DNA of 64,000 bases from Diploscapter coronatus (taxonomy: Eukaryota; Nematoda; Chromadorea; Rhabditida; Rhabditidae), in NCBI GenBank assembly GCA_964036155.1, contig OZ038423.1:372001-436000 (forward strand). Reading direction: 5' to 3'. Shown here in pieces: positions 1 through 64,000 of this stretch. The notes beneath the pieces were generated by a model, which had not been told where the DNA came from, did not search any database, and worked only from the letters and a program-made list of their open reading frames with translations. Each line of letters opens with the position of its first letter. Within the stretch, counting starts at the first letter, position 1. The position numbers and the translations under genes are program-made.

Positions 1-68
1 GGTTTCTTTTTACTGCCACCCTCTTTCACATATGAATCATAGAAAAACTTTCCGAATAAATACACGTA

Positions 69-2100
69 TAAGACGTTATTTATAAAAATCGAGTTTTTTA
101 TAAAGGGAAGTGGTACCCAAGAAGTTGACCCTCGAATTTCGAGCTGATTTTTTGTCCCTGGGGGTTTTCGACTACGCTGATGACGAATCTGACGGTTAAA
201 ACCCGATCCGACCACTTGTTCCGTCTGTTCCGGAAGGTCCGCACCCGGTCGTTCCGGAAAATTATATTTTTGTTATTCTGCATGGAAAAAATTCAAATGT
301 GATATCAAACTGCTCGTAGAGACCAGTTGAGCACGATTCTGAAGTGATCTCGTCGAAATGACACCGAATAAGGAAGTTGTGATGAACATAGTGAAACATG
401 TGGAAAATGTCATATTGCTTTTCCGCGTTTTTTTAATTTTTAATTTTTTTAAAGTGCCGGATTCCGTGAGTTATTTATATCGGGAAGTAGCCCAGATCTT
501 CTAGTTTCTGAAACACTTGACCGTTTTCCTATAGACTGCCCGCTAGTGGAGAAATGTCACTTCTTCGAAGAGTTGTCATGACTCATTTTTGCCTACATTT
601 GATTTTAAAATTCATAACTTCCATAATTCTAAACCAAATTGAATGATTCTTTTTTTATTTGATAGCATTTAGTCTATAGATTATTAGGCAATAAAATAAG
701 AATTTTTTAAAATATAAATTTCTGCAGAAATGCGCATTTTTGCGTCTTGATTGCGTACTTTTCGATCCGTACTGCCTTTACACGTAAATGACGTTGGAAA
801 AATTCGTCCTTCCAGTATGTTATGTAGATGGACATGGTGAACAACTTTGTTCCAGGACCGACCTCGAATTCACATTAGTATGAGCTCCAAAATTTTTTGA
901 AGTTCAATGACTAATTATTGCAAAATGCCGTTTGGACACTAAATTTCAAAAATTCATATCTCTCTATATGTGCACATTCTAGAATAATTTCTGGACAAAA
1001 ATTGATAAACTTGAAGAGCTCTACAAGATTCTATTAAAAATTCCAATTTTAACTCACATTACACATGTAAATACAGTACGGGTATATAGGGTAACTTAGG
1101 CTAATTTTTCCCGCCAAAATTAATTTCTAAAAAATTTATTTATATTTTTACTTTATTCTTCTACTCAATATCTACAAAATAAAAAAATAATCATGAAATT
1201 TTGTCTAGTACATAGGGAGATATGATTTTTTGAAAATAATGTGTAAAAAGGCATTATGCTGAATTTGGTCATTGAACTTCAAAAAATTCTGTAGTTGATA
1301 CGATAATGAATCCGAGGTCGTCCTGAAACAAAAGTTGTTCAGAATGTCACTCTAGACAACATATCGAAAGGACGAATTTTTCCAACGTCATTTACGCGTA
1401 AAAGCAGTACGGGCCGAAAAGTACGCAATCAAGACGCAAAAATGCGCATTTCTGCAGAAATTTATATTTTAAAAAATTCTTATTTTATTGCCTAATAATC
1501 TATAGACTAAATGCTATCAAATAAAAAAAGAATCATTCAATTTGGTTTAGAATTATGGAAGTTATGAATTTTAAAATCAAATGTAGGCAAAAATGAGTCA
1601 TGACAACTCTTCGAAGAAGTGACATTTCTCCACTAGCGGGCAGTCTATAGGAAAACAGTCAAGTGTTCCAGAAACTAGAAGGCCTGGGCTACTTCCCAGT
1701 ATAAATAACTCACGGAATCTGGGGCTTTTAAAAAATAAAAAAATTTAAAAACGCGAAAAACCGGTATGCCATTTTCCATGTATTTCACTATGTTCAGCAC
1801 GACTTCCTTATTTAGTGTCATTCCGACGAGATCTTTTCAGAGCCGTGCTCAGATGGTCTCTACGAGCATTTTGATACCAAATTTGAATTTTCCCATGCAG
1901 AATAACGAAAATAGAATTTTTTAAAACGACTGGGTGCGGATCTTCCGGAACAGGCGGAACAAGTGGTCGGATCGGGTTTTAACCGTCAGATTCGTAATCA
2001 GCGTAGTCGAAAACCCCCGGGGACAAAATATCAGCTCGAATATTGAGGATCGACTTCTTGGGTACCACCCCATACTCGATTTTTATAAATAACGTCTTGT
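69..2100. repeat. Large inverted repeat with ~0.9 kb arms
   Basis: The sequence from about 69 to 970 reappears, reverse-complemented, from about 2100 back to 1200. Matching landmarks are GGTACC at 112-117 and 2061-2066, the block around 190-240 against 1925-1980, and the block around 720-800 against 1380-1450. In the stretches I aligned by eye identity is roughly 90 percent, with small indels (the left arm has about ten extra bases near 100). The 970-1200 centre is not obviously paired. No transposase-like ORF is visible; short ORFs in the arms are mirror images of each other. I see no clear target-site duplication. It could be a foldback or palindromic non-autonomous element. Confidence 0.9.
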
Positions 2101-4956
2101 ATGATATCTCCATAAGAACTCCGAACCTAAAATTAGCAACAAAAAACAAAATTGCATTTTAAAAATGTATGTACCAAAATCCTCCAAACTCCGCATCGAT
2201 TTTGACATCTTTATATCTCTGAAGACCGACATATGAAAATATGTACAACGTAAATAGGAATTGAGCAATCTGAAGTTAAATCCAATTTAATTTTAAAGTA
2301 TTTTTTAAATTTGACCTGAACTGTGGTAATATTTTGCGCGATCCAAACCGGCACTTTGACATGCATAGCCCTGAGCATATAATATGAGTACATAATTGTA
2401 TGCACTAGGAAGTTGATTAAGTTAGGCCAGATATTAAATGCGTTATCTTGAGGATAATTGTAGATGCAATAATTTAGGGTTAAGATGTGGTGGTACCTGA
2501 AAAGTTTGGGTTTAGTGTAGTTGCCACCCTTTTTTCTGAGAAATAGTATGGAGAAAAGAAAAATAGGAGGGTGGTAACTAAAAGGAGCCGAAATTTTCTT
2601 TAATCTATAATGAGAAAACTGACACCAATCAAGATTTGTTTAATAATTTGAATATCAAAATATTTATCCTTATAAGAATAAATCTTGTACACATGTAGTT
2701 GTGTAAAGTTATTCATATTGATAATTATAGGTTTGAAATATTGAAGTCAGGACTGTAAATGTTTAAACGCGCGCACATCTAAACATTTACAGATCTGATT
2801 GAAACTAGTGAATGAACTTAGAGCATCATCACCATTTTTAACTTGAAAACTATTCCTGAATTAAGGTTTTATACCAGTGCAAAAATATTAGTGGTCGTTT
2901 TCTGAGCACCAAAAATATCGTATCGCCCAACTCGACGAATTTGCTCATCGTAAATAAAAAAGCGAAAAGTCCCGAAATATTCTGGCCATAAAAATCGCCT
3001 CGAACAATAAACGTTCCTGGAATATTTTAGTCTCGAATTTTATTTTTCTGGATGTAAACGAATAAAATCATTTTTATTCCTTTGGTTTTCGGAAATAACC
3101 AAAAAACTGATAGCTCTTATCAGTTTTCATTCATTTCTACGCCTTAACTGTATGGCGTTAAAGAAAAAGAACACTTCGATTCAGATATACCACATTATTT
3201 TGAAACCAAAATTCCTTTTATTTAGATAATGTGCTTTTTTCAAATTTACCGTGAAATCCACTCCTAGAAAGCTCCTTCTTCAAACCATATCCGGTAGCCA
3301 AAGTTCCAATAAAAGAAAATAAAGCCATAGAAAAATTCCATATTATTAAAGGGCCGGTTAACTAAAGTGACTTTAATTTAATCATGTAATTCTTATTTTA
3401 AAGGCAAAACTGCAACACACAAAAATAATGCCATCAAATCAAAATTGGTATGTTTTATTGATCATAGAATTTCCCTAGTAACGAAATAAAAAAGTATGTG
3501 TCAATGTCTAGAGAGCTCTTCAAATATTGATATTTGGCTGCAAGTACTTTGTCCCAAACACTATTTCTCCTTTCTATCGGCTTGGGACAAAAGTATTCAC
3601 TTTTGGGACAAAATTGCTTGCGGCTTTGATATTTAATTCTGAAAGTTCAAAAAATGGCCTACTTGAAAAGGTTTCTTCAGCGTCATGTATTTCTTGATCG
3701 AGAAGATGAGAATAACATAAACCATCGACACAAAAATCGTCGGAACGAACAAATTATTCATAAACTCTTTAGATTTTCGCGTATTTAATGGGTATTCATC
3801 GAAAATTTCGACAAATCCAACCATTTTATTGAAAAATTCCTAAAATTTCAACATTCATATCGAAAATTCATAGGATAAAGAAAGACAATTGAGATATAAT
3901 GTCCTGAGAAAATGGAGGTTTCAGAAAATATGCAACTTTTTGGAACTTTCAAATTTTTTTGTCCTAGAAGCAAATTAATTATCTAGAAGCAAGAATTTAC
4001 GTTTTCACAACATAACTTCATGTTTCTGAAACATGATTTTCACATGCCTGCAAAAGTTAGTCGCATATTTTCTAGAAGGAACAAACTTACGAGCATATTT
4101 GAACACTAAAAGCGTACTCGGAGCACAATGTTAGAGAGTATTTTTTGAGAGGCAGAAAAGACTCAGAGAGGAAAAGTTAAAACGAGGGGTTAGTCGATAG
4201 GACTGCGTTAGGGGCTATGCATAAAAATGTTCGCTTGAAGTAGAAGATAAAGTTAGGTTTCGATTTTAAACCTTTGGAAAATGAAATAAATCATTTCATT
4301 TTGGAACACATAATATACCCAAAATATCGTAATTTCCTACCATTTTCATTGGAAATTTGGCATTTTTAGATCGACAAGATTATAATTAATGAAAATGATG
4401 TATATTATAGTAAAATCAACATATAAAAATGTCTAAATATGTATATGACACGTCTTCTCATAATGAATATATTTAGAAATACTAGAACATAGATTTGATA
4501 TGCGCCGGGCTTGAAGCTGAAAAGTTCTTAATTTGAAGATCATCTTGATGAGATTATTTTTATGAAAGAGCGATAGAAAGAAATGATGATTTTTGGTGCA
4601 GTTTCAATAGAAATTGTGAGCCAAAAAGATGAAATATTTTTTTAAGATTTGAGCACGTTTGAAGTCTGTAAAAATAACGCTAAATATATCAGTATTTTAA
4701 GAATGTTCTAAAAATTAGCTCATTTTACGAATATTTTTCATATATATTGGCACCTTGTTACGCCTCTCAAAGTACTGATATATAAAAATTCAAAAATATG
4801 ATAACTTATCATTCTTATATCATATGCATAACATATTTTCTATTAAATGCCAAGAAACTTTAAATAAAAACCTTGCAAAATATATAAGTTGATCTGATTC
4901 TATTTTGAAAATTTTAGGGCATATAAAATATTTTATGCATACGCGAATCATTAAAA
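2101..4956. other. Intergenic region
   Basis: No exon with convincing splice sites and codon structure was found on either strand. The stretch is AT-rich, contains one small hairpin (2518-2580) and lies 3' of the potassium-channel gene. Confidence 0.5.
2518..2580. repeat. Small hairpin with GAAATAGT core
   Basis: Arms TAGTTGCCACCC and GGGTGGTAACTA are perfectly complementary around a spacer that contains GAAATAGTATGG. The first bases of the window (about 15-23) also carry GCCACCCT, so a second copy may start left of the window. Confidence 0.7.
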
Positions 4957-7900
4957 TCATAGATAAGCAGGCTGTTCCGGCCTAAGAGCTTGAACCCGCC
5001 GTATATATTCGGATTCGCGGAAGAAATCGGATTGGAACGAGTTGTGCCGTATCGTCGACATTCCTGCGACTAAAATTGATTAGGAAATATTCGCGAAAAT
5101 TTTCAAATTTAATCTAACAAATCCTAAAATTGGCAATTTATTTCGAAACTTTCCGGAAAAGTTTGTGTTATATTTTTGCAATAGGAACATTTATTGTAAA
5201 TTAGAAGAAAAACAAATTTTAAATTTTAAAGTTATTACCTGAGGAAGTTTCATCGATAAATCGCAATTTCATTAGTAATTCGTGGGGCTCGAAAGGTCGA
5301 TCCCGCAATTCGTTATCCAAGAAATCTCGAACATCGTTCCATGTTACCTGCAATTTTACGCTAAAATTGGATCGCTTCAATAAATTCGTGGGTGAACTGA
5401 AGTCGGATTATAGATAATTGGCTGGCTACACGGCACACGATCCTGTTCGTTAACGAACGCAAGTCACGCCTTCTTTCGTTAAAATCATCGGACTCGGCAA
5501 AAGTTCCGCAGAAAAAAAAGCCTCGTTAGTGAACAAGACGGAGCGATGAAAAATTTATACGATCATGTGATTTGATTAAATGTTTCAGAAAACTCTCCAT
5601 TAAATAAAATCTAATTATAAGTAATTTGCTTCGTTATATAAATAAGAATGCCTATAAAGAAAATAAGATACCTTTCCACCCTTTTTCCGTCTCATGGCTC
5701 CCAGCAAAGCTACAATTTCTTTCAACTCTTCCGACATTCCGAGGAATCTGAATACATGTAATAAAAATTTTCAAAAATGTATATATTTGAAATAAACTTC
5801 ATGAAAAATTACGGCTATCTGGAAACCGTGTGACATGTGAAATAGTGTGAGAAAATAAGGCTTATCACCCAAAACCCTACTCTAGTTCACATGTCACGAG
5901 GTTTCCAGGCTACCAAAAATTATTCTGTCCATTTGTTTTTAATTTAAACTATACCGTTTTGCCCGTCCAAAGTAGTGGATTCTGGTGAAGTACGCCTTTA
6001 GATGCGTGGAAGCAAGATCAACGCACATGGTTACGACTGATAGTCCTAAAATTAAATTTTTAAAAGTCAATAAATATCCGCTTTTCTTTCTAAATCTTAC
6101 CAACGATCACAAACGCCACAATGAGTGATAGAAAGACGTAATCGGTAACGACGATGTCTCCCAGACCCACAGTGACGATTAAATTGAACCCAAAGTGGAA
6201 TGCATGGATGAAGGACCAGGCTCTGAGTTTTTCAAATTCATTTTTTCCATTTATTTTACACCATTTTGATCAAATTTCATACTTTCGAATGCTGAATCGA
6301 AAAAAATTCGATTTTAAAAAAACATCTTAATTGTGCGTAAATAGCAGGTTAAATATTTTTAATATTAAAAAATGATATAATACCTTTCCCAGCTTATGAA
6401 CATCGCAGATCCCATGGAACAGTATAGGCAAATACAGGATACGTAAGCGCCTGAAACTCAAATATTATTTCATTTAAACCAAATTTTGATAATATATCTG
6501 AGGTTAGGGGCTCTGTTCATTTGCAGTTATTCAAATCATAAATGTGGTCATCATGATATTCGGACAATTATAACATTTATGGAGGGGTGATATATATATA
6601 TATATTCAAATTATAATAAAATTCACAAATCTACTCCTTAGAAAGCGTGCTCTAATGCTAATATTTAGCGATAGGTCAGATTTCTGAGGTATAGATTTAA
6701 GATATTCATTGATAAAATAAAATGGTGATATTATTTGAAGTGCCAAATTGGAGGGGGGTGCAATCTTGTGTGGAGTTATTGAAATCTAACCGTGAACGTA
6801 CAGAAATTTAAAATTTTATACTTCAAAAGACACTCTATATCTGGGTTTACCAATATTGTCACTGACCGATAACTTGAGACGCGAAATAAATGATGCACAG
6901 ATTTGAATACGCAAATGTGCATTGTGTATCCGCAAACAGTCGTTTACCTAATTCTTTGAATATGATGTAATATCGTAAAGCCTGGTGCAACACAACGCGC
7001 TAATTCGCGCGCATCAAAAGTCAGTGTCATTTACTTCGTCTCAAATGATCGGCCATTGGCAATAATAACACCTTACCTATCGGAAACATCAAACTGCTAT
7101 TTTCTTGAGGAACTAATGAAAGAAAAATTGAAAATGTCTACCTTTGCAAGTGTAAACTTTGAAACAACTACTACTTCTAGTAAAATTTGCATTAAATTTC
7201 ACTAAACTTGACTATGTCTACGGCAAAAAGGAGCTTAAAACTATCTAATAAGCCGACACACTTTTTCAATGAAATTTCAAAGAAATAGTGGTCCAAAAGC
7301 ATTTAATAATCTAAAAAATTGAAAATTGAACTATTTCTAAAGGAAAAAAGCTTATCTAAAGGCGAATTTATGGGCTAAGCTTTGATTTTTGTTAAGAAGA
7401 ACGATGCCAACTTACCTATCGGGAACCACAACTTATCCTCGGCGCCATCCACGCCCATGATGTCGAGTGTGTCCGTGTTGCCCGAGGCCGAAGTCATCGA
7501 TTTCCGACGGCCGTGGCGGATTCGCGAGAAGAATTGCTCAAATATATTATTGATTGGGAGGGAGTGCGTCGATATTCAAAAATTGCACGCTATTCGTTTC
7601 GTTTTTCTTCTACACAATCCACTATTTTGCGTTCTCCAAATTCGATTCTAATTACTGCGTGAATATCGACTTTGCTCTCCAATCAGTGACAACTTCGGTT
7701 TAAATTTAAAAGGAAAATGTTTACCTTAACCTTCCTAACACTCCGATTCCAGAATCCAACGAATTTGAGCAGCGTTTCGGAGAGGAATTTACCGATGTCA
7801 GCGGCTGTGATGAACATCAGGGGGATGCCGATCAGGGCAAACGCAACCGAGAAGACCTTTCCGACGTCGGTGTCCACCGACACTTCGCCGTACCCTAAAT

Positions 7901-10900
7901 AACTTGTTATCAAAATGTCTATTTGGAAGCCGCGAGACCACGAGACATAGGGCGAAATAGCATAGGGTACGGGGGATGATAGGCTCTTTTTTGCTACACT
8001 ATTTCTCAATGTCTCCGTGTCTCGTGGTCTCGCGGTTTCCAAGTTGACAAACTGATGATTTCGATAAAAATTAGCAACTCTTTCTAGATGAAAGCTAAAT
8101 TAAATTCTGATAACTTGGATAATTCGTTACTTCTTTACCCATAGTTAAGGGAATAGGGGAGAATTACTATATGGCGGAGTGTGTGCGTGTGCCTTTTCCA
8201 CAGTATTTCTTTCAAATTTCATGCTCTCGTCTATCTCTCTAACTATAGGACTCCGCCATTTAGTAATTGCCGGTATAGGGACAAGATAGGAAGAGGCGTT
8301 TTCCTATGCCATTTCGTAGGTAGCGATGCAACTACTTTTCTAGATTGCCTAAATTCCCTACCGCAAGTCGTCAACACCGTGAGCACATAAAGTAGTGCTG
8401 TGGGGAATGTCCATTTATTATGGATGTTGGTCAAATCGTCGGGTCGATTCAACTCCTTCCTGATCGGTCGACGGTCATCCACTGTCTCCGACACTCGCAC
8501 CATCCATTCTCTGTTAAATAGGGAACATTTGGGTATGTTTCAGCAAATCTTATGATTCGTTTCCTGCTTTTAACCCATATTCATTAATTTAAAGAGCCTA
8601 CTGAAGGACAATGAATTTCATCTCCACATAATCTTGAAATTTTTCAGTGTTTCATAAAAATCAAAACCCTCAAATTTCGATTGATAAATTTATTGAAGAC
8701 CTGTGCGCTATCAGATAAAATTTCATAAATCCCTAAACTCCTACCGAAACTTGGCTGTCCATTCTTCCGCCGTCACCGCACTCATACCGTGCTGAGCATC
8801 GCTAACAATTTTCCAGCTATCTTGCGTGAAATTCGACATTAGATGGGTTAATCTAAATTATTTTACCCCAGTCATTTATCTTCATCTCTTTCACTCTCAT
8901 TCATTATAGCATTATAAATAGACAATACTTTTCCTCTACATAATCTTAAAATTTAAATGAGAATATAAATTGTACTATTACCTCTACTATATAGAGATGT
9001 AAGTAATCGAAAAATTGAAATGTTCTAGTTGATATTTGAGCTACCTAATCAATTTCCTCGATCGTGCCTGTAGCTCTGTTTTCGTTTCTAATAGCATTAG
9101 AATCCAGGCTCCGAAGCATAGGTATCCGATAAGAACCGAGACGAGTATGATATGCGGTATGAGGATTTTGATGTACTGAAATTCAAGTTATAAAACTCGA
9201 TGTTCCCGACAACAAATTCTGACATCCGGGTGTCAGATTATCTTGCTAAAATGCTACATTTATGGGCTATTTTGTTCTTTGTAAACTTCAACAACACTCT
9301 AATATCCGACGTCGAAGTTGGTTTTTTGAGCTCATTATATAGATTTCTATGTTTAGATACTATTATTTGTCATGCTATTTCTCACATCTCCTTGTTTTTT
9401 ACTTGTTCTTCCAAAAAGCCCTCTCGAATTCCAAAAGCTGTGTGTGGTGTCAGAAATAGGGGATATTGATGACTGGTGGGAGTTGAAAAGAGCATCCAAG
9501 GGCAATTCAAAAATTGAAAACCGAAAAGGCGAAAAAGAGGTTTTCGTTTTGTTTTCTTTAGAAACTCCTTCAGAAAAAATCAATTTTCAGAAATTATATT
9601 TTTCAGAAGAGGAGAGATTTACGTAAAAATTATGTATTTTTCTAGAATTTCAGAGTCATTTTCGTCTTTTCGAAATATGAGTAAACATCGATTTTTCTTC
9701 ATAAGAGAGAATCCCTAAGAAAATCTGAACCCCAAATAATCCCCTTCAAAAAGTACGAGTCCAATTCAAAAGTAGGCAAAAGATAAGCACTTTCGAAATT
9801 TATGGGGCGAAATTTCGAAATCTTCGAGTCAAATTGCCGCTAATCTTGATAAATTTTTTGCGACCTCAAATTTATGAGTTTACTCGAATTTTCGAGATAA
9901 AAATTGCGCAAGTTTGGAAATATAGGGTTCAGCAAATTTCATAAAATAAGTGAGCTATTTTTGGCGATAATGCCAAGCGAGTGGTCATTAGATTTCAACA
10001 AAAAACTTTAAATTTCATGAATACGTTTTACCATTCTCTATACTCTATATAATCTTTTCTTTTTCTAGTTGATTAGTAGGCTTGGATTATGCGAAATAAC
10101 TATCAAAATGACTTTCAATCACTTCACTTTTACTGCTAATATATATAGCCTTTTCTTAAACATTTAGAGTTCCCAATTGGATATACCAAGCCTCATTTTT
10201 AAATCAATTTTTGGACATAAAAGGTGATCTGAGTTGCAAATAAGACTTTTGTGAAGAAAAAATCAAAAAAGGATCCCTGACCGAAAAAATCGCAAAAACC
10301 TATCGCCCAAAATGAACACATTTTCGCAAACAAATCTATGATTGTGCGTGGGTATTTTATCCTCATTTTTTGCACAGAGCCATTTTATCAGGTCTATCTT
10401 CGAACTAGATAGGGTTTAAGACATTTCGGTTTGAAGGGTACTCTCTTCCCAAATTTTGCTTCAAACTACCACGCTTCTACCAAAAATGCATTTGTGCAAG
10501 AAGGTGAAGCTTGGGGACTAAACATATTCATACAATTAGCTTCAAAAACTGCTTTTATCACCTTCTTTAGAGGATTTGCGAAGTTGTGTTGAAACAACGT
10601 GTTATAAAGTCTACCTTAACAGTTTGCTGGGGGCAACTTTTGGGCTCTTTGTCGTCCTGATCGTCCTTGATCGTGTCCGTCACCACCGTAGCTCCGTCTT
10701 CCGCATCCAGGAGCGCGGATTGCGAATTCAACGGAACACCCTCCCATCGGGCGGTTACGTGGTCTGAAAATTTATCGAATAGTTTCCAGAAACATTATTT
10801 TTCAACTAATAATCCTTCAATAAACTTATCTTAGCATAAACTACATATGATTTTATATTGCTTATTATATCGACGATTTTCTATCGATTTTTTTAGAAAG

Positions 10901-12198
10901 TTGGTAGACTTTATTCCTGAATATGCATGTGTTATTATCGATTAAGAGAGAACGCGTCGATATTCCAAATTAGACGCTATTCGTCTCTCGCTTCTCTTCT
11001 ACGCGACTATTTCGCCCCAAATTCGATTTATAATTTCTGCATGAACATCGACTTTCTCGTCAATCAACAATAGATTCGTCTTTCTGAAGTTCAGGGTTGA
11101 AAATTTGAAATTCGGGATCCTAGAATGAGTGGATCCGAATTCCGAATTTCAGCTCCTTACCAAGTTATGATTGGGCTTGGCCACTCGAAGGTTTGTGGAT
11201 AACCCAATTTGGGTCTGGGATTTGCACATAGATTAGAGTACAACGCCAGAGAGATACTCTAGCATTGGATATGCCCAAATTTGAGAATGATGAAATCGAA
11301 ATATCCTCGAAACTTGGAATGTCAAAGAGTGGCCAAAGAGTGAACGAATTTGATGATGGCTATGCTTCGACATTTCAACATATTTTATATCTTGTTTGAA
11401 TATTGATAAGTGAAGTTTTAGTCTTACAATGTAATAAAACATGAGAAGCCGAAGAAGATTTGGTGTAAGTCCATAAATGTTTCAAAAATTCTCAAATGCA
11501 AAAGTCCGAGTATAATTATATATGACTTTCTGTATTGCACACTCACTTTTTGAGAAGAAAATAGGGAGGAAGGTAGGGGAAAATTAAAAAAGTGGGTGTG
11601 GAATACAAGAGACCATTATATTATTGTCGTTGTCGCATAAAAATATCATGCAAAAGAAATCAAATTCTCCAAACCAATGATAATCTTTCCGTCGTCCTGT
11701 ATGGAAATTGTCGGTCTTCGCAGGACGATTTTTTGCTTGCTGATTCTTCGATCTAGGTCCCGTGCCGAGAACACCGAGGACACTGGCGAGGCGCAGAATT
11801 CGAGGATATTTTCCAGGTCTTCCTGCCCTGCTCGGGGAAGACTCCTTTGTCTGTCCCTACTACTTCTGATCGCGTGCGAGTCATCGATGATACGCAACTC
11901 TTCAGGATGGACGAATCGATCGTGCTGCTGCTCATCACCCTCTCGACTACGGGACAGAATTTGAGGGATCTGGGAAAATAAGTTGAATTATATGAGAAAT
12001 GAAATCTAGAAAGAAAATATAAAGATGCTACCTTGGATATGATTCAAAACCAATGTTAGCGATTCGATTTTCGGAAGTAAAGCTTACCTGATAACCCAAC
12101 CTAGCGTCGAGATGTGGCGCTACATGGTATTGTTGCGCGCTAGGTGCGATCGTCAGTCTCCTTAGGTTTCCATGTCCATGCGGCGAATAGAAGAACAT
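4957..12198 (-). CDS. TWK-family two-pore-domain potassium channel
   Basis: A K+ leak channel subunit of the plasma membrane, presumably dimeric as in the family. Exons, in transcript order: 12198-12088, 11969-11675, 10763-10615, 9175-9045, 8852-8745, 8510-8362, 7894-7725, 7536-7416, (7112-7077 optional), 6450-6384, 6222-6101, 6045-5955, 5747-5672, 5347-5239, 5063-4957. All phases agree, giving 601 aa, or 613 with the optional exon. Seen in order: a long cytoplasmic N-terminus (about 200 aa, charged and Ser/Arg-rich), M1 (IPHIILVSVLIGYLCFGAW), pore 1 with filter TTCGYGE, M2, M3 (AYVSCICLYCSMGSAMF), pore 2 with filter TVGLGD, M4, and a cytoplasmic tail rich in charged residues ending EQPAYL. 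The core from 10763 down is secure. The two N-terminal exons are an inference: the donor at 11675 is a GTTTGG, and an in-frame stop follows eight codons later if it is not used. Confidence 0.88.
5813..5914. repeat. Intronic hairpin, GGAAACC family
   Basis: Arms with GGAAACC and GGTTTCC plus an inner pair GTGACATGTG / CACATGTCAC. The loop side carries GTGAAATAGTGTGAG. It lies in the potassium-channel intron between exons 5955-6045 and 5672-5747. Confidence 0.8.
7077..7112 (-). other. 36-nt cassette exon of the potassium-channel gene
   Basis: A 36-nt open segment flanked by a TTCATTAG acceptor and a GTAAGG donor. It enters and leaves in phase 1, so inclusion adds exactly 12 residues (VPQENSSLMFPI) between the M2-M3 linker and M3 without changing frame. 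It repeats the FPI that ends the preceding exon. Seen: length, phase and splice sites. Inferred: alternative use. Confidence 0.6.
7549..7685. repeat. Intronic hairpin, TTGATTGG family
   Basis: Left arm TTGATTGGGAGGGAG and the following CGTCGATATTCA pair with TGAATATCGACTTTG and CTCTCCAATCA. The loop holds CCACTATTTTGCG. It begins a few bases from the acceptor of potassium-channel exon 7416-7536. Same family as 10931 and 58951. Confidence 0.8.
7921..8043. repeat. Intronic hairpin, GGAAACC family
   Basis: Very well paired arms: TTTGGAAGCCGCGAGACC and its partner near 8018-8040 (GGTCTCGCGGTTTCC). Inner loop contains CTACACTATTTCTCAA and GCGAAATAGCATAG. It lies in the intron between pore-1 exons of the potassium channel. 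Confidence 0.85.
8160..8272. repeat. Intronic hairpin, GGCGGAGT family
   Basis: Arms GAATTACTATATGGCGGAGT and ACTCCGCCATTTAGTAATTGC. Flanked by TAGTTA-type sequence also seen in the copies at 43336 and 43679. It shares an intron with the hairpin at 7921. Confidence 0.8.
10931..11075. repeat. Intronic hairpin, TTGATTGG family
   Basis: Arms TATCGATTAAGAGAGAACG with CGTCGATATTC, pairing with GAACATCGACTTTC and TCGTCAATCAACAATA. The loop carries GCGACTATTTCGCC. Lies in the long intron upstream of channel exon 10615-10763. Confidence 0.75.
11529..11610. repeat. Hairpin, TTGTATTCCACACCCAC family
   Basis: Left arm TCTGTATTGCACACTCACTT, right arm AAGTGGGTGTGGAATACAAG. The loop is purine-rich on this strand (GGGAGGAAGGTAGGGGAAAA). 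In the long channel intron 10764-11674. Confidence 0.8.
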
Positions 12199-13508
12199 TG
12201 CAAAATCTTAGGTGAGTAGCACAATTATCTTATCGAACGGCAAAATTAGTGTCTTGAAGCATCCTTGGAAAGGGCAAATTCGGCAGAACCATGAGCCACT
12301 CGTATTTCCAAATTCGAGGGATTTGAGCAAGGACTTGAGAAGAATGGGGAGGAGCTGGAGGAATGTGTCTGTCTAAGTCGAAAAAGCCGGCGGCATCACA
12401 TAGGGCGCTCCCCCAGGGTGCAAAAAGTCGGCACCACGGGGCCGACCTCTATTCGAAAAAGACAAATCTGGTGCGGAAAAAGCAGCACCCGGATTGATGA
12501 AAAGATAAGTGTGAGGGTGGGGAATTGGAATCCCGGAATCGAGAAAAGACACCTGCAAAAGTTGACTATAACTTAAAAAGTGCTGAAAACTCGAGATATC
12601 CTAAAACTGAACGTTTTTTTCTTTCAATTCTTTTAAATCTATAAAGCTCACGAAATTAATCATAACATATTGAAGGTACTGGTAGTAGCGTGTAAGTAAT
12701 CAAGGCAAATACCGAGTAATTATGACAAATCTCGCAACTTATTGATACAACTTTTAATTTTCTACAATTCTTTAAGTTATAAAACCAGACTATTTTCGTT
12801 GTCTTATAGATAGTTTTCCCGAAAATCTATAAAACTACAAATGCTCCGGCCAATTTCTCGCCGGCTATTTTGACAAAGGAACCGGAAACGCATCGTTTCT
12901 ATCCTTGCATGGGTAGGGGATCAGTCTCGGCGAAATTTTTCGCGAGGAAAGAACGAAACGAGAGAACCGGGGGGTTTTCTCGCTCCAAAATGAAAAGGCC
13001 GGAGGGTTTTCTCGATGTGCAAAGAATTAGATCCATCATGCTCTTGTGGCGTGGTGGTCATCAGGGCACACAAAAGGCGACTAAATTTGTCTGGAAAACT
13101 GCAAAATCGAGTATTTTGGGCTATTTAAGGATTTTAGTAAGCCTGGAGAACTTTACAGAATAATGATGAAGAATAGAACGTTTGGTTTTGTAGCGTCAAC
13201 ACAGAGCTAATTAAAGACTTGAAGATGCCAATAAGAAACTTAGACAATGTTTAAATTTCCCGAATAAATTGCTTTACTGAATATTTTAGCACGATAGTAA
13301 GATAGGGATAGTGTAAAGTGTCACAGATACATCGAATCAAACAAATCATCATTACAATAAAGTCCTAAGTCTTGGAGCATACAAAGAAAATGTAGAAAAA
13401 TTTCGAAGCTATTGGATGAGTAAGTTATTTTTAGACAAATAAAAGCACTACTAGTGAAACCTAAAAATTATCCAGAATAAGTCCAAAATACTGAAACACA
13501 TTAAAAAG

Positions 13509-13626
13509 GTCTGTTGTATTCCACATCCACTTTTTGAAGAGAGTGAGCGTAGGGGAAAGAGGTAGGGAAAATGAGAAAAATAGATGTGGGCTACAAGTGG
13601 GATGTGAGTGTGGAATACAGGAGGCC
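13509..13626. repeat. Hairpin, TTGTATTCCACACCCAC family
   Basis: Left arm TGTTGTATTCCACATCCAC, right arm GATGTGAGTGTGGAATACAG; an extra inner copy of the right-arm motif (TAGATGTGGGCTACAAG) makes it longer than its relatives. It ends about 20 bases from the donor of the candidate exon 13644-13759. Confidence 0.8.
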
Positions 13627-13643
13627 TATCGAAAATGGTCTAC

Positions 13644-14956
13644 CTGAAATCGTCGCACATTTTTTAATGAGCTGCTGCGCCTCAAGCTGAACTGGGGCTA
13701 CCATCAACATGTATCCTGGCCGAGGCTCGATGATTGAAGGTTTACGGTTAATGAAGTAGCTAATTATTATCAATAGATATTTATGAAAAATCAAAGTTAT
13801 TTGGAAAAGAGCTTATGATATTCAAATAAACTAAATTATATTAAATAAATAATCAAAGACCGCTGTAAATTTCATTAACAATATCAAAATATATCATTTT
13901 AGATGTTGAGTGAGGTTTACAGCGAACTATGATTAAGAGTTTTAATTTGATAATGCAACTAATTGCAAATACCTATTTATGGGACAATTAATGTTATCTC
14001 GAAAACATTTCAAAATAACCAAAAGCTTATGATAAAATGAAGCATTTAAGATCAGGGCTGTTGAAAGTCCCAGCCGCCCTGTCTAAGATCATCGAGCATT
14101 GTTAGCCTAACTTATTTTGAAAACATCAAATTTTAAACATAAACCTTAAGTAAGAGTTTCAGTGAATTATTGTATTAAGGGCAATATTTTGATGAAGTTT
14201 AACTTTATAAATATATTTAACAGCTATTTTAACACATTTTTATTTTTTGAATACCTTGCTAATTGCTGAGCGGCCATGTCGTTCAGAGTAGGTTTCGAGC
14301 CTATTTGCAAAAGCGATGATGGAGCGTAAGATATGCGTCTCGGGGCCATGGTTAACATTATTTATTGTGGTGTTAAAAATAAGTCCAGGGAAAAATCAAA
14401 AATAGTCCAAAATAGCGTTAATGAAGTCCTTAGGTCTAAGTTTAGTAGTTAATGAAATTGAGTAGAAGAATGAGATTTTAGCAAAGCTAAATTAACTTTT
14501 CGAAATAGTGTTAATTAACACTTTGAAGATCAACTTTGCAACAAACTACACGTGAATTTCGTGGAAATGCGGCAATTCTGAGAGTCTCAGAATGCGAGTT
14601 TTATGAATGACTGAATGACATTGATGAATCATAAAACAATTTGTTAGTTAATAAAATGTGTTGCACTTGAGAGTTTTGAGGATAGAGTTGAGCTTTCAAG
14701 GATATTAGACAAGTCATAGTCGATATAATATTGCAGGGTTATAGCCGATATGAACAATGCGCCCATAAATGGTAATGCTAAAACTTTATGTGGGTGTGGA
14801 CTACGAAAAGTCGTACAATATTTTCTAATAAATTCCAAGTATATATGAAAAGTTGTAAACCTACGTCCTCTCCTGTTCTTGCTGAGCTTGACTTCTTCTT
14901 TGAATCCCGCAGTTGTCCGAATCAATCCGGCTGCCGCAAATAATGCCACCGCCGGA
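13644..14956 (-). CDS. Candidate upstream coding exons (13644-13759, 14865-14956)
   Basis: Two segments have GT-AG borders and compatible phases: 14956-14865 reads in one frame (Ser/Gly then Gln/Arg-rich) and joins at phase 2 to 13759-13644, which reads YFINRKPSIIEPRPGYML and onward and ends in phase 1. That phase fits the acceptor at 12206, eight bases before the proposed potassium-channel start codon, which would make these an N-terminal extension of that channel. No family is recognised. The alternative is that they belong to an unrelated gene or are non-coding. Confidence 0.35.
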
Positions 14957-17526
14957 CTGAACTTCTCGTCCCGAAATGCTTGCGAGTAGATCATTTTGTT
15001 GGGTGGAAGATAGCCGATGATCAAAATTCAGGAGTTAAAGGTAGGTAGGAATTAAAAATTTTTAGGTAAGAGTTCGAAATCCGATGGGTGGAGCGTATTG
15101 TGAGAAATTTTAAGTCGGAGTGGTAATATTTAAATTGAAGCGCTCGAAATTTTGTCCAAGATAGTCCTTTGCTTCAGTGCTGGATGATAGTCCTGATTAA
15201 AAACGTCGGAGTCAGAAAATGTTTGCCGGAGATCGAAATTAAGGCCTAGAACTTCATCCTTAGAATTAACTTAGGGTAAACAGAAGATTCTCCTCATTTA
15301 ACGTTCCTCGAATATCCGAGATTTTGCAGATTGAGTTTCTCGTTTTTCCTATTTTGAGACAATCTAAATTTCCGACGTTGATAAAGTGAAAATGCAAAAT
15401 TAATGAGGTAGGTTAGGGGAAATGGTAGGGAAAAGTTGGAAATTAAGATATCATATTAAAATGAGGTTTTTATAACAAACAAATTATAAATATGGAAAGA
15501 AAGATAAAGTCATAGAAAACTACTATATTTTTCTTGCAAACTCAAGTCTATGTATGGAAAACAATCAGGAAAAACCGCTAGAAATGCTGGCAAAATCGAG
15601 TTATAAGCCTGATTTGACACCCTAGCATGCTTATGTGGTTTATCTTATTTATCATAGAATAAATCTACGAAGAAAACTAAAAAACCCTGATATATTAATG
15701 ATTTCAATATCTTAAAAATGAAAGATTCGATATATAAAAATAACGCTATACCATTTTCATTAACCCTATGTTTTTAAGAAAAGTTAAAAAATCTGCGTAT
15801 AAAATCTACCATAGGAAGTCATGATATACATGAAAAGATTAAAAAATCCTAACATATATATATAAAAAAAAACAAACAAAAAACTTTACGCTATGCTATT
15901 TCTGTTGCAAAAAATTGATTCCCGGAAGTGGAAAAGTCAAAAAGAGGCTCAATGGCGGGCCATTAAAACTTAGCGCATGAAAAATGTTATATATCTCAAG
16001 ACATCTGAAACTTTTTCGACTATAAAATGATTTTATATCTTAAAATATACGAGAAATAAAATTCGATTAAGATCTAAAATAACATGGCACGCATATATTT
16101 GGTATGATATATTAGAAAAGCCTAAGTTAAATTCGAAATAAATGTAAAGCTTCAGATTTAAAGTAAATTATATGGTTTTTAAACACATATGAATATGAAA
16201 TTTTAAATATATCATATTTAGATATATTACATTACAGATATGATCAAATTCTTAAATTGAAAAAAGAAACTATGAGATGCTCCCAAAATGGGACGCACAT
16301 TTATAGCGCCCCAAATATTTTATGCAAGTCGATTGGCCCTAGGCCCTTTAATGTGAGGCCGGTTTCGTGCGTCGTTCGCAATTTTATGATCTTAGCTCAA
16401 AAATTGAGACATACATTTTTGGATCGGAAAAAGATGCTTGGGTAATAAGATGCGTTGGGCATTCGGACATCTCGCAACTTTGCGAAATAGTATGTGGAAA
16501 TGTAGAAAAGGGCTTTTTCTCACTTTTGTATGCTATCTCATAAAGTTGTGAGATTTCTGAGTTACCGATACACGTTTATTTCATGGATAGGTTTCTGGGT
16601 TTACGAAGAATATTTGAAACTTTCACATTTCTAATTAACTTTTAACCGCACGCAAAATATTCAGAAAAATGTTTCAAGATCAATCAAGAATGATCTATTA
16701 TCGTATCAAATAACCAGATAGACTTTACTTTCGAAATCAGTGGGTTCGATTTGGAAATAGTGTGAAAGTTTGTTGTAAAAATTTTTATTTTTCGGCCTTG
16801 CACTTGTTATATAAATGGGGAGTAATTAGTCCTGAATATAGATCTCCAAATTTCAAATATAGTTGATTTTCGAAACTCCAATTTTTCCCGAAAGTGTCAA
16901 AGTACAACATACAACTCGTGTGGTATGTTTCTAGTTATAGCTCTAAAAGAAACATTGTTGCAGAACGTCTAGAGATAACTAGAATTCTCGAGAGAGTCAG
17001 AGATATCAGAGATGGCTTGAAATTGAAAAATTAGGGCATTATTCATATCGCGAATAAAGCTATCATTCATATCCTGCAGTCGAAATGAAGCGTGCACTTT
17101 TTGAAAATCAGGTTTTCAAAAAAGCGAGGGGTCGAAAATAGGTTCATGGGAATTATTAGCACTAATTAAAATGAGAACGAGAACACGGAGAGGATAATTA
17201 TGTTTCAAGAAAAGTCGAGTCAAGATATAGCCCATCGAAAATTGCTAGTATTCTTGTGCTGAATGGGCTATTTTAGTTTGGCTAACTGTAAGCAATTAAG
17301 ATTTGATAATTTTGACATTCTATTGAATTCCTAGCATAACTTATTTTTAACACAATATTGGATCCTCAAAACACTTGCAATATATTCCTAAAAATCAATT
17401 TGAACGAAATATATGGTGATTAAGATATGAGTTTATATTTAATGCAAAATAGTCCATTTAAACCAAAATAATAAACACGCTGTATTCTCGAAAAAGTTGC
17501 AACATATATAAAGAAAATGCTCCCAC
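14957..17526. other. Non-coding stretch, intron-like
   Basis: No supported exon. Contains the small hairpin at 16468-16556; otherwise AT-rich sequence with no clear signal. Confidence 0.4.
16468..16556. repeat. Hairpin, CTCGCAACT family
   Basis: Arms ATCTCGCAACTTTG and AAAGTTGTGAGAT; the left half continues GCGAAATAGTATGTGG and the right half mirrors it with GTATGCTATCTCA. Same arm family as 55370-55484. Confidence 0.75.
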
Positions 17527-17768
17527 CTTTACTCTTTTTGCTTGGCGTTTCGCTCTTTCGCCTTGTCTGCTCCGCATGTTCCGGATAGAGTTCGGCGAGT
17601 TCACTGGGTTCTTTCAGATGGACTTTCTTGGTTCCGGTAGGCAGGACGGTGATCGTCATCCGCCTCGCATTCTCTTCTAGCGTCCATTGGTTCCAGAACT
17701 TGCGCAGGAACATCTTCTTTCCGGAACAGATTCGAAGTTCCCGCGGAACCTGGTTTTGGAAACTTTCG
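17527..17768 (-). CDS. Candidate coding exon, unrecognised
   Basis: A 242-nt segment with a TTTTTAG acceptor and a GT donor is open throughout in one frame (80 residues, including KKMFLRKFWNQWTLEENARR and a basic Ser/Lys-rich end). Higher GC than its surroundings and a balanced residue mix suggest real coding. It enters in phase 2 and leaves in phase 1, so it does not join directly to the exon at 14865-14956. A second frame is also open for most of its length. No family is recognised. Confidence 0.4.
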
Positions 17769-20700
17769 CTAAAAAATCTCGATTAGAAAGCGAAACTTAC
17801 AAATATCGAGCAGCAAAAATATATAAAGTCTAAAAAGTTTCAGGGAAATTGACATTTTATAAGTAAAATAAGTCCCAAAGTGACGGTGAATTCAAAATTA
17901 TGCCGCGGAAGATCAATAACTCGAATTTCCACAAAAATTTCTATTTGATAAGTAATATAAATGCCAAAAAGACTTCAAAATCGTCAAAAATTTTGGAGGA
18001 TCGCAGCAATTATGATCCAAAAACGAGAAACACATTTCGGTGGATGAATATGAGATGAAAGTTAGAATGGTGAGTAAAAAGTATAACGCTTGCAAGACTA
18101 TGTCACGTCCAGACGTATGAAGAGGACCAGGAAAGGCTCGATCTCATTGAAACTCATTCAGGCTGAAAGTTAGCCTCCAAGAACAAAGATTCAGACACCC
18201 CCAAATTTGGTCATTTTTGAACACCCCCACGACCTATTTTCGAGTAATTTTGCTTGAAAAATGTTCAAGAACGAGTACTTTTCTCTCAACTTTCGAGAGC
18301 ACAACATTCCCATATGTGTGGTTTTCTCCTCCAATTCGGAAGAAAAGTGCTCCCATATTCGGAAATTAAAGGAAAATAGTAAGTTGAAACGAAAAATTAA
18401 TCGTACCATCAAGATAAAACATTATTTGAACTCGGAAAATTTGGAGATAAAAGTTGCCAATTTTTGCACGCGAATTTTTGATGATTTGAGTTTCGTTGGA
18501 CTCTGGCTACGCATGAATGGTCAGTAAAAAGTTGGAGAATTATTTGAAGGGTCAAAAAATGAAGGGCAAATTTTAGAACATCATTCATTTCGAGTATTAT
18601 ATAAATCTACGAAAATGATTTTTTCTTGAAGAAAACATAAATTTTCAATATTTATAGACTAAAGAGAGTTTGTATAATGTCAAGTCCAGAGAAATTCCGA
18701 AACCCCGCAAAATATGACAATTGCAGTGGATTTTGCAAGTTCAAAGAAAATTCGCTCGACAAAAGCGAAAAGAGAGCGGTAAAAAGCATAATTGTCTGTC
18801 GGTTGGTCATTCTCTCTTCCCGTTTTGCCATTCTTTCTCTCCCTATTCTTTCTTTTCCTCTCTCAATTAGCCATAATCTTTCTCTTCAATATTTGGGCAT
18901 TGTTGCTTATTTCTCTCGTCCCCTCCCCTTCATTTTATGCGGGAATCAACCCAAAGTGAGTCCCCACCATTGGCTTACTGACCACAAAACATATGCCAGC
19001 GCATAAACATAAATAAATGGATTTGGCAAAGTCAAATATGAAGCGATCCGATTGAATTGACGAAATAAGTTTCGAAATGAAACTTGAATCTTGAATATTT
19101 TCAGATGTAATATTGAGCAATTGCCGTAAAGATATCATTTAAAAGTTTTAACATGAAAATTAGATGTTTTAAGAGAACTAATGATTTCATCCGATTCAAA
19201 AAAGATTGATTAATAGTAAATGAAGTAGCTACGCAAAATAATTATTTTTCAAAAATTTTCAATAGCAGCAAACAGCCACAAGAAATGATTGGCTATTTCC
19301 ATTTCTGATTTAAAATAAATTATAAACTGAAACTTGCATCAAGATATTATAATAGATATAATAGTAAATCTAAATTAAAATCTAACTCTAATCCATCCTC
19401 ACAAAGGTCATTAACTCTATCTCATCCCTTCTCCCCTCAGAACACTTTTCCAATGCCGTACGTCAGCTGTCTTTTGAATATTCGAAAAAGGACTATTTGA
19501 GAGAGCGCTAAAAATTCGAGGATCCAGAGAAAATTAGGCATTTTCCTGCACGTTTTTGCGCACATTGTTTAGGAATTATCGCTTAGAGTCCATTTGAGGA
19601 TTGTTTGTTGAAAGTTCGCCAGGACAATATATACAAAGTTCTAAATATATTATGTTTAGTTGAGTCAGTATATAAAATTTAAAGCAAATTTAAGATGATA
19701 CTTCTTTACCTCAATCAAAAATATTCAATTTTTATGAAGATACCAGATCTTCTTGAAACTTTTGCGAAATAAAGAGATGAAGTATGCATGAAGATCAGCT
19801 TTATCTTAAACAAAGTCGAAAATTAGATTATCGAAAAGAAAAACTTCCCATCATAATTTAAAATGGAAAATACATGAGAAGGCCAGCTTTTGTTTAAAAC
19901 ATAAAAGTGTGATATATGAAAATAAAAATAAAAAAGATAAGATAGCAAAAGAAACTTTGATAGTATATTTTTTCTCCAACAAATGTTTGACACAATCTTC
20001 ATAACTTTGAGCGTGCGGTTCTCTAAAAAGAGATGTTCCTCTGCACGTTGAATCTGATTGAATTATAGCCTCAGGCAATCGGTCGGAAAAGCGCCAAACT
20101 TGGCTGACATATGGCATTCCATATATGAGAAAAATTACTCTTTCTCTGAGTCTCTGGCATTTTATATGGTTAAGGATGCCAGAGTCAGACATTTTTATAT
20201 GTGAGAATATCATAATCGAGTGGCATATCAAGGAACTAAATTTGACACATTATGTTGTGCTCTTGCAGCAAAAACTACTCTGACCAAATTCGGGATGGAA
20301 CAAATGCAAAAAATCCCTAATAGTTCGACGTTTAAAATGATATGCAAAAGCCAGCAAAAATCCAATTTGAAATTAAATGTTTAAATGTAAAAAAATTCGA
20401 TTAAACAATCCAACTTCCAAAAATCATAAACAAAAATAGATTCTTCCTCAAAGCGAAAAAACAACAACCAGTCAGCAAAAACTGATAGGTTAGAATCTGA
20501 CTGGTGGGGCTTGAGGATGAGTCTGGATTTCCTCTTTCTCTAACTTCCAAAAATCCGAGAGGGCCTATTTCCTTAAGCGTGTCAAGAAAAATGAGTGTGC
20601 ATTCTCTTCTAGCGCTGGCCTGTATTTTTTAGCCTCTAAGGGATACTCTAACATAACTGCCATAACACAGCCTTTGACATGCCCCGACGAAAAATTCGCG

Positions 20701-22714
20701 TTTTCTTCCTCTTTTTCTGCATTTTTCGTCCTCTATCATAACTTTTCTCTATCTTCTTTCGCGAATCATAATTCACCACCCCCAAATTTCAGCATCAAAA
20801 TTCAAACAAATTATAAGGAAAGAAGGATTTTATAACTAAAATTTGGCAGAAAATATAAGGATTTGAAAATGCAAACTAATCTGAGAAAGTAGCCGAAAGG
20901 AAAAGTGTAGGCGCGAAAAGATGTATTTAAAATTCTGAGATAAAGCTAAAGGTTGAAGGTTCAAGAAGGCCGGAAATCGAACATTTTGGCGTTAGCTTCG
21001 AAAATTTAGCGTCGCGAAAACTCCTTTTTAAACTTAACATATGAACCAACATCAACAGCTCATGCAAAATCTGCTCCAATACTAATGTTAGTAGAGGATT
21101 TTTTTTTCTAATTTAGCAACGGAGCAGATTTTTCAGTAAACAGTCAATTTAGCGTTGCAGGAAAATTCGTCTTAATCAGCTGAGAAATGTCGTAAAATTA
21201 GGTACAAAACAAGACGCGCTTTTTACTGCGTGTGTCAAATTACGTCGATTTCAGAAAACCTCGCGCAATCTTTGACTAAGGGCGAAAATTTAGTTTAGTT
21301 AGCTAAATAAATACCCGCCCCTGATCCGGAAATTTGTTAGCCGGCAAAAGAAAAGGGTGGAATCTTCTTACCTAAAAGAAAATTGCGTGAAGATGTTCAG
21401 ATAAAATGCAAATAAGAATGGGCGTTTTTCGCCCAATTTTTTATAAATATAAATTTGTTTGAGAATGAGGGTACAGCACGTAGGATACATGAAATCAAGA
21501 AGAATGAGCCAAATTCAAAGTGAAGAAAAAAGGTTTCAGAATTCCATTTTTTAGCAAATTGATAGAGAAAATCTCCTATGCACGTTATTAGCCTTATCGA
21601 AACATTGTTCCTTTTTTAAATTGAAACGTATCTTGCGTAACTGATAGATTTTCGGCTGAAGATCATTAATGGATAAATTAAAAATTCTTTTTTTTTTATA
21701 AGATCAGACGTTGGAAGTCTGTTGGTCCGATATTTGAATGCTGCTGAGAAATATCGTAGTCTACTTTCAATTCACTATTCGTCACTATGGATAAGAGAAC
21801 ATTAGACAATGACGAGTCTTATATCAGATCGACAAACTTCCGATGTCTGTACAAGATTACATGAGTTCCCGATGAATAGAAAACTATCAAATAATGCCAA
21901 CTTGGGAACCGCGAGACCACGAGACACAAGACATTGAGCAACAGTGTGGGAAAAGAAAGCCTATCATCCTCCATACCCTACCCTAACCCTATACTATTTC
22001 GCCTGTACCTCGTAGTCTCACGCGGTTTCCAAATAGCCCAAATAAATCCTTTCCACCTTAGAAATGAGACATCTCATAAAAAATGCTGCGCAATCTGAAT
22101 AAATTTAGACAATCACAATAGAATTATAATCAACATTGAATTGACCTATGAAAGAGCACCAAATTCAAAGAAAATACTTGGTTCCTCGAGTCCAAAGATT
22201 TCTTAGGATTTTCAAGATTCAGATATATTTTTGGAAAAATCCAAGAAAATCTCCGCGTATTTTGAAAATTCTGAATAAATGGCGTGAATCTTCGTCTTGC
22301 AAAACAACTAAATTCTTGATTCTCAGTAGAACTATTAACTATTTGAATGAGCGATTACTACCGTAGTCTTGGATGTCAATAGATTGTAACCTTATGTGAT
22401 TTAATCGAATGATAAATACTGGTAAAAAATGGATATTAAAATAACGTCAAGTTTACCGATCCCAAAGTTCATATAAATAAGGTATTAGTCCAAGAATTTA
22501 GCGCTGTACGTTAAATTATAAAAGTCAATAGGAAAATCAGTTTGCTTACCTATTTCCATTCGATCGAATAAAGGGGTATGAGTCCAAAATATGTTAAATA
22601 TACGTAAAAACATGAAAATACAATAGTAAATTTAGTTTACAGCAATTAATAAAAGTAGTAGCCAAAAATTTAACGAATATGCATATTATGAGCCATTAAA
22701 AAACAATAGCTTAC
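17769..22714. other. Long non-coding stretch, intron-like
   Basis: No exon with good borders was found on either strand apart from short ambiguous segments (for example a GTAAGC donor near 18980 on the minus strand). One hairpin lies at 21901-22031. Confidence 0.4.
21901..22031. repeat. Hairpin, GGAAACC family
   Basis: Arms TTGGGAACCGCGAGACCACG and the region near 22008-22031 (CGTAGTCTCACGCGGTTTCC). The arm sequence is close to that of 7921-8043. Loop holds ACTATTTCGCC and CATACCCTACCC. Confidence 0.85.
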
Positions 22715-25700
22715 CCATAAGGCATAGAGAGTAAGGATTTAGTAGTAGAAAGTGCTGGATATGACTTTTCAGCTTAGAAAATCAATATGATGACTAGAAT
22801 AATTGTATAGATTTTGTTGTGGTACTACTTTTACGAATTGCCTAGTTTATTTTACAAATATGAGGATCTTGAAAAACGTACAGAAAAAGGTACAAAATTC
22901 ACCTATAAGTGGAGCTCGGTTCCTGGGTCTGAGGGTCGGAGGCCGTATTGGCAAGGGGTTGAAAATGGCCCATCCAATCGGGTTGTCCCCTATCGAAGCT
23001 TGTTCGGGCTGGCAAATCAAAAATTAAAAAAACAAAACTAAGCCATGCTTGATTTCAAAACTTTGTTATAATAATCTACATAATTGAAAACTGAGTTCTA
23101 TAATTCGTTTTGTTAAGTTTTATGCTACACAAAATCTTAACCACAATCTTCGAAATTTAAAATTGTTGTATGAGTGATAATAGCTCAGTAAAAATATCCC
23201 AAATTTAGTTATGATTCGAAATTCTTGAAACAATTTTCGCCAAGTTCTTTTCAAGAGTAAAAATGTTAAGCTTTACAAAATTTCATATATAAATACGTAG
23301 AATATTGCGGTCATTCGATCTACATGTTGAAGTCCAAATGCAAAAATAAGTTTGAAATAATTACCCGATATTCGTCGATAAACTGTGTTCCAAGCCATGT
23401 GGGCGGAGCCAAGTGGCCATCATGAGTGGACGTTCCTAAAATTTCTAGCCCACCGTTAAAAAACTCAGTAAAAATGAACGACAATTCAACATTCAAATGG
23501 GAAATAATCGAAATTTAGCATTCCAGAAATTAGCATATTTTACCTAAAATAGCATCTTGCGAAGCTGATCTTCTCGACGAATTTCTCCTGGGGGATGAAG
23601 ACTCGAAAATCCATGACCCCTTGCGCTCTTCACCCAAATGCGCAGTAACAGATTGAAGCATACTGCTAATTAACCCTTAACTGAGTGATTAGAGGGGGGT
23701 AATCAACTAAAAATTAATGGCGATTAAGTCCACGGTATTAGGAAGTCAAAAATGGTGTTTCAATGTAAATAGTGAAAAAATTAGTTCAGTAATTATTATA
23801 ATCTAGGCGATAATAGTGTGGGAAACGTTTCAAAGAAGTTCTTCTGGAACAAAAGTCATAAATGTTTCAAGAATATCGAAGATCATATCCCAATAATCTA
23901 AGCTTAATAGTAAGTCCAATAGAGTTATGATTCAAAAATTTAGATCACGAAATAGTTTTTTAAAATTTCTATTAGGGTCAGGCTTCAAGAAAACGTTCCA
24001 TCATCATTTATTGAAATTAGTGGAAAAAATTAGGAGGCATCCTTTGTGAGAATCCGACAAAATTATGATTAGCTTAGCACAGGTACGTTCGATTTCTATA
24101 AAGAATGCCTCTTAATGAAAGAAATCAAAAATTTCGCGGAAAAGATTCGAATTTGTCATCGGAGCCAGCAAGATTTCAAGAGAGCATGGAGAGGAGCGAT
24201 TTCCAGAGTGCATCAAGTAAAACACATCGTCTTTTTGCGCGCACAGCATTGCTTTTGGAATGGAAACAACACTTGGGAAAGTCGGAATTGGGAAGTGAAG
24301 AGACGACACAATACCCTGAGGGACGCTTTACTCAATCCAACAATCATATTCGCGCAAACACAGAAAAATATAGATGGACTGGGTTAGGGAATACAGAGGT
24401 AGTGAAATTGCGACTTTTCGAAGTTTCATAGAGTATTAATCGGTGATTATATGAGCAGATTCGAGAGAGTGAGAATTATTTCATAATAGGACGCAGTCTT
24501 TAGAAAATTTAGGAACACGTAAAATTCCTTAATTATTTTTACTTGAATCTTGGACCAGCGCAGAATTATCAAATGGTTGTTATATTCAAAGAATAAAAAA
24601 GAATCGGAAACATACGTAAATTTCACATAAAATCATTAAAAATCCTGGGAGGTTCAATGAACCAAAATCCACGTCCAGAGAAAAAACAACTCACATCCCG
24701 GCGCAGTTGGTTGTCCGAATGGAGTGAACTGTAATAGCAGTGGAGCTCTTGTGAGTTGATCGGGAAGTTTGTTGTGCTTCAAGACTCGCTGGGCGATGGA
24801 AGCGGCTAGGGGGTCGGCTTGTGCGAGCGATTCCCGAACGTTTCGAAGTGCCCACGCGACGAACATCGGATTCTTAGAAAAGTCAACTTTAAATAAGTTT
24901 AGTCATTTTAGAGTCGATTATGAACATGGGGCCTAACAATGCTAAAGTGGATAGATATCACAATGATTTAGGTTTAAAAGTAACCGAATGAAATATGATT
25001 CAAAATAAAATGGATCTTAAGATGATATTTAATTGCTGATACATGGGTGAATTAACATTCTTACAAAAACTAAATAGCAAATGATAAAATCGACTTGCTT
25101 ACCGTCTCCGAAGACGCTATAGTCGCAGGCCTCTGTTGCATAATTACAAGTTTTAGTCAATACACATATTTAGTATAGTAAAATTAATGGTATAAACTAA
25201 TAAGTCCAGATTACCTCTTGTGTACTAATTCTTTATGACACAGACAGAACAAAGAACTGAATTCATGTATGAAGAAAGGAGGAGAAATCATTTGCTTTGT
25301 TGCTCTTTTTATCTGCATCACGGATGAGTTAACAAAACGCTACTCCAAATAGCTCGAAAATAGAAACGACGAAATGCTATTTTATGCACTCTAACTTGCT
25401 TATTTTAGATTATTTAGAATATTTTATAAGCAACAAAACAGTTCTACCTTTTTAATATGAAAAATGTGATGATAATCCCATATATGGGTATGTAGGCCTT
25501 GTGGAATTGCATATTGATTGGTTAAGAATTAACGAACTGACCTTTATTACAAATTAGGTGACGAGTTGAATATCGATGAAACATGTATGATATATCGTGC
25601 TGTTTCAAGAATAATACCTAGCAAGATGTGTGTATTAGCAGATGTATGCAGATATCATAGTTACACGCAAATCTTTGAATAATTCAGTATGTCCGAGAGT

Positions 25701-26014
25701 GCGCACTGCGCATGACAATAAGGAAATTAGATTCAAATAAAAATGAGGTTTGGGGAACATGTATGCTTCAATAAATAGCTTGAGTTAATAAATTTAACAT
25801 CGGATAATTCTTGTGTTCATTCTGCAGGTAGAATCAAATAAAACTAAAGAAGAAAAAGCACTAACGTTTAAACTGCACGATGGGTTGCCTAATTCCGGGT
25901 AATCGTATCGGTGCACCGGTTCCGTTGTATTTTTGAGCCTTTGATTTCAAAGAACGGTTCATCTCTCGTAGTGCGACCCGTTCAGTGACTGTTGTTAAAC
26001 TGGTCGATTTCCTT
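22715..26014 (-). CDS. Six-exon coding chain of an unrecognised gene
   Basis: Exons 26014-25866, 25132-25103, 24872-24695, 23662-23544, 23435-23365 and 22772-22715 all have GT-AG borders and join without a stop or phase conflict (about 200 residues). The product is rich in Ser, Arg and Thr (PPSRFHRPASLEAQQTSRS; SSSPRRNSSRRSASQDAILG), then reads PPTWLGTQFIDEYR and a hydrophobic HFLLLNPYSLCLMG at the last exon. The Ser/Arg-rich part looks like an intrinsically disordered region with possible kinase sites. The first exon needs a phase-2 partner upstream that I could not find, and the last leaves in phase 1 toward exons I could not find. It may be an N-terminal part of a long gene that includes exons further down, possibly even the potassium channel. 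Confidence 0.4.
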
Positions 26015-26105
26015 CTATAATCCGAAATTAATGAAGTTAAATTAGAGAGTTAAATTAAGTGTTAAGTGAAGCTAACATCAAGCGCTAATGCTAACTCCAT
26101 AAAAC

Positions 26106-26192
26106 CTGCCTTTTGGCGCTCCATCGCTTCAGACTCTTTCTCCGACTTCCCTTACGCATTTCAAGCTCGTCATTGGCGATAAATACCGACAT
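26106..26192 (-). CDS. Possible first exon (MSVFIANDELEMRK...)
   Basis: A start codon directly after TTTTAAG, a possible trans-splice acceptor, opens 29 codons (basic, Arg/Lys/Ser-rich) up to a CAG|GTTTTA donor. It lies just upstream of the exon at 25866-26014, but it leaves in phase 0 while that exon needs phase 2, so a direct join fails. It could be an alternative first exon using an unseen exon, or chance. Confidence 0.3.
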
Positions 26193-26884
26193 CTTAAAAC
26201 ATTGAGTGATAGGTAAAAATTAACTAGGTTACGTTGCAGAAAACCGAAGAATAGAGATTGTTTTAAATTGTAACTAGACCGGGCTTTCGACTGGAAAATG
26301 AATCAAAGCATGCTGCCTTTAGCAGTCAATGGTAGTCAAAGTTTTACTTCAAAGAAATACTTTTGATGTATGTTAAAAATCAAGCTTTCAAAATTTAAAA
26401 ACTATGATAATACTGGACATCTTGTTATAACTGAACATAAGATGGAAAATTAGCGAATAAAAACGCCTAATGAATTTTCATAACACTTGAAAGGAAGTGC
26501 TTTTCTCCGAAGAAAGGAAATAATTCAAAGAAGACACAGAATAATAACATAAGGCGAAATGTTTTGTTTAGGCTGAATTTTCCTCAAGCGATGCTGAATT
26601 CGGGATTTACATGCGCCGCTTCATTTTCTTCCCTCCTTTCGGCAAAAACCGCAGGGCCGTTTTTCAAAGCACGGCGCTTTTTTCCAAATGATATGCATTA
26701 GAAAACGACTAATTTGAGATGGAAAAGTTTGGGGTTAGAAAATTTGTTGGGTTAACCTAGTTTTGGATTGAAAAATTGAACTGCAGTCATAATAATTTAA
26801 AAAATTAAATGCAGAGAAAGATGTGTTGAGACAGATCGATCTTTAAATTATAGTGAAAATAGCGACAACTGAGAAATGATCGAG

Positions 26885-26985
26885 GGGATGACGATGAGAA
26901 CGTGAGCTATCTTCTCCCACACCATTTCCCTCTACTTCCCTCCCTCGCCTGTCCCTAACTATAGCGCGCACGTCATCACGTCGTT
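26885..26985. repeat. Degenerate hairpin, pyrimidine-rich centre
   Basis: Weakly paired arms (GATGACGATGAGAACGTGAG against ACGTCATCACGTCG). The centre CACACCATTTCCCTC and CCCTAACTATAG match the centres of 43336 and 8160 copies, which is the better evidence that it belongs to the group. Confidence 0.4.
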
Positions 26986-27286
26986 GCGCCATTTCAACAA
27001 TTGCCAAAATAGCGCCGTATGTTTAAACGTGATTGACTTTAATGGATATCAATAGAGATATATGAAATTCGTTGAAACTCAGCTTTAAGTATTTTGTGAT
27101 TCAATCGCGAAACTGTGAAATGATAAAGCTTGAAAGTTTCGATGAGTCCATTGACTGAATGTAGTCAAATTCGATAGCAATAGGAACATTTAAAAAAAAC
27201 TTACGTGATTTTACCACTTCTCAATAAACACACGCATATTCAGGAAATAAAATCATTGAAAAATACGTCGGCTTTTTGGAAAAAAA

Positions 27287-30200
27287 TCATGCTTTCGGCC
27301 TACCGGGCTTGACCCCTTGGTTGTTGAGCAGAAGTAGCAACTCCAGTGTTTCTTCTTGAGAGAGCGGGTAATACCTAAAATATGTGCATCAGTTAAAATA
27401 TGCCTATGTTCGAAAACGCTAAATTTTGACTTTTTTTACCACATCATCGATAAAAACGTTTCTGTGGGTCTAATTTTTCCTACTTTTTCCTAAAAAGTAG
27501 AATATTTTAAATGAAAAATAAATTTTATCGATGTAGTGATAAGTCCAAGCTAAAATTCGAACCTAAATCAAAAGATTTTTGATTCCAACCGATTTCAACA
27601 CACGGAAATTATGACTAAAAATAGACATGTTACGAAAATTATTGTTGATCAAATTAACTAGCTAATCAAAATTCTCGAGGTTTGTGATTAGTTAGTGAAA
27701 CGGATTTTGAAGGATAAATTTCAAATTGTACGACTTAACTTCTATTAATCATCATGAAGTCTTAAAATTCAACAATATTTGTAAATTTACACATTTAAAT
27801 AAATACCGCTGTCTAAAACCGCCGCCTCTAGATTTCCTACTTGTGGTTGATGTTTGAAGTAGTGGCACCTAAAATGAACACTTTTATATAAAAAAAAACC
27901 TTAATTTTAAAATATCCACCAAAAATACGCGTTATCTCAAGCGATAAATCTCTGCACTTCATTAGTCATAATTGGCTCATTAATATTCCGCAAAATATAG
28001 GATGAGAATATTTTGCGACAACAATAATATTTGGTAGTTTTTTTTGCATAATCAAGTTCCTTATTATATTAAAGAAGAAAAAATATTTAGCATTGAATAA
28101 AAGTGAGCAGACTTAATTTTTCAACTCTGGAAAGGAAAAAAGACTTTTTACTAGATTCTAATCCTGAAAGTTCTTGTAAAGCTCATAATTTACATAAGTC
28201 AACTTTCATCAATATCATTAATATCGTTCAGCATCCTAACTTTGCAAAAAACGAGACGGAGCTAATTTTTTTTTTATTTTCCAAACTTTGGCATCGTTCT
28301 TACTCGATCCAGCGCAGTTAGATCCTCGTGGCTGATCGAGTGTTGGAGTGGTAGCATAGAAAAGGCCCGAGGCCTTGAGCGAGTTCGTAGTAGGCCCTGC
28401 AAACATTTTGACATTACCAAAAATATCTAGTGCAAAATCTGCTCCAATGCTAAATATACGATGAAACTTAGTAGTGGAGCAGAATTTCGGATTTTCCAAA
28501 TTATCTGACCAGATCAGGGCCTATTGTAGTTTTTACCATAAGTTTACCATTGCCAGTTTGTAGCTTTTTACCAGATGCGTAAACGTAGTGCATGTGATAT
28601 AGGGCATAGGGATAGGGCCAGGTAGGGTGCTTTTTTGCCAAAATAATCTACTCCCTACCTGGTCCTATCCGTATGCCCTATATAGCATGTACTATGTTTG
28701 TGAATATGGTAAAACTACAAACTGGCAATGGTAAACTCATGATAAAAACTACAAATTGATCAGTTTGAAATATGAGTTGATACCAACCTCAGACAGAAAC
28801 ATATTTGTAGCGGCTTTTTAAGTTTAGAGAATTAAAGAAATTTTTGAACGTTTCAAAACAACAAACGAATATCTTTGCAGACGAAATGGCGCTATTTGCT
28901 TAAGATTTCTCGCGGCCTAACTTCCTTATACGCAAAACGGGTAATTCAGGAATCCGATTACAAAATCAAACAAGAAAAGGACGTGAATTTTAGAAAAAAG
29001 CATTCATTCAAATGCTTAAATTTTGATTTATCTTGAAGGAAAAGCTTGGTCCAGGTGTCAAAAATATTTGGCACCTAAGCCACCTTGGAATAAATACGTC
29101 AAAATGACTTTTTCCTAAAACTTAACGCTTCATGCTTCCTTAATCTCAGAAAAACGAAATAAAAATGCTCATATATCGAAAATCTAAGGAGTAATTCAAA
29201 AAAAAATATATGCAAGATCGAACCAAACTTTCACGATAATTTAAAATTAAATGGAAAAAATGATCCTAAAGTACATATTCTTCAGATGAATTTTCAAGAC
29301 CTGGGCCAAAATGCCCGCGCAATGGTCCCTTCTGCGGACTAATTTGATTATTGGCTCATGTGCGAAATTCATATTTAGACCATATAAGAAGAAAAAGACG
29401 CTCAAAGAAGGGGGATGCAAAATTAGTGAGCCGTAGAGATTAGAAAAAAAAAACCCACAATAATCAATGAGCAACCAAGCTATTTTCACAACAATTCGAG
29501 GAAATTAAATGATTCAAAATTTGTTATATTCTAATGCATTAAATATTTTAGCTAATACGAGAAGTAGTTGATTGAGAAATAATATATAAAGATTATTGAA
29601 TATGATTCAGAAAATTGAATCTAAAAATTGAGGCTCGATATTAATTATAACGTTGATTTGTTTCATAAATTAAATGGAAAAAAACATCAACAAAACTCAG
29701 AAACCATGACAATAAATGAAGTGAAGAAAACCTTTGATAGTCCAAGAGTAGCCCTCAATAATGCATGAAACTCGTTCTTTTTGGACGCCTTTTACCTAGG
29801 ATAATTTAGCGTTCGCATACGAAATTAGGTAACAAGTATAGAAATGTTGCCTCGTAACATTCTATGCTGCAAGAAGTTGCTAAAGTCAATCGCCTAATTC
29901 ATTTTTGAAGCTTCGGAGAAATCTAGGTAAACGAGCATTTTAGAGACCACTATAGTAAGTTTCGTAAGATTTTCCGAAAGAAAGAAACAGCCCTGACAGA
30001 ATCGCGGAAAGTTTATAATTGGTGAAGACAATCATTTCTGGGACGTATAAAATTTAAACATTAATCATGAATATTCGGTTATTATAGAAAATTTGATCTT
30101 TTAATTAAGAGACGAAAGTCATCGCAAGTAACTAATGACTGAATTATTGAGGGAAATAATTTGTAAAACATAAAACTCGGAATGAATCATGAAAATTCGC

Positions 30201-31452
30201 TCTCTCGCAGCTGAGTTTCATACATTGATAGATCTACTCCCACAACCCTATCAAACGTGAAATTTCTCTCGCTTCGGCTCACCTTTCAATTTCTCTATAT
30301 CAAATCATTAATAAAGATCCGGCGAAAAAACGGATATAAAAGAGGAATCAAAAAATATCTCAGGCGCTTTTCAATATGCTATGTTAATCCACACGTAAAA
30401 GTACGAGAACGAGCTTCACGAAAGAACAAGAGAAAAAGGATAACTTGCTAAAATCTTAAAATTATCCTAGACGATTGTTTCCCATTTCCTATGCTAATAC
30501 ATGGGCTGAGGGATAGGACGCAGAGGAGGAGAGTGAGAGGAATTTTCTAAAATCTTGAAGCTATGGCAGACGGTTTTCTTGTTGCTATGTTAATACACGG
30601 AGACGAGTGATAGGGCGCAGAGAGTGAGGAAGTGGGGAAAAAGAAACTTACCGAGGCGAAGAACCCGCCAGTTGTTGCTGGGCTCAGACCGAACTGCATT
30701 TCCGTGTGCAGGTTTTGAGCGATGTGCTGCACCATCAGTGGTGGCGCCATCACCAACGGCGTCAGAGGCTGCAAAATTTCAACTTATGCTAATTTTTTTG
30801 CGTGATCTAACAAATTAAGCTAACCCAGGTTAACGCTAATTTGGCTATTTCAGAGCATACTCTAGGCACCTTCCCTGTAATGTGACACCCGTGAACTTGT
30901 GTATTTTTTCAAGCGTTGTGTAAAACACACGATGATGCATATTGTTTTGCGAACGCGATTTATCGATTTCTTCATTTTTATGCGCATACGTTTCACGCAA
31001 TTTGGTGTTGATGTTCGAAAAATATATAACAATTCCGCTTTTGAATTATGGGAATAGTAAATATTTGCAAACTTGAACTTCCACATATCAACATTATCAT
31101 GATGATATCATTTCATCGCGATATAATCTAGTCAATTCTAAAAGCATTTTCGTCAAACGGAAATAAACTAGGAGATAGGGTGCGGGGTTCTCTGACGATC
31201 CTCCTCCCTAGGTCTGAATCTAGTTCATGCATTTCCATTTCATCACTTTCAACGTACTCAGTGTGCTCTTATCGTCATATAGTCTAGAAAAACACAAACT
31301 ACTCTCAGTTTCCTTATGAGTGCCATGATTTCAATAGAATTGCTCACGTCAGGCTGCCGATGTAACTGTGCCTCGTTCTGTTGTTGGACGTATCTAGCTG
31401 TCCGCGCTGTGCTGCTAGGCACCAATTGTGGGAGGTTGATCGGGAATACCAT
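27287..31452 (-). CDS. Five-exon model, unrecognised product (154 aa)
   Basis: Exons 31452-31348, 30768-30652, 28396-28304, 27868-27807 and 27374-27287 have GT-AG borders, consistent phases and sum to 155 codons with a stop. The product begins MVFPINLPQLVPSS, is Gln/Pro/Thr-rich, has a region HSISHEDLTALDR and ends with a leucine run (EETLELLLLLNN) and VKPGRPKA. The start codon is internal to an exon that extends to 31489, and other frames in that exon are also open, so the 5' end is doubtful; the last exon also has a possible donor (GTAGGC) that would let the message continue toward 26 kb. No domain is recognised. Confidence 0.35.
28526..28755. repeat. Long hairpin with ~100-bp arms
   Basis: GTAGTTTTTACCATAAGTTT through TGGTAAAACTACAAACTGGC and beyond: most of 28526-28635 is complementary to 28650-28755, including GGCATAGGGATAGGGCCAGG against CCTGGTCCTATCCGTATGCC. 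It contains tandem inner pairs and lies in an intron of the unrecognised minus-strand model. Confidence 0.85.
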
Positions 31453-31582
31453 CTTCTGGGATCAAATAGTTGAGTATCTCCTCGTAGTTCTGAAAAGTGC
31501 TGATATAGTTTTACGTTAATCATCATATAATTTAATTTGTTTAATTGTGCCTACTTTAAAATTATATTGTGTCACTTATATA

Positions 31583-31833
31583 GAAGCTCTTCCAGAAACG
31601 TTTACTTTTTCCGAGCCTCTCATAATTTCTCCATTTTTAATGCTCTCTCGTCTCCGCTGCCCAAGCACATAATGCAGAAATGCGCGAATCTTCCTCTCAT
31701 GACGGAGTATGATGCAGTGGATAGCGAGTTAGATTTTTGCCCTTTCTTGACTGATAATCAAGGTGGTGTCTCTAGTTGAAAGAGAGAGAGAGCGTAGAGG
31801 AGCTTGAAAAAGTAAACGGTTCTGGAAAAGCTA
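31583..31833. repeat. Hairpin with ~55-bp arms and long spacer
   Basis: AGCTCTTCCAGAAACGTTTA and following TTTTTCCGAGCCTCTC pair with GTAGAGGAGCTTGAAAAAG and TAAACGGTTCTGGAAAAGCT. The right arm is preceded by an (AG)n run. The spacer of about 130 bp is unpaired. Confidence 0.8.
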
Positions 31834-31848
31834 GGGTGGTACACTCAC

Positions 31849-32009
31849 GTTCGTTTTTTTCCTCCCAGATCCTGGGAACTGATCTGGGATCGACTGGGAC
31901 TGATGATTTGTGATTGGAGCGGGAGATTGATGGGTTGCTTGATTGAAGGGCAGATCCACTAATTGCCAGCTGATTGGTGTTGAAAGGAAGAAAATCAAAA
32001 GGATGGCAT
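31849..32009 (-). CDS. Candidate coding exon, unrecognised
   Basis: A 161-nt segment with a TTTCAG acceptor and a GTGAGT donor, open in one frame (FDFLPFNTNQLAISGS, then Ser/Pro-rich, ending IWEEKNE). It can join in phase to the acceptor at 31489. A second frame is also open, and composition is low-complexity, so coding status is uncertain. Confidence 0.3.
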
Positions 32010-34348
32010 CTGAAACAAAAAATGTCGAAATGTTTTGAGTAGTGCGAAAAAAATCAACGTGAAAATGGTGCAGATTTTTTTCAATCAATTTTTTTCGAAT
32101 ATGCCCAAGGAATGACACACAAAGAATATAATTTGAAAAAAAAACTGAGTTTAAGCTATGTGATTTCTGAAACATAGAAAAATAACCAAACAAGAAATTT
32201 CATTTCTAAATAAATTCCTAACTTCAGAGTCCATCTATTTCAACCTCCACTCAAGAAAATTCATTAAATGCGCTTTTTTCGAGCTTCTGCAAAGAAGTCA
32301 ATCAAAAAAGTGCCTAATTCCAGAAATAAGAGTTGAAAATCGAAAAAAAAACTGTCAAACTCCAAAATCTTCGCAATTTTTAGAGTTCTAATCAAAAAAT
32401 GGCATCAGTGTTCCGGGTTTACAACAGACAAAAAGGAAATTCAAAGTCCTATTTTGAAACTCCATTGCATGAAATGCGATAATTAGTCAACAAATGTCGA
32501 GCCCAAGTTTGAAGTTCCAATTATCCAAATGTTCCCCAGAATTTAGATAATTACTCCAAACTTCTCAAGAAAGTTACAAAAAATCGGTGGAATCTCAAAA
32601 AATGTGTCCCGAAAATCTGACATGAAAGTATCATAGATCCAAAAATGCTCTCGTCTTCGGCTAAGATTGGCCTTGATATGACCGCGCGTGCGCGCGAGAA
32701 AAATCTGGGAGGGGGCTAACTTTGAAAATTGTGTCCGGAGATTATGGGGCCAATTTTCGCAACATCAAATGCGGCCCATTTTAAGGATATTCAAAAACTC
32801 GTCCGAAGGCGCTGATTTTCGCGGAGATATCACTGAGATTTCGGAGATTTTGAGAAGGGGCTGAAATTTGGTGGGCAGAAAAAACTCCGCGCAGACTCAC
32901 TCGCTCGTCGACGGACCCTCCCTCCACTCCAGAAGGAAGTGTCTAACAGCATAATCACCCTAGGGGCACATCCGTGTCTGGTTTTCCCGACCCTCCCATT
33001 TTGGAGCACTATTATCCTCACTATTTCTCACCATCTATTTCTCAGACCCTCTTATTCAACCCCGTTATTTATCCCTTATATGTGTCGGGTCAAAAGCTTC
33101 ATTGACATTTGCGCTGGAGAAATAGCACGCAAATTTTAGAAAGTTAGAAAAGTTGTGGTAAGCTTGAAAAAATAAATGCATTGCAAAAAACGACTTACTC
33201 GAAAACAAATATAGTGGTTCGGATTTTCTTTCAAGCCTGATTCCTCGTCCGTTCCGAACATTTTGAAGGACCGTAAAATAAATTTCGGCTCTAAACTTTG
33301 CATGAATTTGCATTTCTGGATGATTTGAAAAATACCCTATCCAGACAAAAAATCCCTATGATTTCATTTTTCTCCACCAAAGTTCTGCACTTAAATTCAT
33401 CACGTTGCTAATTGAACCCTTTGATCATATCGGTAGACGAGTTCATAAAACATCTGAAACATCAAATATTTTCAAAATAGTCACGGCGAAAAGGTTCAAA
33501 ATACAGCAATTTTTCCCCCGTTTGATTTTGGAAGATCAGCGCCAATTGAATTCGGGAGGTAAAAGTATATGAAAATCGGAGGAAACATCGAAATAAAATA
33601 TTATTCAAATTTGAGAGAACCAGACATTTCGAAAATGATAAGAGATAGCCGAAATTCGAGAGGAAAAGAAGAACGCGCTATTTTCTGGGAGAATTTTAGA
33701 GAGCAAGAGTGCACAACTACGCACGAGGAGTGAGAGAAATTAGCATAATCTTCAGGGGCAGATGTCATTGAAATCGCAAAAAAAATCCGTGAATTTTGGG
33801 AGAGTAGCCGCAAAAAAAGGAGAAACGACAGGACAAAACTCGAGTCTTCCATCATGTACAATGTAACACAGACGGACGAATGCAAGGCGGCAAGTGGTCG
33901 GCCAAAAGATTCGCGTTAGGATTAATGTGTTTTTTTTTCAATTTTTATTATTATTTAGTTTTTCTGAGAAAATGCATTCTGCTGTAGTATTGTTTTAATG
34001 ACTATTCGAAAAAATTAAAACATTTTTAATCTTACCACAAGAAATTTTGAAACCTCAAAAAACCATCTATCATTGATTATTTGTTTCTTTATCCGTGACG
34101 TCGTATTTTGTTATTGTATGCACACGCGTTTTCTGGCTCCTTTTGTGCAAATTTTCACGCACATTTCCAGCCCCGAATATCAAAACATCAAATTTTATCA
34201 TCCTCGTTTTTCTCTATAAAATAGTATCAAGCGGCCTGGTTTCAGATAAATTGCCAACATTCGACATCAAATCGTGTTTTACTGTATCAATTGATCAAAT
34301 TGACTCATAATCCTATTCTCTACCACCTTGAGAAATATTTTTTAAGCT
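32010..34348. other. Intergenic region between divergent transcription units
   Basis: Separates minus-strand candidate exons from the plus-strand CLN7-like gene, so it probably holds promoters for both. It includes a short alternating CG-rich patch near 32680-32696 and pyrimidine-rich sequence near 32910-33050 with two ACTATTTC/CTATTTC words. No exon is supported. Confidence 0.4.
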
Positions 34349-37300
34349 ATGAAGCATAATGGTATCATAGAAAAGTGAGTTTAATTTTTCCAAAGACAGC
34401 TTAAGCCATAAGCGTTACCATTATAACACTTTGCCATTCCAGAAATCCCATAGAGCCTATAAAATGCGAGAAGAAAACGGAATGGGTGTCCTTAGCTATT
34501 GCCAGCGCCGTTACATTCTTCGCCGCTGTTCAATTTACAATATACTTTTCTTCAATTTGGCCTTACCTTCTTCAGGTACCACTTTATACCACTTTGTTAC
34601 AATTTGGTAGCTTTGGTACCATTCCAGCTGGACTCTACAATATCCGAGGAATTCTACGGTTACATTAACGCTATTTATAGTTTAGCCCAAGCTATATCAT
34701 GCCCACTATTTGGGTTCATCGCAAATCGCATAGGACAATGTAGGGTACCAATCTTGCTGGGGTTTGTTACCGTTTTACTACCACTTAGTTGCGTTTTAAC
34801 GGTTATTCAGGATCATTCTAATGATCATTGGTAATATGCTCTATGTTTCGACCGAGATTTTGCCTTATCCTTCTAAATGGTGCATTTTCGTCGCCAGATT
34901 GGTCACTGGATTCGGGGCAGGTGGGAAAAGTTGCCAAAAATTAGGTCCCCCAGTATTTACACAGACGAATAGGGAGGGCAGGGAATGCGGGAAAAGCGGA
35001 GAAATAAGAAAAAGCCATCTGTGTCTGTTATCCGTCTGTAAATACAGAGGGCCAAAACATTATCACATATGAAAAATTAGGTATCATTGCGATCTTAAAA
35101 ACCTACGCTGTAACGGCTTCTACCGTCGAGGATCGGTCTAGATCAATAGCTTTGAATTCCGGCGCCTTTGCTCTGGGTTTAACCGTGGGACCGGCGATTC
35201 AGATAGTTTTCAATCCTATTGGCTATCCTGGATTTCATAGTTCAGGTACGTTCCATTAGCTTTGAATACTTGATTGCCAAAATAACTTCTGAGAAGAAAA
35301 TATTCGAAAGCTTGAAAAATGCATGCAATTTTTTTTTCAAAATATGACCATATTTGAAAATGCTCGAGTTTTAGGCGGAGTAGGCGTTGATATGTACACG
35401 GCTCCGGCTTACTTTGGGATCCTGCTAAATGTAGGATGTTTCCTAGCGGTTTTCTTCGTATTCCGAGAATCCACCGTGGGAATAAAAGCGAAAGTCCAAA
35501 CGGAAAATGGTAAAACTTTCTGAATTATTTAAAATCAGAAGCCCCCAGGCACTCAAACCATGCCAAATAGGATAAGAGCTGGTCAGAAAACATATTTTGC
35601 TAAAATATATTGACATGCTTGAGAACTTGTGGTTTCCAAGTTGTCCTGGTTTTCATTTTTTTTTCGATTTTTATCTGGGATTTTTAGAAGATCACGCCAG
35701 GTTTTTCGCCTTGCCGAAATTCGACATGATTGGTGTTTTCGTGTGCATCGCTACGAGATTCGCCCAGATGTTTGTCATCACGAACCTAGAAACGTAAGTT
35801 AATTTATATGTATTAAAATAATGGCGCACAGACCACCAATAAACTAGGTAAACATAAATGATACCTCTAAAATTGAAACATTCATTTTTTGTTATAAAAT
35901 ATTTCTTCGTAGACTGTCAATAACTATATGAACTAATTTAAACACATAACTATTCAGAATAGGGCCTCCGCTATCGATGACGATGTTTAGTTGGAATAAG
36001 CAGGATACGGTTCGGTATAATTCGCTTCAGCATCTAGGTTTCGGCGCAGTTTCATTCGTTATTTATGTGTTTAGCGTCAAGTATGATCTCGGGAAAAAGT
36101 GAGCGGTTTTAATCAATATATTTTTTATCATATCTACTCTCCATTGTCCTCGATATGAGCCTTGTCATATGACACCCTGCGGCTATAACCTGCGAATGCG
36201 ACGCATCGAGACTAGAGGAAAATAAGAAGGAGCAGAGCAAAAACGAGAGCAGACACATAGGCTAAGGCTCGTGGATACCCTTTTTTGCAAGGATTCATCT
36301 CGGAGACGATGGAGAGTATTATTTTGGAATCTAACACATAACGTGCTTGTACATATGTGTTCATCAATACTTTTCAATAATATTTAAAAGAAGATAATTA
36401 TAGTATCGATATCGATATATCATTTGTATCATCACCTTTTTTGCAACCAAGCATCACTTCTATTGCGTTCTCTATCACTATTTTTCAATAGCGACAAGAA
36501 TTAATCCCAACGTCATTCGCCGAAATAACGCTGCTAAGTTCAGAATCAATCATCGAATTGGCACGATATGTGGCCTCTCGGGTCTCGTGATTTTCCACCT
36601 TTTGACATTTCCCTGGTGGGGCATGACAAGGAAAATCGACTATCAGCAGGAATGTAAGGAATAAAAGAAATCGGACATCGACAACAAATTCTGAAATCGA
36701 TGTCCGAGTTTCAGAGAAATGTCAAAATTGATTGTCGGAATTTCGAAATTCAGACATCGAAATCAACGGCACCCTCGTCAAAAATCCCGACCCACTTGGG
36801 TGCAAACCGTCGTTCGATTGGTATGATTTTAATCAAACCAAATTAGAGCACCATGATATTCTATTTGTTTTATCTTGAGAGCCTTATATTTCGAATTTAG
36901 GTGTCAATATACCCCTCGAATAAACGAGTATCTCTACGTTATTTCTTACATGACCATTTGTGGGTTGTCATTTTCACTAATCAACGTATCGATGAATACG
37001 GTGTTCTCAACGATGCTGGGTCCAAGGAATCAAGGAACTATGCAGGTTGTTTACTTTGATACCTGAGGGTGTGCTAATTATTCAATTTTAGGGTATATTG
37101 CTATTGAGTGGCAGCACGGCTAGGATGTGCGGTCCTATATTTGTCGCTAATTTGTTCACCAAATTTGGACCTAGGTAATACGATTTGTCGGTGTTAAAAT
37201 GCAAATTACTTCGATCGCTAAACGTTTTCTCAATGAACTCATGAAATGTGAAAGTACATTATGTTTCATAATTTATCATTGTTAAAATGAGATAAGTATT

Positions 37301-37735
37301 TATGATTGTATTATTTCGAGTATTTCACACAAATATTAAACTATGTTTCGTATTTTTCAAGGCAAAAATAGACTTTATGACGATGATTCCAAAAGTGTTT
37401 ATAGGGCGCGTTCACATTTTTGGCATCGTGTCAACGTCAAGTGATTTTACGTGCAAATTTTTGCACACGCTCGACATTGATATATCATAAATTTACACGT
37501 AAAATCTCTTAACATTAACACGATGTCGAAAACTATGAATACGCCCGTAAGTTTCCCAGCGAGAATGAAAAAGAAAACATTCAGACCAGCCTGGGCGATG
37601 GAGATTGTGTTCGCTGGCACGGCTGCTGCTCTGTGGATCATATTCTATCACCGACTAGTTCCGCTGAAACTCCCAGAGCATCTAAAACAAGGCGAGCGTT
37701 ATAAGTCCAAACATGGACCCGTGTACAAATTTTAA
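34349..37735 (+). CDS. CLN7/MFSD8-like major facilitator protein
   Basis: A multi-pass membrane protein of the major facilitator superfamily; family members sit in lysosomal membranes and human MFSD8 loss causes CLN7 disease (family knowledge). Thirteen exons: 34349-34374, 34443-34575, 34628-34761, 34811-34920, 35081-35245, 35375-35509, 35688-35793, 35958-36098, 36499-36652, 36754-36830, 36901-37045, 37092-37174, 37585-37735. They sum to 520 codons including TAA (519 aa, human protein 518). Diagnostic matches to MFSD8: IWPYL in helix 1, the helix-2 segment YSLAQAISCPLFGF, the VARLVTGFGAG motif, VDMYTAPAYFGILLN, the acidic/Cys loop DPLGCKPSFDW, and the C-terminal FTKFGPRPAWAMEIVFAG. Four introns are only 46-68 nt. 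The start follows a T-rich tract; introns at 34921 and 37175 carry hairpins. No broken exon. Confidence 0.93.
34944..35053. repeat. Intronic hairpin in the CLN7-like gene
   Basis: Arms GGTCCCCCAGTATTTACACA-GACG and CGTCTGTAAATACAGAGGGCC; the purine-rich inner part AATAGGGAGGGCAGGGAATG resembles the loops of the other hairpins. It fills most of the intron 34921-35080. Confidence 0.85.
37395..37551. repeat. Intronic hairpin in the CLN7-like gene
   Basis: About 60-bp arms: TATAGGGCG, TTTTGGCATCGTGT and GATTTTACGTGCAAATTT pair with AAATTTACACGTAAAATC, ACACGATGTCGAAAA and CGCCCGTAA. It ends about 33 bases before the acceptor of the last exon (37585). Confidence 0.85.
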
Positions 37736-39964
37736 TAGTTCGAAATAATAAAATATTTAAATAGCTGTTTCAAATTTATGTGCATGGCGATGAAAATCTA
37801 ATAACTTGATCTTCCTGTTTCATATATTTTCAGACCTACGGAGGACTTAAGTCAGAAAGCCCTTGCGACCTACACCCAGTATATTTTCTTAGCAAAGTCC
37901 TGTCTCTAAATTATCATCAGCCAAAAAATTGCTTATGCGACCTAGTGTCATAACTATAATTGTGCTCGTAAGACCTCTACCTCATATAGTTTCTTTTCGT
38001 CTGACGAAAGTGTTCCCTAGATCTGTGCCCTACAAACTCGAAGACTCGAAAAATGTTCACCTTTTGAACTCTGTCATCTAGTTTTCTTTCTAATTGAATG
38101 GCATCTCCATCTGAAAGGGCACCGCAAAATTACAGAACTGACCATCACACAACAATTCAAATTACCCTAAACACTGTTTTGTAATGTTCTTCAGAGTGCA
38201 TCGAGTGTATGGATTCAGACTTGAATTGAAGTGAATACGGTTATTAGATTTAGAGTTATCAAGTTTAAAATCTTGCATTTTTTTTCGAAACTTTGAAGCC
38301 TGAGGATAGAAGATCATGCCCTTCTATTAGAGGGAATACGGGATTGATACTAACTTTCAAATGATGCAATTGCTCTGATCAATCCCTCCCATTTTATGTC
38401 GCAAATTGCGACTTTCGCTTTTTCCATTTCGTAGAAAAGTTGCAATTTTTCTACGTTATCAGATCTAATCTACCCCCGATGTTAGAAAATGTTTTCTTTT
38501 CCTCCTTCCTCGCACTTTCTGCGTCAGGATAAAAGTAACATTTTTGCTGCTCAACATATGTCACCGGATTTTTTTTTGTTTTAAATATTAGGTTGTGGCA
38601 TAAGTAATGAGAATTTTTGCATGTTTTTTGTCCGTTCCTCTCTCTTTCATGTCTTATCAGGGAACAAAGTGCATTGGGGGGATAGATAGTGGAAGGGTCC
38701 CTATGCGCAAACAATCCACCATCATATCGACTCAGTCTACTAGTGAGACATGCCGAATGCTTTTATTCCCAACAATCTCCATTTACGGAATGTATAATAT
38801 AAATTGTTGTAAGTCCCTTAAAATCGTTCTATGGGCCCTACGAATAATTTATTTAATTTCATCGTTCACAACATTTCACTTTTTGGATAAAAAAAATCAA
38901 AGAATTACAACTTAAGAAATCTAAATATTTAAATTTTCAGGTGTGTGTGTGTGTTATTGTGTGGCGGGAAGTGATGTTCGTCTACCTCCTCGTGGTACTT
39001 CCTGGATATCCTGCAAAGGATAACTGAACGACGGACAACAATAATTAATCTATGAAAATCTCAAAATGTTTATTCTCGTTTTATTTGAAATTTTAAATAG
39101 ACAATAAATCATGTATTTGATTAATAAGTAAATGAATAGTTCAAAAATTAAAGGAAGAAATTTTCATAACCATGCATGCTCTAACATTTTCATTCTTGCA
39201 TTTATCTATCTTTCAGGTAAAATTACGACACAATCCTACAATGAAGGTACATAAATTAAAGGCGTTGTGTTCCATTGTTAAAGAAAATGATATTGGATCA
39301 GGGCTGTACGGACTCAGACCTAGACATTAATTAATGTTCGGATCAGTCGAAAAGATAAAATGAAAAAGAAGAGCTTGATTTGCTTGTAAGAGCTTTTTAA
39401 AAATAAGTAAATCATCCGTTATTGACATAAGTCACTTTATAGACGATAAACCCTCTCCTCCCTCCCGCAGTCCTCGAGCAATTAAATCATAATCCTCGTC
39501 ATATCATTCATTTGATAATGATGATTTCCCAAGAGAATACTCTTCTCGACAAAACAATTAATTCGATCATTTCAACCTATTTGGGCATACCATATCTCGA
39601 TGTTCAGCATTATCTAAAAGGGAAGATAGTAAGAACACCTCGAAGAAATAGCATTGAAGTCGAATTTGTTGTGATATTTCATCATTTCGTTGCCAATGTT
39701 TCAAATCAAATCAATGATGTGTATGATATCAGTTGAAAAGTTGAATTGTTCTGCTAAAAATGAAATTGTGTTAAAGATTAATTTGCATGTCATGCGTTAG
39801 AATTGCTAAACTTTCATTAAATTATGAATACCTTATTTCCTACGGCGCATCTGCATTATCTTCTCCAAGTTTATTTAGCTGACTAATATTAGCTCGTTTT
39901 ATAACACGCGAAGAATCCGCTGATAAGCATTGATTGAATTCGAAGTCAACCAAATTCAGTCAAG
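37736..39964. other. Intergenic region with a diverged repeat
   Basis: Begins with a likely polyadenylation signal AATAAA at 37747-37752 for the CLN7-like gene. Holds a diverged repeat (38125-38330), a short (GT)n run near 38941-38955 and otherwise no supported gene. An ORF from 39512 with a GTAAGA donor is weak. Confidence 0.5.
38125..38330 (+). repeat. Dispersed repeat, copy 1
   Basis: Shares a colinear series of matches with 49645-49850: CAAAATTACAGAACT, ACACTGTTTTGTAATG, TTGAAGTGAATACGGTTATT, GAGTTAT, a poly-T tract and CTTCTATT. Several matched blocks in the same order over about 200 bp suggest two diverged copies of one element. Confidence 0.65.
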
Positions 39965-41474
39965 ATGAGTGGTAAACCTATGCCAACTTCTACAAATCCT
40001 CTTTCCAAAACCGTAAGGAAATTCAAATTACATTTTCTGCAATGAATTACTTTTTTTCAAAATGGTGCCATTTTACAACGGAAAACACAAAATCGATAAG
40101 ATAGAGCCTCCTCATGCATGATTCATGTCTAAAAATTACCGCAAGGTTTCAATCCATCATAAACCATTGGAGGGATTTGATGAGGACTATCCAAAATGTC
40201 GTTTCTTTTGAATTTTGAAAATAAATAATCATTATTAAAATGGAAATGATAATTTTCGAAAAGAATTGAACTTCCATTGATTAATAAGGCAATGAATGAA
40301 CTAGCCCGAAATATCAATAATTTGTAGATTGGAGGAGACAATTCATTCAACAATTCGCATAAAACGTTGTTTTACTGTAAGAAATAAGAATAAATTTAAC
40401 GGAATGAGAGATTCAATAATTTATTATAATTTAGATTTCTATTCAAATAATGGTGAAGGAAGAATATGCTTGTTCAATTCATCTACCTGCTCAGTCGAAG
40501 AGATTGCAAAATTCCACAATTATTATGCGCCATATGAAGTAGCAACTACACAGAATAAAGTAAATTCTTATGTTCGTTATTTTGAATAATTTCGTATATT
40601 TCAGATTTTCGGAATTGACAAAGTAAAGAAATCATTCGAAATATATGATTTGAATATTCGACAAATTTCAAGAGGTCTGCTCAACAAATCCATGAATGAT
40701 CGATTCAAAGAACTTTACAGGTCCAAATCCTCCTGAATGGCGTGCTCATGCATCTGTGATTCATTTCAAAGACAAATTGTATCATTTGGGTGGATGGAAT
40801 TCTAATCGGGTTGATGTAAGAAGATCGAATGAAAGTCCATTAAATAATTACTTCAGGTTTTAACGGATGGACAATGGCAAACAGGACCTGCTTTTCCTCT
40901 TTCAATTATTGGTGTTCAAACAATAACATGCGATGGAATTTTATACGGTAACATTATAGCACATTCATTATTGTAATTATGGATATTCAGTTATTGACGA
41001 TTATAGAAGTAGAAAGATATATCGACTATCAGACAATGAACGGAAATGGATTGAAATTGGAGCGATTCCAGATGGACGAGGTTATTTTGGAGTTGCATCG
41101 TTAAATGGAAAAGTTTACCTAACTGGAGGACGATAGTCGTTAATTTTGTATGATAAATAATACATAATTATATATTTAGTGGTGATGCATTAAAATCTTG
41201 TTGGTGTTTCGACCCCTCAGCTCCAGTTGTCAGCCGATTTTCTTCCATCCCTGATATGAATTATGCAAGATGGGATCATTCACTTGTTGCTGCAAATGGA
41301 AAATTGTATGCAGTCGGAGGAATGTGAGCTGAGATTTTGCAGATCTTTATACAGAATATTTTCTAACTTAGATTTCAAGAGCTATATGCAAATTTTTGTA
41401 ATTCAATCGAGGAATACGATCCACAAACGAATAGATGGCGTGAAGTCGGAAAAGTTGACATAAATAAAGCTTGA
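39965..41474 (+). CDS. Small kelch-repeat protein without BTB domain
   Basis: Probably a beta-propeller scaffold. Nine exons: 39965-40012, 40328-40376, 40435-40559, 40605-40674, 40721-40815, 40857-40947, 40991-41135, 41180-41323, 41372-41474, summing to 290 codons with TGA (289 aa). Kelch signatures seen: IGGDNSFNN, KDKLYHLGGWNSNRV, NGKVYLTGGRYGDA, NGKLYAVGG followed by SIEEYDPQTNRWREVG, each with the Gly-Gly and a following Tyr/Trp at usual spacing. There is no BTB or BACK domain: the protein starts MSGKPMPTSTNPLSK and goes directly into the first blade, so it is shorter than usual kelch-like E3 adaptors. The ATG follows ATTCAGTCAAG, a probable trans-splice acceptor. The donor at 41136 (GTCGTT) is weak but required; without it an in-frame TAG appears. 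Polyadenylation signal AATAAA at 41509-41514. Confidence 0.85.
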
Positions 41475-41617
41475 ATATAATCTCAGGTTTCATATTGAAA
41501 TTTTATTGAATAAAATGTGAAATAATAATTTAATTTCAATGCGCATGATACAGACAACTCTCGAAGACATCCAATGAAGACGCTGAAAAATTGCAACTGA
41601 AATAAATATTCCTTTTA

Positions 41618-41703
41618 ATCAGGGTTGTACGAACTGAACTGAACTTCGAGCTGTCTGGAAGTTCAGTTCAAGTTCGATTTTTTCGAACTTCAGATAGCCC
41701 TGT
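41618..41703. repeat. Hairpin between convergent genes
   Basis: GAACTGAACTGAACTTC is followed by GAAGTTCAGTTCAAGTTC and a further GAACTTC; CAGGGTTGT at the left and ATAGCCCTG at the right are outer partners. It sits between the 3' ends of the kelch and ligase genes. A related CAGGGCTGTACGG start occurs near 39299. Confidence 0.75.
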
Positions 41704-41765
41704 TAATAATCAGATGTGTACACTGTATCTGTGTTTAAAGTATAAGATTTTATTGATTAACTAGC

Positions 41766-41771
41766 TTTATT
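41766..41771 (-). terminator. Probable polyadenylation signal of the ligase gene
   Basis: AATAAA on the minus strand, about 130 nt after the stop codon at 41901. Chance occurrence in AT-rich DNA is possible. Confidence 0.4.
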
Positions 41772-41900
41772 TCACAGTGTAAATAAGTAAATAATAATAC
41801 AACTACACTAATATTACACGAGTTTAGATAGCATGAAAAGTAAGGAGTAAGTGAAAAATTTAGGAAAATGCATGTTCAAGATCAATGATATTAAAATCAA

Positions 41901-43801
41901 TTAGAATAGTCCATCGATAATCTCCGTCTCGGGGTCGATCGTGATATCGTAGAAGCATGGTCTTGTGTTGAGTCCTGGCATGGTCATGATGTCGCCGCAC
42001 AGGGGGAAGATGAACCCTGCTCCGACGGAAGCGGACACATCGCGTACAGGCAGCATAAAATCTAAACTTTCGCATTTTATGCCGTGGCAATCCCAGATCA
42101 TGTCTTGAACAAAATTATTCATAGAAATTTGATTCATTACAAGAGTTATCTTGAAGCTTATAAATCTCCTAAAACATTATCGCCTTGGTTAAGTTTTATG
42201 CATGAAATAGTGATGCAAGTCGGATACTTCATTAGCCTTACAGCTAGCAGCTGCACTCCTCATAAGAGAAATCTTTGAAACTTATGTTAATGACTCAGCA
42301 TATTTACTACTCCAAATAAAAGCTGAATTTATGAAATTTTGAAACGCCCCAATACAACCTCCATCAACCATAGAAAGTTCATCCCTCCAAGCAAATATTT
42401 AAAACTGATTTATCTTTCATCACAATTGATATTACCTTTTGGCGCTCCCTTCTTGGTGGGGTCATGAGAGAGTGAGAGTTGGGTCTTTGCCATGCAGATT
42501 GGCAGTTTGCCGAAGCCCTGTTTGGTGTAGAGTTCGATCTTCTTCTTGGCCTTCTCGCTCAACTCGATATCTTTCGCACCGTAGATCTTCTGCAATTCAG
42601 TTCGCGATTATTTTAGATCCGACTTTAAGTTAGTCCTGAGCCAAAAATATCATAAGTATGTTATACCTGAGCAATGGTGCGGATCTTATCTTCCAGCGAC
42701 ATTTCCAGCGGGTAGAGGAATCTGAAGTTCAGCTTGTTTATTTATTAAGTATGTATATGACGAATTGGATTGTAATCATATCCATTGATCTTTCTCTGTG
42801 ATATCAAAACTCTTGAAACATGACTAAAATACAACGCATATTCTTACAACATTCATTATTCAATCACTTTGTATCTTTGATTAGTCGAAACTTATGAAGT
42901 GCTACACACCTAGCAATGTTAATAATACAGAAATGCAGATCATTCAACTTGTTGAAACATTTCTAGTTTTTCTGCCACTACCATATCAACCAATCAAGAT
43001 GTTTTTGTTTCATTCTTTAATCCTCGAATTTTTCAAAACCTACTTGAAATTCGCCGGTTTCTCGGTGGCCTTCAAGAGCGCGTTTGCCAGATCGAAAGCT
43101 CCTTCGCCTCCCTTCGCCCAGTGATTGGCGATCACTGCGTCGTATGCACCGTACTTTTTCGCCTTCTCGACGACCATATTGAGTTCCTTGTCGGTGTCGG
43201 TGGCGAACTGGTTCACCGATACGATTACTGGGATGCCGAAGTACGCGACGTTCTCGATCTGAAATAATAGAGAATTCGTCGGAGTCCTAGGATTCAAGCT
43301 TGGTTTCAATAAAAATCTCGCCCTTTACCAACAACTACTTTATGACGCACTGACGCGAACTCTCGCTTTTCCCACACTATTTCACTCCACCCTACCTACC
43401 TTTCCTATCCTTAACTATAGATTCCGTCAGCTCGTCATTTAGTAACTGCCTTTCATACCTGCTTCCTCAGATTACTGTCGCATCCAGCCTCGAGCAGCTC
43501 GAGGTTCTCCTCGGTGTACTCGTGCTTCAGCGGTGTTCCGGCCACAACGGGAGGACCGCCGCCATGCATCTTCAGGGCACGAACAGTGGCGACGAGGACG
43601 ACTGCCGAAGGGATCAAGCCGGATTGTCTAGAGGATGTTTCGGATTTTTGTTGTCCAAATTGGATCGTCTGCTAATGGGAGTTACTAAGTGGCGGAGTCT
43701 TTTTCTCAATATTTCTTTCAAATCTCATCCTCTCGTCTATCTTTAGCTATAACACTCCGTCCCATTCGTAATTGCCGCTAGGAGTTTTTCGATCGAACCT
43801 G

Positions 43802-43836
<35 letters not shown>

Positions 43837-46470
43837 CGCTCCGAATCCAGCCTCCGTCACGACGAACCCCTTTTCGCCGACGAGTTTCAGCGCAACCATG
43901 TCTTCAATCAGTATGATCAGCTCTCTAACACCAATCAACTAGCCCTACCAGCAAGAATGCTGCTTGCGCCGTGGGCGATGTTGGCGAATGGTCCTGCGTG
44001 AACGAAGACAGGCGTTCCTTCCAACGTTTGCATGAGGTTCGGCTTAACAGTGTCGCGCATGAGCACCGTCAGCGCGTCGGTGACGCCGATGTCATCCGCG
44101 GTCACTGGGTTGTCCTCTTTGTCCGTGCCGATGACGATCTTCGCGATCTGCTTTCGCATGTCAGCCAAGCTTCTCGTCAAAGCGAGGATCGCCATGAGCT
44201 GAATTCGTCGGTATACGATTTGCTTCAGCGATAAAACTCTCCAACCTCCGACGCGACAGCAATATCGAAGCGAGTCTCTCTGGAGTGTGCCTTCTCCATG
44301 TCACCCAATCCAACTTGGATCTTTCGTAGGAAGCGATCGTTGGTGTCGAGCACTCTGTGCCAGGTGATGTGGTCGGGGTCGATATTCAATCTGAAAAGTC
44401 ACTCCGACAGTTATTGCTTAATCGGAGTTGTTTTGGCTATTTGGAAACCTTAAACCATGCGAAATGGGGTGAGGGGGACGATAGGGAAAACTATTCTTTC
44501 CTCACGCTATTTCGTATGGTTTGAGGACTTAAGGTTTCCAAGTTGCGTTATTTTGTACCTAGAGAATCTCTTTCTGTCCTCCACCGCCAGTTTGTTGGCG
44601 TCGTCCACTACGGGAATACCGAGTCTCTCGAGTCGCCTCTTCTGCACGGCTGACAGGGATCGGACTCCTGCAAATCACGAGCATCTGCGTGTGTCAGTGT
44701 GCCGAAGCACGAATGTTCAAACCCTGCTTGTTCTGTGGACACAATCTGTTGAAGAGCGCCTCGTCGGACTGCGTAGCTTCGTGGAACATTCGGGCGTCGA
44801 TGGCGGCTGCCAGAAGGTTGTTTGCGGCGGTGATGGCGTGAATGTCGCCAGTCAGGTGGAGATTGAACTCCTCCATGGGGATGACCTAAGATTTGTATCA
44901 TCATTATCGGTCTTCTTCGAAATTAAAATGAGATGATGATTAGAGCTCAGAAATTTCAAATTCCCAGGGCTGGAATAGGAAACTCTATTCAGGCGGCTTG
45001 GTTCATCATAATTCGCGAGTTTTTTTATGTCTGAGTCATTATTTCCCAAAAAAAAGCCCGCAAACTATGAACTAAGCCTATTCAGACCCGTTCAAGATGT
45101 GCTCGTCCCAGAAAGGGCCCATATTGGACAAAGCTGATTCCATCCAGTATCTTTCAAAGGTGTATTTACCTGAGAATAACCACCCCCAGCTGCTCCTCCC
45201 TTGATTCCGAAAGTTGGTCCCTGCGACGGTTGTCGCATGCATGCGAAAGTATTGATGCCAAGCCGAGCTCCGAGCGCTTGCGCCAATCCGATAGTTGTGG
45301 TGGACTTGCCCTCTCCAAGAGGAGTGGGGGTGATGCCTGAATTTTGATGATCAACACGTTGGACATCACATTGTATCTCCTTTTAAGATTGTCATGATGA
45401 TATTGAGTGCATTGTTAATGACCGATTACTCGAGACAGAATAAATGATGCACAGCTTCGATCTTCTGAGCATGATGGAAAAGCTTATTTCTTGAAATGAT
45501 AGCTGAAGGCATGTTTAAGTTGCATACCAACAACTACGACGTATCTTCCGTGATGTTGTTTCTCGAGTCTCTTGATGATATCAAGCGAGACCTTGGCCTT
45601 CTTCTTGCCATACAACTCGATCTCCTCTTCAAGAATGCCGCACTCACGCGCTACCTGAAATTATGAAATAATAGTAAATGAAGCATCTTTTTGTATCTGT
45701 AATTAAAATATTCTGTCGCTTATTTTATACTCCCAAATTTGCAAGTGGGCCGTCTATAAAATTAGTCGAATTTAATAAATGATATTTTGAAACATAAATC
45801 ATAATTTTAAATTTAAAAAGTGTATTGCATTACTACATTTCCTGTCTCATACCCGAATTACTTATGAATCGAGTATAATTGAATAAATGGCATGATGAAA
45901 CATCTACAAACTCATGAAAACCCAAACCTGATTAATGTTCTTCGGTGGTTGAGCTCGAGAGATCTGAATATCGCTCGGCACGGGCGTTTTGTGCTCCGGC
46001 TTCAGGATTTCGATGTTCCATTTTCCAACGCTCTGCAATGCAAGTAATCGATTCATTTGTTGGGCATTCCCTTATCAGATTATCTATGGAAAGATGGCCA
46101 TTATTAACCTGACCTTTGGGTTCTTTTATTGAATATGTCAGCAAATAATATGAATATGCAAAGTACGAATCTTTAGAGTATGCTACAAAAACGTCTTGGT
46201 ATGAATAATTGTTTATTGGAGAGCAAAGTCGATGTACCCATGCAGAAGAAGTTAGAACTCGAATTTGTAACGAAACGGTGAGTCGCGTCAAAGAAAAACG
46301 AGACGAATAGCGCAATTTTTGAGTATCGACGTTCTTTCCAACCAATAACATTGTTAGTTTGATGTACATAACAGCCACAATTTAGATTCACGGATATTGC
46401 CTTATAAGGAATTTATTATAATTACTATTACAAAAAAAATATGAAATGTTTGAACATTTGGACCCACCAT
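41901..46470 (-). CDS. Formate-tetrahydrofolate ligase (MTHFD1 C-terminal-domain type)
   Basis: Joins formate to tetrahydrofolate with ATP to give 10-formyl-THF for one-carbon metabolism. Exons in transcript order: 46470-46468, 46032-45928, 45654-45528, 45336-45160, 44885-44723, 44667-44560, 44390-44246, 44198-43949, 43901-43799, 43627-43459, 43258-43044, 42721-42667, 42589-42436, 42061-41901; total 645 codons including stop (644 aa). Seen: nucleotide loop [38 protein letters not shown], second signature [27 protein letters not shown] block ([18 protein letters not shown]), and the C-terminus ending [10 protein letters not shown] exactly as in MTHFD1. The N-terminal dehydrogenase/cyclohydrolase domain of the trifunctional enzyme is absent: the protein starts in the linker ([13 protein letters not shown]). 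The proposed first coding exon is only the ATG, immediately followed by GTGGGT; this is inferred from the exact length, and another start is possible. Confidence 0.95.
43336..43446. repeat. Intronic hairpin, GGCGGAGT-related
   Basis: Arms ACTTTATGACGCACTGACGC and ATTCCGTCAGCTCGTCATTTAGTAA; loop CACACTATTTCACTCC and CCTACCTACC, then CTTAACTATAG as in 8160. Lies in the ligase intron between exons 43044-43258 and 43459-43627. Confidence 0.75.
43679..43776. repeat. Intronic hairpin, GGCGGAGT family
   Basis: Arms AGTTACTAAGTGGCGGAGT and CACTCCGTCCCATTCGTAATT. Very similar to 8160-8272, including TTTCTTTCAAAT and CTCTCGTCTATCT in the loop. Lies in the adjacent ligase intron, ending about 23 bases from the exon at 43799. 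Confidence 0.8.
44441..44543. repeat. Intronic hairpin, GGAAACC family
   Basis: Arms TTTGGAAACCTTAAACCATG and ACTTAAGGTTTCCAAG, inner pair CCATGCGAAAT/ATTTCGTATGG. Loop contains CACGCTATTTCG. Lies between ligase exons 44246-44390 and 44560-44667. Confidence 0.8.
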
Positions 46471-48991
46471 GATCGCTCACTGTGTGGCTGTTTTGAGTCG
46501 ATGAAAGAATAGATGATGGGTGGTACCTGAAGTTACGTCCTGACATGAAGTGTTATGATAAGGGCTGCTCTATTTAAATCCGATAGATCTCAATAACCGA
46601 TGACTCTATGACGCCCTAACTTCCCGTTCATAGACATAAAGATTCTCGAAAATTATATGAGACAATTTTGCAAGGGCTATAAAACAGTGCTATTAAAAGA
46701 ATTTCGTAGATAGCAATGAGAAAGAGAGGAATTGGTAAATGAAAATAAAAAAAAAGGAATTTGTTCGAGAACTGATCATTGCGTTGTCTCTGCCGGAAAT
46801 AGCTAATATGGGAAAGGGAAGGAAAGATAGTTGGTAAAAGATAAGATAAAAGACTAGTAGACGGTCGGTTCTTGCAGTTTTTTTTTCGTTGATAATATTT
46901 CATTCTTATCGTATTTTAATCAAGTTATAGAAAAAAAACCATGTTAATATTTCGAAATTCAAATATTTTGTAGAAGACGGCTGTTTTCAAGTTTTGCTGA
47001 TAGCATGGCAAGGGGAAGGATGGAATTGATAAAATAAAAGACGAAAACGCCATGGTAACCTGCCACAATAAAATAAGACTAACAAATCGCACCAAACATC
47101 GTCTGATTTACTTTACATTTTTTTTGACGTGCACTTCGCATCGATTTTTATGACAACTTGGAGATTTCTAACAACTATCCGTGAAAAATAATGTGAGATA
47201 AACAGGCGTTGGGACGTTTTCCACCGCAAAAATTCGTTGTCATCACCTCATATTAGGGATAGTAATTGCAAAGCTGACTGAAATAATTCATCGCAAAAGG
47301 GGGATATTTGCGGTGGAGAATATTTGGAGATAAATATACATTTGCCTAAACCAACCTTATTTGAATTCACACATGATGTCATGATGATAATGGTTACACA
47401 TTATTTTAAATTGTAAATAACAAAATTGAGAATTGATAATATGATAGTGAATCAAGAGGAAAATCAGGCTCTTATAAATATTATCTTTGATAAAATTAGC
47501 TGAATTCGGAAAATAGCAAAAATATTCAGTATCATAAAATAAAAGAAAAACACGTTCTCTCTTCGTATTATCATTATTGCTGCGCATGCAAAACAACGAA
47601 ATGAATATTGAAAACAACCATTTTGGAGAGACCTTCGAATCAATCTGATAGCGATAATATTAGTTTTAACTTCTCACCAACTTGAAGTATTATATTACCC
47701 ACAAATTATATCTTGGATGGTGTTGAAATTTCATATTTAATCATGAAACTGGAATTTTCACTGATAAACCGACCGAACACTCAGCGAAAATTATGCGCTG
47801 AGTTGAACTTCCCGACGCTTATTGACGAAGTTCTTATCTTTTCTGAAAATTAATGAAAACACGATAATTAACACACACACACAACTAACATTTTCCAAAC
47901 TATATATCTAAATATTTTAAGCCTCGAAACCTAGTTATAACGGAAAAGGGTCTCTTGTATTCCACACTCGCTTGCTTTCTTTTGCCCTACCTCCTTCTCT
48001 CCCCTACTCTCTTCTCAAAAGTGGGTGTAGAATATAAAAGATTTCCGAAAAAGTTATATATAAAGCACATAAAATACCTTATTTATATATGGCAATCTAT
48101 TTGCTAACTGCCGGATATTTCAAGGTGAAATGTCGAATGTTGAACATTTTGATGGTCGATGAAAAATTAGGGTCCGGGTTATTTGCTCCTACATCAAAAA
48201 ACTGGTTTTGCTAAATTTTCTATCCCTCTAAATTGACTGAACGTATCGCTTGAAATTGAGAGAATTGGGGTAAATTTGGTAGGGACGCAGAAAATTTTTC
48301 GGACTCAACTAACCGAAAATTTTCTCTGGTCTAAATTTCGCGAGAAATACCATGGTCGAAACACGAATTTCCGATCATTTTTGATTTTTTGTTGTTCGGA
48401 AACTGAAAGAGTAAAGTCTGTTGTCTGTCAAAATAAAGGCAAAGAAAGGCCATAATTGGGTACGTTTTTCCTTCCTTCACTCAATTTTTCATACTATTTC
48501 TCGCAAACATTCAAAAACATTGTTGAAATTGAAGAGATTCTCTTTAACTCTCTAAGTTTTCCATTTTATTTCACTAAAAATCGAGAAATAGCAGGAAAGG
48601 TAGAGAATTTTGACAGAAGTCTTTGTCGATGGGCGGTGTCGAACCTTCCACCAAAAACGACTAAACGAGCACACATACAATTACACCAACTCTTGTTAAA
48701 ATCTACGATCTTTGAAATTACCGATTTATGCATCAAAAATCAAACCTGACTTTGGGAAAGTAGAAATTTATTTCGAAGCAAAAGGTGAGAATCAAGTCGT
48801 CTCTTCGCAAAAATTACAGACACAAAAGTTTAGAAATTTCGGTTATAATGCCAGAAGAAAAGAATAAATTTAAGTTTCGCAATAATACAGATACGGTGGT
48901 GGATTATAATAAAATATATTGTCTTGAAATGAAGTGCGCGGATAAATAAATGAGATTAAAATTTAATTGAACAATTTTAAAGTCCAAGATA
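46471..48991. other. Intergenic region upstream of the ligase gene
   Basis: Probably holds the ligase promoter and the 3' flank of the ATF4-like gene. One hairpin at 47951-48040. No exon is supported. Confidence 0.45.
47951..48040. repeat. Hairpin, TTGTATTCCACACCCAC family
   Basis: Left arm TCTCTTGTATTCCACACTCG, right arm AAGTGGGTGTAGAATATAAA; loop CCCTACCTCCTTCTCTCCCC. This copy is intergenic. Confidence 0.8.
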
Positions 48992-51728
48992 TCACTCGCT
49001 ATTGTCAATACCGATATCGACCATCAATTTCTTCAGGTAGTGAATTTCTTGCTGCAGGTCGCCAACCTTAAATTGAAGTCTTTAAATCTGGCCCATTACT
49101 CAAGGTAGCACATAGTACGGCAGAGGTAATACAGACATTGATGAAGGCAGTATGGCGAAAGCTAATGAAATTTGTTTATATAGAAATTTATCAAATTTTA
49201 TTATGATTTGCCGTACTACTTTTATTAAATGTCCTAAATTCGAGCTTTAGTTTAAATTTTACCTTCTTTTTCAGGTCGCCATTTTTGTCCAAGAGCTCTT
49301 TCATCTGGTCCATCTTGCTTTCCTTCTCTTTTCTTTTCTTCTCTCTAAAATATTTTAACTTAAATAAACTAAATAATAAAATTTAAGGAAAGTTTTTTCT
49401 TCGTTCAGAAAACCCAAAATAATTCTATTTTCAAACGAAACTTCAATTCAATATTTTCTATTTGGCAAATGGAATTTTTAGGCTCCTAGAAAAAGACACC
49501 ACTTTTTTCTTTTCGTCTCTTGCTTTCTCATACTATTTCTTAGAAAGGGTGGTGTCTTTTTATATGAGCCAATTTTTACTATGGACATATTAAATAAATA
49601 AACCTATCGTAAAATCTAAAATCAAAGTTCCCCTAAATTAAAAGTCCACCCCCAAAATGCCAGAACTATCCATTATCCATCTCAGATCATCCAAGACAGT
49701 TTTTATAATGCTCTTTTGAGTTTGCAGTGTGACTTTATTCGTGATTTGAAGTGATTACGGTCATTAGATGAAGAGTTATGGCGGTTTCAAATTTGAATTT
49801 TTTTTTTTAATTTTGGGATCGAAAAATAAAAGTCTACGGACTTCTATTTTTGATTTTACGGTACCTATATCTAGTGGCAGCCAATCGATTCTGAGCCTTC
49901 TTCCTCTCTCTTCTCTCGGGTGTCTTGTAGCGACCCCCTCCTGAAGACGTAGTTTCGTAGGTCTCAGTTTCGTCGGAGGACCAGATCTAAAATATAATAA
50001 TTAATTTTTTTAAACTTAAATATGTTTTAAAAAGTAATCATATTTTAGTTCAAACATATATAAAAGTTGATTTTGTACCAAATTTTCAGTAATTATTGGA
50101 AGTCTCGAAAATTCTCTACATTTATAAAAAAAGTTATCAAAACGATTCACAATTGAAGCTGTACTAAATTAATTATGAGATAATTACTCCCAGTTATTTC
50201 CTTAGTTGCTCTAATTAAATCTTACCGTAGAGTTAGGTGAGGACGTAGCGTTGCTTCTTCTCTCGATTTCCTCGCACTCTCGAACGATCTCCTCCAGGAT
50301 TTGCTCCTTAATTAGAATAATTAAATCAATTAGTTGCCTTAATTCAAAAATTGAGTACCATTTTTCTATTATCAGAAAAGATAATCATTAACCTGGGATC
50401 TAGTAGAGAGCCCATTATATAATATATCTAAATGCTAGACTAATAGAATATGAGATACTTTTTAAGTCACGCTTAGCTCCGAACTTTAAAAATTCGAAGA
50501 GTACTCCCGGACTTGGCTTTAAAAAATTTAGTCACCGTCAGCCCTAGCCGCGTTATACGTTATATGACTTTAAAAGAGGTGCATCGTTTTTTCACGTGAA
50601 TTTCAGGACCGCTTTATAAGTATACTTGACAGGGAAATACGCTGCATTATTTCAGTCATTTTGCATCAGAAACTGACCCGATCCTAGTATCAAGGTTTAT
50701 CACTTTTATCGCTAGAATTGCGAACGAAAAGGGGTTCCCCGATTAAATTTTATGTGTACGCAAATTTCAAAGTTCAGGTGCAATGAAAATGATTTTCATG
50801 TGAAGAAGCGTTATCAATGATCTTCGTATTCGTGCTTTGATACTAGTGTTAGAGATTTGCATGTATTTCATATTTATTAATATATTTAGAGTTAGAAATT
50901 CGCACCTATTGAAAGCCAAAAAACTCATCATAGTTTAGAATAAATTATTTTGAAGCATATTCAAAATAACTATTGCGTTATAACCAATCATCGATTGAAG
51001 AACTATCATCAACTTATCATAATCATCTGATTTGGACAATTTTGAAACATTTAAAAATCAAATCTAAATAATCATACCTTAGGCTGGACCGGAGAGTGTT
51101 CAGGCACGAGTTCTTGGTAGATGAGTTCTGCCGACTCTGCGTTGGGAAGTTCGTTGTCGTTGACGAAATTGATGGGTTGGATCTCTTGTATTGGTTGGTC
51201 TTGGAACGCGTAGTGATAAGGGGACTAAAATAATTGTTATTTAAAAAATAGCTAGGTTTAGAGATTTTTAATAATTATTATATCAATAATGAGAACTTTC
51301 TTTTCAAAAATATTTTCTTTGTCAAAAATGGCAAATTCTATGAAAGGACGAGTACGCTTCTTTCGAGCTAGAACGTTTCTTACAACTTCAAGAGAAACGT
51401 TATTTTTGCTGTTCAATATAGTAGTATATCTTGATTATATTTAACAACCTATTTAAAATACAAAAGGTTGGGATATTGTAATAATCCTACCATTACTAAA
51501 TACTTTTTTTTTTTAAATTAATTCTATTTCATATCTTATTGTAAAAATAATATTAAATTAAAATATACCTGATTAAATTGACTATTATCTTGAATCGGAT
51601 TAGAATAGAAGACTGGTTGATTGTCGAAACTTGAATAGAATTGGTTTGAGGTGGTTAGAGGAGTGAAGTCTGTGGAAGGCGAAGAGACGACGATCCCTTG
51701 AACCTCAACAAACACAGCATCCGGATTC
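48992..51728 (-). CDS. ATF4-type bZIP transcription factor (main ORF, 5' end open)
   Basis: A sequence-specific factor of the ATF4/ATF5 stress-response type, presumably nuclear. Exons in order: 51728-51569, 51224-51078, 50306-50226, 49986-49865, 49344-49263, 49066-48992 give 221 continuous codons and a TGA. The basic region PERRERKKAQNRLAATRYRE carries the ATF4-type signature NxxAATRYR; it is followed by a leucine zipper (MDQMKELLDKNGDLKKKVGD, then LQQEIHYLKKL). Upstream is an acidic, Gln/Pro-rich region as in activation domains. The zipper and basic region span the last three exons. No methionine occurs in frame upstream of the basic region within these exons, so the N-terminus lies in another exon. 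The exon at 52022-52123 joins out of frame (see next entry). Confidence 0.85.
49481..49568. repeat. Intronic hairpin in the ATF4-like gene
   Basis: Arms GGCTCCTAGAAAAAGACACC-ACTTT and AAAGGGTGGTGTCTTTTTAT-ATGAGCC. Loop CTCATACTATTTCTTAG carries the shared core. Confidence 0.85.
49645..49850 (+). repeat. Dispersed repeat, copy 2
   Basis: Colinear with 38125-38330 (CAAAATGCCAGAACT, GACAGTTTTTATAATG, TTGAAGTGATTACGGTCATT, GAGTTAT, long poly-T, CTTCTATT). It lies within an intron of the ATF4-like gene. Confidence 0.65.
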
Positions 51729-52123
51729 CTGGAAAAGAGATCAATTCGAATTTCATATTTAGCTCAGTTGACAGTGCTTGATTCGTAACTTTCATATTTT
51801 TTTCTCAAACTAAAATCTCTTTATTCCCAAGTTCAGTCCACATTGCTCAAATAAATTTTGCTAAAATTCTCCTTCACACCATCTTCTCATTCAGTTTTTT
51901 TTAATGTAACATGAGCATGTTGAAAACGACTTTTTGCAAAAATCGTTTAAAACACAGCCTGGACCCGAATATGATCATTTAATAATTTTCAGAAAAATAC
52001 CGTTTTTACCACCTCACTAACCTGACAAATTGGCGTAGCGAAAGATGGGCTCAGCGTAACGGAGGAGGTGTTGTTCTGCAGATCAGCAGAGTATTGAGCG
52101 TATTGTGACCGGGCTATCGACAT
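51705..52123 (-). CDS. Possible upstream ORF of the ATF4-like gene
   Basis: ATG at 52123-52121 opens 34 codons (MSIARSQYAQYSADLQNN and onward) to a CAG|GTTAGT donor at 52022. Splicing to the acceptor at 51728 continues seven codons and stops at 51705, one frame away from the bZIP ORF. ATF4 mRNAs in animals carry upstream ORFs, one of which overlaps the main ORF out of frame (established). Whether this is such an ORF, a true first exon linked through an unseen microexon, or a frameshift in the assembly is not decidable here. Confidence 0.45.
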
Positions 52124-52893
52124 TTTATCGGTTTTTAACTGTGTGGAAAGGAAACTTGAACGTCAAGTAGAGTTAAGGTTTACCTAAAAATATAAAAATA
52201 AAAATATATAAACTATAAATTCGAGACGAAATTTCCACAATTAAAATCGAATTCCAACGCTGTCCTAATAAAAGTAGTCTGAGAAAATGCCTATTTTTAC
52301 AGTGAACATTTTATAAACGAGGAGATAAAAGAGTTTAGAAAAATCGATGGAAATTAATCGATAAATTTCGCGTGATGTGCGTCCGATAAATGCTAGCTAG
52401 AAAGGGGTGAAATCAAAGAAAGCAGGAAAAAGAGAGAGAGGAAAGAAGAATACGCTTTATATCTATATCAATGGGGAAATGGCTTGCCACACATAATTTC
52501 ATTATTAATGACGTCATCATATAATATATGATAATCAATATATCAAAATAAATATCGAAATTTAGGCCAACCAAAAAATCAATATTTCTAAAATGCGCTA
52601 AATCAAACAGTGAAAGAATGACGCAATAATAGAGAAAATGGCATCATACAAGTGAAACCAAGCTAAGTATCTTCTCTTACATATATGGGAGAAAATGATG
52701 ACATGAAGGAAATGTTGTTTGTGACTTTATTTATCATCAAAATCCGATTTTTGGAAACTCGTCACTTTTAAAGAATTCTGAGTTTTGCCAAAATGTTGAT
52801 TGATATTTAGCCCAATTCCAAAGAACTCGAAGCAATTATTCATCATCTTTTGCATTAATCACTCAATTTCTTGAAACATTCTTTCAAAACTCA
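52124..52893. other. Intergenic region between P-glycoprotein and ATF4-like gene
   Basis: About 0.8 kb between the P-glycoprotein stop and the ATF4-like first exon. AT-rich; it should hold the ATF4-like promoter and the P-glycoprotein 3' flank. No further feature seen. Confidence 0.45.
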
Positions 52894-52899
52894 TTTATT
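52894..52899 (-). terminator. Probable polyadenylation signal of the P-glycoprotein gene
   Basis: AATAAA on the minus strand about 30 nt after the stop codon at 52928. Confidence 0.5.
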
Positions 52900-52927
52900 C
52901 AAAACCTTAACAACAGCTACAAAATAA

Positions 52928-55900
52928 CTATCGTGCCTCTGATGTAAGAATGTTTTGTTTTTGCACCATTTTGAAATACTCTCCTTTCTTCTCTAGTAGT
53001 TCCTTCGGCGTTCCTAAATTGACATAACTATTATCTTAATTAACATCATTGATTATTTTGATATTACCTATCTCAATTATCTGGCCCGCTTTCATAACCA
53101 CGATTTGATGAGCATTAGCTATTGTTGACAATCTATGCGCTATTATCACTGTGGTTCTTGATTCTGAGGCTTTATCCAAGGCTTCTTGGACAAGCTAAAT
53201 GTAATTTTAACTAATTATTGAACTGCCCCCCAATTAGCTCGTTAATTACCTGCTCATTCTGTCTATCTAAAGCTGACGTCGCTTCATCTAACAGCAAAAT
53301 ATCCGGATCTCGAATCAACGCTCTCGCAATTGCTATTCGCTGCTTCTGACCGCCTATAATTAGACTAGTAAAATATCCAATTAAGCTAATTAAATAGCTA
53401 ATTACCAGATAATTGAGCGCCTCTTTCCCCTATTATAGTGTCCATTCCCTGAATTTTAAAATACAAAAAATCTAATAAAGTTAAACAAACCTGAGGTAAA
53501 GTGTCAACGAAAGATTTGATGTTAGCCTGGTCCATAGCTTGATTGATTTGTTCAGTGGAGATATTTTCTTCGTCCAAGCCATAAGTAATGTTTTCTCTGA
53601 AAAATAATCATTTCAAAGTTCGGAATTAAATAATACCTGATTGAACAATCAAAAAGTACGGGTTCCTGAGAAACCAAGGCCATTTTTGACCTCAATAATT
53701 TGGGCTGAAGTTCAGGTATCGGTTTATCGCCAATGAACTAAAATATCTTTATTTTCTTAACATTACTCAAAATTTAGTTAGTACTTCGGAGGAATAGCGT
53801 TATTTGATAACTCCCATACTTTCCTACAATTTTCGATACATATTAAAGTGTTAAAATTCATCTATTTGAAGTCATATACTCACATGAACAATTGTGTGCA
53901 TGTCTTTGAAGAAATTCTTATGAAATGCAGAAACTTATTTAAAAATCTAAGGTCTACCACAATGCCTTCGTTCGGGTCATAGAATCTTTCCACCAACGAA
54001 ACAATAGTCGATTTTCCGCACCCACTAGCTCCAACTAACGCAGTTGTCTTTCCGCGTGGTATCTGAAGAGTCGATAATTAACAAAAAAATCACCAGCTTT
54101 CCTATTTTCTTACCATCAGAGAGAAGTTATTCAGAATTGTATGACTTGGTCTTTGTGGATATGAAAATTCGATATTTTTCAGAGAAATCTCCCTTTTAGA
54201 GTCGGGGCCCGTGCCTTTGTTCGATAGATTGTTGATTTTCGGTCTTTCATCCAGAATCTAAATTTAAATTCAATTTTGAAGATTGAAAATTTAGGTGCCT
54301 TGAAGATCAGCCCCGCCGAATACATAGCTTTGATGTATTCAGGGAAGTATGCGGTTGCTTGAGAAGAATTGTTCATGACCAAAGTGATGGAGAGCATGAC
54401 CCTAGAATAAAAAATAATGAATAGCTTGAAAGGAATCAATAAATTAAACACAGTGCATTAATTTACAGAAAAGGCTTCTTGTATTTTTTATCCCCATCTT
54501 TTCTCTCCCTCTTGCTATTTTCCAGAAAAGAGGGTAAAAAGTACAAGAGGCTAAAAAAGTTGAATTTTCCTACACATAGACATCGATAGGCCACATTTGT
54601 CCATGATAGACCAAATAGACTCCGAATGCGTAACTCAAAGAATACAGGAAACAAAATAATGAACACGCCACTCCGAAAACCAAGCCCTGGAATTGTGAAT
54701 CTCAAATTTAAGCTCCACCCAGTTTTTAAAGCTCACCTGAATCCAAGCTCTTCGTTTATTCGACTTCTGCGCTACTTCCAAAATTGATTCAACTCTGTTC
54801 ATCACAACTTTCTCCATAGACAAAGCTCGAACGGTTTTAACGCTTTCTAACGCTTCAATAGCAATTCTTGACGCAGCTTCTAGAGCTCTGAAATAGTAAC
54901 ATTGTACCATAATCGTGTTAAACGACCTTTTGTATTCCACGCCCACTTTTTAGGATAGTAGGGAAGGGGGATAGGGGAAAAGGAAAAAAGTGGGTGTGAA
55001 ATACAAGAAGCCATGTTAAATTTGAGGTAGTTGTTAATATTAGGATTAAATAGTTAATTAACGTTACCTAGCGTCCTTCTTGGTAGCTCCTTCCAGAAAG
55101 TGCGCTAGTTTATGCTCAGCCCACATACTCAAGGGGAAGGTTGATGATGTCTAAATACTTTTCAATAGAAAAGCGTCAGACAATAAAGCAATTGAAAACT
55201 CATAATATCATCAATTTCTTACCAATAAAGCCATTTTCCACCCATAAATGTATGCCACCGTCATACCGACAATTAAGGCCACGACCATCGTTGCTACATG
55301 GCCTAGCTGAAATCACAATCATAGTAGAATTCAAATCGATGTTATACAAATAGGAAAATTCGAAAATTTCGCAATCTCGCTACTTGATAAAATATAGTAT
55401 ATAAAAGTGAGGGAACGCGTTTCCATATCTTTTTCTATCCACTCTTAATCCTAGATAGTATTCCGTAGAGTTGCGAGATCTCCGAATAGGTAATCTGGAA
55501 AAGCAGTTGCAATAATTGCATCGTTACATACGAAATAATAAAAGGCAAAGATAGTTTTCCCGTAATAAATCTCTTTTATTTCGAATGCAACGGTGCTACA
55601 CGACATAGCTGCTCTTCCAAATTGCCTCCGAATACGCGTAAATAGCGACTAAATCACCTGATAGTCCACTCCACATCTAACATTAGCCGAATCAGTAGAC
55701 AACCGAGTTGCAAGCCTTTGAGAGCTATGTCTTTGATCATCGAAATATGAGCACTGCATTCTAAATACGTGCTTCAAAGTATCCATTTGCAGCTTAACAT
55801 CGAGATTTTCGGAAGCGAATGCGAAGATTATTCGCTGAAATAAAAATATTATCAAGATATACATATATGTCTAAAGTTCTTAATGCAATATCAAGGGAGA

Positions 55901-58900
55901 ATTTCGAAACCTACCAAAGCCAGCCAGCACACCCCGTCTAGAATGCCCACCACCAAGAACAGTTTAGCCCATTTATGCCCCAAAGTCAATAGATCTTCAT
56001 CTGTATGAGAATATGCCTAAAACGCGAATTTATGGAAAATTTGTAAAAATAATGGTCAAATTTACATCGATCATTCTTGAAACGATGAATGCCAACGATG
56101 GCTTGCAAAGACCCTTGATTCCACCAACTATCAGCCCAGTGATAATCAGAATCATGATAGGCCTCGAGTATGTCATTAGTCTGATCAGTCTACCCTTCTC
56201 CGCACCCTCTTCGTCGAGTTCTAAATTATAAATAAGAAATACCGGATTTAAAAATAGTAATAACCTTTCTTTAAGCGCTCTACATCGTCATCGTATGCTG
56301 GTACTTCCGGATGGGAAGATTGAGATAGAACCGAGTGCTGGTTAGAGAATAGTCTCTGGAAATAAAAAATTAAAAAAAAAAACGCATTTTATTATAATTA
56401 AAATATAAAAACCATACGATTAAAATGAATTATTTGTATTAGGAATATAATTATCTTCATCAGTTTTCTTATGTAAATTATCACGTTATTTATGTTATCG
56501 TATAATTAAAACGATAAAATTTTAGACATACTGATCTTCATGAGTTTTTATTTTTTAAATTTTATTTAGGTTCGTTATGTTATCAGATTAATCAAACTGT
56601 CCCCGTTAGAAGCCTTCAAAATGTCACGTTTTCTGAAACCTACCTCTGGTGGCTCATGTGACACTGTTTTGGAAGTGGTTCTTCGTTTTCTCAACCCACT
56701 CGGATTATGTTCTTCGCCATCTTCGCCAATTTCCATTAGCGATTGTGCCATCACCATTTCATAATATTCACCCCTTTTCGACATTAGTTCATCGTGAGAG
56801 CCGACGTCTATTATCTAAAAATGGGTGTATTTTATTCTTTATTATAGACTTATGTTAAAATAGAGTCCATATTATTATTTTATAATTTTAACAAGTCCGG
56901 ATTTTACAAATTATCGCCGAATTAGGTGTTATTTGACTAGTTTATAGTTTTAAAGAAGCATATTTTTATCGAAGTTAATAACAAAAAGGCCCAACCTCTC
57001 CCTTATTCATGACGAAAATCCTCGTGCAATCCCGAATCGTCGCTAGTCGATGAGCAATTATCAAAGTGGTCTTGTTCTGACAAGCCTAAAATTTATTTAT
57101 AATAAAGATGCTACAAAAGTAGTGGTTTAAAGAAGCTTTTTCATCGAATGTTCTTGATCCCCCCTCGTTCTAAGTCTATCTAACATGGCTTAAATATAAG
57201 ACATTAAATACGTTTCAAAATAACGAGGATATCTTATTAATTCGTATATATTAATGGTCGACTCGTACTGACAATGAGGTTTTAATATAGCATGATCATA
57301 AAATTTGATTACGTTCTAAAATATTGCTCATTTAACAAACTTCTCAAAGCTCGACCCGTAAAAACTCCCAAATCCACATCCGCAGAAAAAATTGTATGTC
57401 GTGTTGGGAGAGAAAAAGAGCATGTCTTCTTTTCCTCTCTTGAGCAGGTGCACTATTTTCTGCGGATCGAGTTTTGAGAGGTCTGTCATTTAATTCCGAA
57501 TCGTGTTAAATGATCTTCGAGATGATGGTCATTGACGTTAAAATTTAAAACCCTCACCTTATCAATCGCTTTCTGAACCGCAGCCTCGCCTTGTGAATCT
57601 AACGCCGACGTCGCTTCATCTAACAGCAATATTTCCGGTTCTCGAATCAACGCTCTCGCAATTGCTATTCGTTGCTTTTGACCGCCTATAATTAGACTAG
57701 TAAAATATCCAATTAAGCTAATTAAATAGCTAATTACCAGATAGTTGTGTTCCCCTTTCCCCAACGATTGTTTTGATGCCTTTCGGAAACGCAGACACGA
57801 AATCGTAAGCATTAGCTCGTTTTAGAACGTCGCAAATTTCAGGAAGCGTAGCTGATGGCTTGGCGAATCTAGGATTATTACACTCAACAAAATGTTATTT
57901 CATTATTTCAGGATTAACTTAAAATGAAGGCCATACTTGATCCGTTATAAAATCTATACTTTTACCTAATATTTTCCTCGATAGTACCGGAAAATAATAT
58001 GGGTTCCTGGGAAACAATTCCGATTTTGGATCGAAGATAGTTTATGTCGAGATCACGCAAGTCTATACCGTCGATTTTTATCTGTAAGTTCCACATTTTC
58101 AAAAGTCTATATTCCTATTCATATACGCCCAATAGCACTATATTATCTAACGCAATGAGCATTAAATTCACTACGTTACAAGCCTTCTGAAGCAAAAATT
58201 CATTTTTTAAATATAATTTTTCAAAACATTTTTATCAAACTTTTTGAAAAATTATAACTTATCTTAATCTTACCGTTCCCAGATGTTGTTCGTAATATCT
58301 CAGGAGTAAATTGACTATCGATGATTTTCCTGAGCCACTAGCGCCAACAACGGCTACTTTCTCTCCTAAATTAGCATATAATGCTAATAAATAAGTCAGT
58401 TTTAAACGGCTATTTTTGAAACCCCAAAATATCATGATGCTAAATTACTCCTTATTGTATTATATATTAAAAAATCATATAGGCAGGGATAGCAGTTTGT
58501 AAATGGTGTAATGACGGAATGACGTAGCGTAAAATGACGAAATGCGCCCTTTTTCTTAACAAATCCTGTCAGTTTCTATTGTGTTCAGTTATTTGTTACG
58601 TTTCGTCAAACACTAAAACGCGTGTTTCGCTATTTCGCGCGTTATGTCCATTCCGTCATTTACAGGTTGCCGCAGAGATACAATATCCTTTTTCGTATTA
58701 ATTCATCATGCCTTTAGTTTTTTTTTCCAAAACACCTTTTTAAAGATAATATGAAATTACCAGGCTCCACACAAAACGAGATCCCCTTCAATACATTAGT
58801 CTCAGATCTGGTTGGATACGCAAATACGACATTCCGCAACTCGATCTTACCCTCCAGAACAGAAGGCTTGCTACCGTCTTTCCTCTCAGATTCGATTTCG

Positions 58901-61675
58901 GGTTCCTAAATACAAATGCTATGTTTTGTGAATTTCGATAATTTGATGTATTATTGATTTGGAGAGAGGACGCGTCGATATTCAGCAAATTACGTTATTC
59001 GTCTTGTTTCCCTTCGGCGCGACGCACTATTTCGCTCCTCCAAATTCTATTTCTAATTGCTGCTGCATGAACATCGACTTTGCTCTCCAATCAACGATAA
59101 TTTCATATAATACAATGATATAGCCTAGGGAGTACTCTTTAAAAACGATGTGTTTCAAAATTTGAAACGATTCAATGATCTCATCTCTCGACTGCACCAT
59201 GTGTTCACAAATTTCCCTCATTTAATAAAGAGTCGAATTTTTGATGACGGGTACCGTCAATCATGTCTGAGATAAATAATCTAAACTATTAAATTATACA
59301 GTACCCTTTTCAGCCATCTGATTAGTGGTTTCGCAGCCCCAATGCCCATGCCGATGACCGACAAATGGCTACCGCCTTCCTTCAGATTATGGGTGGCGAA
59401 TAGCACGGAAAATAGAACCTTCATCACATCACCGCCCTAAATTAGATATTCGCACAATTCGTTACTCCGTATTTTAGGAAATAATATATGTTTGACCTCT
59501 TGTATTCCACACCCACACCCACACTCACTTTTTTTATTTTCCCCTAGCTCCCTCTCCCCTACCCTTTTCTCAAAAAGTGGGCGTGGAATACAAAACGCCT
59601 TATATGGTTTTAATTAAAGCGACCTTGATATCTCCTTGGTAGACGTAGAGTGTGCCGAAGTAATAGGCGCAGAATTCTACTGCATATCTGAAGCATTATC
59701 ACTTTAGATATATGATATAAACAGTTGAGTCCTCCGACAATTTTAATGGTTAGATAGTACGACGAAATTTTTTTTTGCATTAATATAAAGATACAATAAG
59801 CTTCAAAATATCGCATCTTTCCAGTGAACCAATTAAGGACATTACGAGCTCATGAAGCTAGCCACAGTTGAATTTACTCACAAACTAAACGACTGAAATC
59901 CGTCTAGTATCCCACAATAGATCTTGTACTTTATCGCGATCCACTTTCTGAGTTCCAGAATCTTTTGGTATCTAAAAATGCATAAATCGTGTTTTTCTTG
60001 GAAAGAAAGTACCTCGAAAGTTCCCTAAATTGGCCGTTGAAAGCCATGACGGTTTTTATTGATCCTAAGGCTTGAGAGGCGATTGCCCCGGCTTTTTCAT
60101 TTTCCTTCGACTTCTTCTCGTACATGTCGGACATCCACTGAAATTAAAGCCTTTAAACATAGATAGATTTTCAAACGCGCATTTTCTCGTTATTTCAAAT
60201 ATAATGTTTTGCAGTTCTAACTTACGATAAATTAAAATTTATGCAATGCGTATTTAAAAATTTGTTTACTAAAAATATAACGTTTCGTAGTTAATTACCT
60301 ACAATTTAAGTTAGGAAATTTATATATTTCGAAGTACAAAACTTTAGCCTAAAATTTGTCTTTGTGAAAGATAGGTCTAACTTTAAGTACAATTATGATT
60401 TATGAAAATATCCTTAACCATACTTTAGCCAGATATATCGTTCCAGTCAGTAAAAACGGGGATACTGTCGAAGCGATTAATGCTAATTTCCAATTTATCG
60501 AATACCCACTAGCAAAAGCGATGATGCATTCGGAAATCAGCTGAATCGTCCAACCGAGTTTGTTCGTGATGCCTTCTCTAAAAACTCATAATCTCCAGGA
60601 AAAAGACGTTTTTGTAAAGTTCATCAAATTCGAGGGTGAATTTTGTTAAAGAAGGAAAAATAAGGCCAATTAAAATAAAATAGGTATTTTACCTAATTCG
60701 CTCGATATTATCGTTGAGCAAAACGGTGAACTTTCCCGTGGGATTTCGGTCAAATTGAACGGCGTCCTAAAAATAAAGACTAGGTTTAAATTATACCAAT
60801 TTAATAGTCATAGCTAGGACGCAATCGTTTACAAATAATCTATGAAAATGTTCAAAATTTAAACACATTTTAAAAATGCTTAAATCTGACCTGTTTCAAG
60901 ATATGGCCCATGAAAGTGGTCCGTAATCGGAATATCATGCACTCCCCTACATATCCAATGCAAGAACTCTAAATTTTTCATCTTCAAAATTAGCATAATC
61001 ACAAAATTTACATGTAGCGTAACAGTAATAAAGGTAAAGACTCCGATATAAACGTAGATCAGACAGTTTCGAACCATACCACTAACAAAAATATCCAAAG
61101 CGTGCTGTCTAATTTCAGTGTCTAAAATATACAAGTTTCTTACTAATTTTAATAAAACTAGTATGCTAATTTCAACAATTTTGTATGCTAATCTTAGTGA
61201 AATTTGCATGATAATTTCAATAAAAATTGTGAATAATATGTATTAATATTTTCAATATTTTACCTGTAGTATTTAGCAGTACGTTAGTTAGATTCATGAA
61301 ACTTTGCCCCAAATCACCAATCAGCAGGGCTAACATAGGCAATGCTACCCCACTCGCCATAGCGCTAATTACTCCAATCGAAAACATAAGTTTCTCAAAT
61401 CCAGTGGTTAAGGAAAACTAAATTTTCGCAAAATTATTCTGTAAATGCCTGAAAATGTTCAAAATTGCCGAAAACACATACCAATCCTTTAATCACCGAA
61501 AACGTTGAAACTTTGATATTGTCACTGAACAAAGAAAATCTAATTTTCAAAAAATACAAAATCTCGACTAACTTTTCGTCCGAATTATCATTATCAAGAA
61601 GATCCTCTCTGAAAATCAAATTCTATTTGCGAGAATCTTTGCAATTTCAACGTACCTATCATCAAAATCGGTCAT
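52928..61675 (-). CDS. P-glycoprotein (ABC transporter subfamily B, full-size)
   Basis: An ATP-driven exporter of hydrophobic compounds in the plasma membrane. Thirty-five exons run from 61675-61656 to 53013-52928 and total 1292 codons including TAG (1291 aa, normal for the family). Order seen: short N-terminus MTDFDDR, first membrane domain (about 40-370, with [14 protein letters not shown] and [18 protein letters not shown]), first ATP-binding domain with Walker [11 protein letters not shown]-loop [10 protein letters not shown], signature LSGGQKQR, Walker [13 protein letters not shown] and switch IIAHRL; acidic/basic linker; second membrane domain; second ATP-binding domain with [45 protein letters not shown]; end [12 protein letters not shown] and a short tail. 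All catalytic motifs are intact. Seven introns carry hairpins. The splice after 54299 uses a GC donor. The halves share an identical 52-nt intron. Confidence 0.97.
54474..54551. repeat. Intronic hairpin in the P-glycoprotein gene
   Basis: GCTTCTTGTATTTTTTATCC pairs with GGGTAAAAAGTACAAGAGGC; pyrimidine-rich loop. Ends (CTTGTA/TACAAG) resemble the TTGTATTCCAC family but the inner arm differs. Confidence 0.75.
54925..55012. repeat. Intronic hairpin, TTGTATTCCACACCCAC family
   Basis: CCTTTTGTATTCCACGCCCA pairs with TGGGTGTGAAATACAAGAAG; loop GGGAAGGGGGATAGGGGAAA. P-glycoprotein intron 54888-55077. Confidence 0.85.
55370..55484. repeat. Intronic hairpin, CTCGCAACT family
   Basis: AATTTCGCAATCTCGCTAC pairs loosely with GTAGAGTTGCGAGATC; an inner ATAGTATAT and GATAGTATTCC recall the 16468 copy. 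P-glycoprotein intron 55307-55657. Confidence 0.6.
57342..57480. repeat. Intronic hairpin in the P-glycoprotein gene
   Basis: TCTCAAAGCTCGACCC and CATCCGCAGAAAAAATTG pair with ACTATTTTCTGCGGATCGAG and TTTTGAGAG. Core word GCACTATTTTC is present. Intron 57086-57557. Confidence 0.75.
58492..58670. repeat. Intronic hairpin in the P-glycoprotein gene
   Basis: GCAGTTTGTAAATG and ATGACGGAATGACG pair with CATTCCGTCATTTACAGGTTGC; inner arms GACGAAATGCGC and GCGCGTTATG/CTATTTCGCGC partly pair. Intron 58366-58760. Confidence 0.7.
58951..59096. repeat. Intronic hairpin, TTGATTGG family
   Basis: TTGATTTGGAGAGAGGACGC and TCGATATTCAGCAAATTA pair with TGCATGAACATCGACTTTGC and TCTCCAATCAA. Loop GCGACGCACTATTTCGCTCC. 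Intron 58906-59304. Confidence 0.8.
59494..59600. repeat. Intronic hairpin, TTGTATTCCACACCCAC family
   Basis: CCTCTTGTATTCCACACCCA pairs with AGTGGGCGTGGAATACAAAA; the left arm repeats CACACCCACAC. Loop is CCCCTAGCTCCCTCTCCCCT. Intron 59437-59623. Confidence 0.85.
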
Positions 61676-62682
61676 TTTTCCATAGGAAAATCAGAAATTT
61701 TCAAAAATAGATCAAATCTTGCACCAAAGTTTTCAAAAATGGCGACGTTTCTGCCAAAAATCGACGCGATTATACCATTTATAGCGCGCTAATTGTCTCG
61801 GGTCTGTTATAGAGTGATATGACTACTGATAAATTTGATAAGGAAACACTTTGCTGGGTTTAAAATCTAAAAAAACGCCATTTTTTGGCGAAAATGACGA
61901 AATGAATGGGGTTTTTATCGATAAAAATATAAGAGTTAGATTGTGCAATTTGAAATCGTTTATAGTAAACGTCATTCGGAAAGGTAAATAGATAATGTTT
62001 TTCAGACCCAAATAAACTAGACTCTTCTAAAAGACGAGTTTTATTCACTAGTTCAGATAAATTTTCATCAATAATTAATCACAGCTACACTCATATCGAT
62101 GTCTAGAAAACTAGAGATCAAAGAATAGTTTTAAAAATCGATTTATTTGTTTGCACGTTCGATGATAAAATGACATGTTTAAAGACTATAGCTCTTCAAT
62201 TTTAGATTCCATAAGCTTAATAAAATTCATTTAAAAAATTTTCTTAATCAAAATAGCCATTAAAAAGAAGATATCCAAGTTTTTATTCCGGTCAATACCT
62301 AAGTTGTTCCAATGAGAAAGTTCGATTCAAAGATGAGATTCGTAAAAAATAGGTAAAGTAAGGAAGAGGAGAAAAAATACGAAAAATATCACCTTGCTTC
62401 ACAATTCTAACGCAAAGCGATTATGGCAGGATGACATTTTCGCAAAAATAGGATATTCAAAAAATTGAGCATTTCCTCAATTTAAATAAGAGTACTTTCA
62501 ATCACGATTACTACCGGAAAGAAAAAACATCTAAAATTTGCTATTTCAATTAAAAAGACTAAATTTAAAAATCTTAACCAACATTTTCTACTCCAGAAAA
62601 GCTCAAATTTTAAGCAAGTACAAAAGAAGAGCAAATTTAGCCCAAAATTTTCTCCTTCGAAGAAACTGAGGGTTGAAATTTG
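61676..62682. other. Intergenic region upstream of the P-glycoprotein gene
   Basis: About 1 kb between the Angel-like stop codon and the P-glycoprotein start, both on the minus strand. Should hold the P-glycoprotein promoter. No coding signal or hairpin was seen. Confidence 0.45.
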
Positions 62683-64000
62683 CTAAATTTTCGCATTGCT
62701 GCTTCCCGCAGTGGACCCGTTTTGCTCGTTTCCCGTGATTTTCCGCAACTCGAATTCGACTACCAAAGGAATATGATCGGACGGCACCCATTCGTTCGGC
62801 CATTTTTCTGGAAAATTTGAGAATTTTTGGAAAAACTAGAAAAAATCAGCACTAGGGAAAAATTGATTGATGATGGTCACGCACAACTTTTACCCTTGAA
62901 TATTTTTAGTCCGACGCAAATACTATTTCGATATGTCATGAACATTGTTCTAAAGTCTGTTGAACAGAAATCTCCAAATTTCCTCAACACAGGAAGAATA
63001 GCTTTCAGATAGCGAAAAAACCTAATTACACGATAGTATGCGATCTAATACTCCTGTATATTTCTCAAGTCTGACTCAAATGTTCCATAGATTGATAAAA
63101 AAAAAGAATAGAATTTTGAAAAAAAATACCCAATTTGCTGAGGCTTCCCAGACTCGGCAATCCCAGTCTTCGAATAGGAACAATTTGCATGGGTTGATAG
63201 TTTTGGGTTGAGTCATAGACTATCTGAGATTAAAAATAACTTCAAAACACAAATCGATTAAAAATAAATTTCAAAATAATAAAATACCTGAATATCGTCC
63301 GAATCGGAACTCGTTCCAGATTTTGCCTCATTTTCTATCGAATTCGAATAGAAAATAAAGTCCGGGTGACCCGAACGCAAATGGTACGTCGATATGCCCA
63401 CCTGAAGACCATTCATTGTTATTTTTTCTTGAATTTAGAAAAATTGGCTATTAAAAATACCTATTTGATTATATTTTTAAAATTAGGAACGTTTAAAAAT
63501 ACCAATTAAAACCAATGCGATTTAAAAATGTAAAAATCTAAATAAAGAAATTTCTAACATTAATTTTGTTACTTTAAAGATTCGAAAATGTCAAAATATA
63601 TATTAAAAAAGTTTTCTATCTTCAGTTTTATTTCATTTTTTAGAAACAAAATTTAAAAGCAAACTCCACCTTCGAATTATCGTTGATGTTTTCATCGTAG
63701 ACCGATTTGAAATGGAACGGGTGAGTCACGAGTTGACGATCCACTGGAGATTCGGCTGAAATTTGAAAAGAAAGCTGTTTCAGGAAAATTCAATTCCGGT
63801 TTGCGAATTTTTCGAAAAAAAAAAAAACAATTATCGATTAAAATTCTCACCTCTATCAAAAGTCCTATAAATGGACCGTCTCGTGATATCGAGTTGCGGC
63901 GGTACAATGGTCCGCATATCTACCTAAAATTACTTTCAAATAGATTGAAGTTCGAATTTTTTTTTTTTAAATTCGTTTTTTGCCAAAAATCCAAGTTAAA
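62683..64000 (-). CDS. Angel/CCR4-family protein, 3' part (runs off the window)
   Basis: Endonuclease/exonuclease/phosphatase-fold protein of the Angel/CCR4 group, whose members act on RNA ends and poly(A) tails (family knowledge). Exons in order: 63923-63851, 63755-63670, 63401-63288, 63223-63130, 62807-62683, all in phase, ending with a TAG at 62683. Seen: THPFHFKSVYDENIND (Angel-type conserved block), GHPDFIFYS (the Asp-Tyr/Phe-Ile-Phe-Tyr-Ser strand), and the C-terminal SDHIPLVVEFEL with the catalytic Asp-His pair of this fold. After the core is a short polar tail (NGSTAGSSNAKI). The 5' exons, including the catalytic Glu region, lie beyond 64000. Assignment to Angel rather than another CCR4-like group rests on the C-terminal third only. 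Confidence 0.8.

Follow-up and report, generated by a model that had tools for sequence, protein, structure and literature searches.

Hairpin elements of the nematode Diploscapter coronatus whose arms are unrelated in sequence share a conserved centre, a purine-rich core of about 18-20 bp beside the loop. The elements that carry it are MITEs, mobile and inserted as a unit with a target duplication. Plausibly, if somewhat short of probably, the core is a module that helps MITEs to amplify, the inner arms changing in concert within the stem. MITE success is usually attributed to terminal repeats alone. If the reading is true, an internal module common to families with unrelated arms, and possibly with unrelated transposases, helps to decide which elements amplify.

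Sequences analysed

The window is a stretch of 64,000 nucleotides (C2:372001-436000). It was analysed together with a further 120 kb of C2 (184 kb in all), 80 kb of C1 and 110 short stretches from elsewhere in the genome. The 169.7-Mb assembly consists of three contigs, two of them 87.7 and 82.0 Mb long, and C1 and C2 align in the region of the window with a mean identity of 92.7%. The available text of PMC5483258 gives D. coronatus a diploid genome of 170 Mb, 2n=2 and a heterozygosity of 5.7%; C1 and C2 fit two diverged haplotypes of one chromosome, 170 Mb in all.

The core in hairpins with different arms

A gapped inverted-repeat scan of the 184 kb gave 59 hairpins with a score of at least 30, and none in two Markov shuffles. 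The word ACTATTTC was contained in 13 of the 59. It is a piece of the longer purine-rich core, approximately GMGAAATAGYRTGRGRAAAAGAA, which is also written as GCGAAATAGTGTGGGAAAAG. A preliminary description had named eleven hairpins carrying the word near the loop, and all eleven words were recovered to within a few bases. Nine are exact copies of ACTATTTC or GAAATAGT (at 2540, 5839, 7998, 11006, 16484, 21993, 43376, 49532 and 59026) and two are variants, GCTATTTC at 44506 and ACTATTTTC at about 57451. On both strands of the window there are 20 exact copies of ACTATTTC, nine of which had been named.

The word is in excess. It was observed 57 times in the 184 kb against 10.6-19.3 expected from Markov orders 1-4, about three to four times the expectation for orders 2-4. 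When the expectation is computed from the word's own 6- and 7-mers, the strictest case, the count is 57 against 37.9, an excess of 1.5 times that ranks 16 among 30,294 8-mers. The word CACTATTTC was found 21 times with 1.9-3.9 expected. A local inverted repeat of at least 24 was present at 19 of the 57 ACTATTTC sites, at 2 of 162 sites of ten anagram words and at 36 of 600 random positions, so that the word is concentrated in hairpins, as had been supposed. In the window alone the values were 3/20 against 0/58 for the anagrams, and 8/20 against 6/58 when an inverted repeat of at least 20 was accepted. A purine- and AT-rich core raises word counts, and the excess is smallest by the strictest expectation, but chance or base composition as the source of the excess is ruled out by the anagram and shuffle controls and by the 17-mer TTTTCYCACACTATTTC, which occurs exactly 374 times in the genome (180 forward, 194 reverse) against 0 for the reversed 17-mer.

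When the hairpins were grouped by their outer arms, ACTATTTC ranked 2nd-3rd (ties included) by number of arm clusters among 6,538-10,086 8-mers. Some of the other top-ranked words, GCGAAATA, CGAAATAG, AAATAGCA and GAAAAGAA, share bases with it or lengthen the purine core; others are ubiquitous A-rich words. With a leave-one-cluster-out matrix (this and the other core matrices, including the looser-clustering, class I-trained and family-level ones, were seeded from a consensus read by eye in these hairpins), a score of at least 10 was reached by 36 of 91 hairpins, which represent 30 of 77 clusters. The controls reached it in 90 of 1820 cases for shuffles and in 100 of 1820 for hairpin-free windows. 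When arms were clustered more loosely (E<=0.1), 60 of 116 hairpins were chained together, which weakened the test, and 2 of 37 clusters lay over the 99% control level and 7 of 37 over the 95% level; the stricter clustering was used for the leave-one-cluster-out and class I-trained tests. A matrix trained on class I found the core in 13 of 79 hairpins outside this class at p<=0.01 (about 0.8 expected) and in 3 of 237 hairpin-free windows. These 13 matches are 13 arm clusters, yet only about nine to eleven independent families: 80507 and 130300 are one family (K), 65383 and 119474 look like one, the ends of 147857 resemble those of class I (both judged by eye), and 65383, 132832 and 55518 fit the core poorly. 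The anagram, shuffle and hairpin-free controls thus agree with the preliminary description in that hairpins with unrelated arms share a conserved centre, the agreement being weaker under the looser clustering.

Many hairpins lack the core. Families T, C, O and TAC gave core matches with p values of 0.057-0.80, none significant, and in the family of 68697 and 72047, to which the hairpin at 57451 seems by eye to belong, significance was not reached (p 0.18 and 0.057). As judged by eye, an arm can adjoin the core on the one side or the other, and the distance from core to element end varies from about 26 to 66 bp. The hairpin elements of the window are listed in Table 1.

Table 1. Hairpin elements of the window, with their core words and the state of the other haplotype where recorded
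Element and core	Position	Strand	Remarks
Family E MITE (GGC..GCC-type ends), core GAGAAATAGTATGGAGAAAAGAA, GAAATAGT at 2540	2508..2589	+	both haplotypes, 95% across 261 bases, flanks included
Class I hairpin CTGGAAACC..GGTTTCCAG, core GTGAAATAGTGTGAGAAAATAAG	5819..5908	+	
Class I-b MITE, core word on both sides of loop: GAAATAGC at 7954, ACTATTTC at 7998	7916..8049	-	
Hairpin, arms class II-like by eye (AATTACTATATGGCGGAG), variant core CCACAGTATTTC	8162..8268	-	class I matrix p 0.012
Family D element, TA-bounded ends, core word GAAATAGT, ACTATTTC at 11006	10933..11072	-	
Hairpin, core GCGAAATAGTATGTGGAAATGTA	16463..16560	+	
Class I-b MITE, ACTATTTC at 21993	21902..22032	+	first core copy GAGCAACAG here, GAGAAATAG in other haplotype
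MITE GGTCC..GGGCC	34944..35053	+	absent from other haplotype; core p 0.13, not significant (34944-35050 scored)
Hairpin, class II-like arms by eye, core GTGAAATAGTGTGGGAAAAGCGA, ACTATTTC at 43376	43330..43470 (scored stretch; approximate ends)	-	
Class I-a MITE GGCTATTTGGAAACC.., GCTATTTC at 44506	44435..44546	-	8-bp duplication GTTGTTTT/GTTATTTT, one mismatch; other haplotype without about 20 bp around the opposite core copy
Family B MITE GGCTC..GAGCC, core AAGAAATAGTATGAGAAAGCAAG	49481..49570	-	perfect 8-bp duplication AATTTTTA, empty site in other haplotype
Hairpin with ACTATTTTC, by eye family of 68697/72047	57430..57480	.	
Family D element, TA-bounded, CACTATTTCGC at 59025	58949..59099	-	

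Genome-wide, 40 of the 100 listed loci of the exact 17-mer (374 in total) were fetched; having been chosen by the 17-mer, they are uninformative on core identity. The scan found an inverted repeat of at least 20 across the core in 27 of the 40. Judged by eye from the end motifs, 39 of 40 look like hairpin elements, with some eight or more types of arm among them, whereas one (L066) is no hairpin. The core lies beside the left arm in 28 of the 40 and beside the right arm in 11 (by eye; the left part of L063 is incomplete). Among the 100 of 374 17-mer matches listed, 35 lie within 4 Mb of the start of C1 (about 9 per Mb) and 29 within the 28 Mb that follow (about 1 per Mb).

Mobility and target duplications

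Comparison of the haplotypes over 64 kb showed two hairpins that are present in one haplotype only, 49481-49570 and 34944-35053; most of the other hairpins among those listed occur in both. The first has a perfect duplication, AATTTTTA, and an empty site with one substitution, and the second has an imperfect target duplication of about 8-9 bp (with a mismatch). In class I, duplications of 8-9 bp were seen by eye in four of six copies: 138191 (ATTCATAA twice), 119144 (CATTTTTGC twice), and 116613 and 44441 with one mismatch each. None of this length was seen by eye at copies 103209 and 150551. Automated calling over 116 hairpins gave two duplications at 8 bp and two at 9 bp, down from 79 at 2 bp; it failed because hairpin edges rarely extend to the true ends, and the duplications were then read by eye.

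Families E, K, D and class I-b are dispersed, each with at least 40 scored candidates with matches (self and allele included); K, D and E were picked for closer study after the core had been noticed in them. The family copies differ from the query by about 11-25% and so are old. A TA target duplication is the mark of a Tc1/mariner-like MITE. Family K (TATTGTTGATGCC..) and family D (TA..TTGATTGG..) are mostly TA-bounded in the nine copies of each, with no longer duplication seen among these copies and no empty site seen for either family. Taken as simple hairpins, the family D elements at 11006 and 59026 are weak, with local scores of 8 and 18, yet they belong to one TA-bounded family with inverted ends. 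The consensus of K matches the class I core with p 0.0007 and that of D with p 0.003-0.005, both before correction for the number of families. Since K and D are TA-bounded and nevertheless match the core, it is likely that the core spans transposon types, from GGC-ended elements with 8-9-bp duplications to TA-bounded ones. It is a more daring and rather unlikely proposition that the core is a portable module, taken up by MITEs of different superfamilies on either side of the loop and read by a host-encoded factor, in an asexual-type nematode genome.

Kept ends and exchanged inner arms in class I

Class I elements have the ends GGCAACTTGG../..CCAAATAGCC. Over 22 elements the identity of the outermost 14 bp was 79-82% within and 77-81% between arm subfamilies, values that are inflated by locating the ends through the best match to the end consensus. 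The inner arms were 64-68% identical within subfamilies and 45% between them (shuffled 44%), a difference that is partly circular since class and subfamily labels were assigned by eye from the arms. Loops were 74% identical inside a subfamily and 52% identical across subfamilies, compared with 49% after shuffling. Inside one element, the left and right inner arms were on average 65% identical (1 of 22 elements dropped). The idea that the terminal repeats are not kept, unlike those of normal MITEs, therefore holds for the inner arms, which are at the shuffled level, and fails for the outermost 14 bp. Whole loops cluster with the arms, which by the preliminary description's own standard counts in part against it; what is common across the loops is the core of about 18 bp and a general C-rich composition.

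The ends also have a fixed polarity relative to the core. CAAC is on the left and CTAT on the right in 17 of 22 class I elements, the opposite was found in none, and in five one side was undecided (3 of 25 class I loci, those without clear ends, were left out of the count). This bears on the main idea of the preliminary description, in which template-switched inverted duplication rebuilds entire arms about a centre that stays. The exchange of arms around a conserved core and the different layouts of class I and class II/III are both what that mechanism could give. Building arms outward from the centre should, however, give identical ends, and an asymmetry fixed in all 17 decidable elements argues against the remaking of whole arms in class I; in addition, loops cluster with arms, and no concerted arm change was noticed by eye among the allelic pairs listed. 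Duplication of whole arms is quite improbable on these grounds, and template switching that stays inside the inner stem is possible. The ends and the core of class I appear to descend together, with inner arms changed on both sides.

Plain descent would account for part of this. In that case one old MITE lineage kept its core and ends while arms and loops drifted, and the core has no current role. The subfamilies of class I share ends, end polarity and core, and the copies are old. Against this, the core bearers differ in ends and duplications (K and D against the GGC group), the arm meets the core by eye on its 5' side in class I and on its 3' side in class II/III, and a neutral core is unlikely to outlast the arms so far. 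Plain descent is for these reasons an unlikely explanation, if one of some weight. A homology of class I and class II/III loops, with the core inverted in a common C-rich loop, was tried and rejected, the scores being hardly above those of shuffles (mean 19.2 against 16.8, the shuffled 95% level being 24).

Constraint on the core

Between haplotypes, 14 of 188 sites of the 18-bp core differ (7.4%, small numbers resting on 12 hairpin sites), as do 404 of 5657 in the rest of the hairpins (7.1%) and 2936 of 56086 in non-hairpin DNA (5.2%). For the 8-base word taken by itself, the count is 4 of 88 (4.5%). There is no clear sparing of the core in inserted copies; judged by the 8-base word, a modest constraint after insertion is possible. 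Among family copies the core words of four families are 0.97-0.98 conserved and the element means are 0.85-0.91, figures that are exposed to BLAST-selection and CpG bias. The most conserved window overlaps the core in two of the four families, E and I-b, and not in K and D. We read this as selection acting on which elements amplify and not after insertion.

The core might otherwise be a host regulatory site, for a promoter or germline factor, that was spread by MITEs or selected for an advantage in transcription or chromatin. The analogy is with the m1/m2 motifs of Caenorhabditis CERP2/CELE2, to which HIM-17 binds, a protein that has a THAP domain and is related to a transposase (PMC9757741). 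As described in the available text of that paper, one motif pair is found in two MITE families in different arrangements, and the present core resembles it in being one motif set in more than one family, differently arranged. In Caenorhabditis the motifs are recognised by this host protein, and many copies have turned into promoters; for the present core, binding or a promoter role would be putative. The same text reports HIM-17 orthologues across Eurhabditis except Diploscapter, and a host site here therefore needs another factor. That nearly all fetched 17-mer loci are in hairpin elements (39/40 by eye, 27/40 by scan), and that constraint between haplotypes is not clear, speaks against a host site, which is improbable.

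A structured RNA hairpin would favour G.U over A.C pairs on the strand that is transcribed. The stem mismatches showed no G.U preference and no significant bias for either strand (purine strand G.T 100 against A.C 121, p 0.18; 76 elements, those with fewer than 14 pairs omitted), Rfam gave 0 matches over the window and loci L017-L023, and nothing points to RNA. The other suggestion of the preliminary description, a recognised loop, fits the pattern of kept and exchanged parts; recognition would be a prediction from the DNA, and the mismatches carry no RNA signature of it.

CTGTTTC is the nematode piRNA (Ruby) promoter motif, with the 21U start about 42 nt downstream, and CTATTTC is one base from it. 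That the core is such a motif (Ruby/SNAPc) is nonetheless very improbable indeed: CTGTTTC shows no excess in the 184 kb (observed 25, expected 24-28; such loci may cluster elsewhere), and ten U1 genes have by eye no common CTATTTC at a fixed upstream place, L035 having it further upstream and L036 having CACTATTTAA. The piRNA motif goes back to snRNA promoter elements (PMC6436959, available text). U1 snRNA itself gave 37 matches (36 above the cut-off), dispersed over both haplotypes, and the ten that were inspected show several different upstream sequences.

A proposed role of the core in amplification

In the explanation preferred here, the elements are cut-and-paste MITEs of many families, and a large share of the amplified ones carry the purine-rich core of about 20 bp beside the loop. 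The core would act as a cis module that aids amplification, for example by binding a transposase or a host factor. Each successful new source element would retain it, and single copies would not be clearly spared later. In the main group (GGC..GCC ends and 8-9-bp duplication) the outermost bases are kept too, and the inner arms between ends and core diverge freely but jointly. Their joint change would come from copying of one stem side onto the other, by stem-internal template switching or gene conversion, before amplification. Several observations stand against an amplification module. Many hairpins (T, C, O and TAC) are without the core, which is therefore not generally required; its distance from the ends varies, which a usual transposase site would not do; the looser arm clustering gives a weak signal (2/37); and searches for Merlin, MULE, P and hAT found no transposase with matching ends.

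The Merlin signature is an 8-9-bp duplication, GG-type ends and an IS1595-like transposase, and that of hAT an 8-bp duplication with CAGGG-like ends. The Merlin/IS1595 transposase (PF12762) and the MULE domain each gave 0 matches, and the P-element domain gave 0 matches too, but its controls likewise gave none. Duplication and ends of the GGC group are Merlin-like, and it is possible that its Merlin partner is extinct. The hAT dimer domain was found in nine places. Two copies (L139:3107-4527 and L140:3133-4516) are 98.8% identical over 1,389 bp, with CAGGGATGTTCGCGG ends, GTGCGGTGCG-rich interiors and perfect, mutually different 8-bp duplications, and represent a recently mobile family. They resemble the core bearers in the 8-bp duplication and differ in their ends; neither the GGC end motif nor the core word was found inside them. 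The ends of the hAT family examined are CAGGGATG, from which the class I ends GGCAACT/GGCTATT differ.

Relation to known elements

The CMITE families of Acropora have different TIRs and an internal region that is more conserved than the TIRs, for which the authors propose a role in transposition (Wang et al. 2010, PMC2872659). By the available text, the elements are alike in their conserved interior and variable TIRs, in a kept terminal motif (CCYT there, GGC-type here) and in one empty allele with a duplication. An interior that is more conserved between families than the TIRs is found here as well, in the core matches of 13/79 hairpins and the inner arms at the shuffled level. CMITEs have a single TSD type, TTAA, are related to piggyBac, and have an internal region of 75 bases and TIRs of 13-14 bp, as far as that text describes them. 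The present elements differ in a core of about 20 bp, long complementary arms, and 8-9-bp duplications or TA-bounded ends in place of TTAA; the core can be on either side of the loop, and the end polarity is fixed. The coral elements are the close precedent, and the present ones add the shorter core, the long complementary arms, the several kinds of ends, the placement on either loop side and the fixed polarity.

MITEs derived from the P element in Anopheles share the 8-bp target duplications, and P transposase binds about 20 bp near the TIRs (PMC1562414, available text); GGC ends and a core at variable distance from the end set the present elements apart. Among the open-access titles and abstract openings listed on Diploscapter TEs, MITE interiors and palindromes, and piRNA, none describes the core. 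It is a concrete sequence that can be tested, and the fixed polarity with exchanged inner arms makes the joint evolution of complementary arms testable where two diverged haplotypes record insertions.

Other differences between the haplotypes

The top-scoring palindrome of the 184-kb scan is 28537-28741 (87 pairs), with GATATAGGGCATAGGG in its arms, and the other haplotype has about 30 additional bases inside it. At 70-2098 of the window, about 2 kb of this haplotype is missing from the aligned C1 stretch, and at 41630-41676 a short repeat, AGTTCAAGTTCGA, is of unequal length between haplotypes. Queries with short flanks at C2:452490 and C2:466555 match C2:81787938 (98%) and C2:81796648 (94%), near the opposite end of the contig, and these paired matches suggest a duplication common to both chromosome ends.
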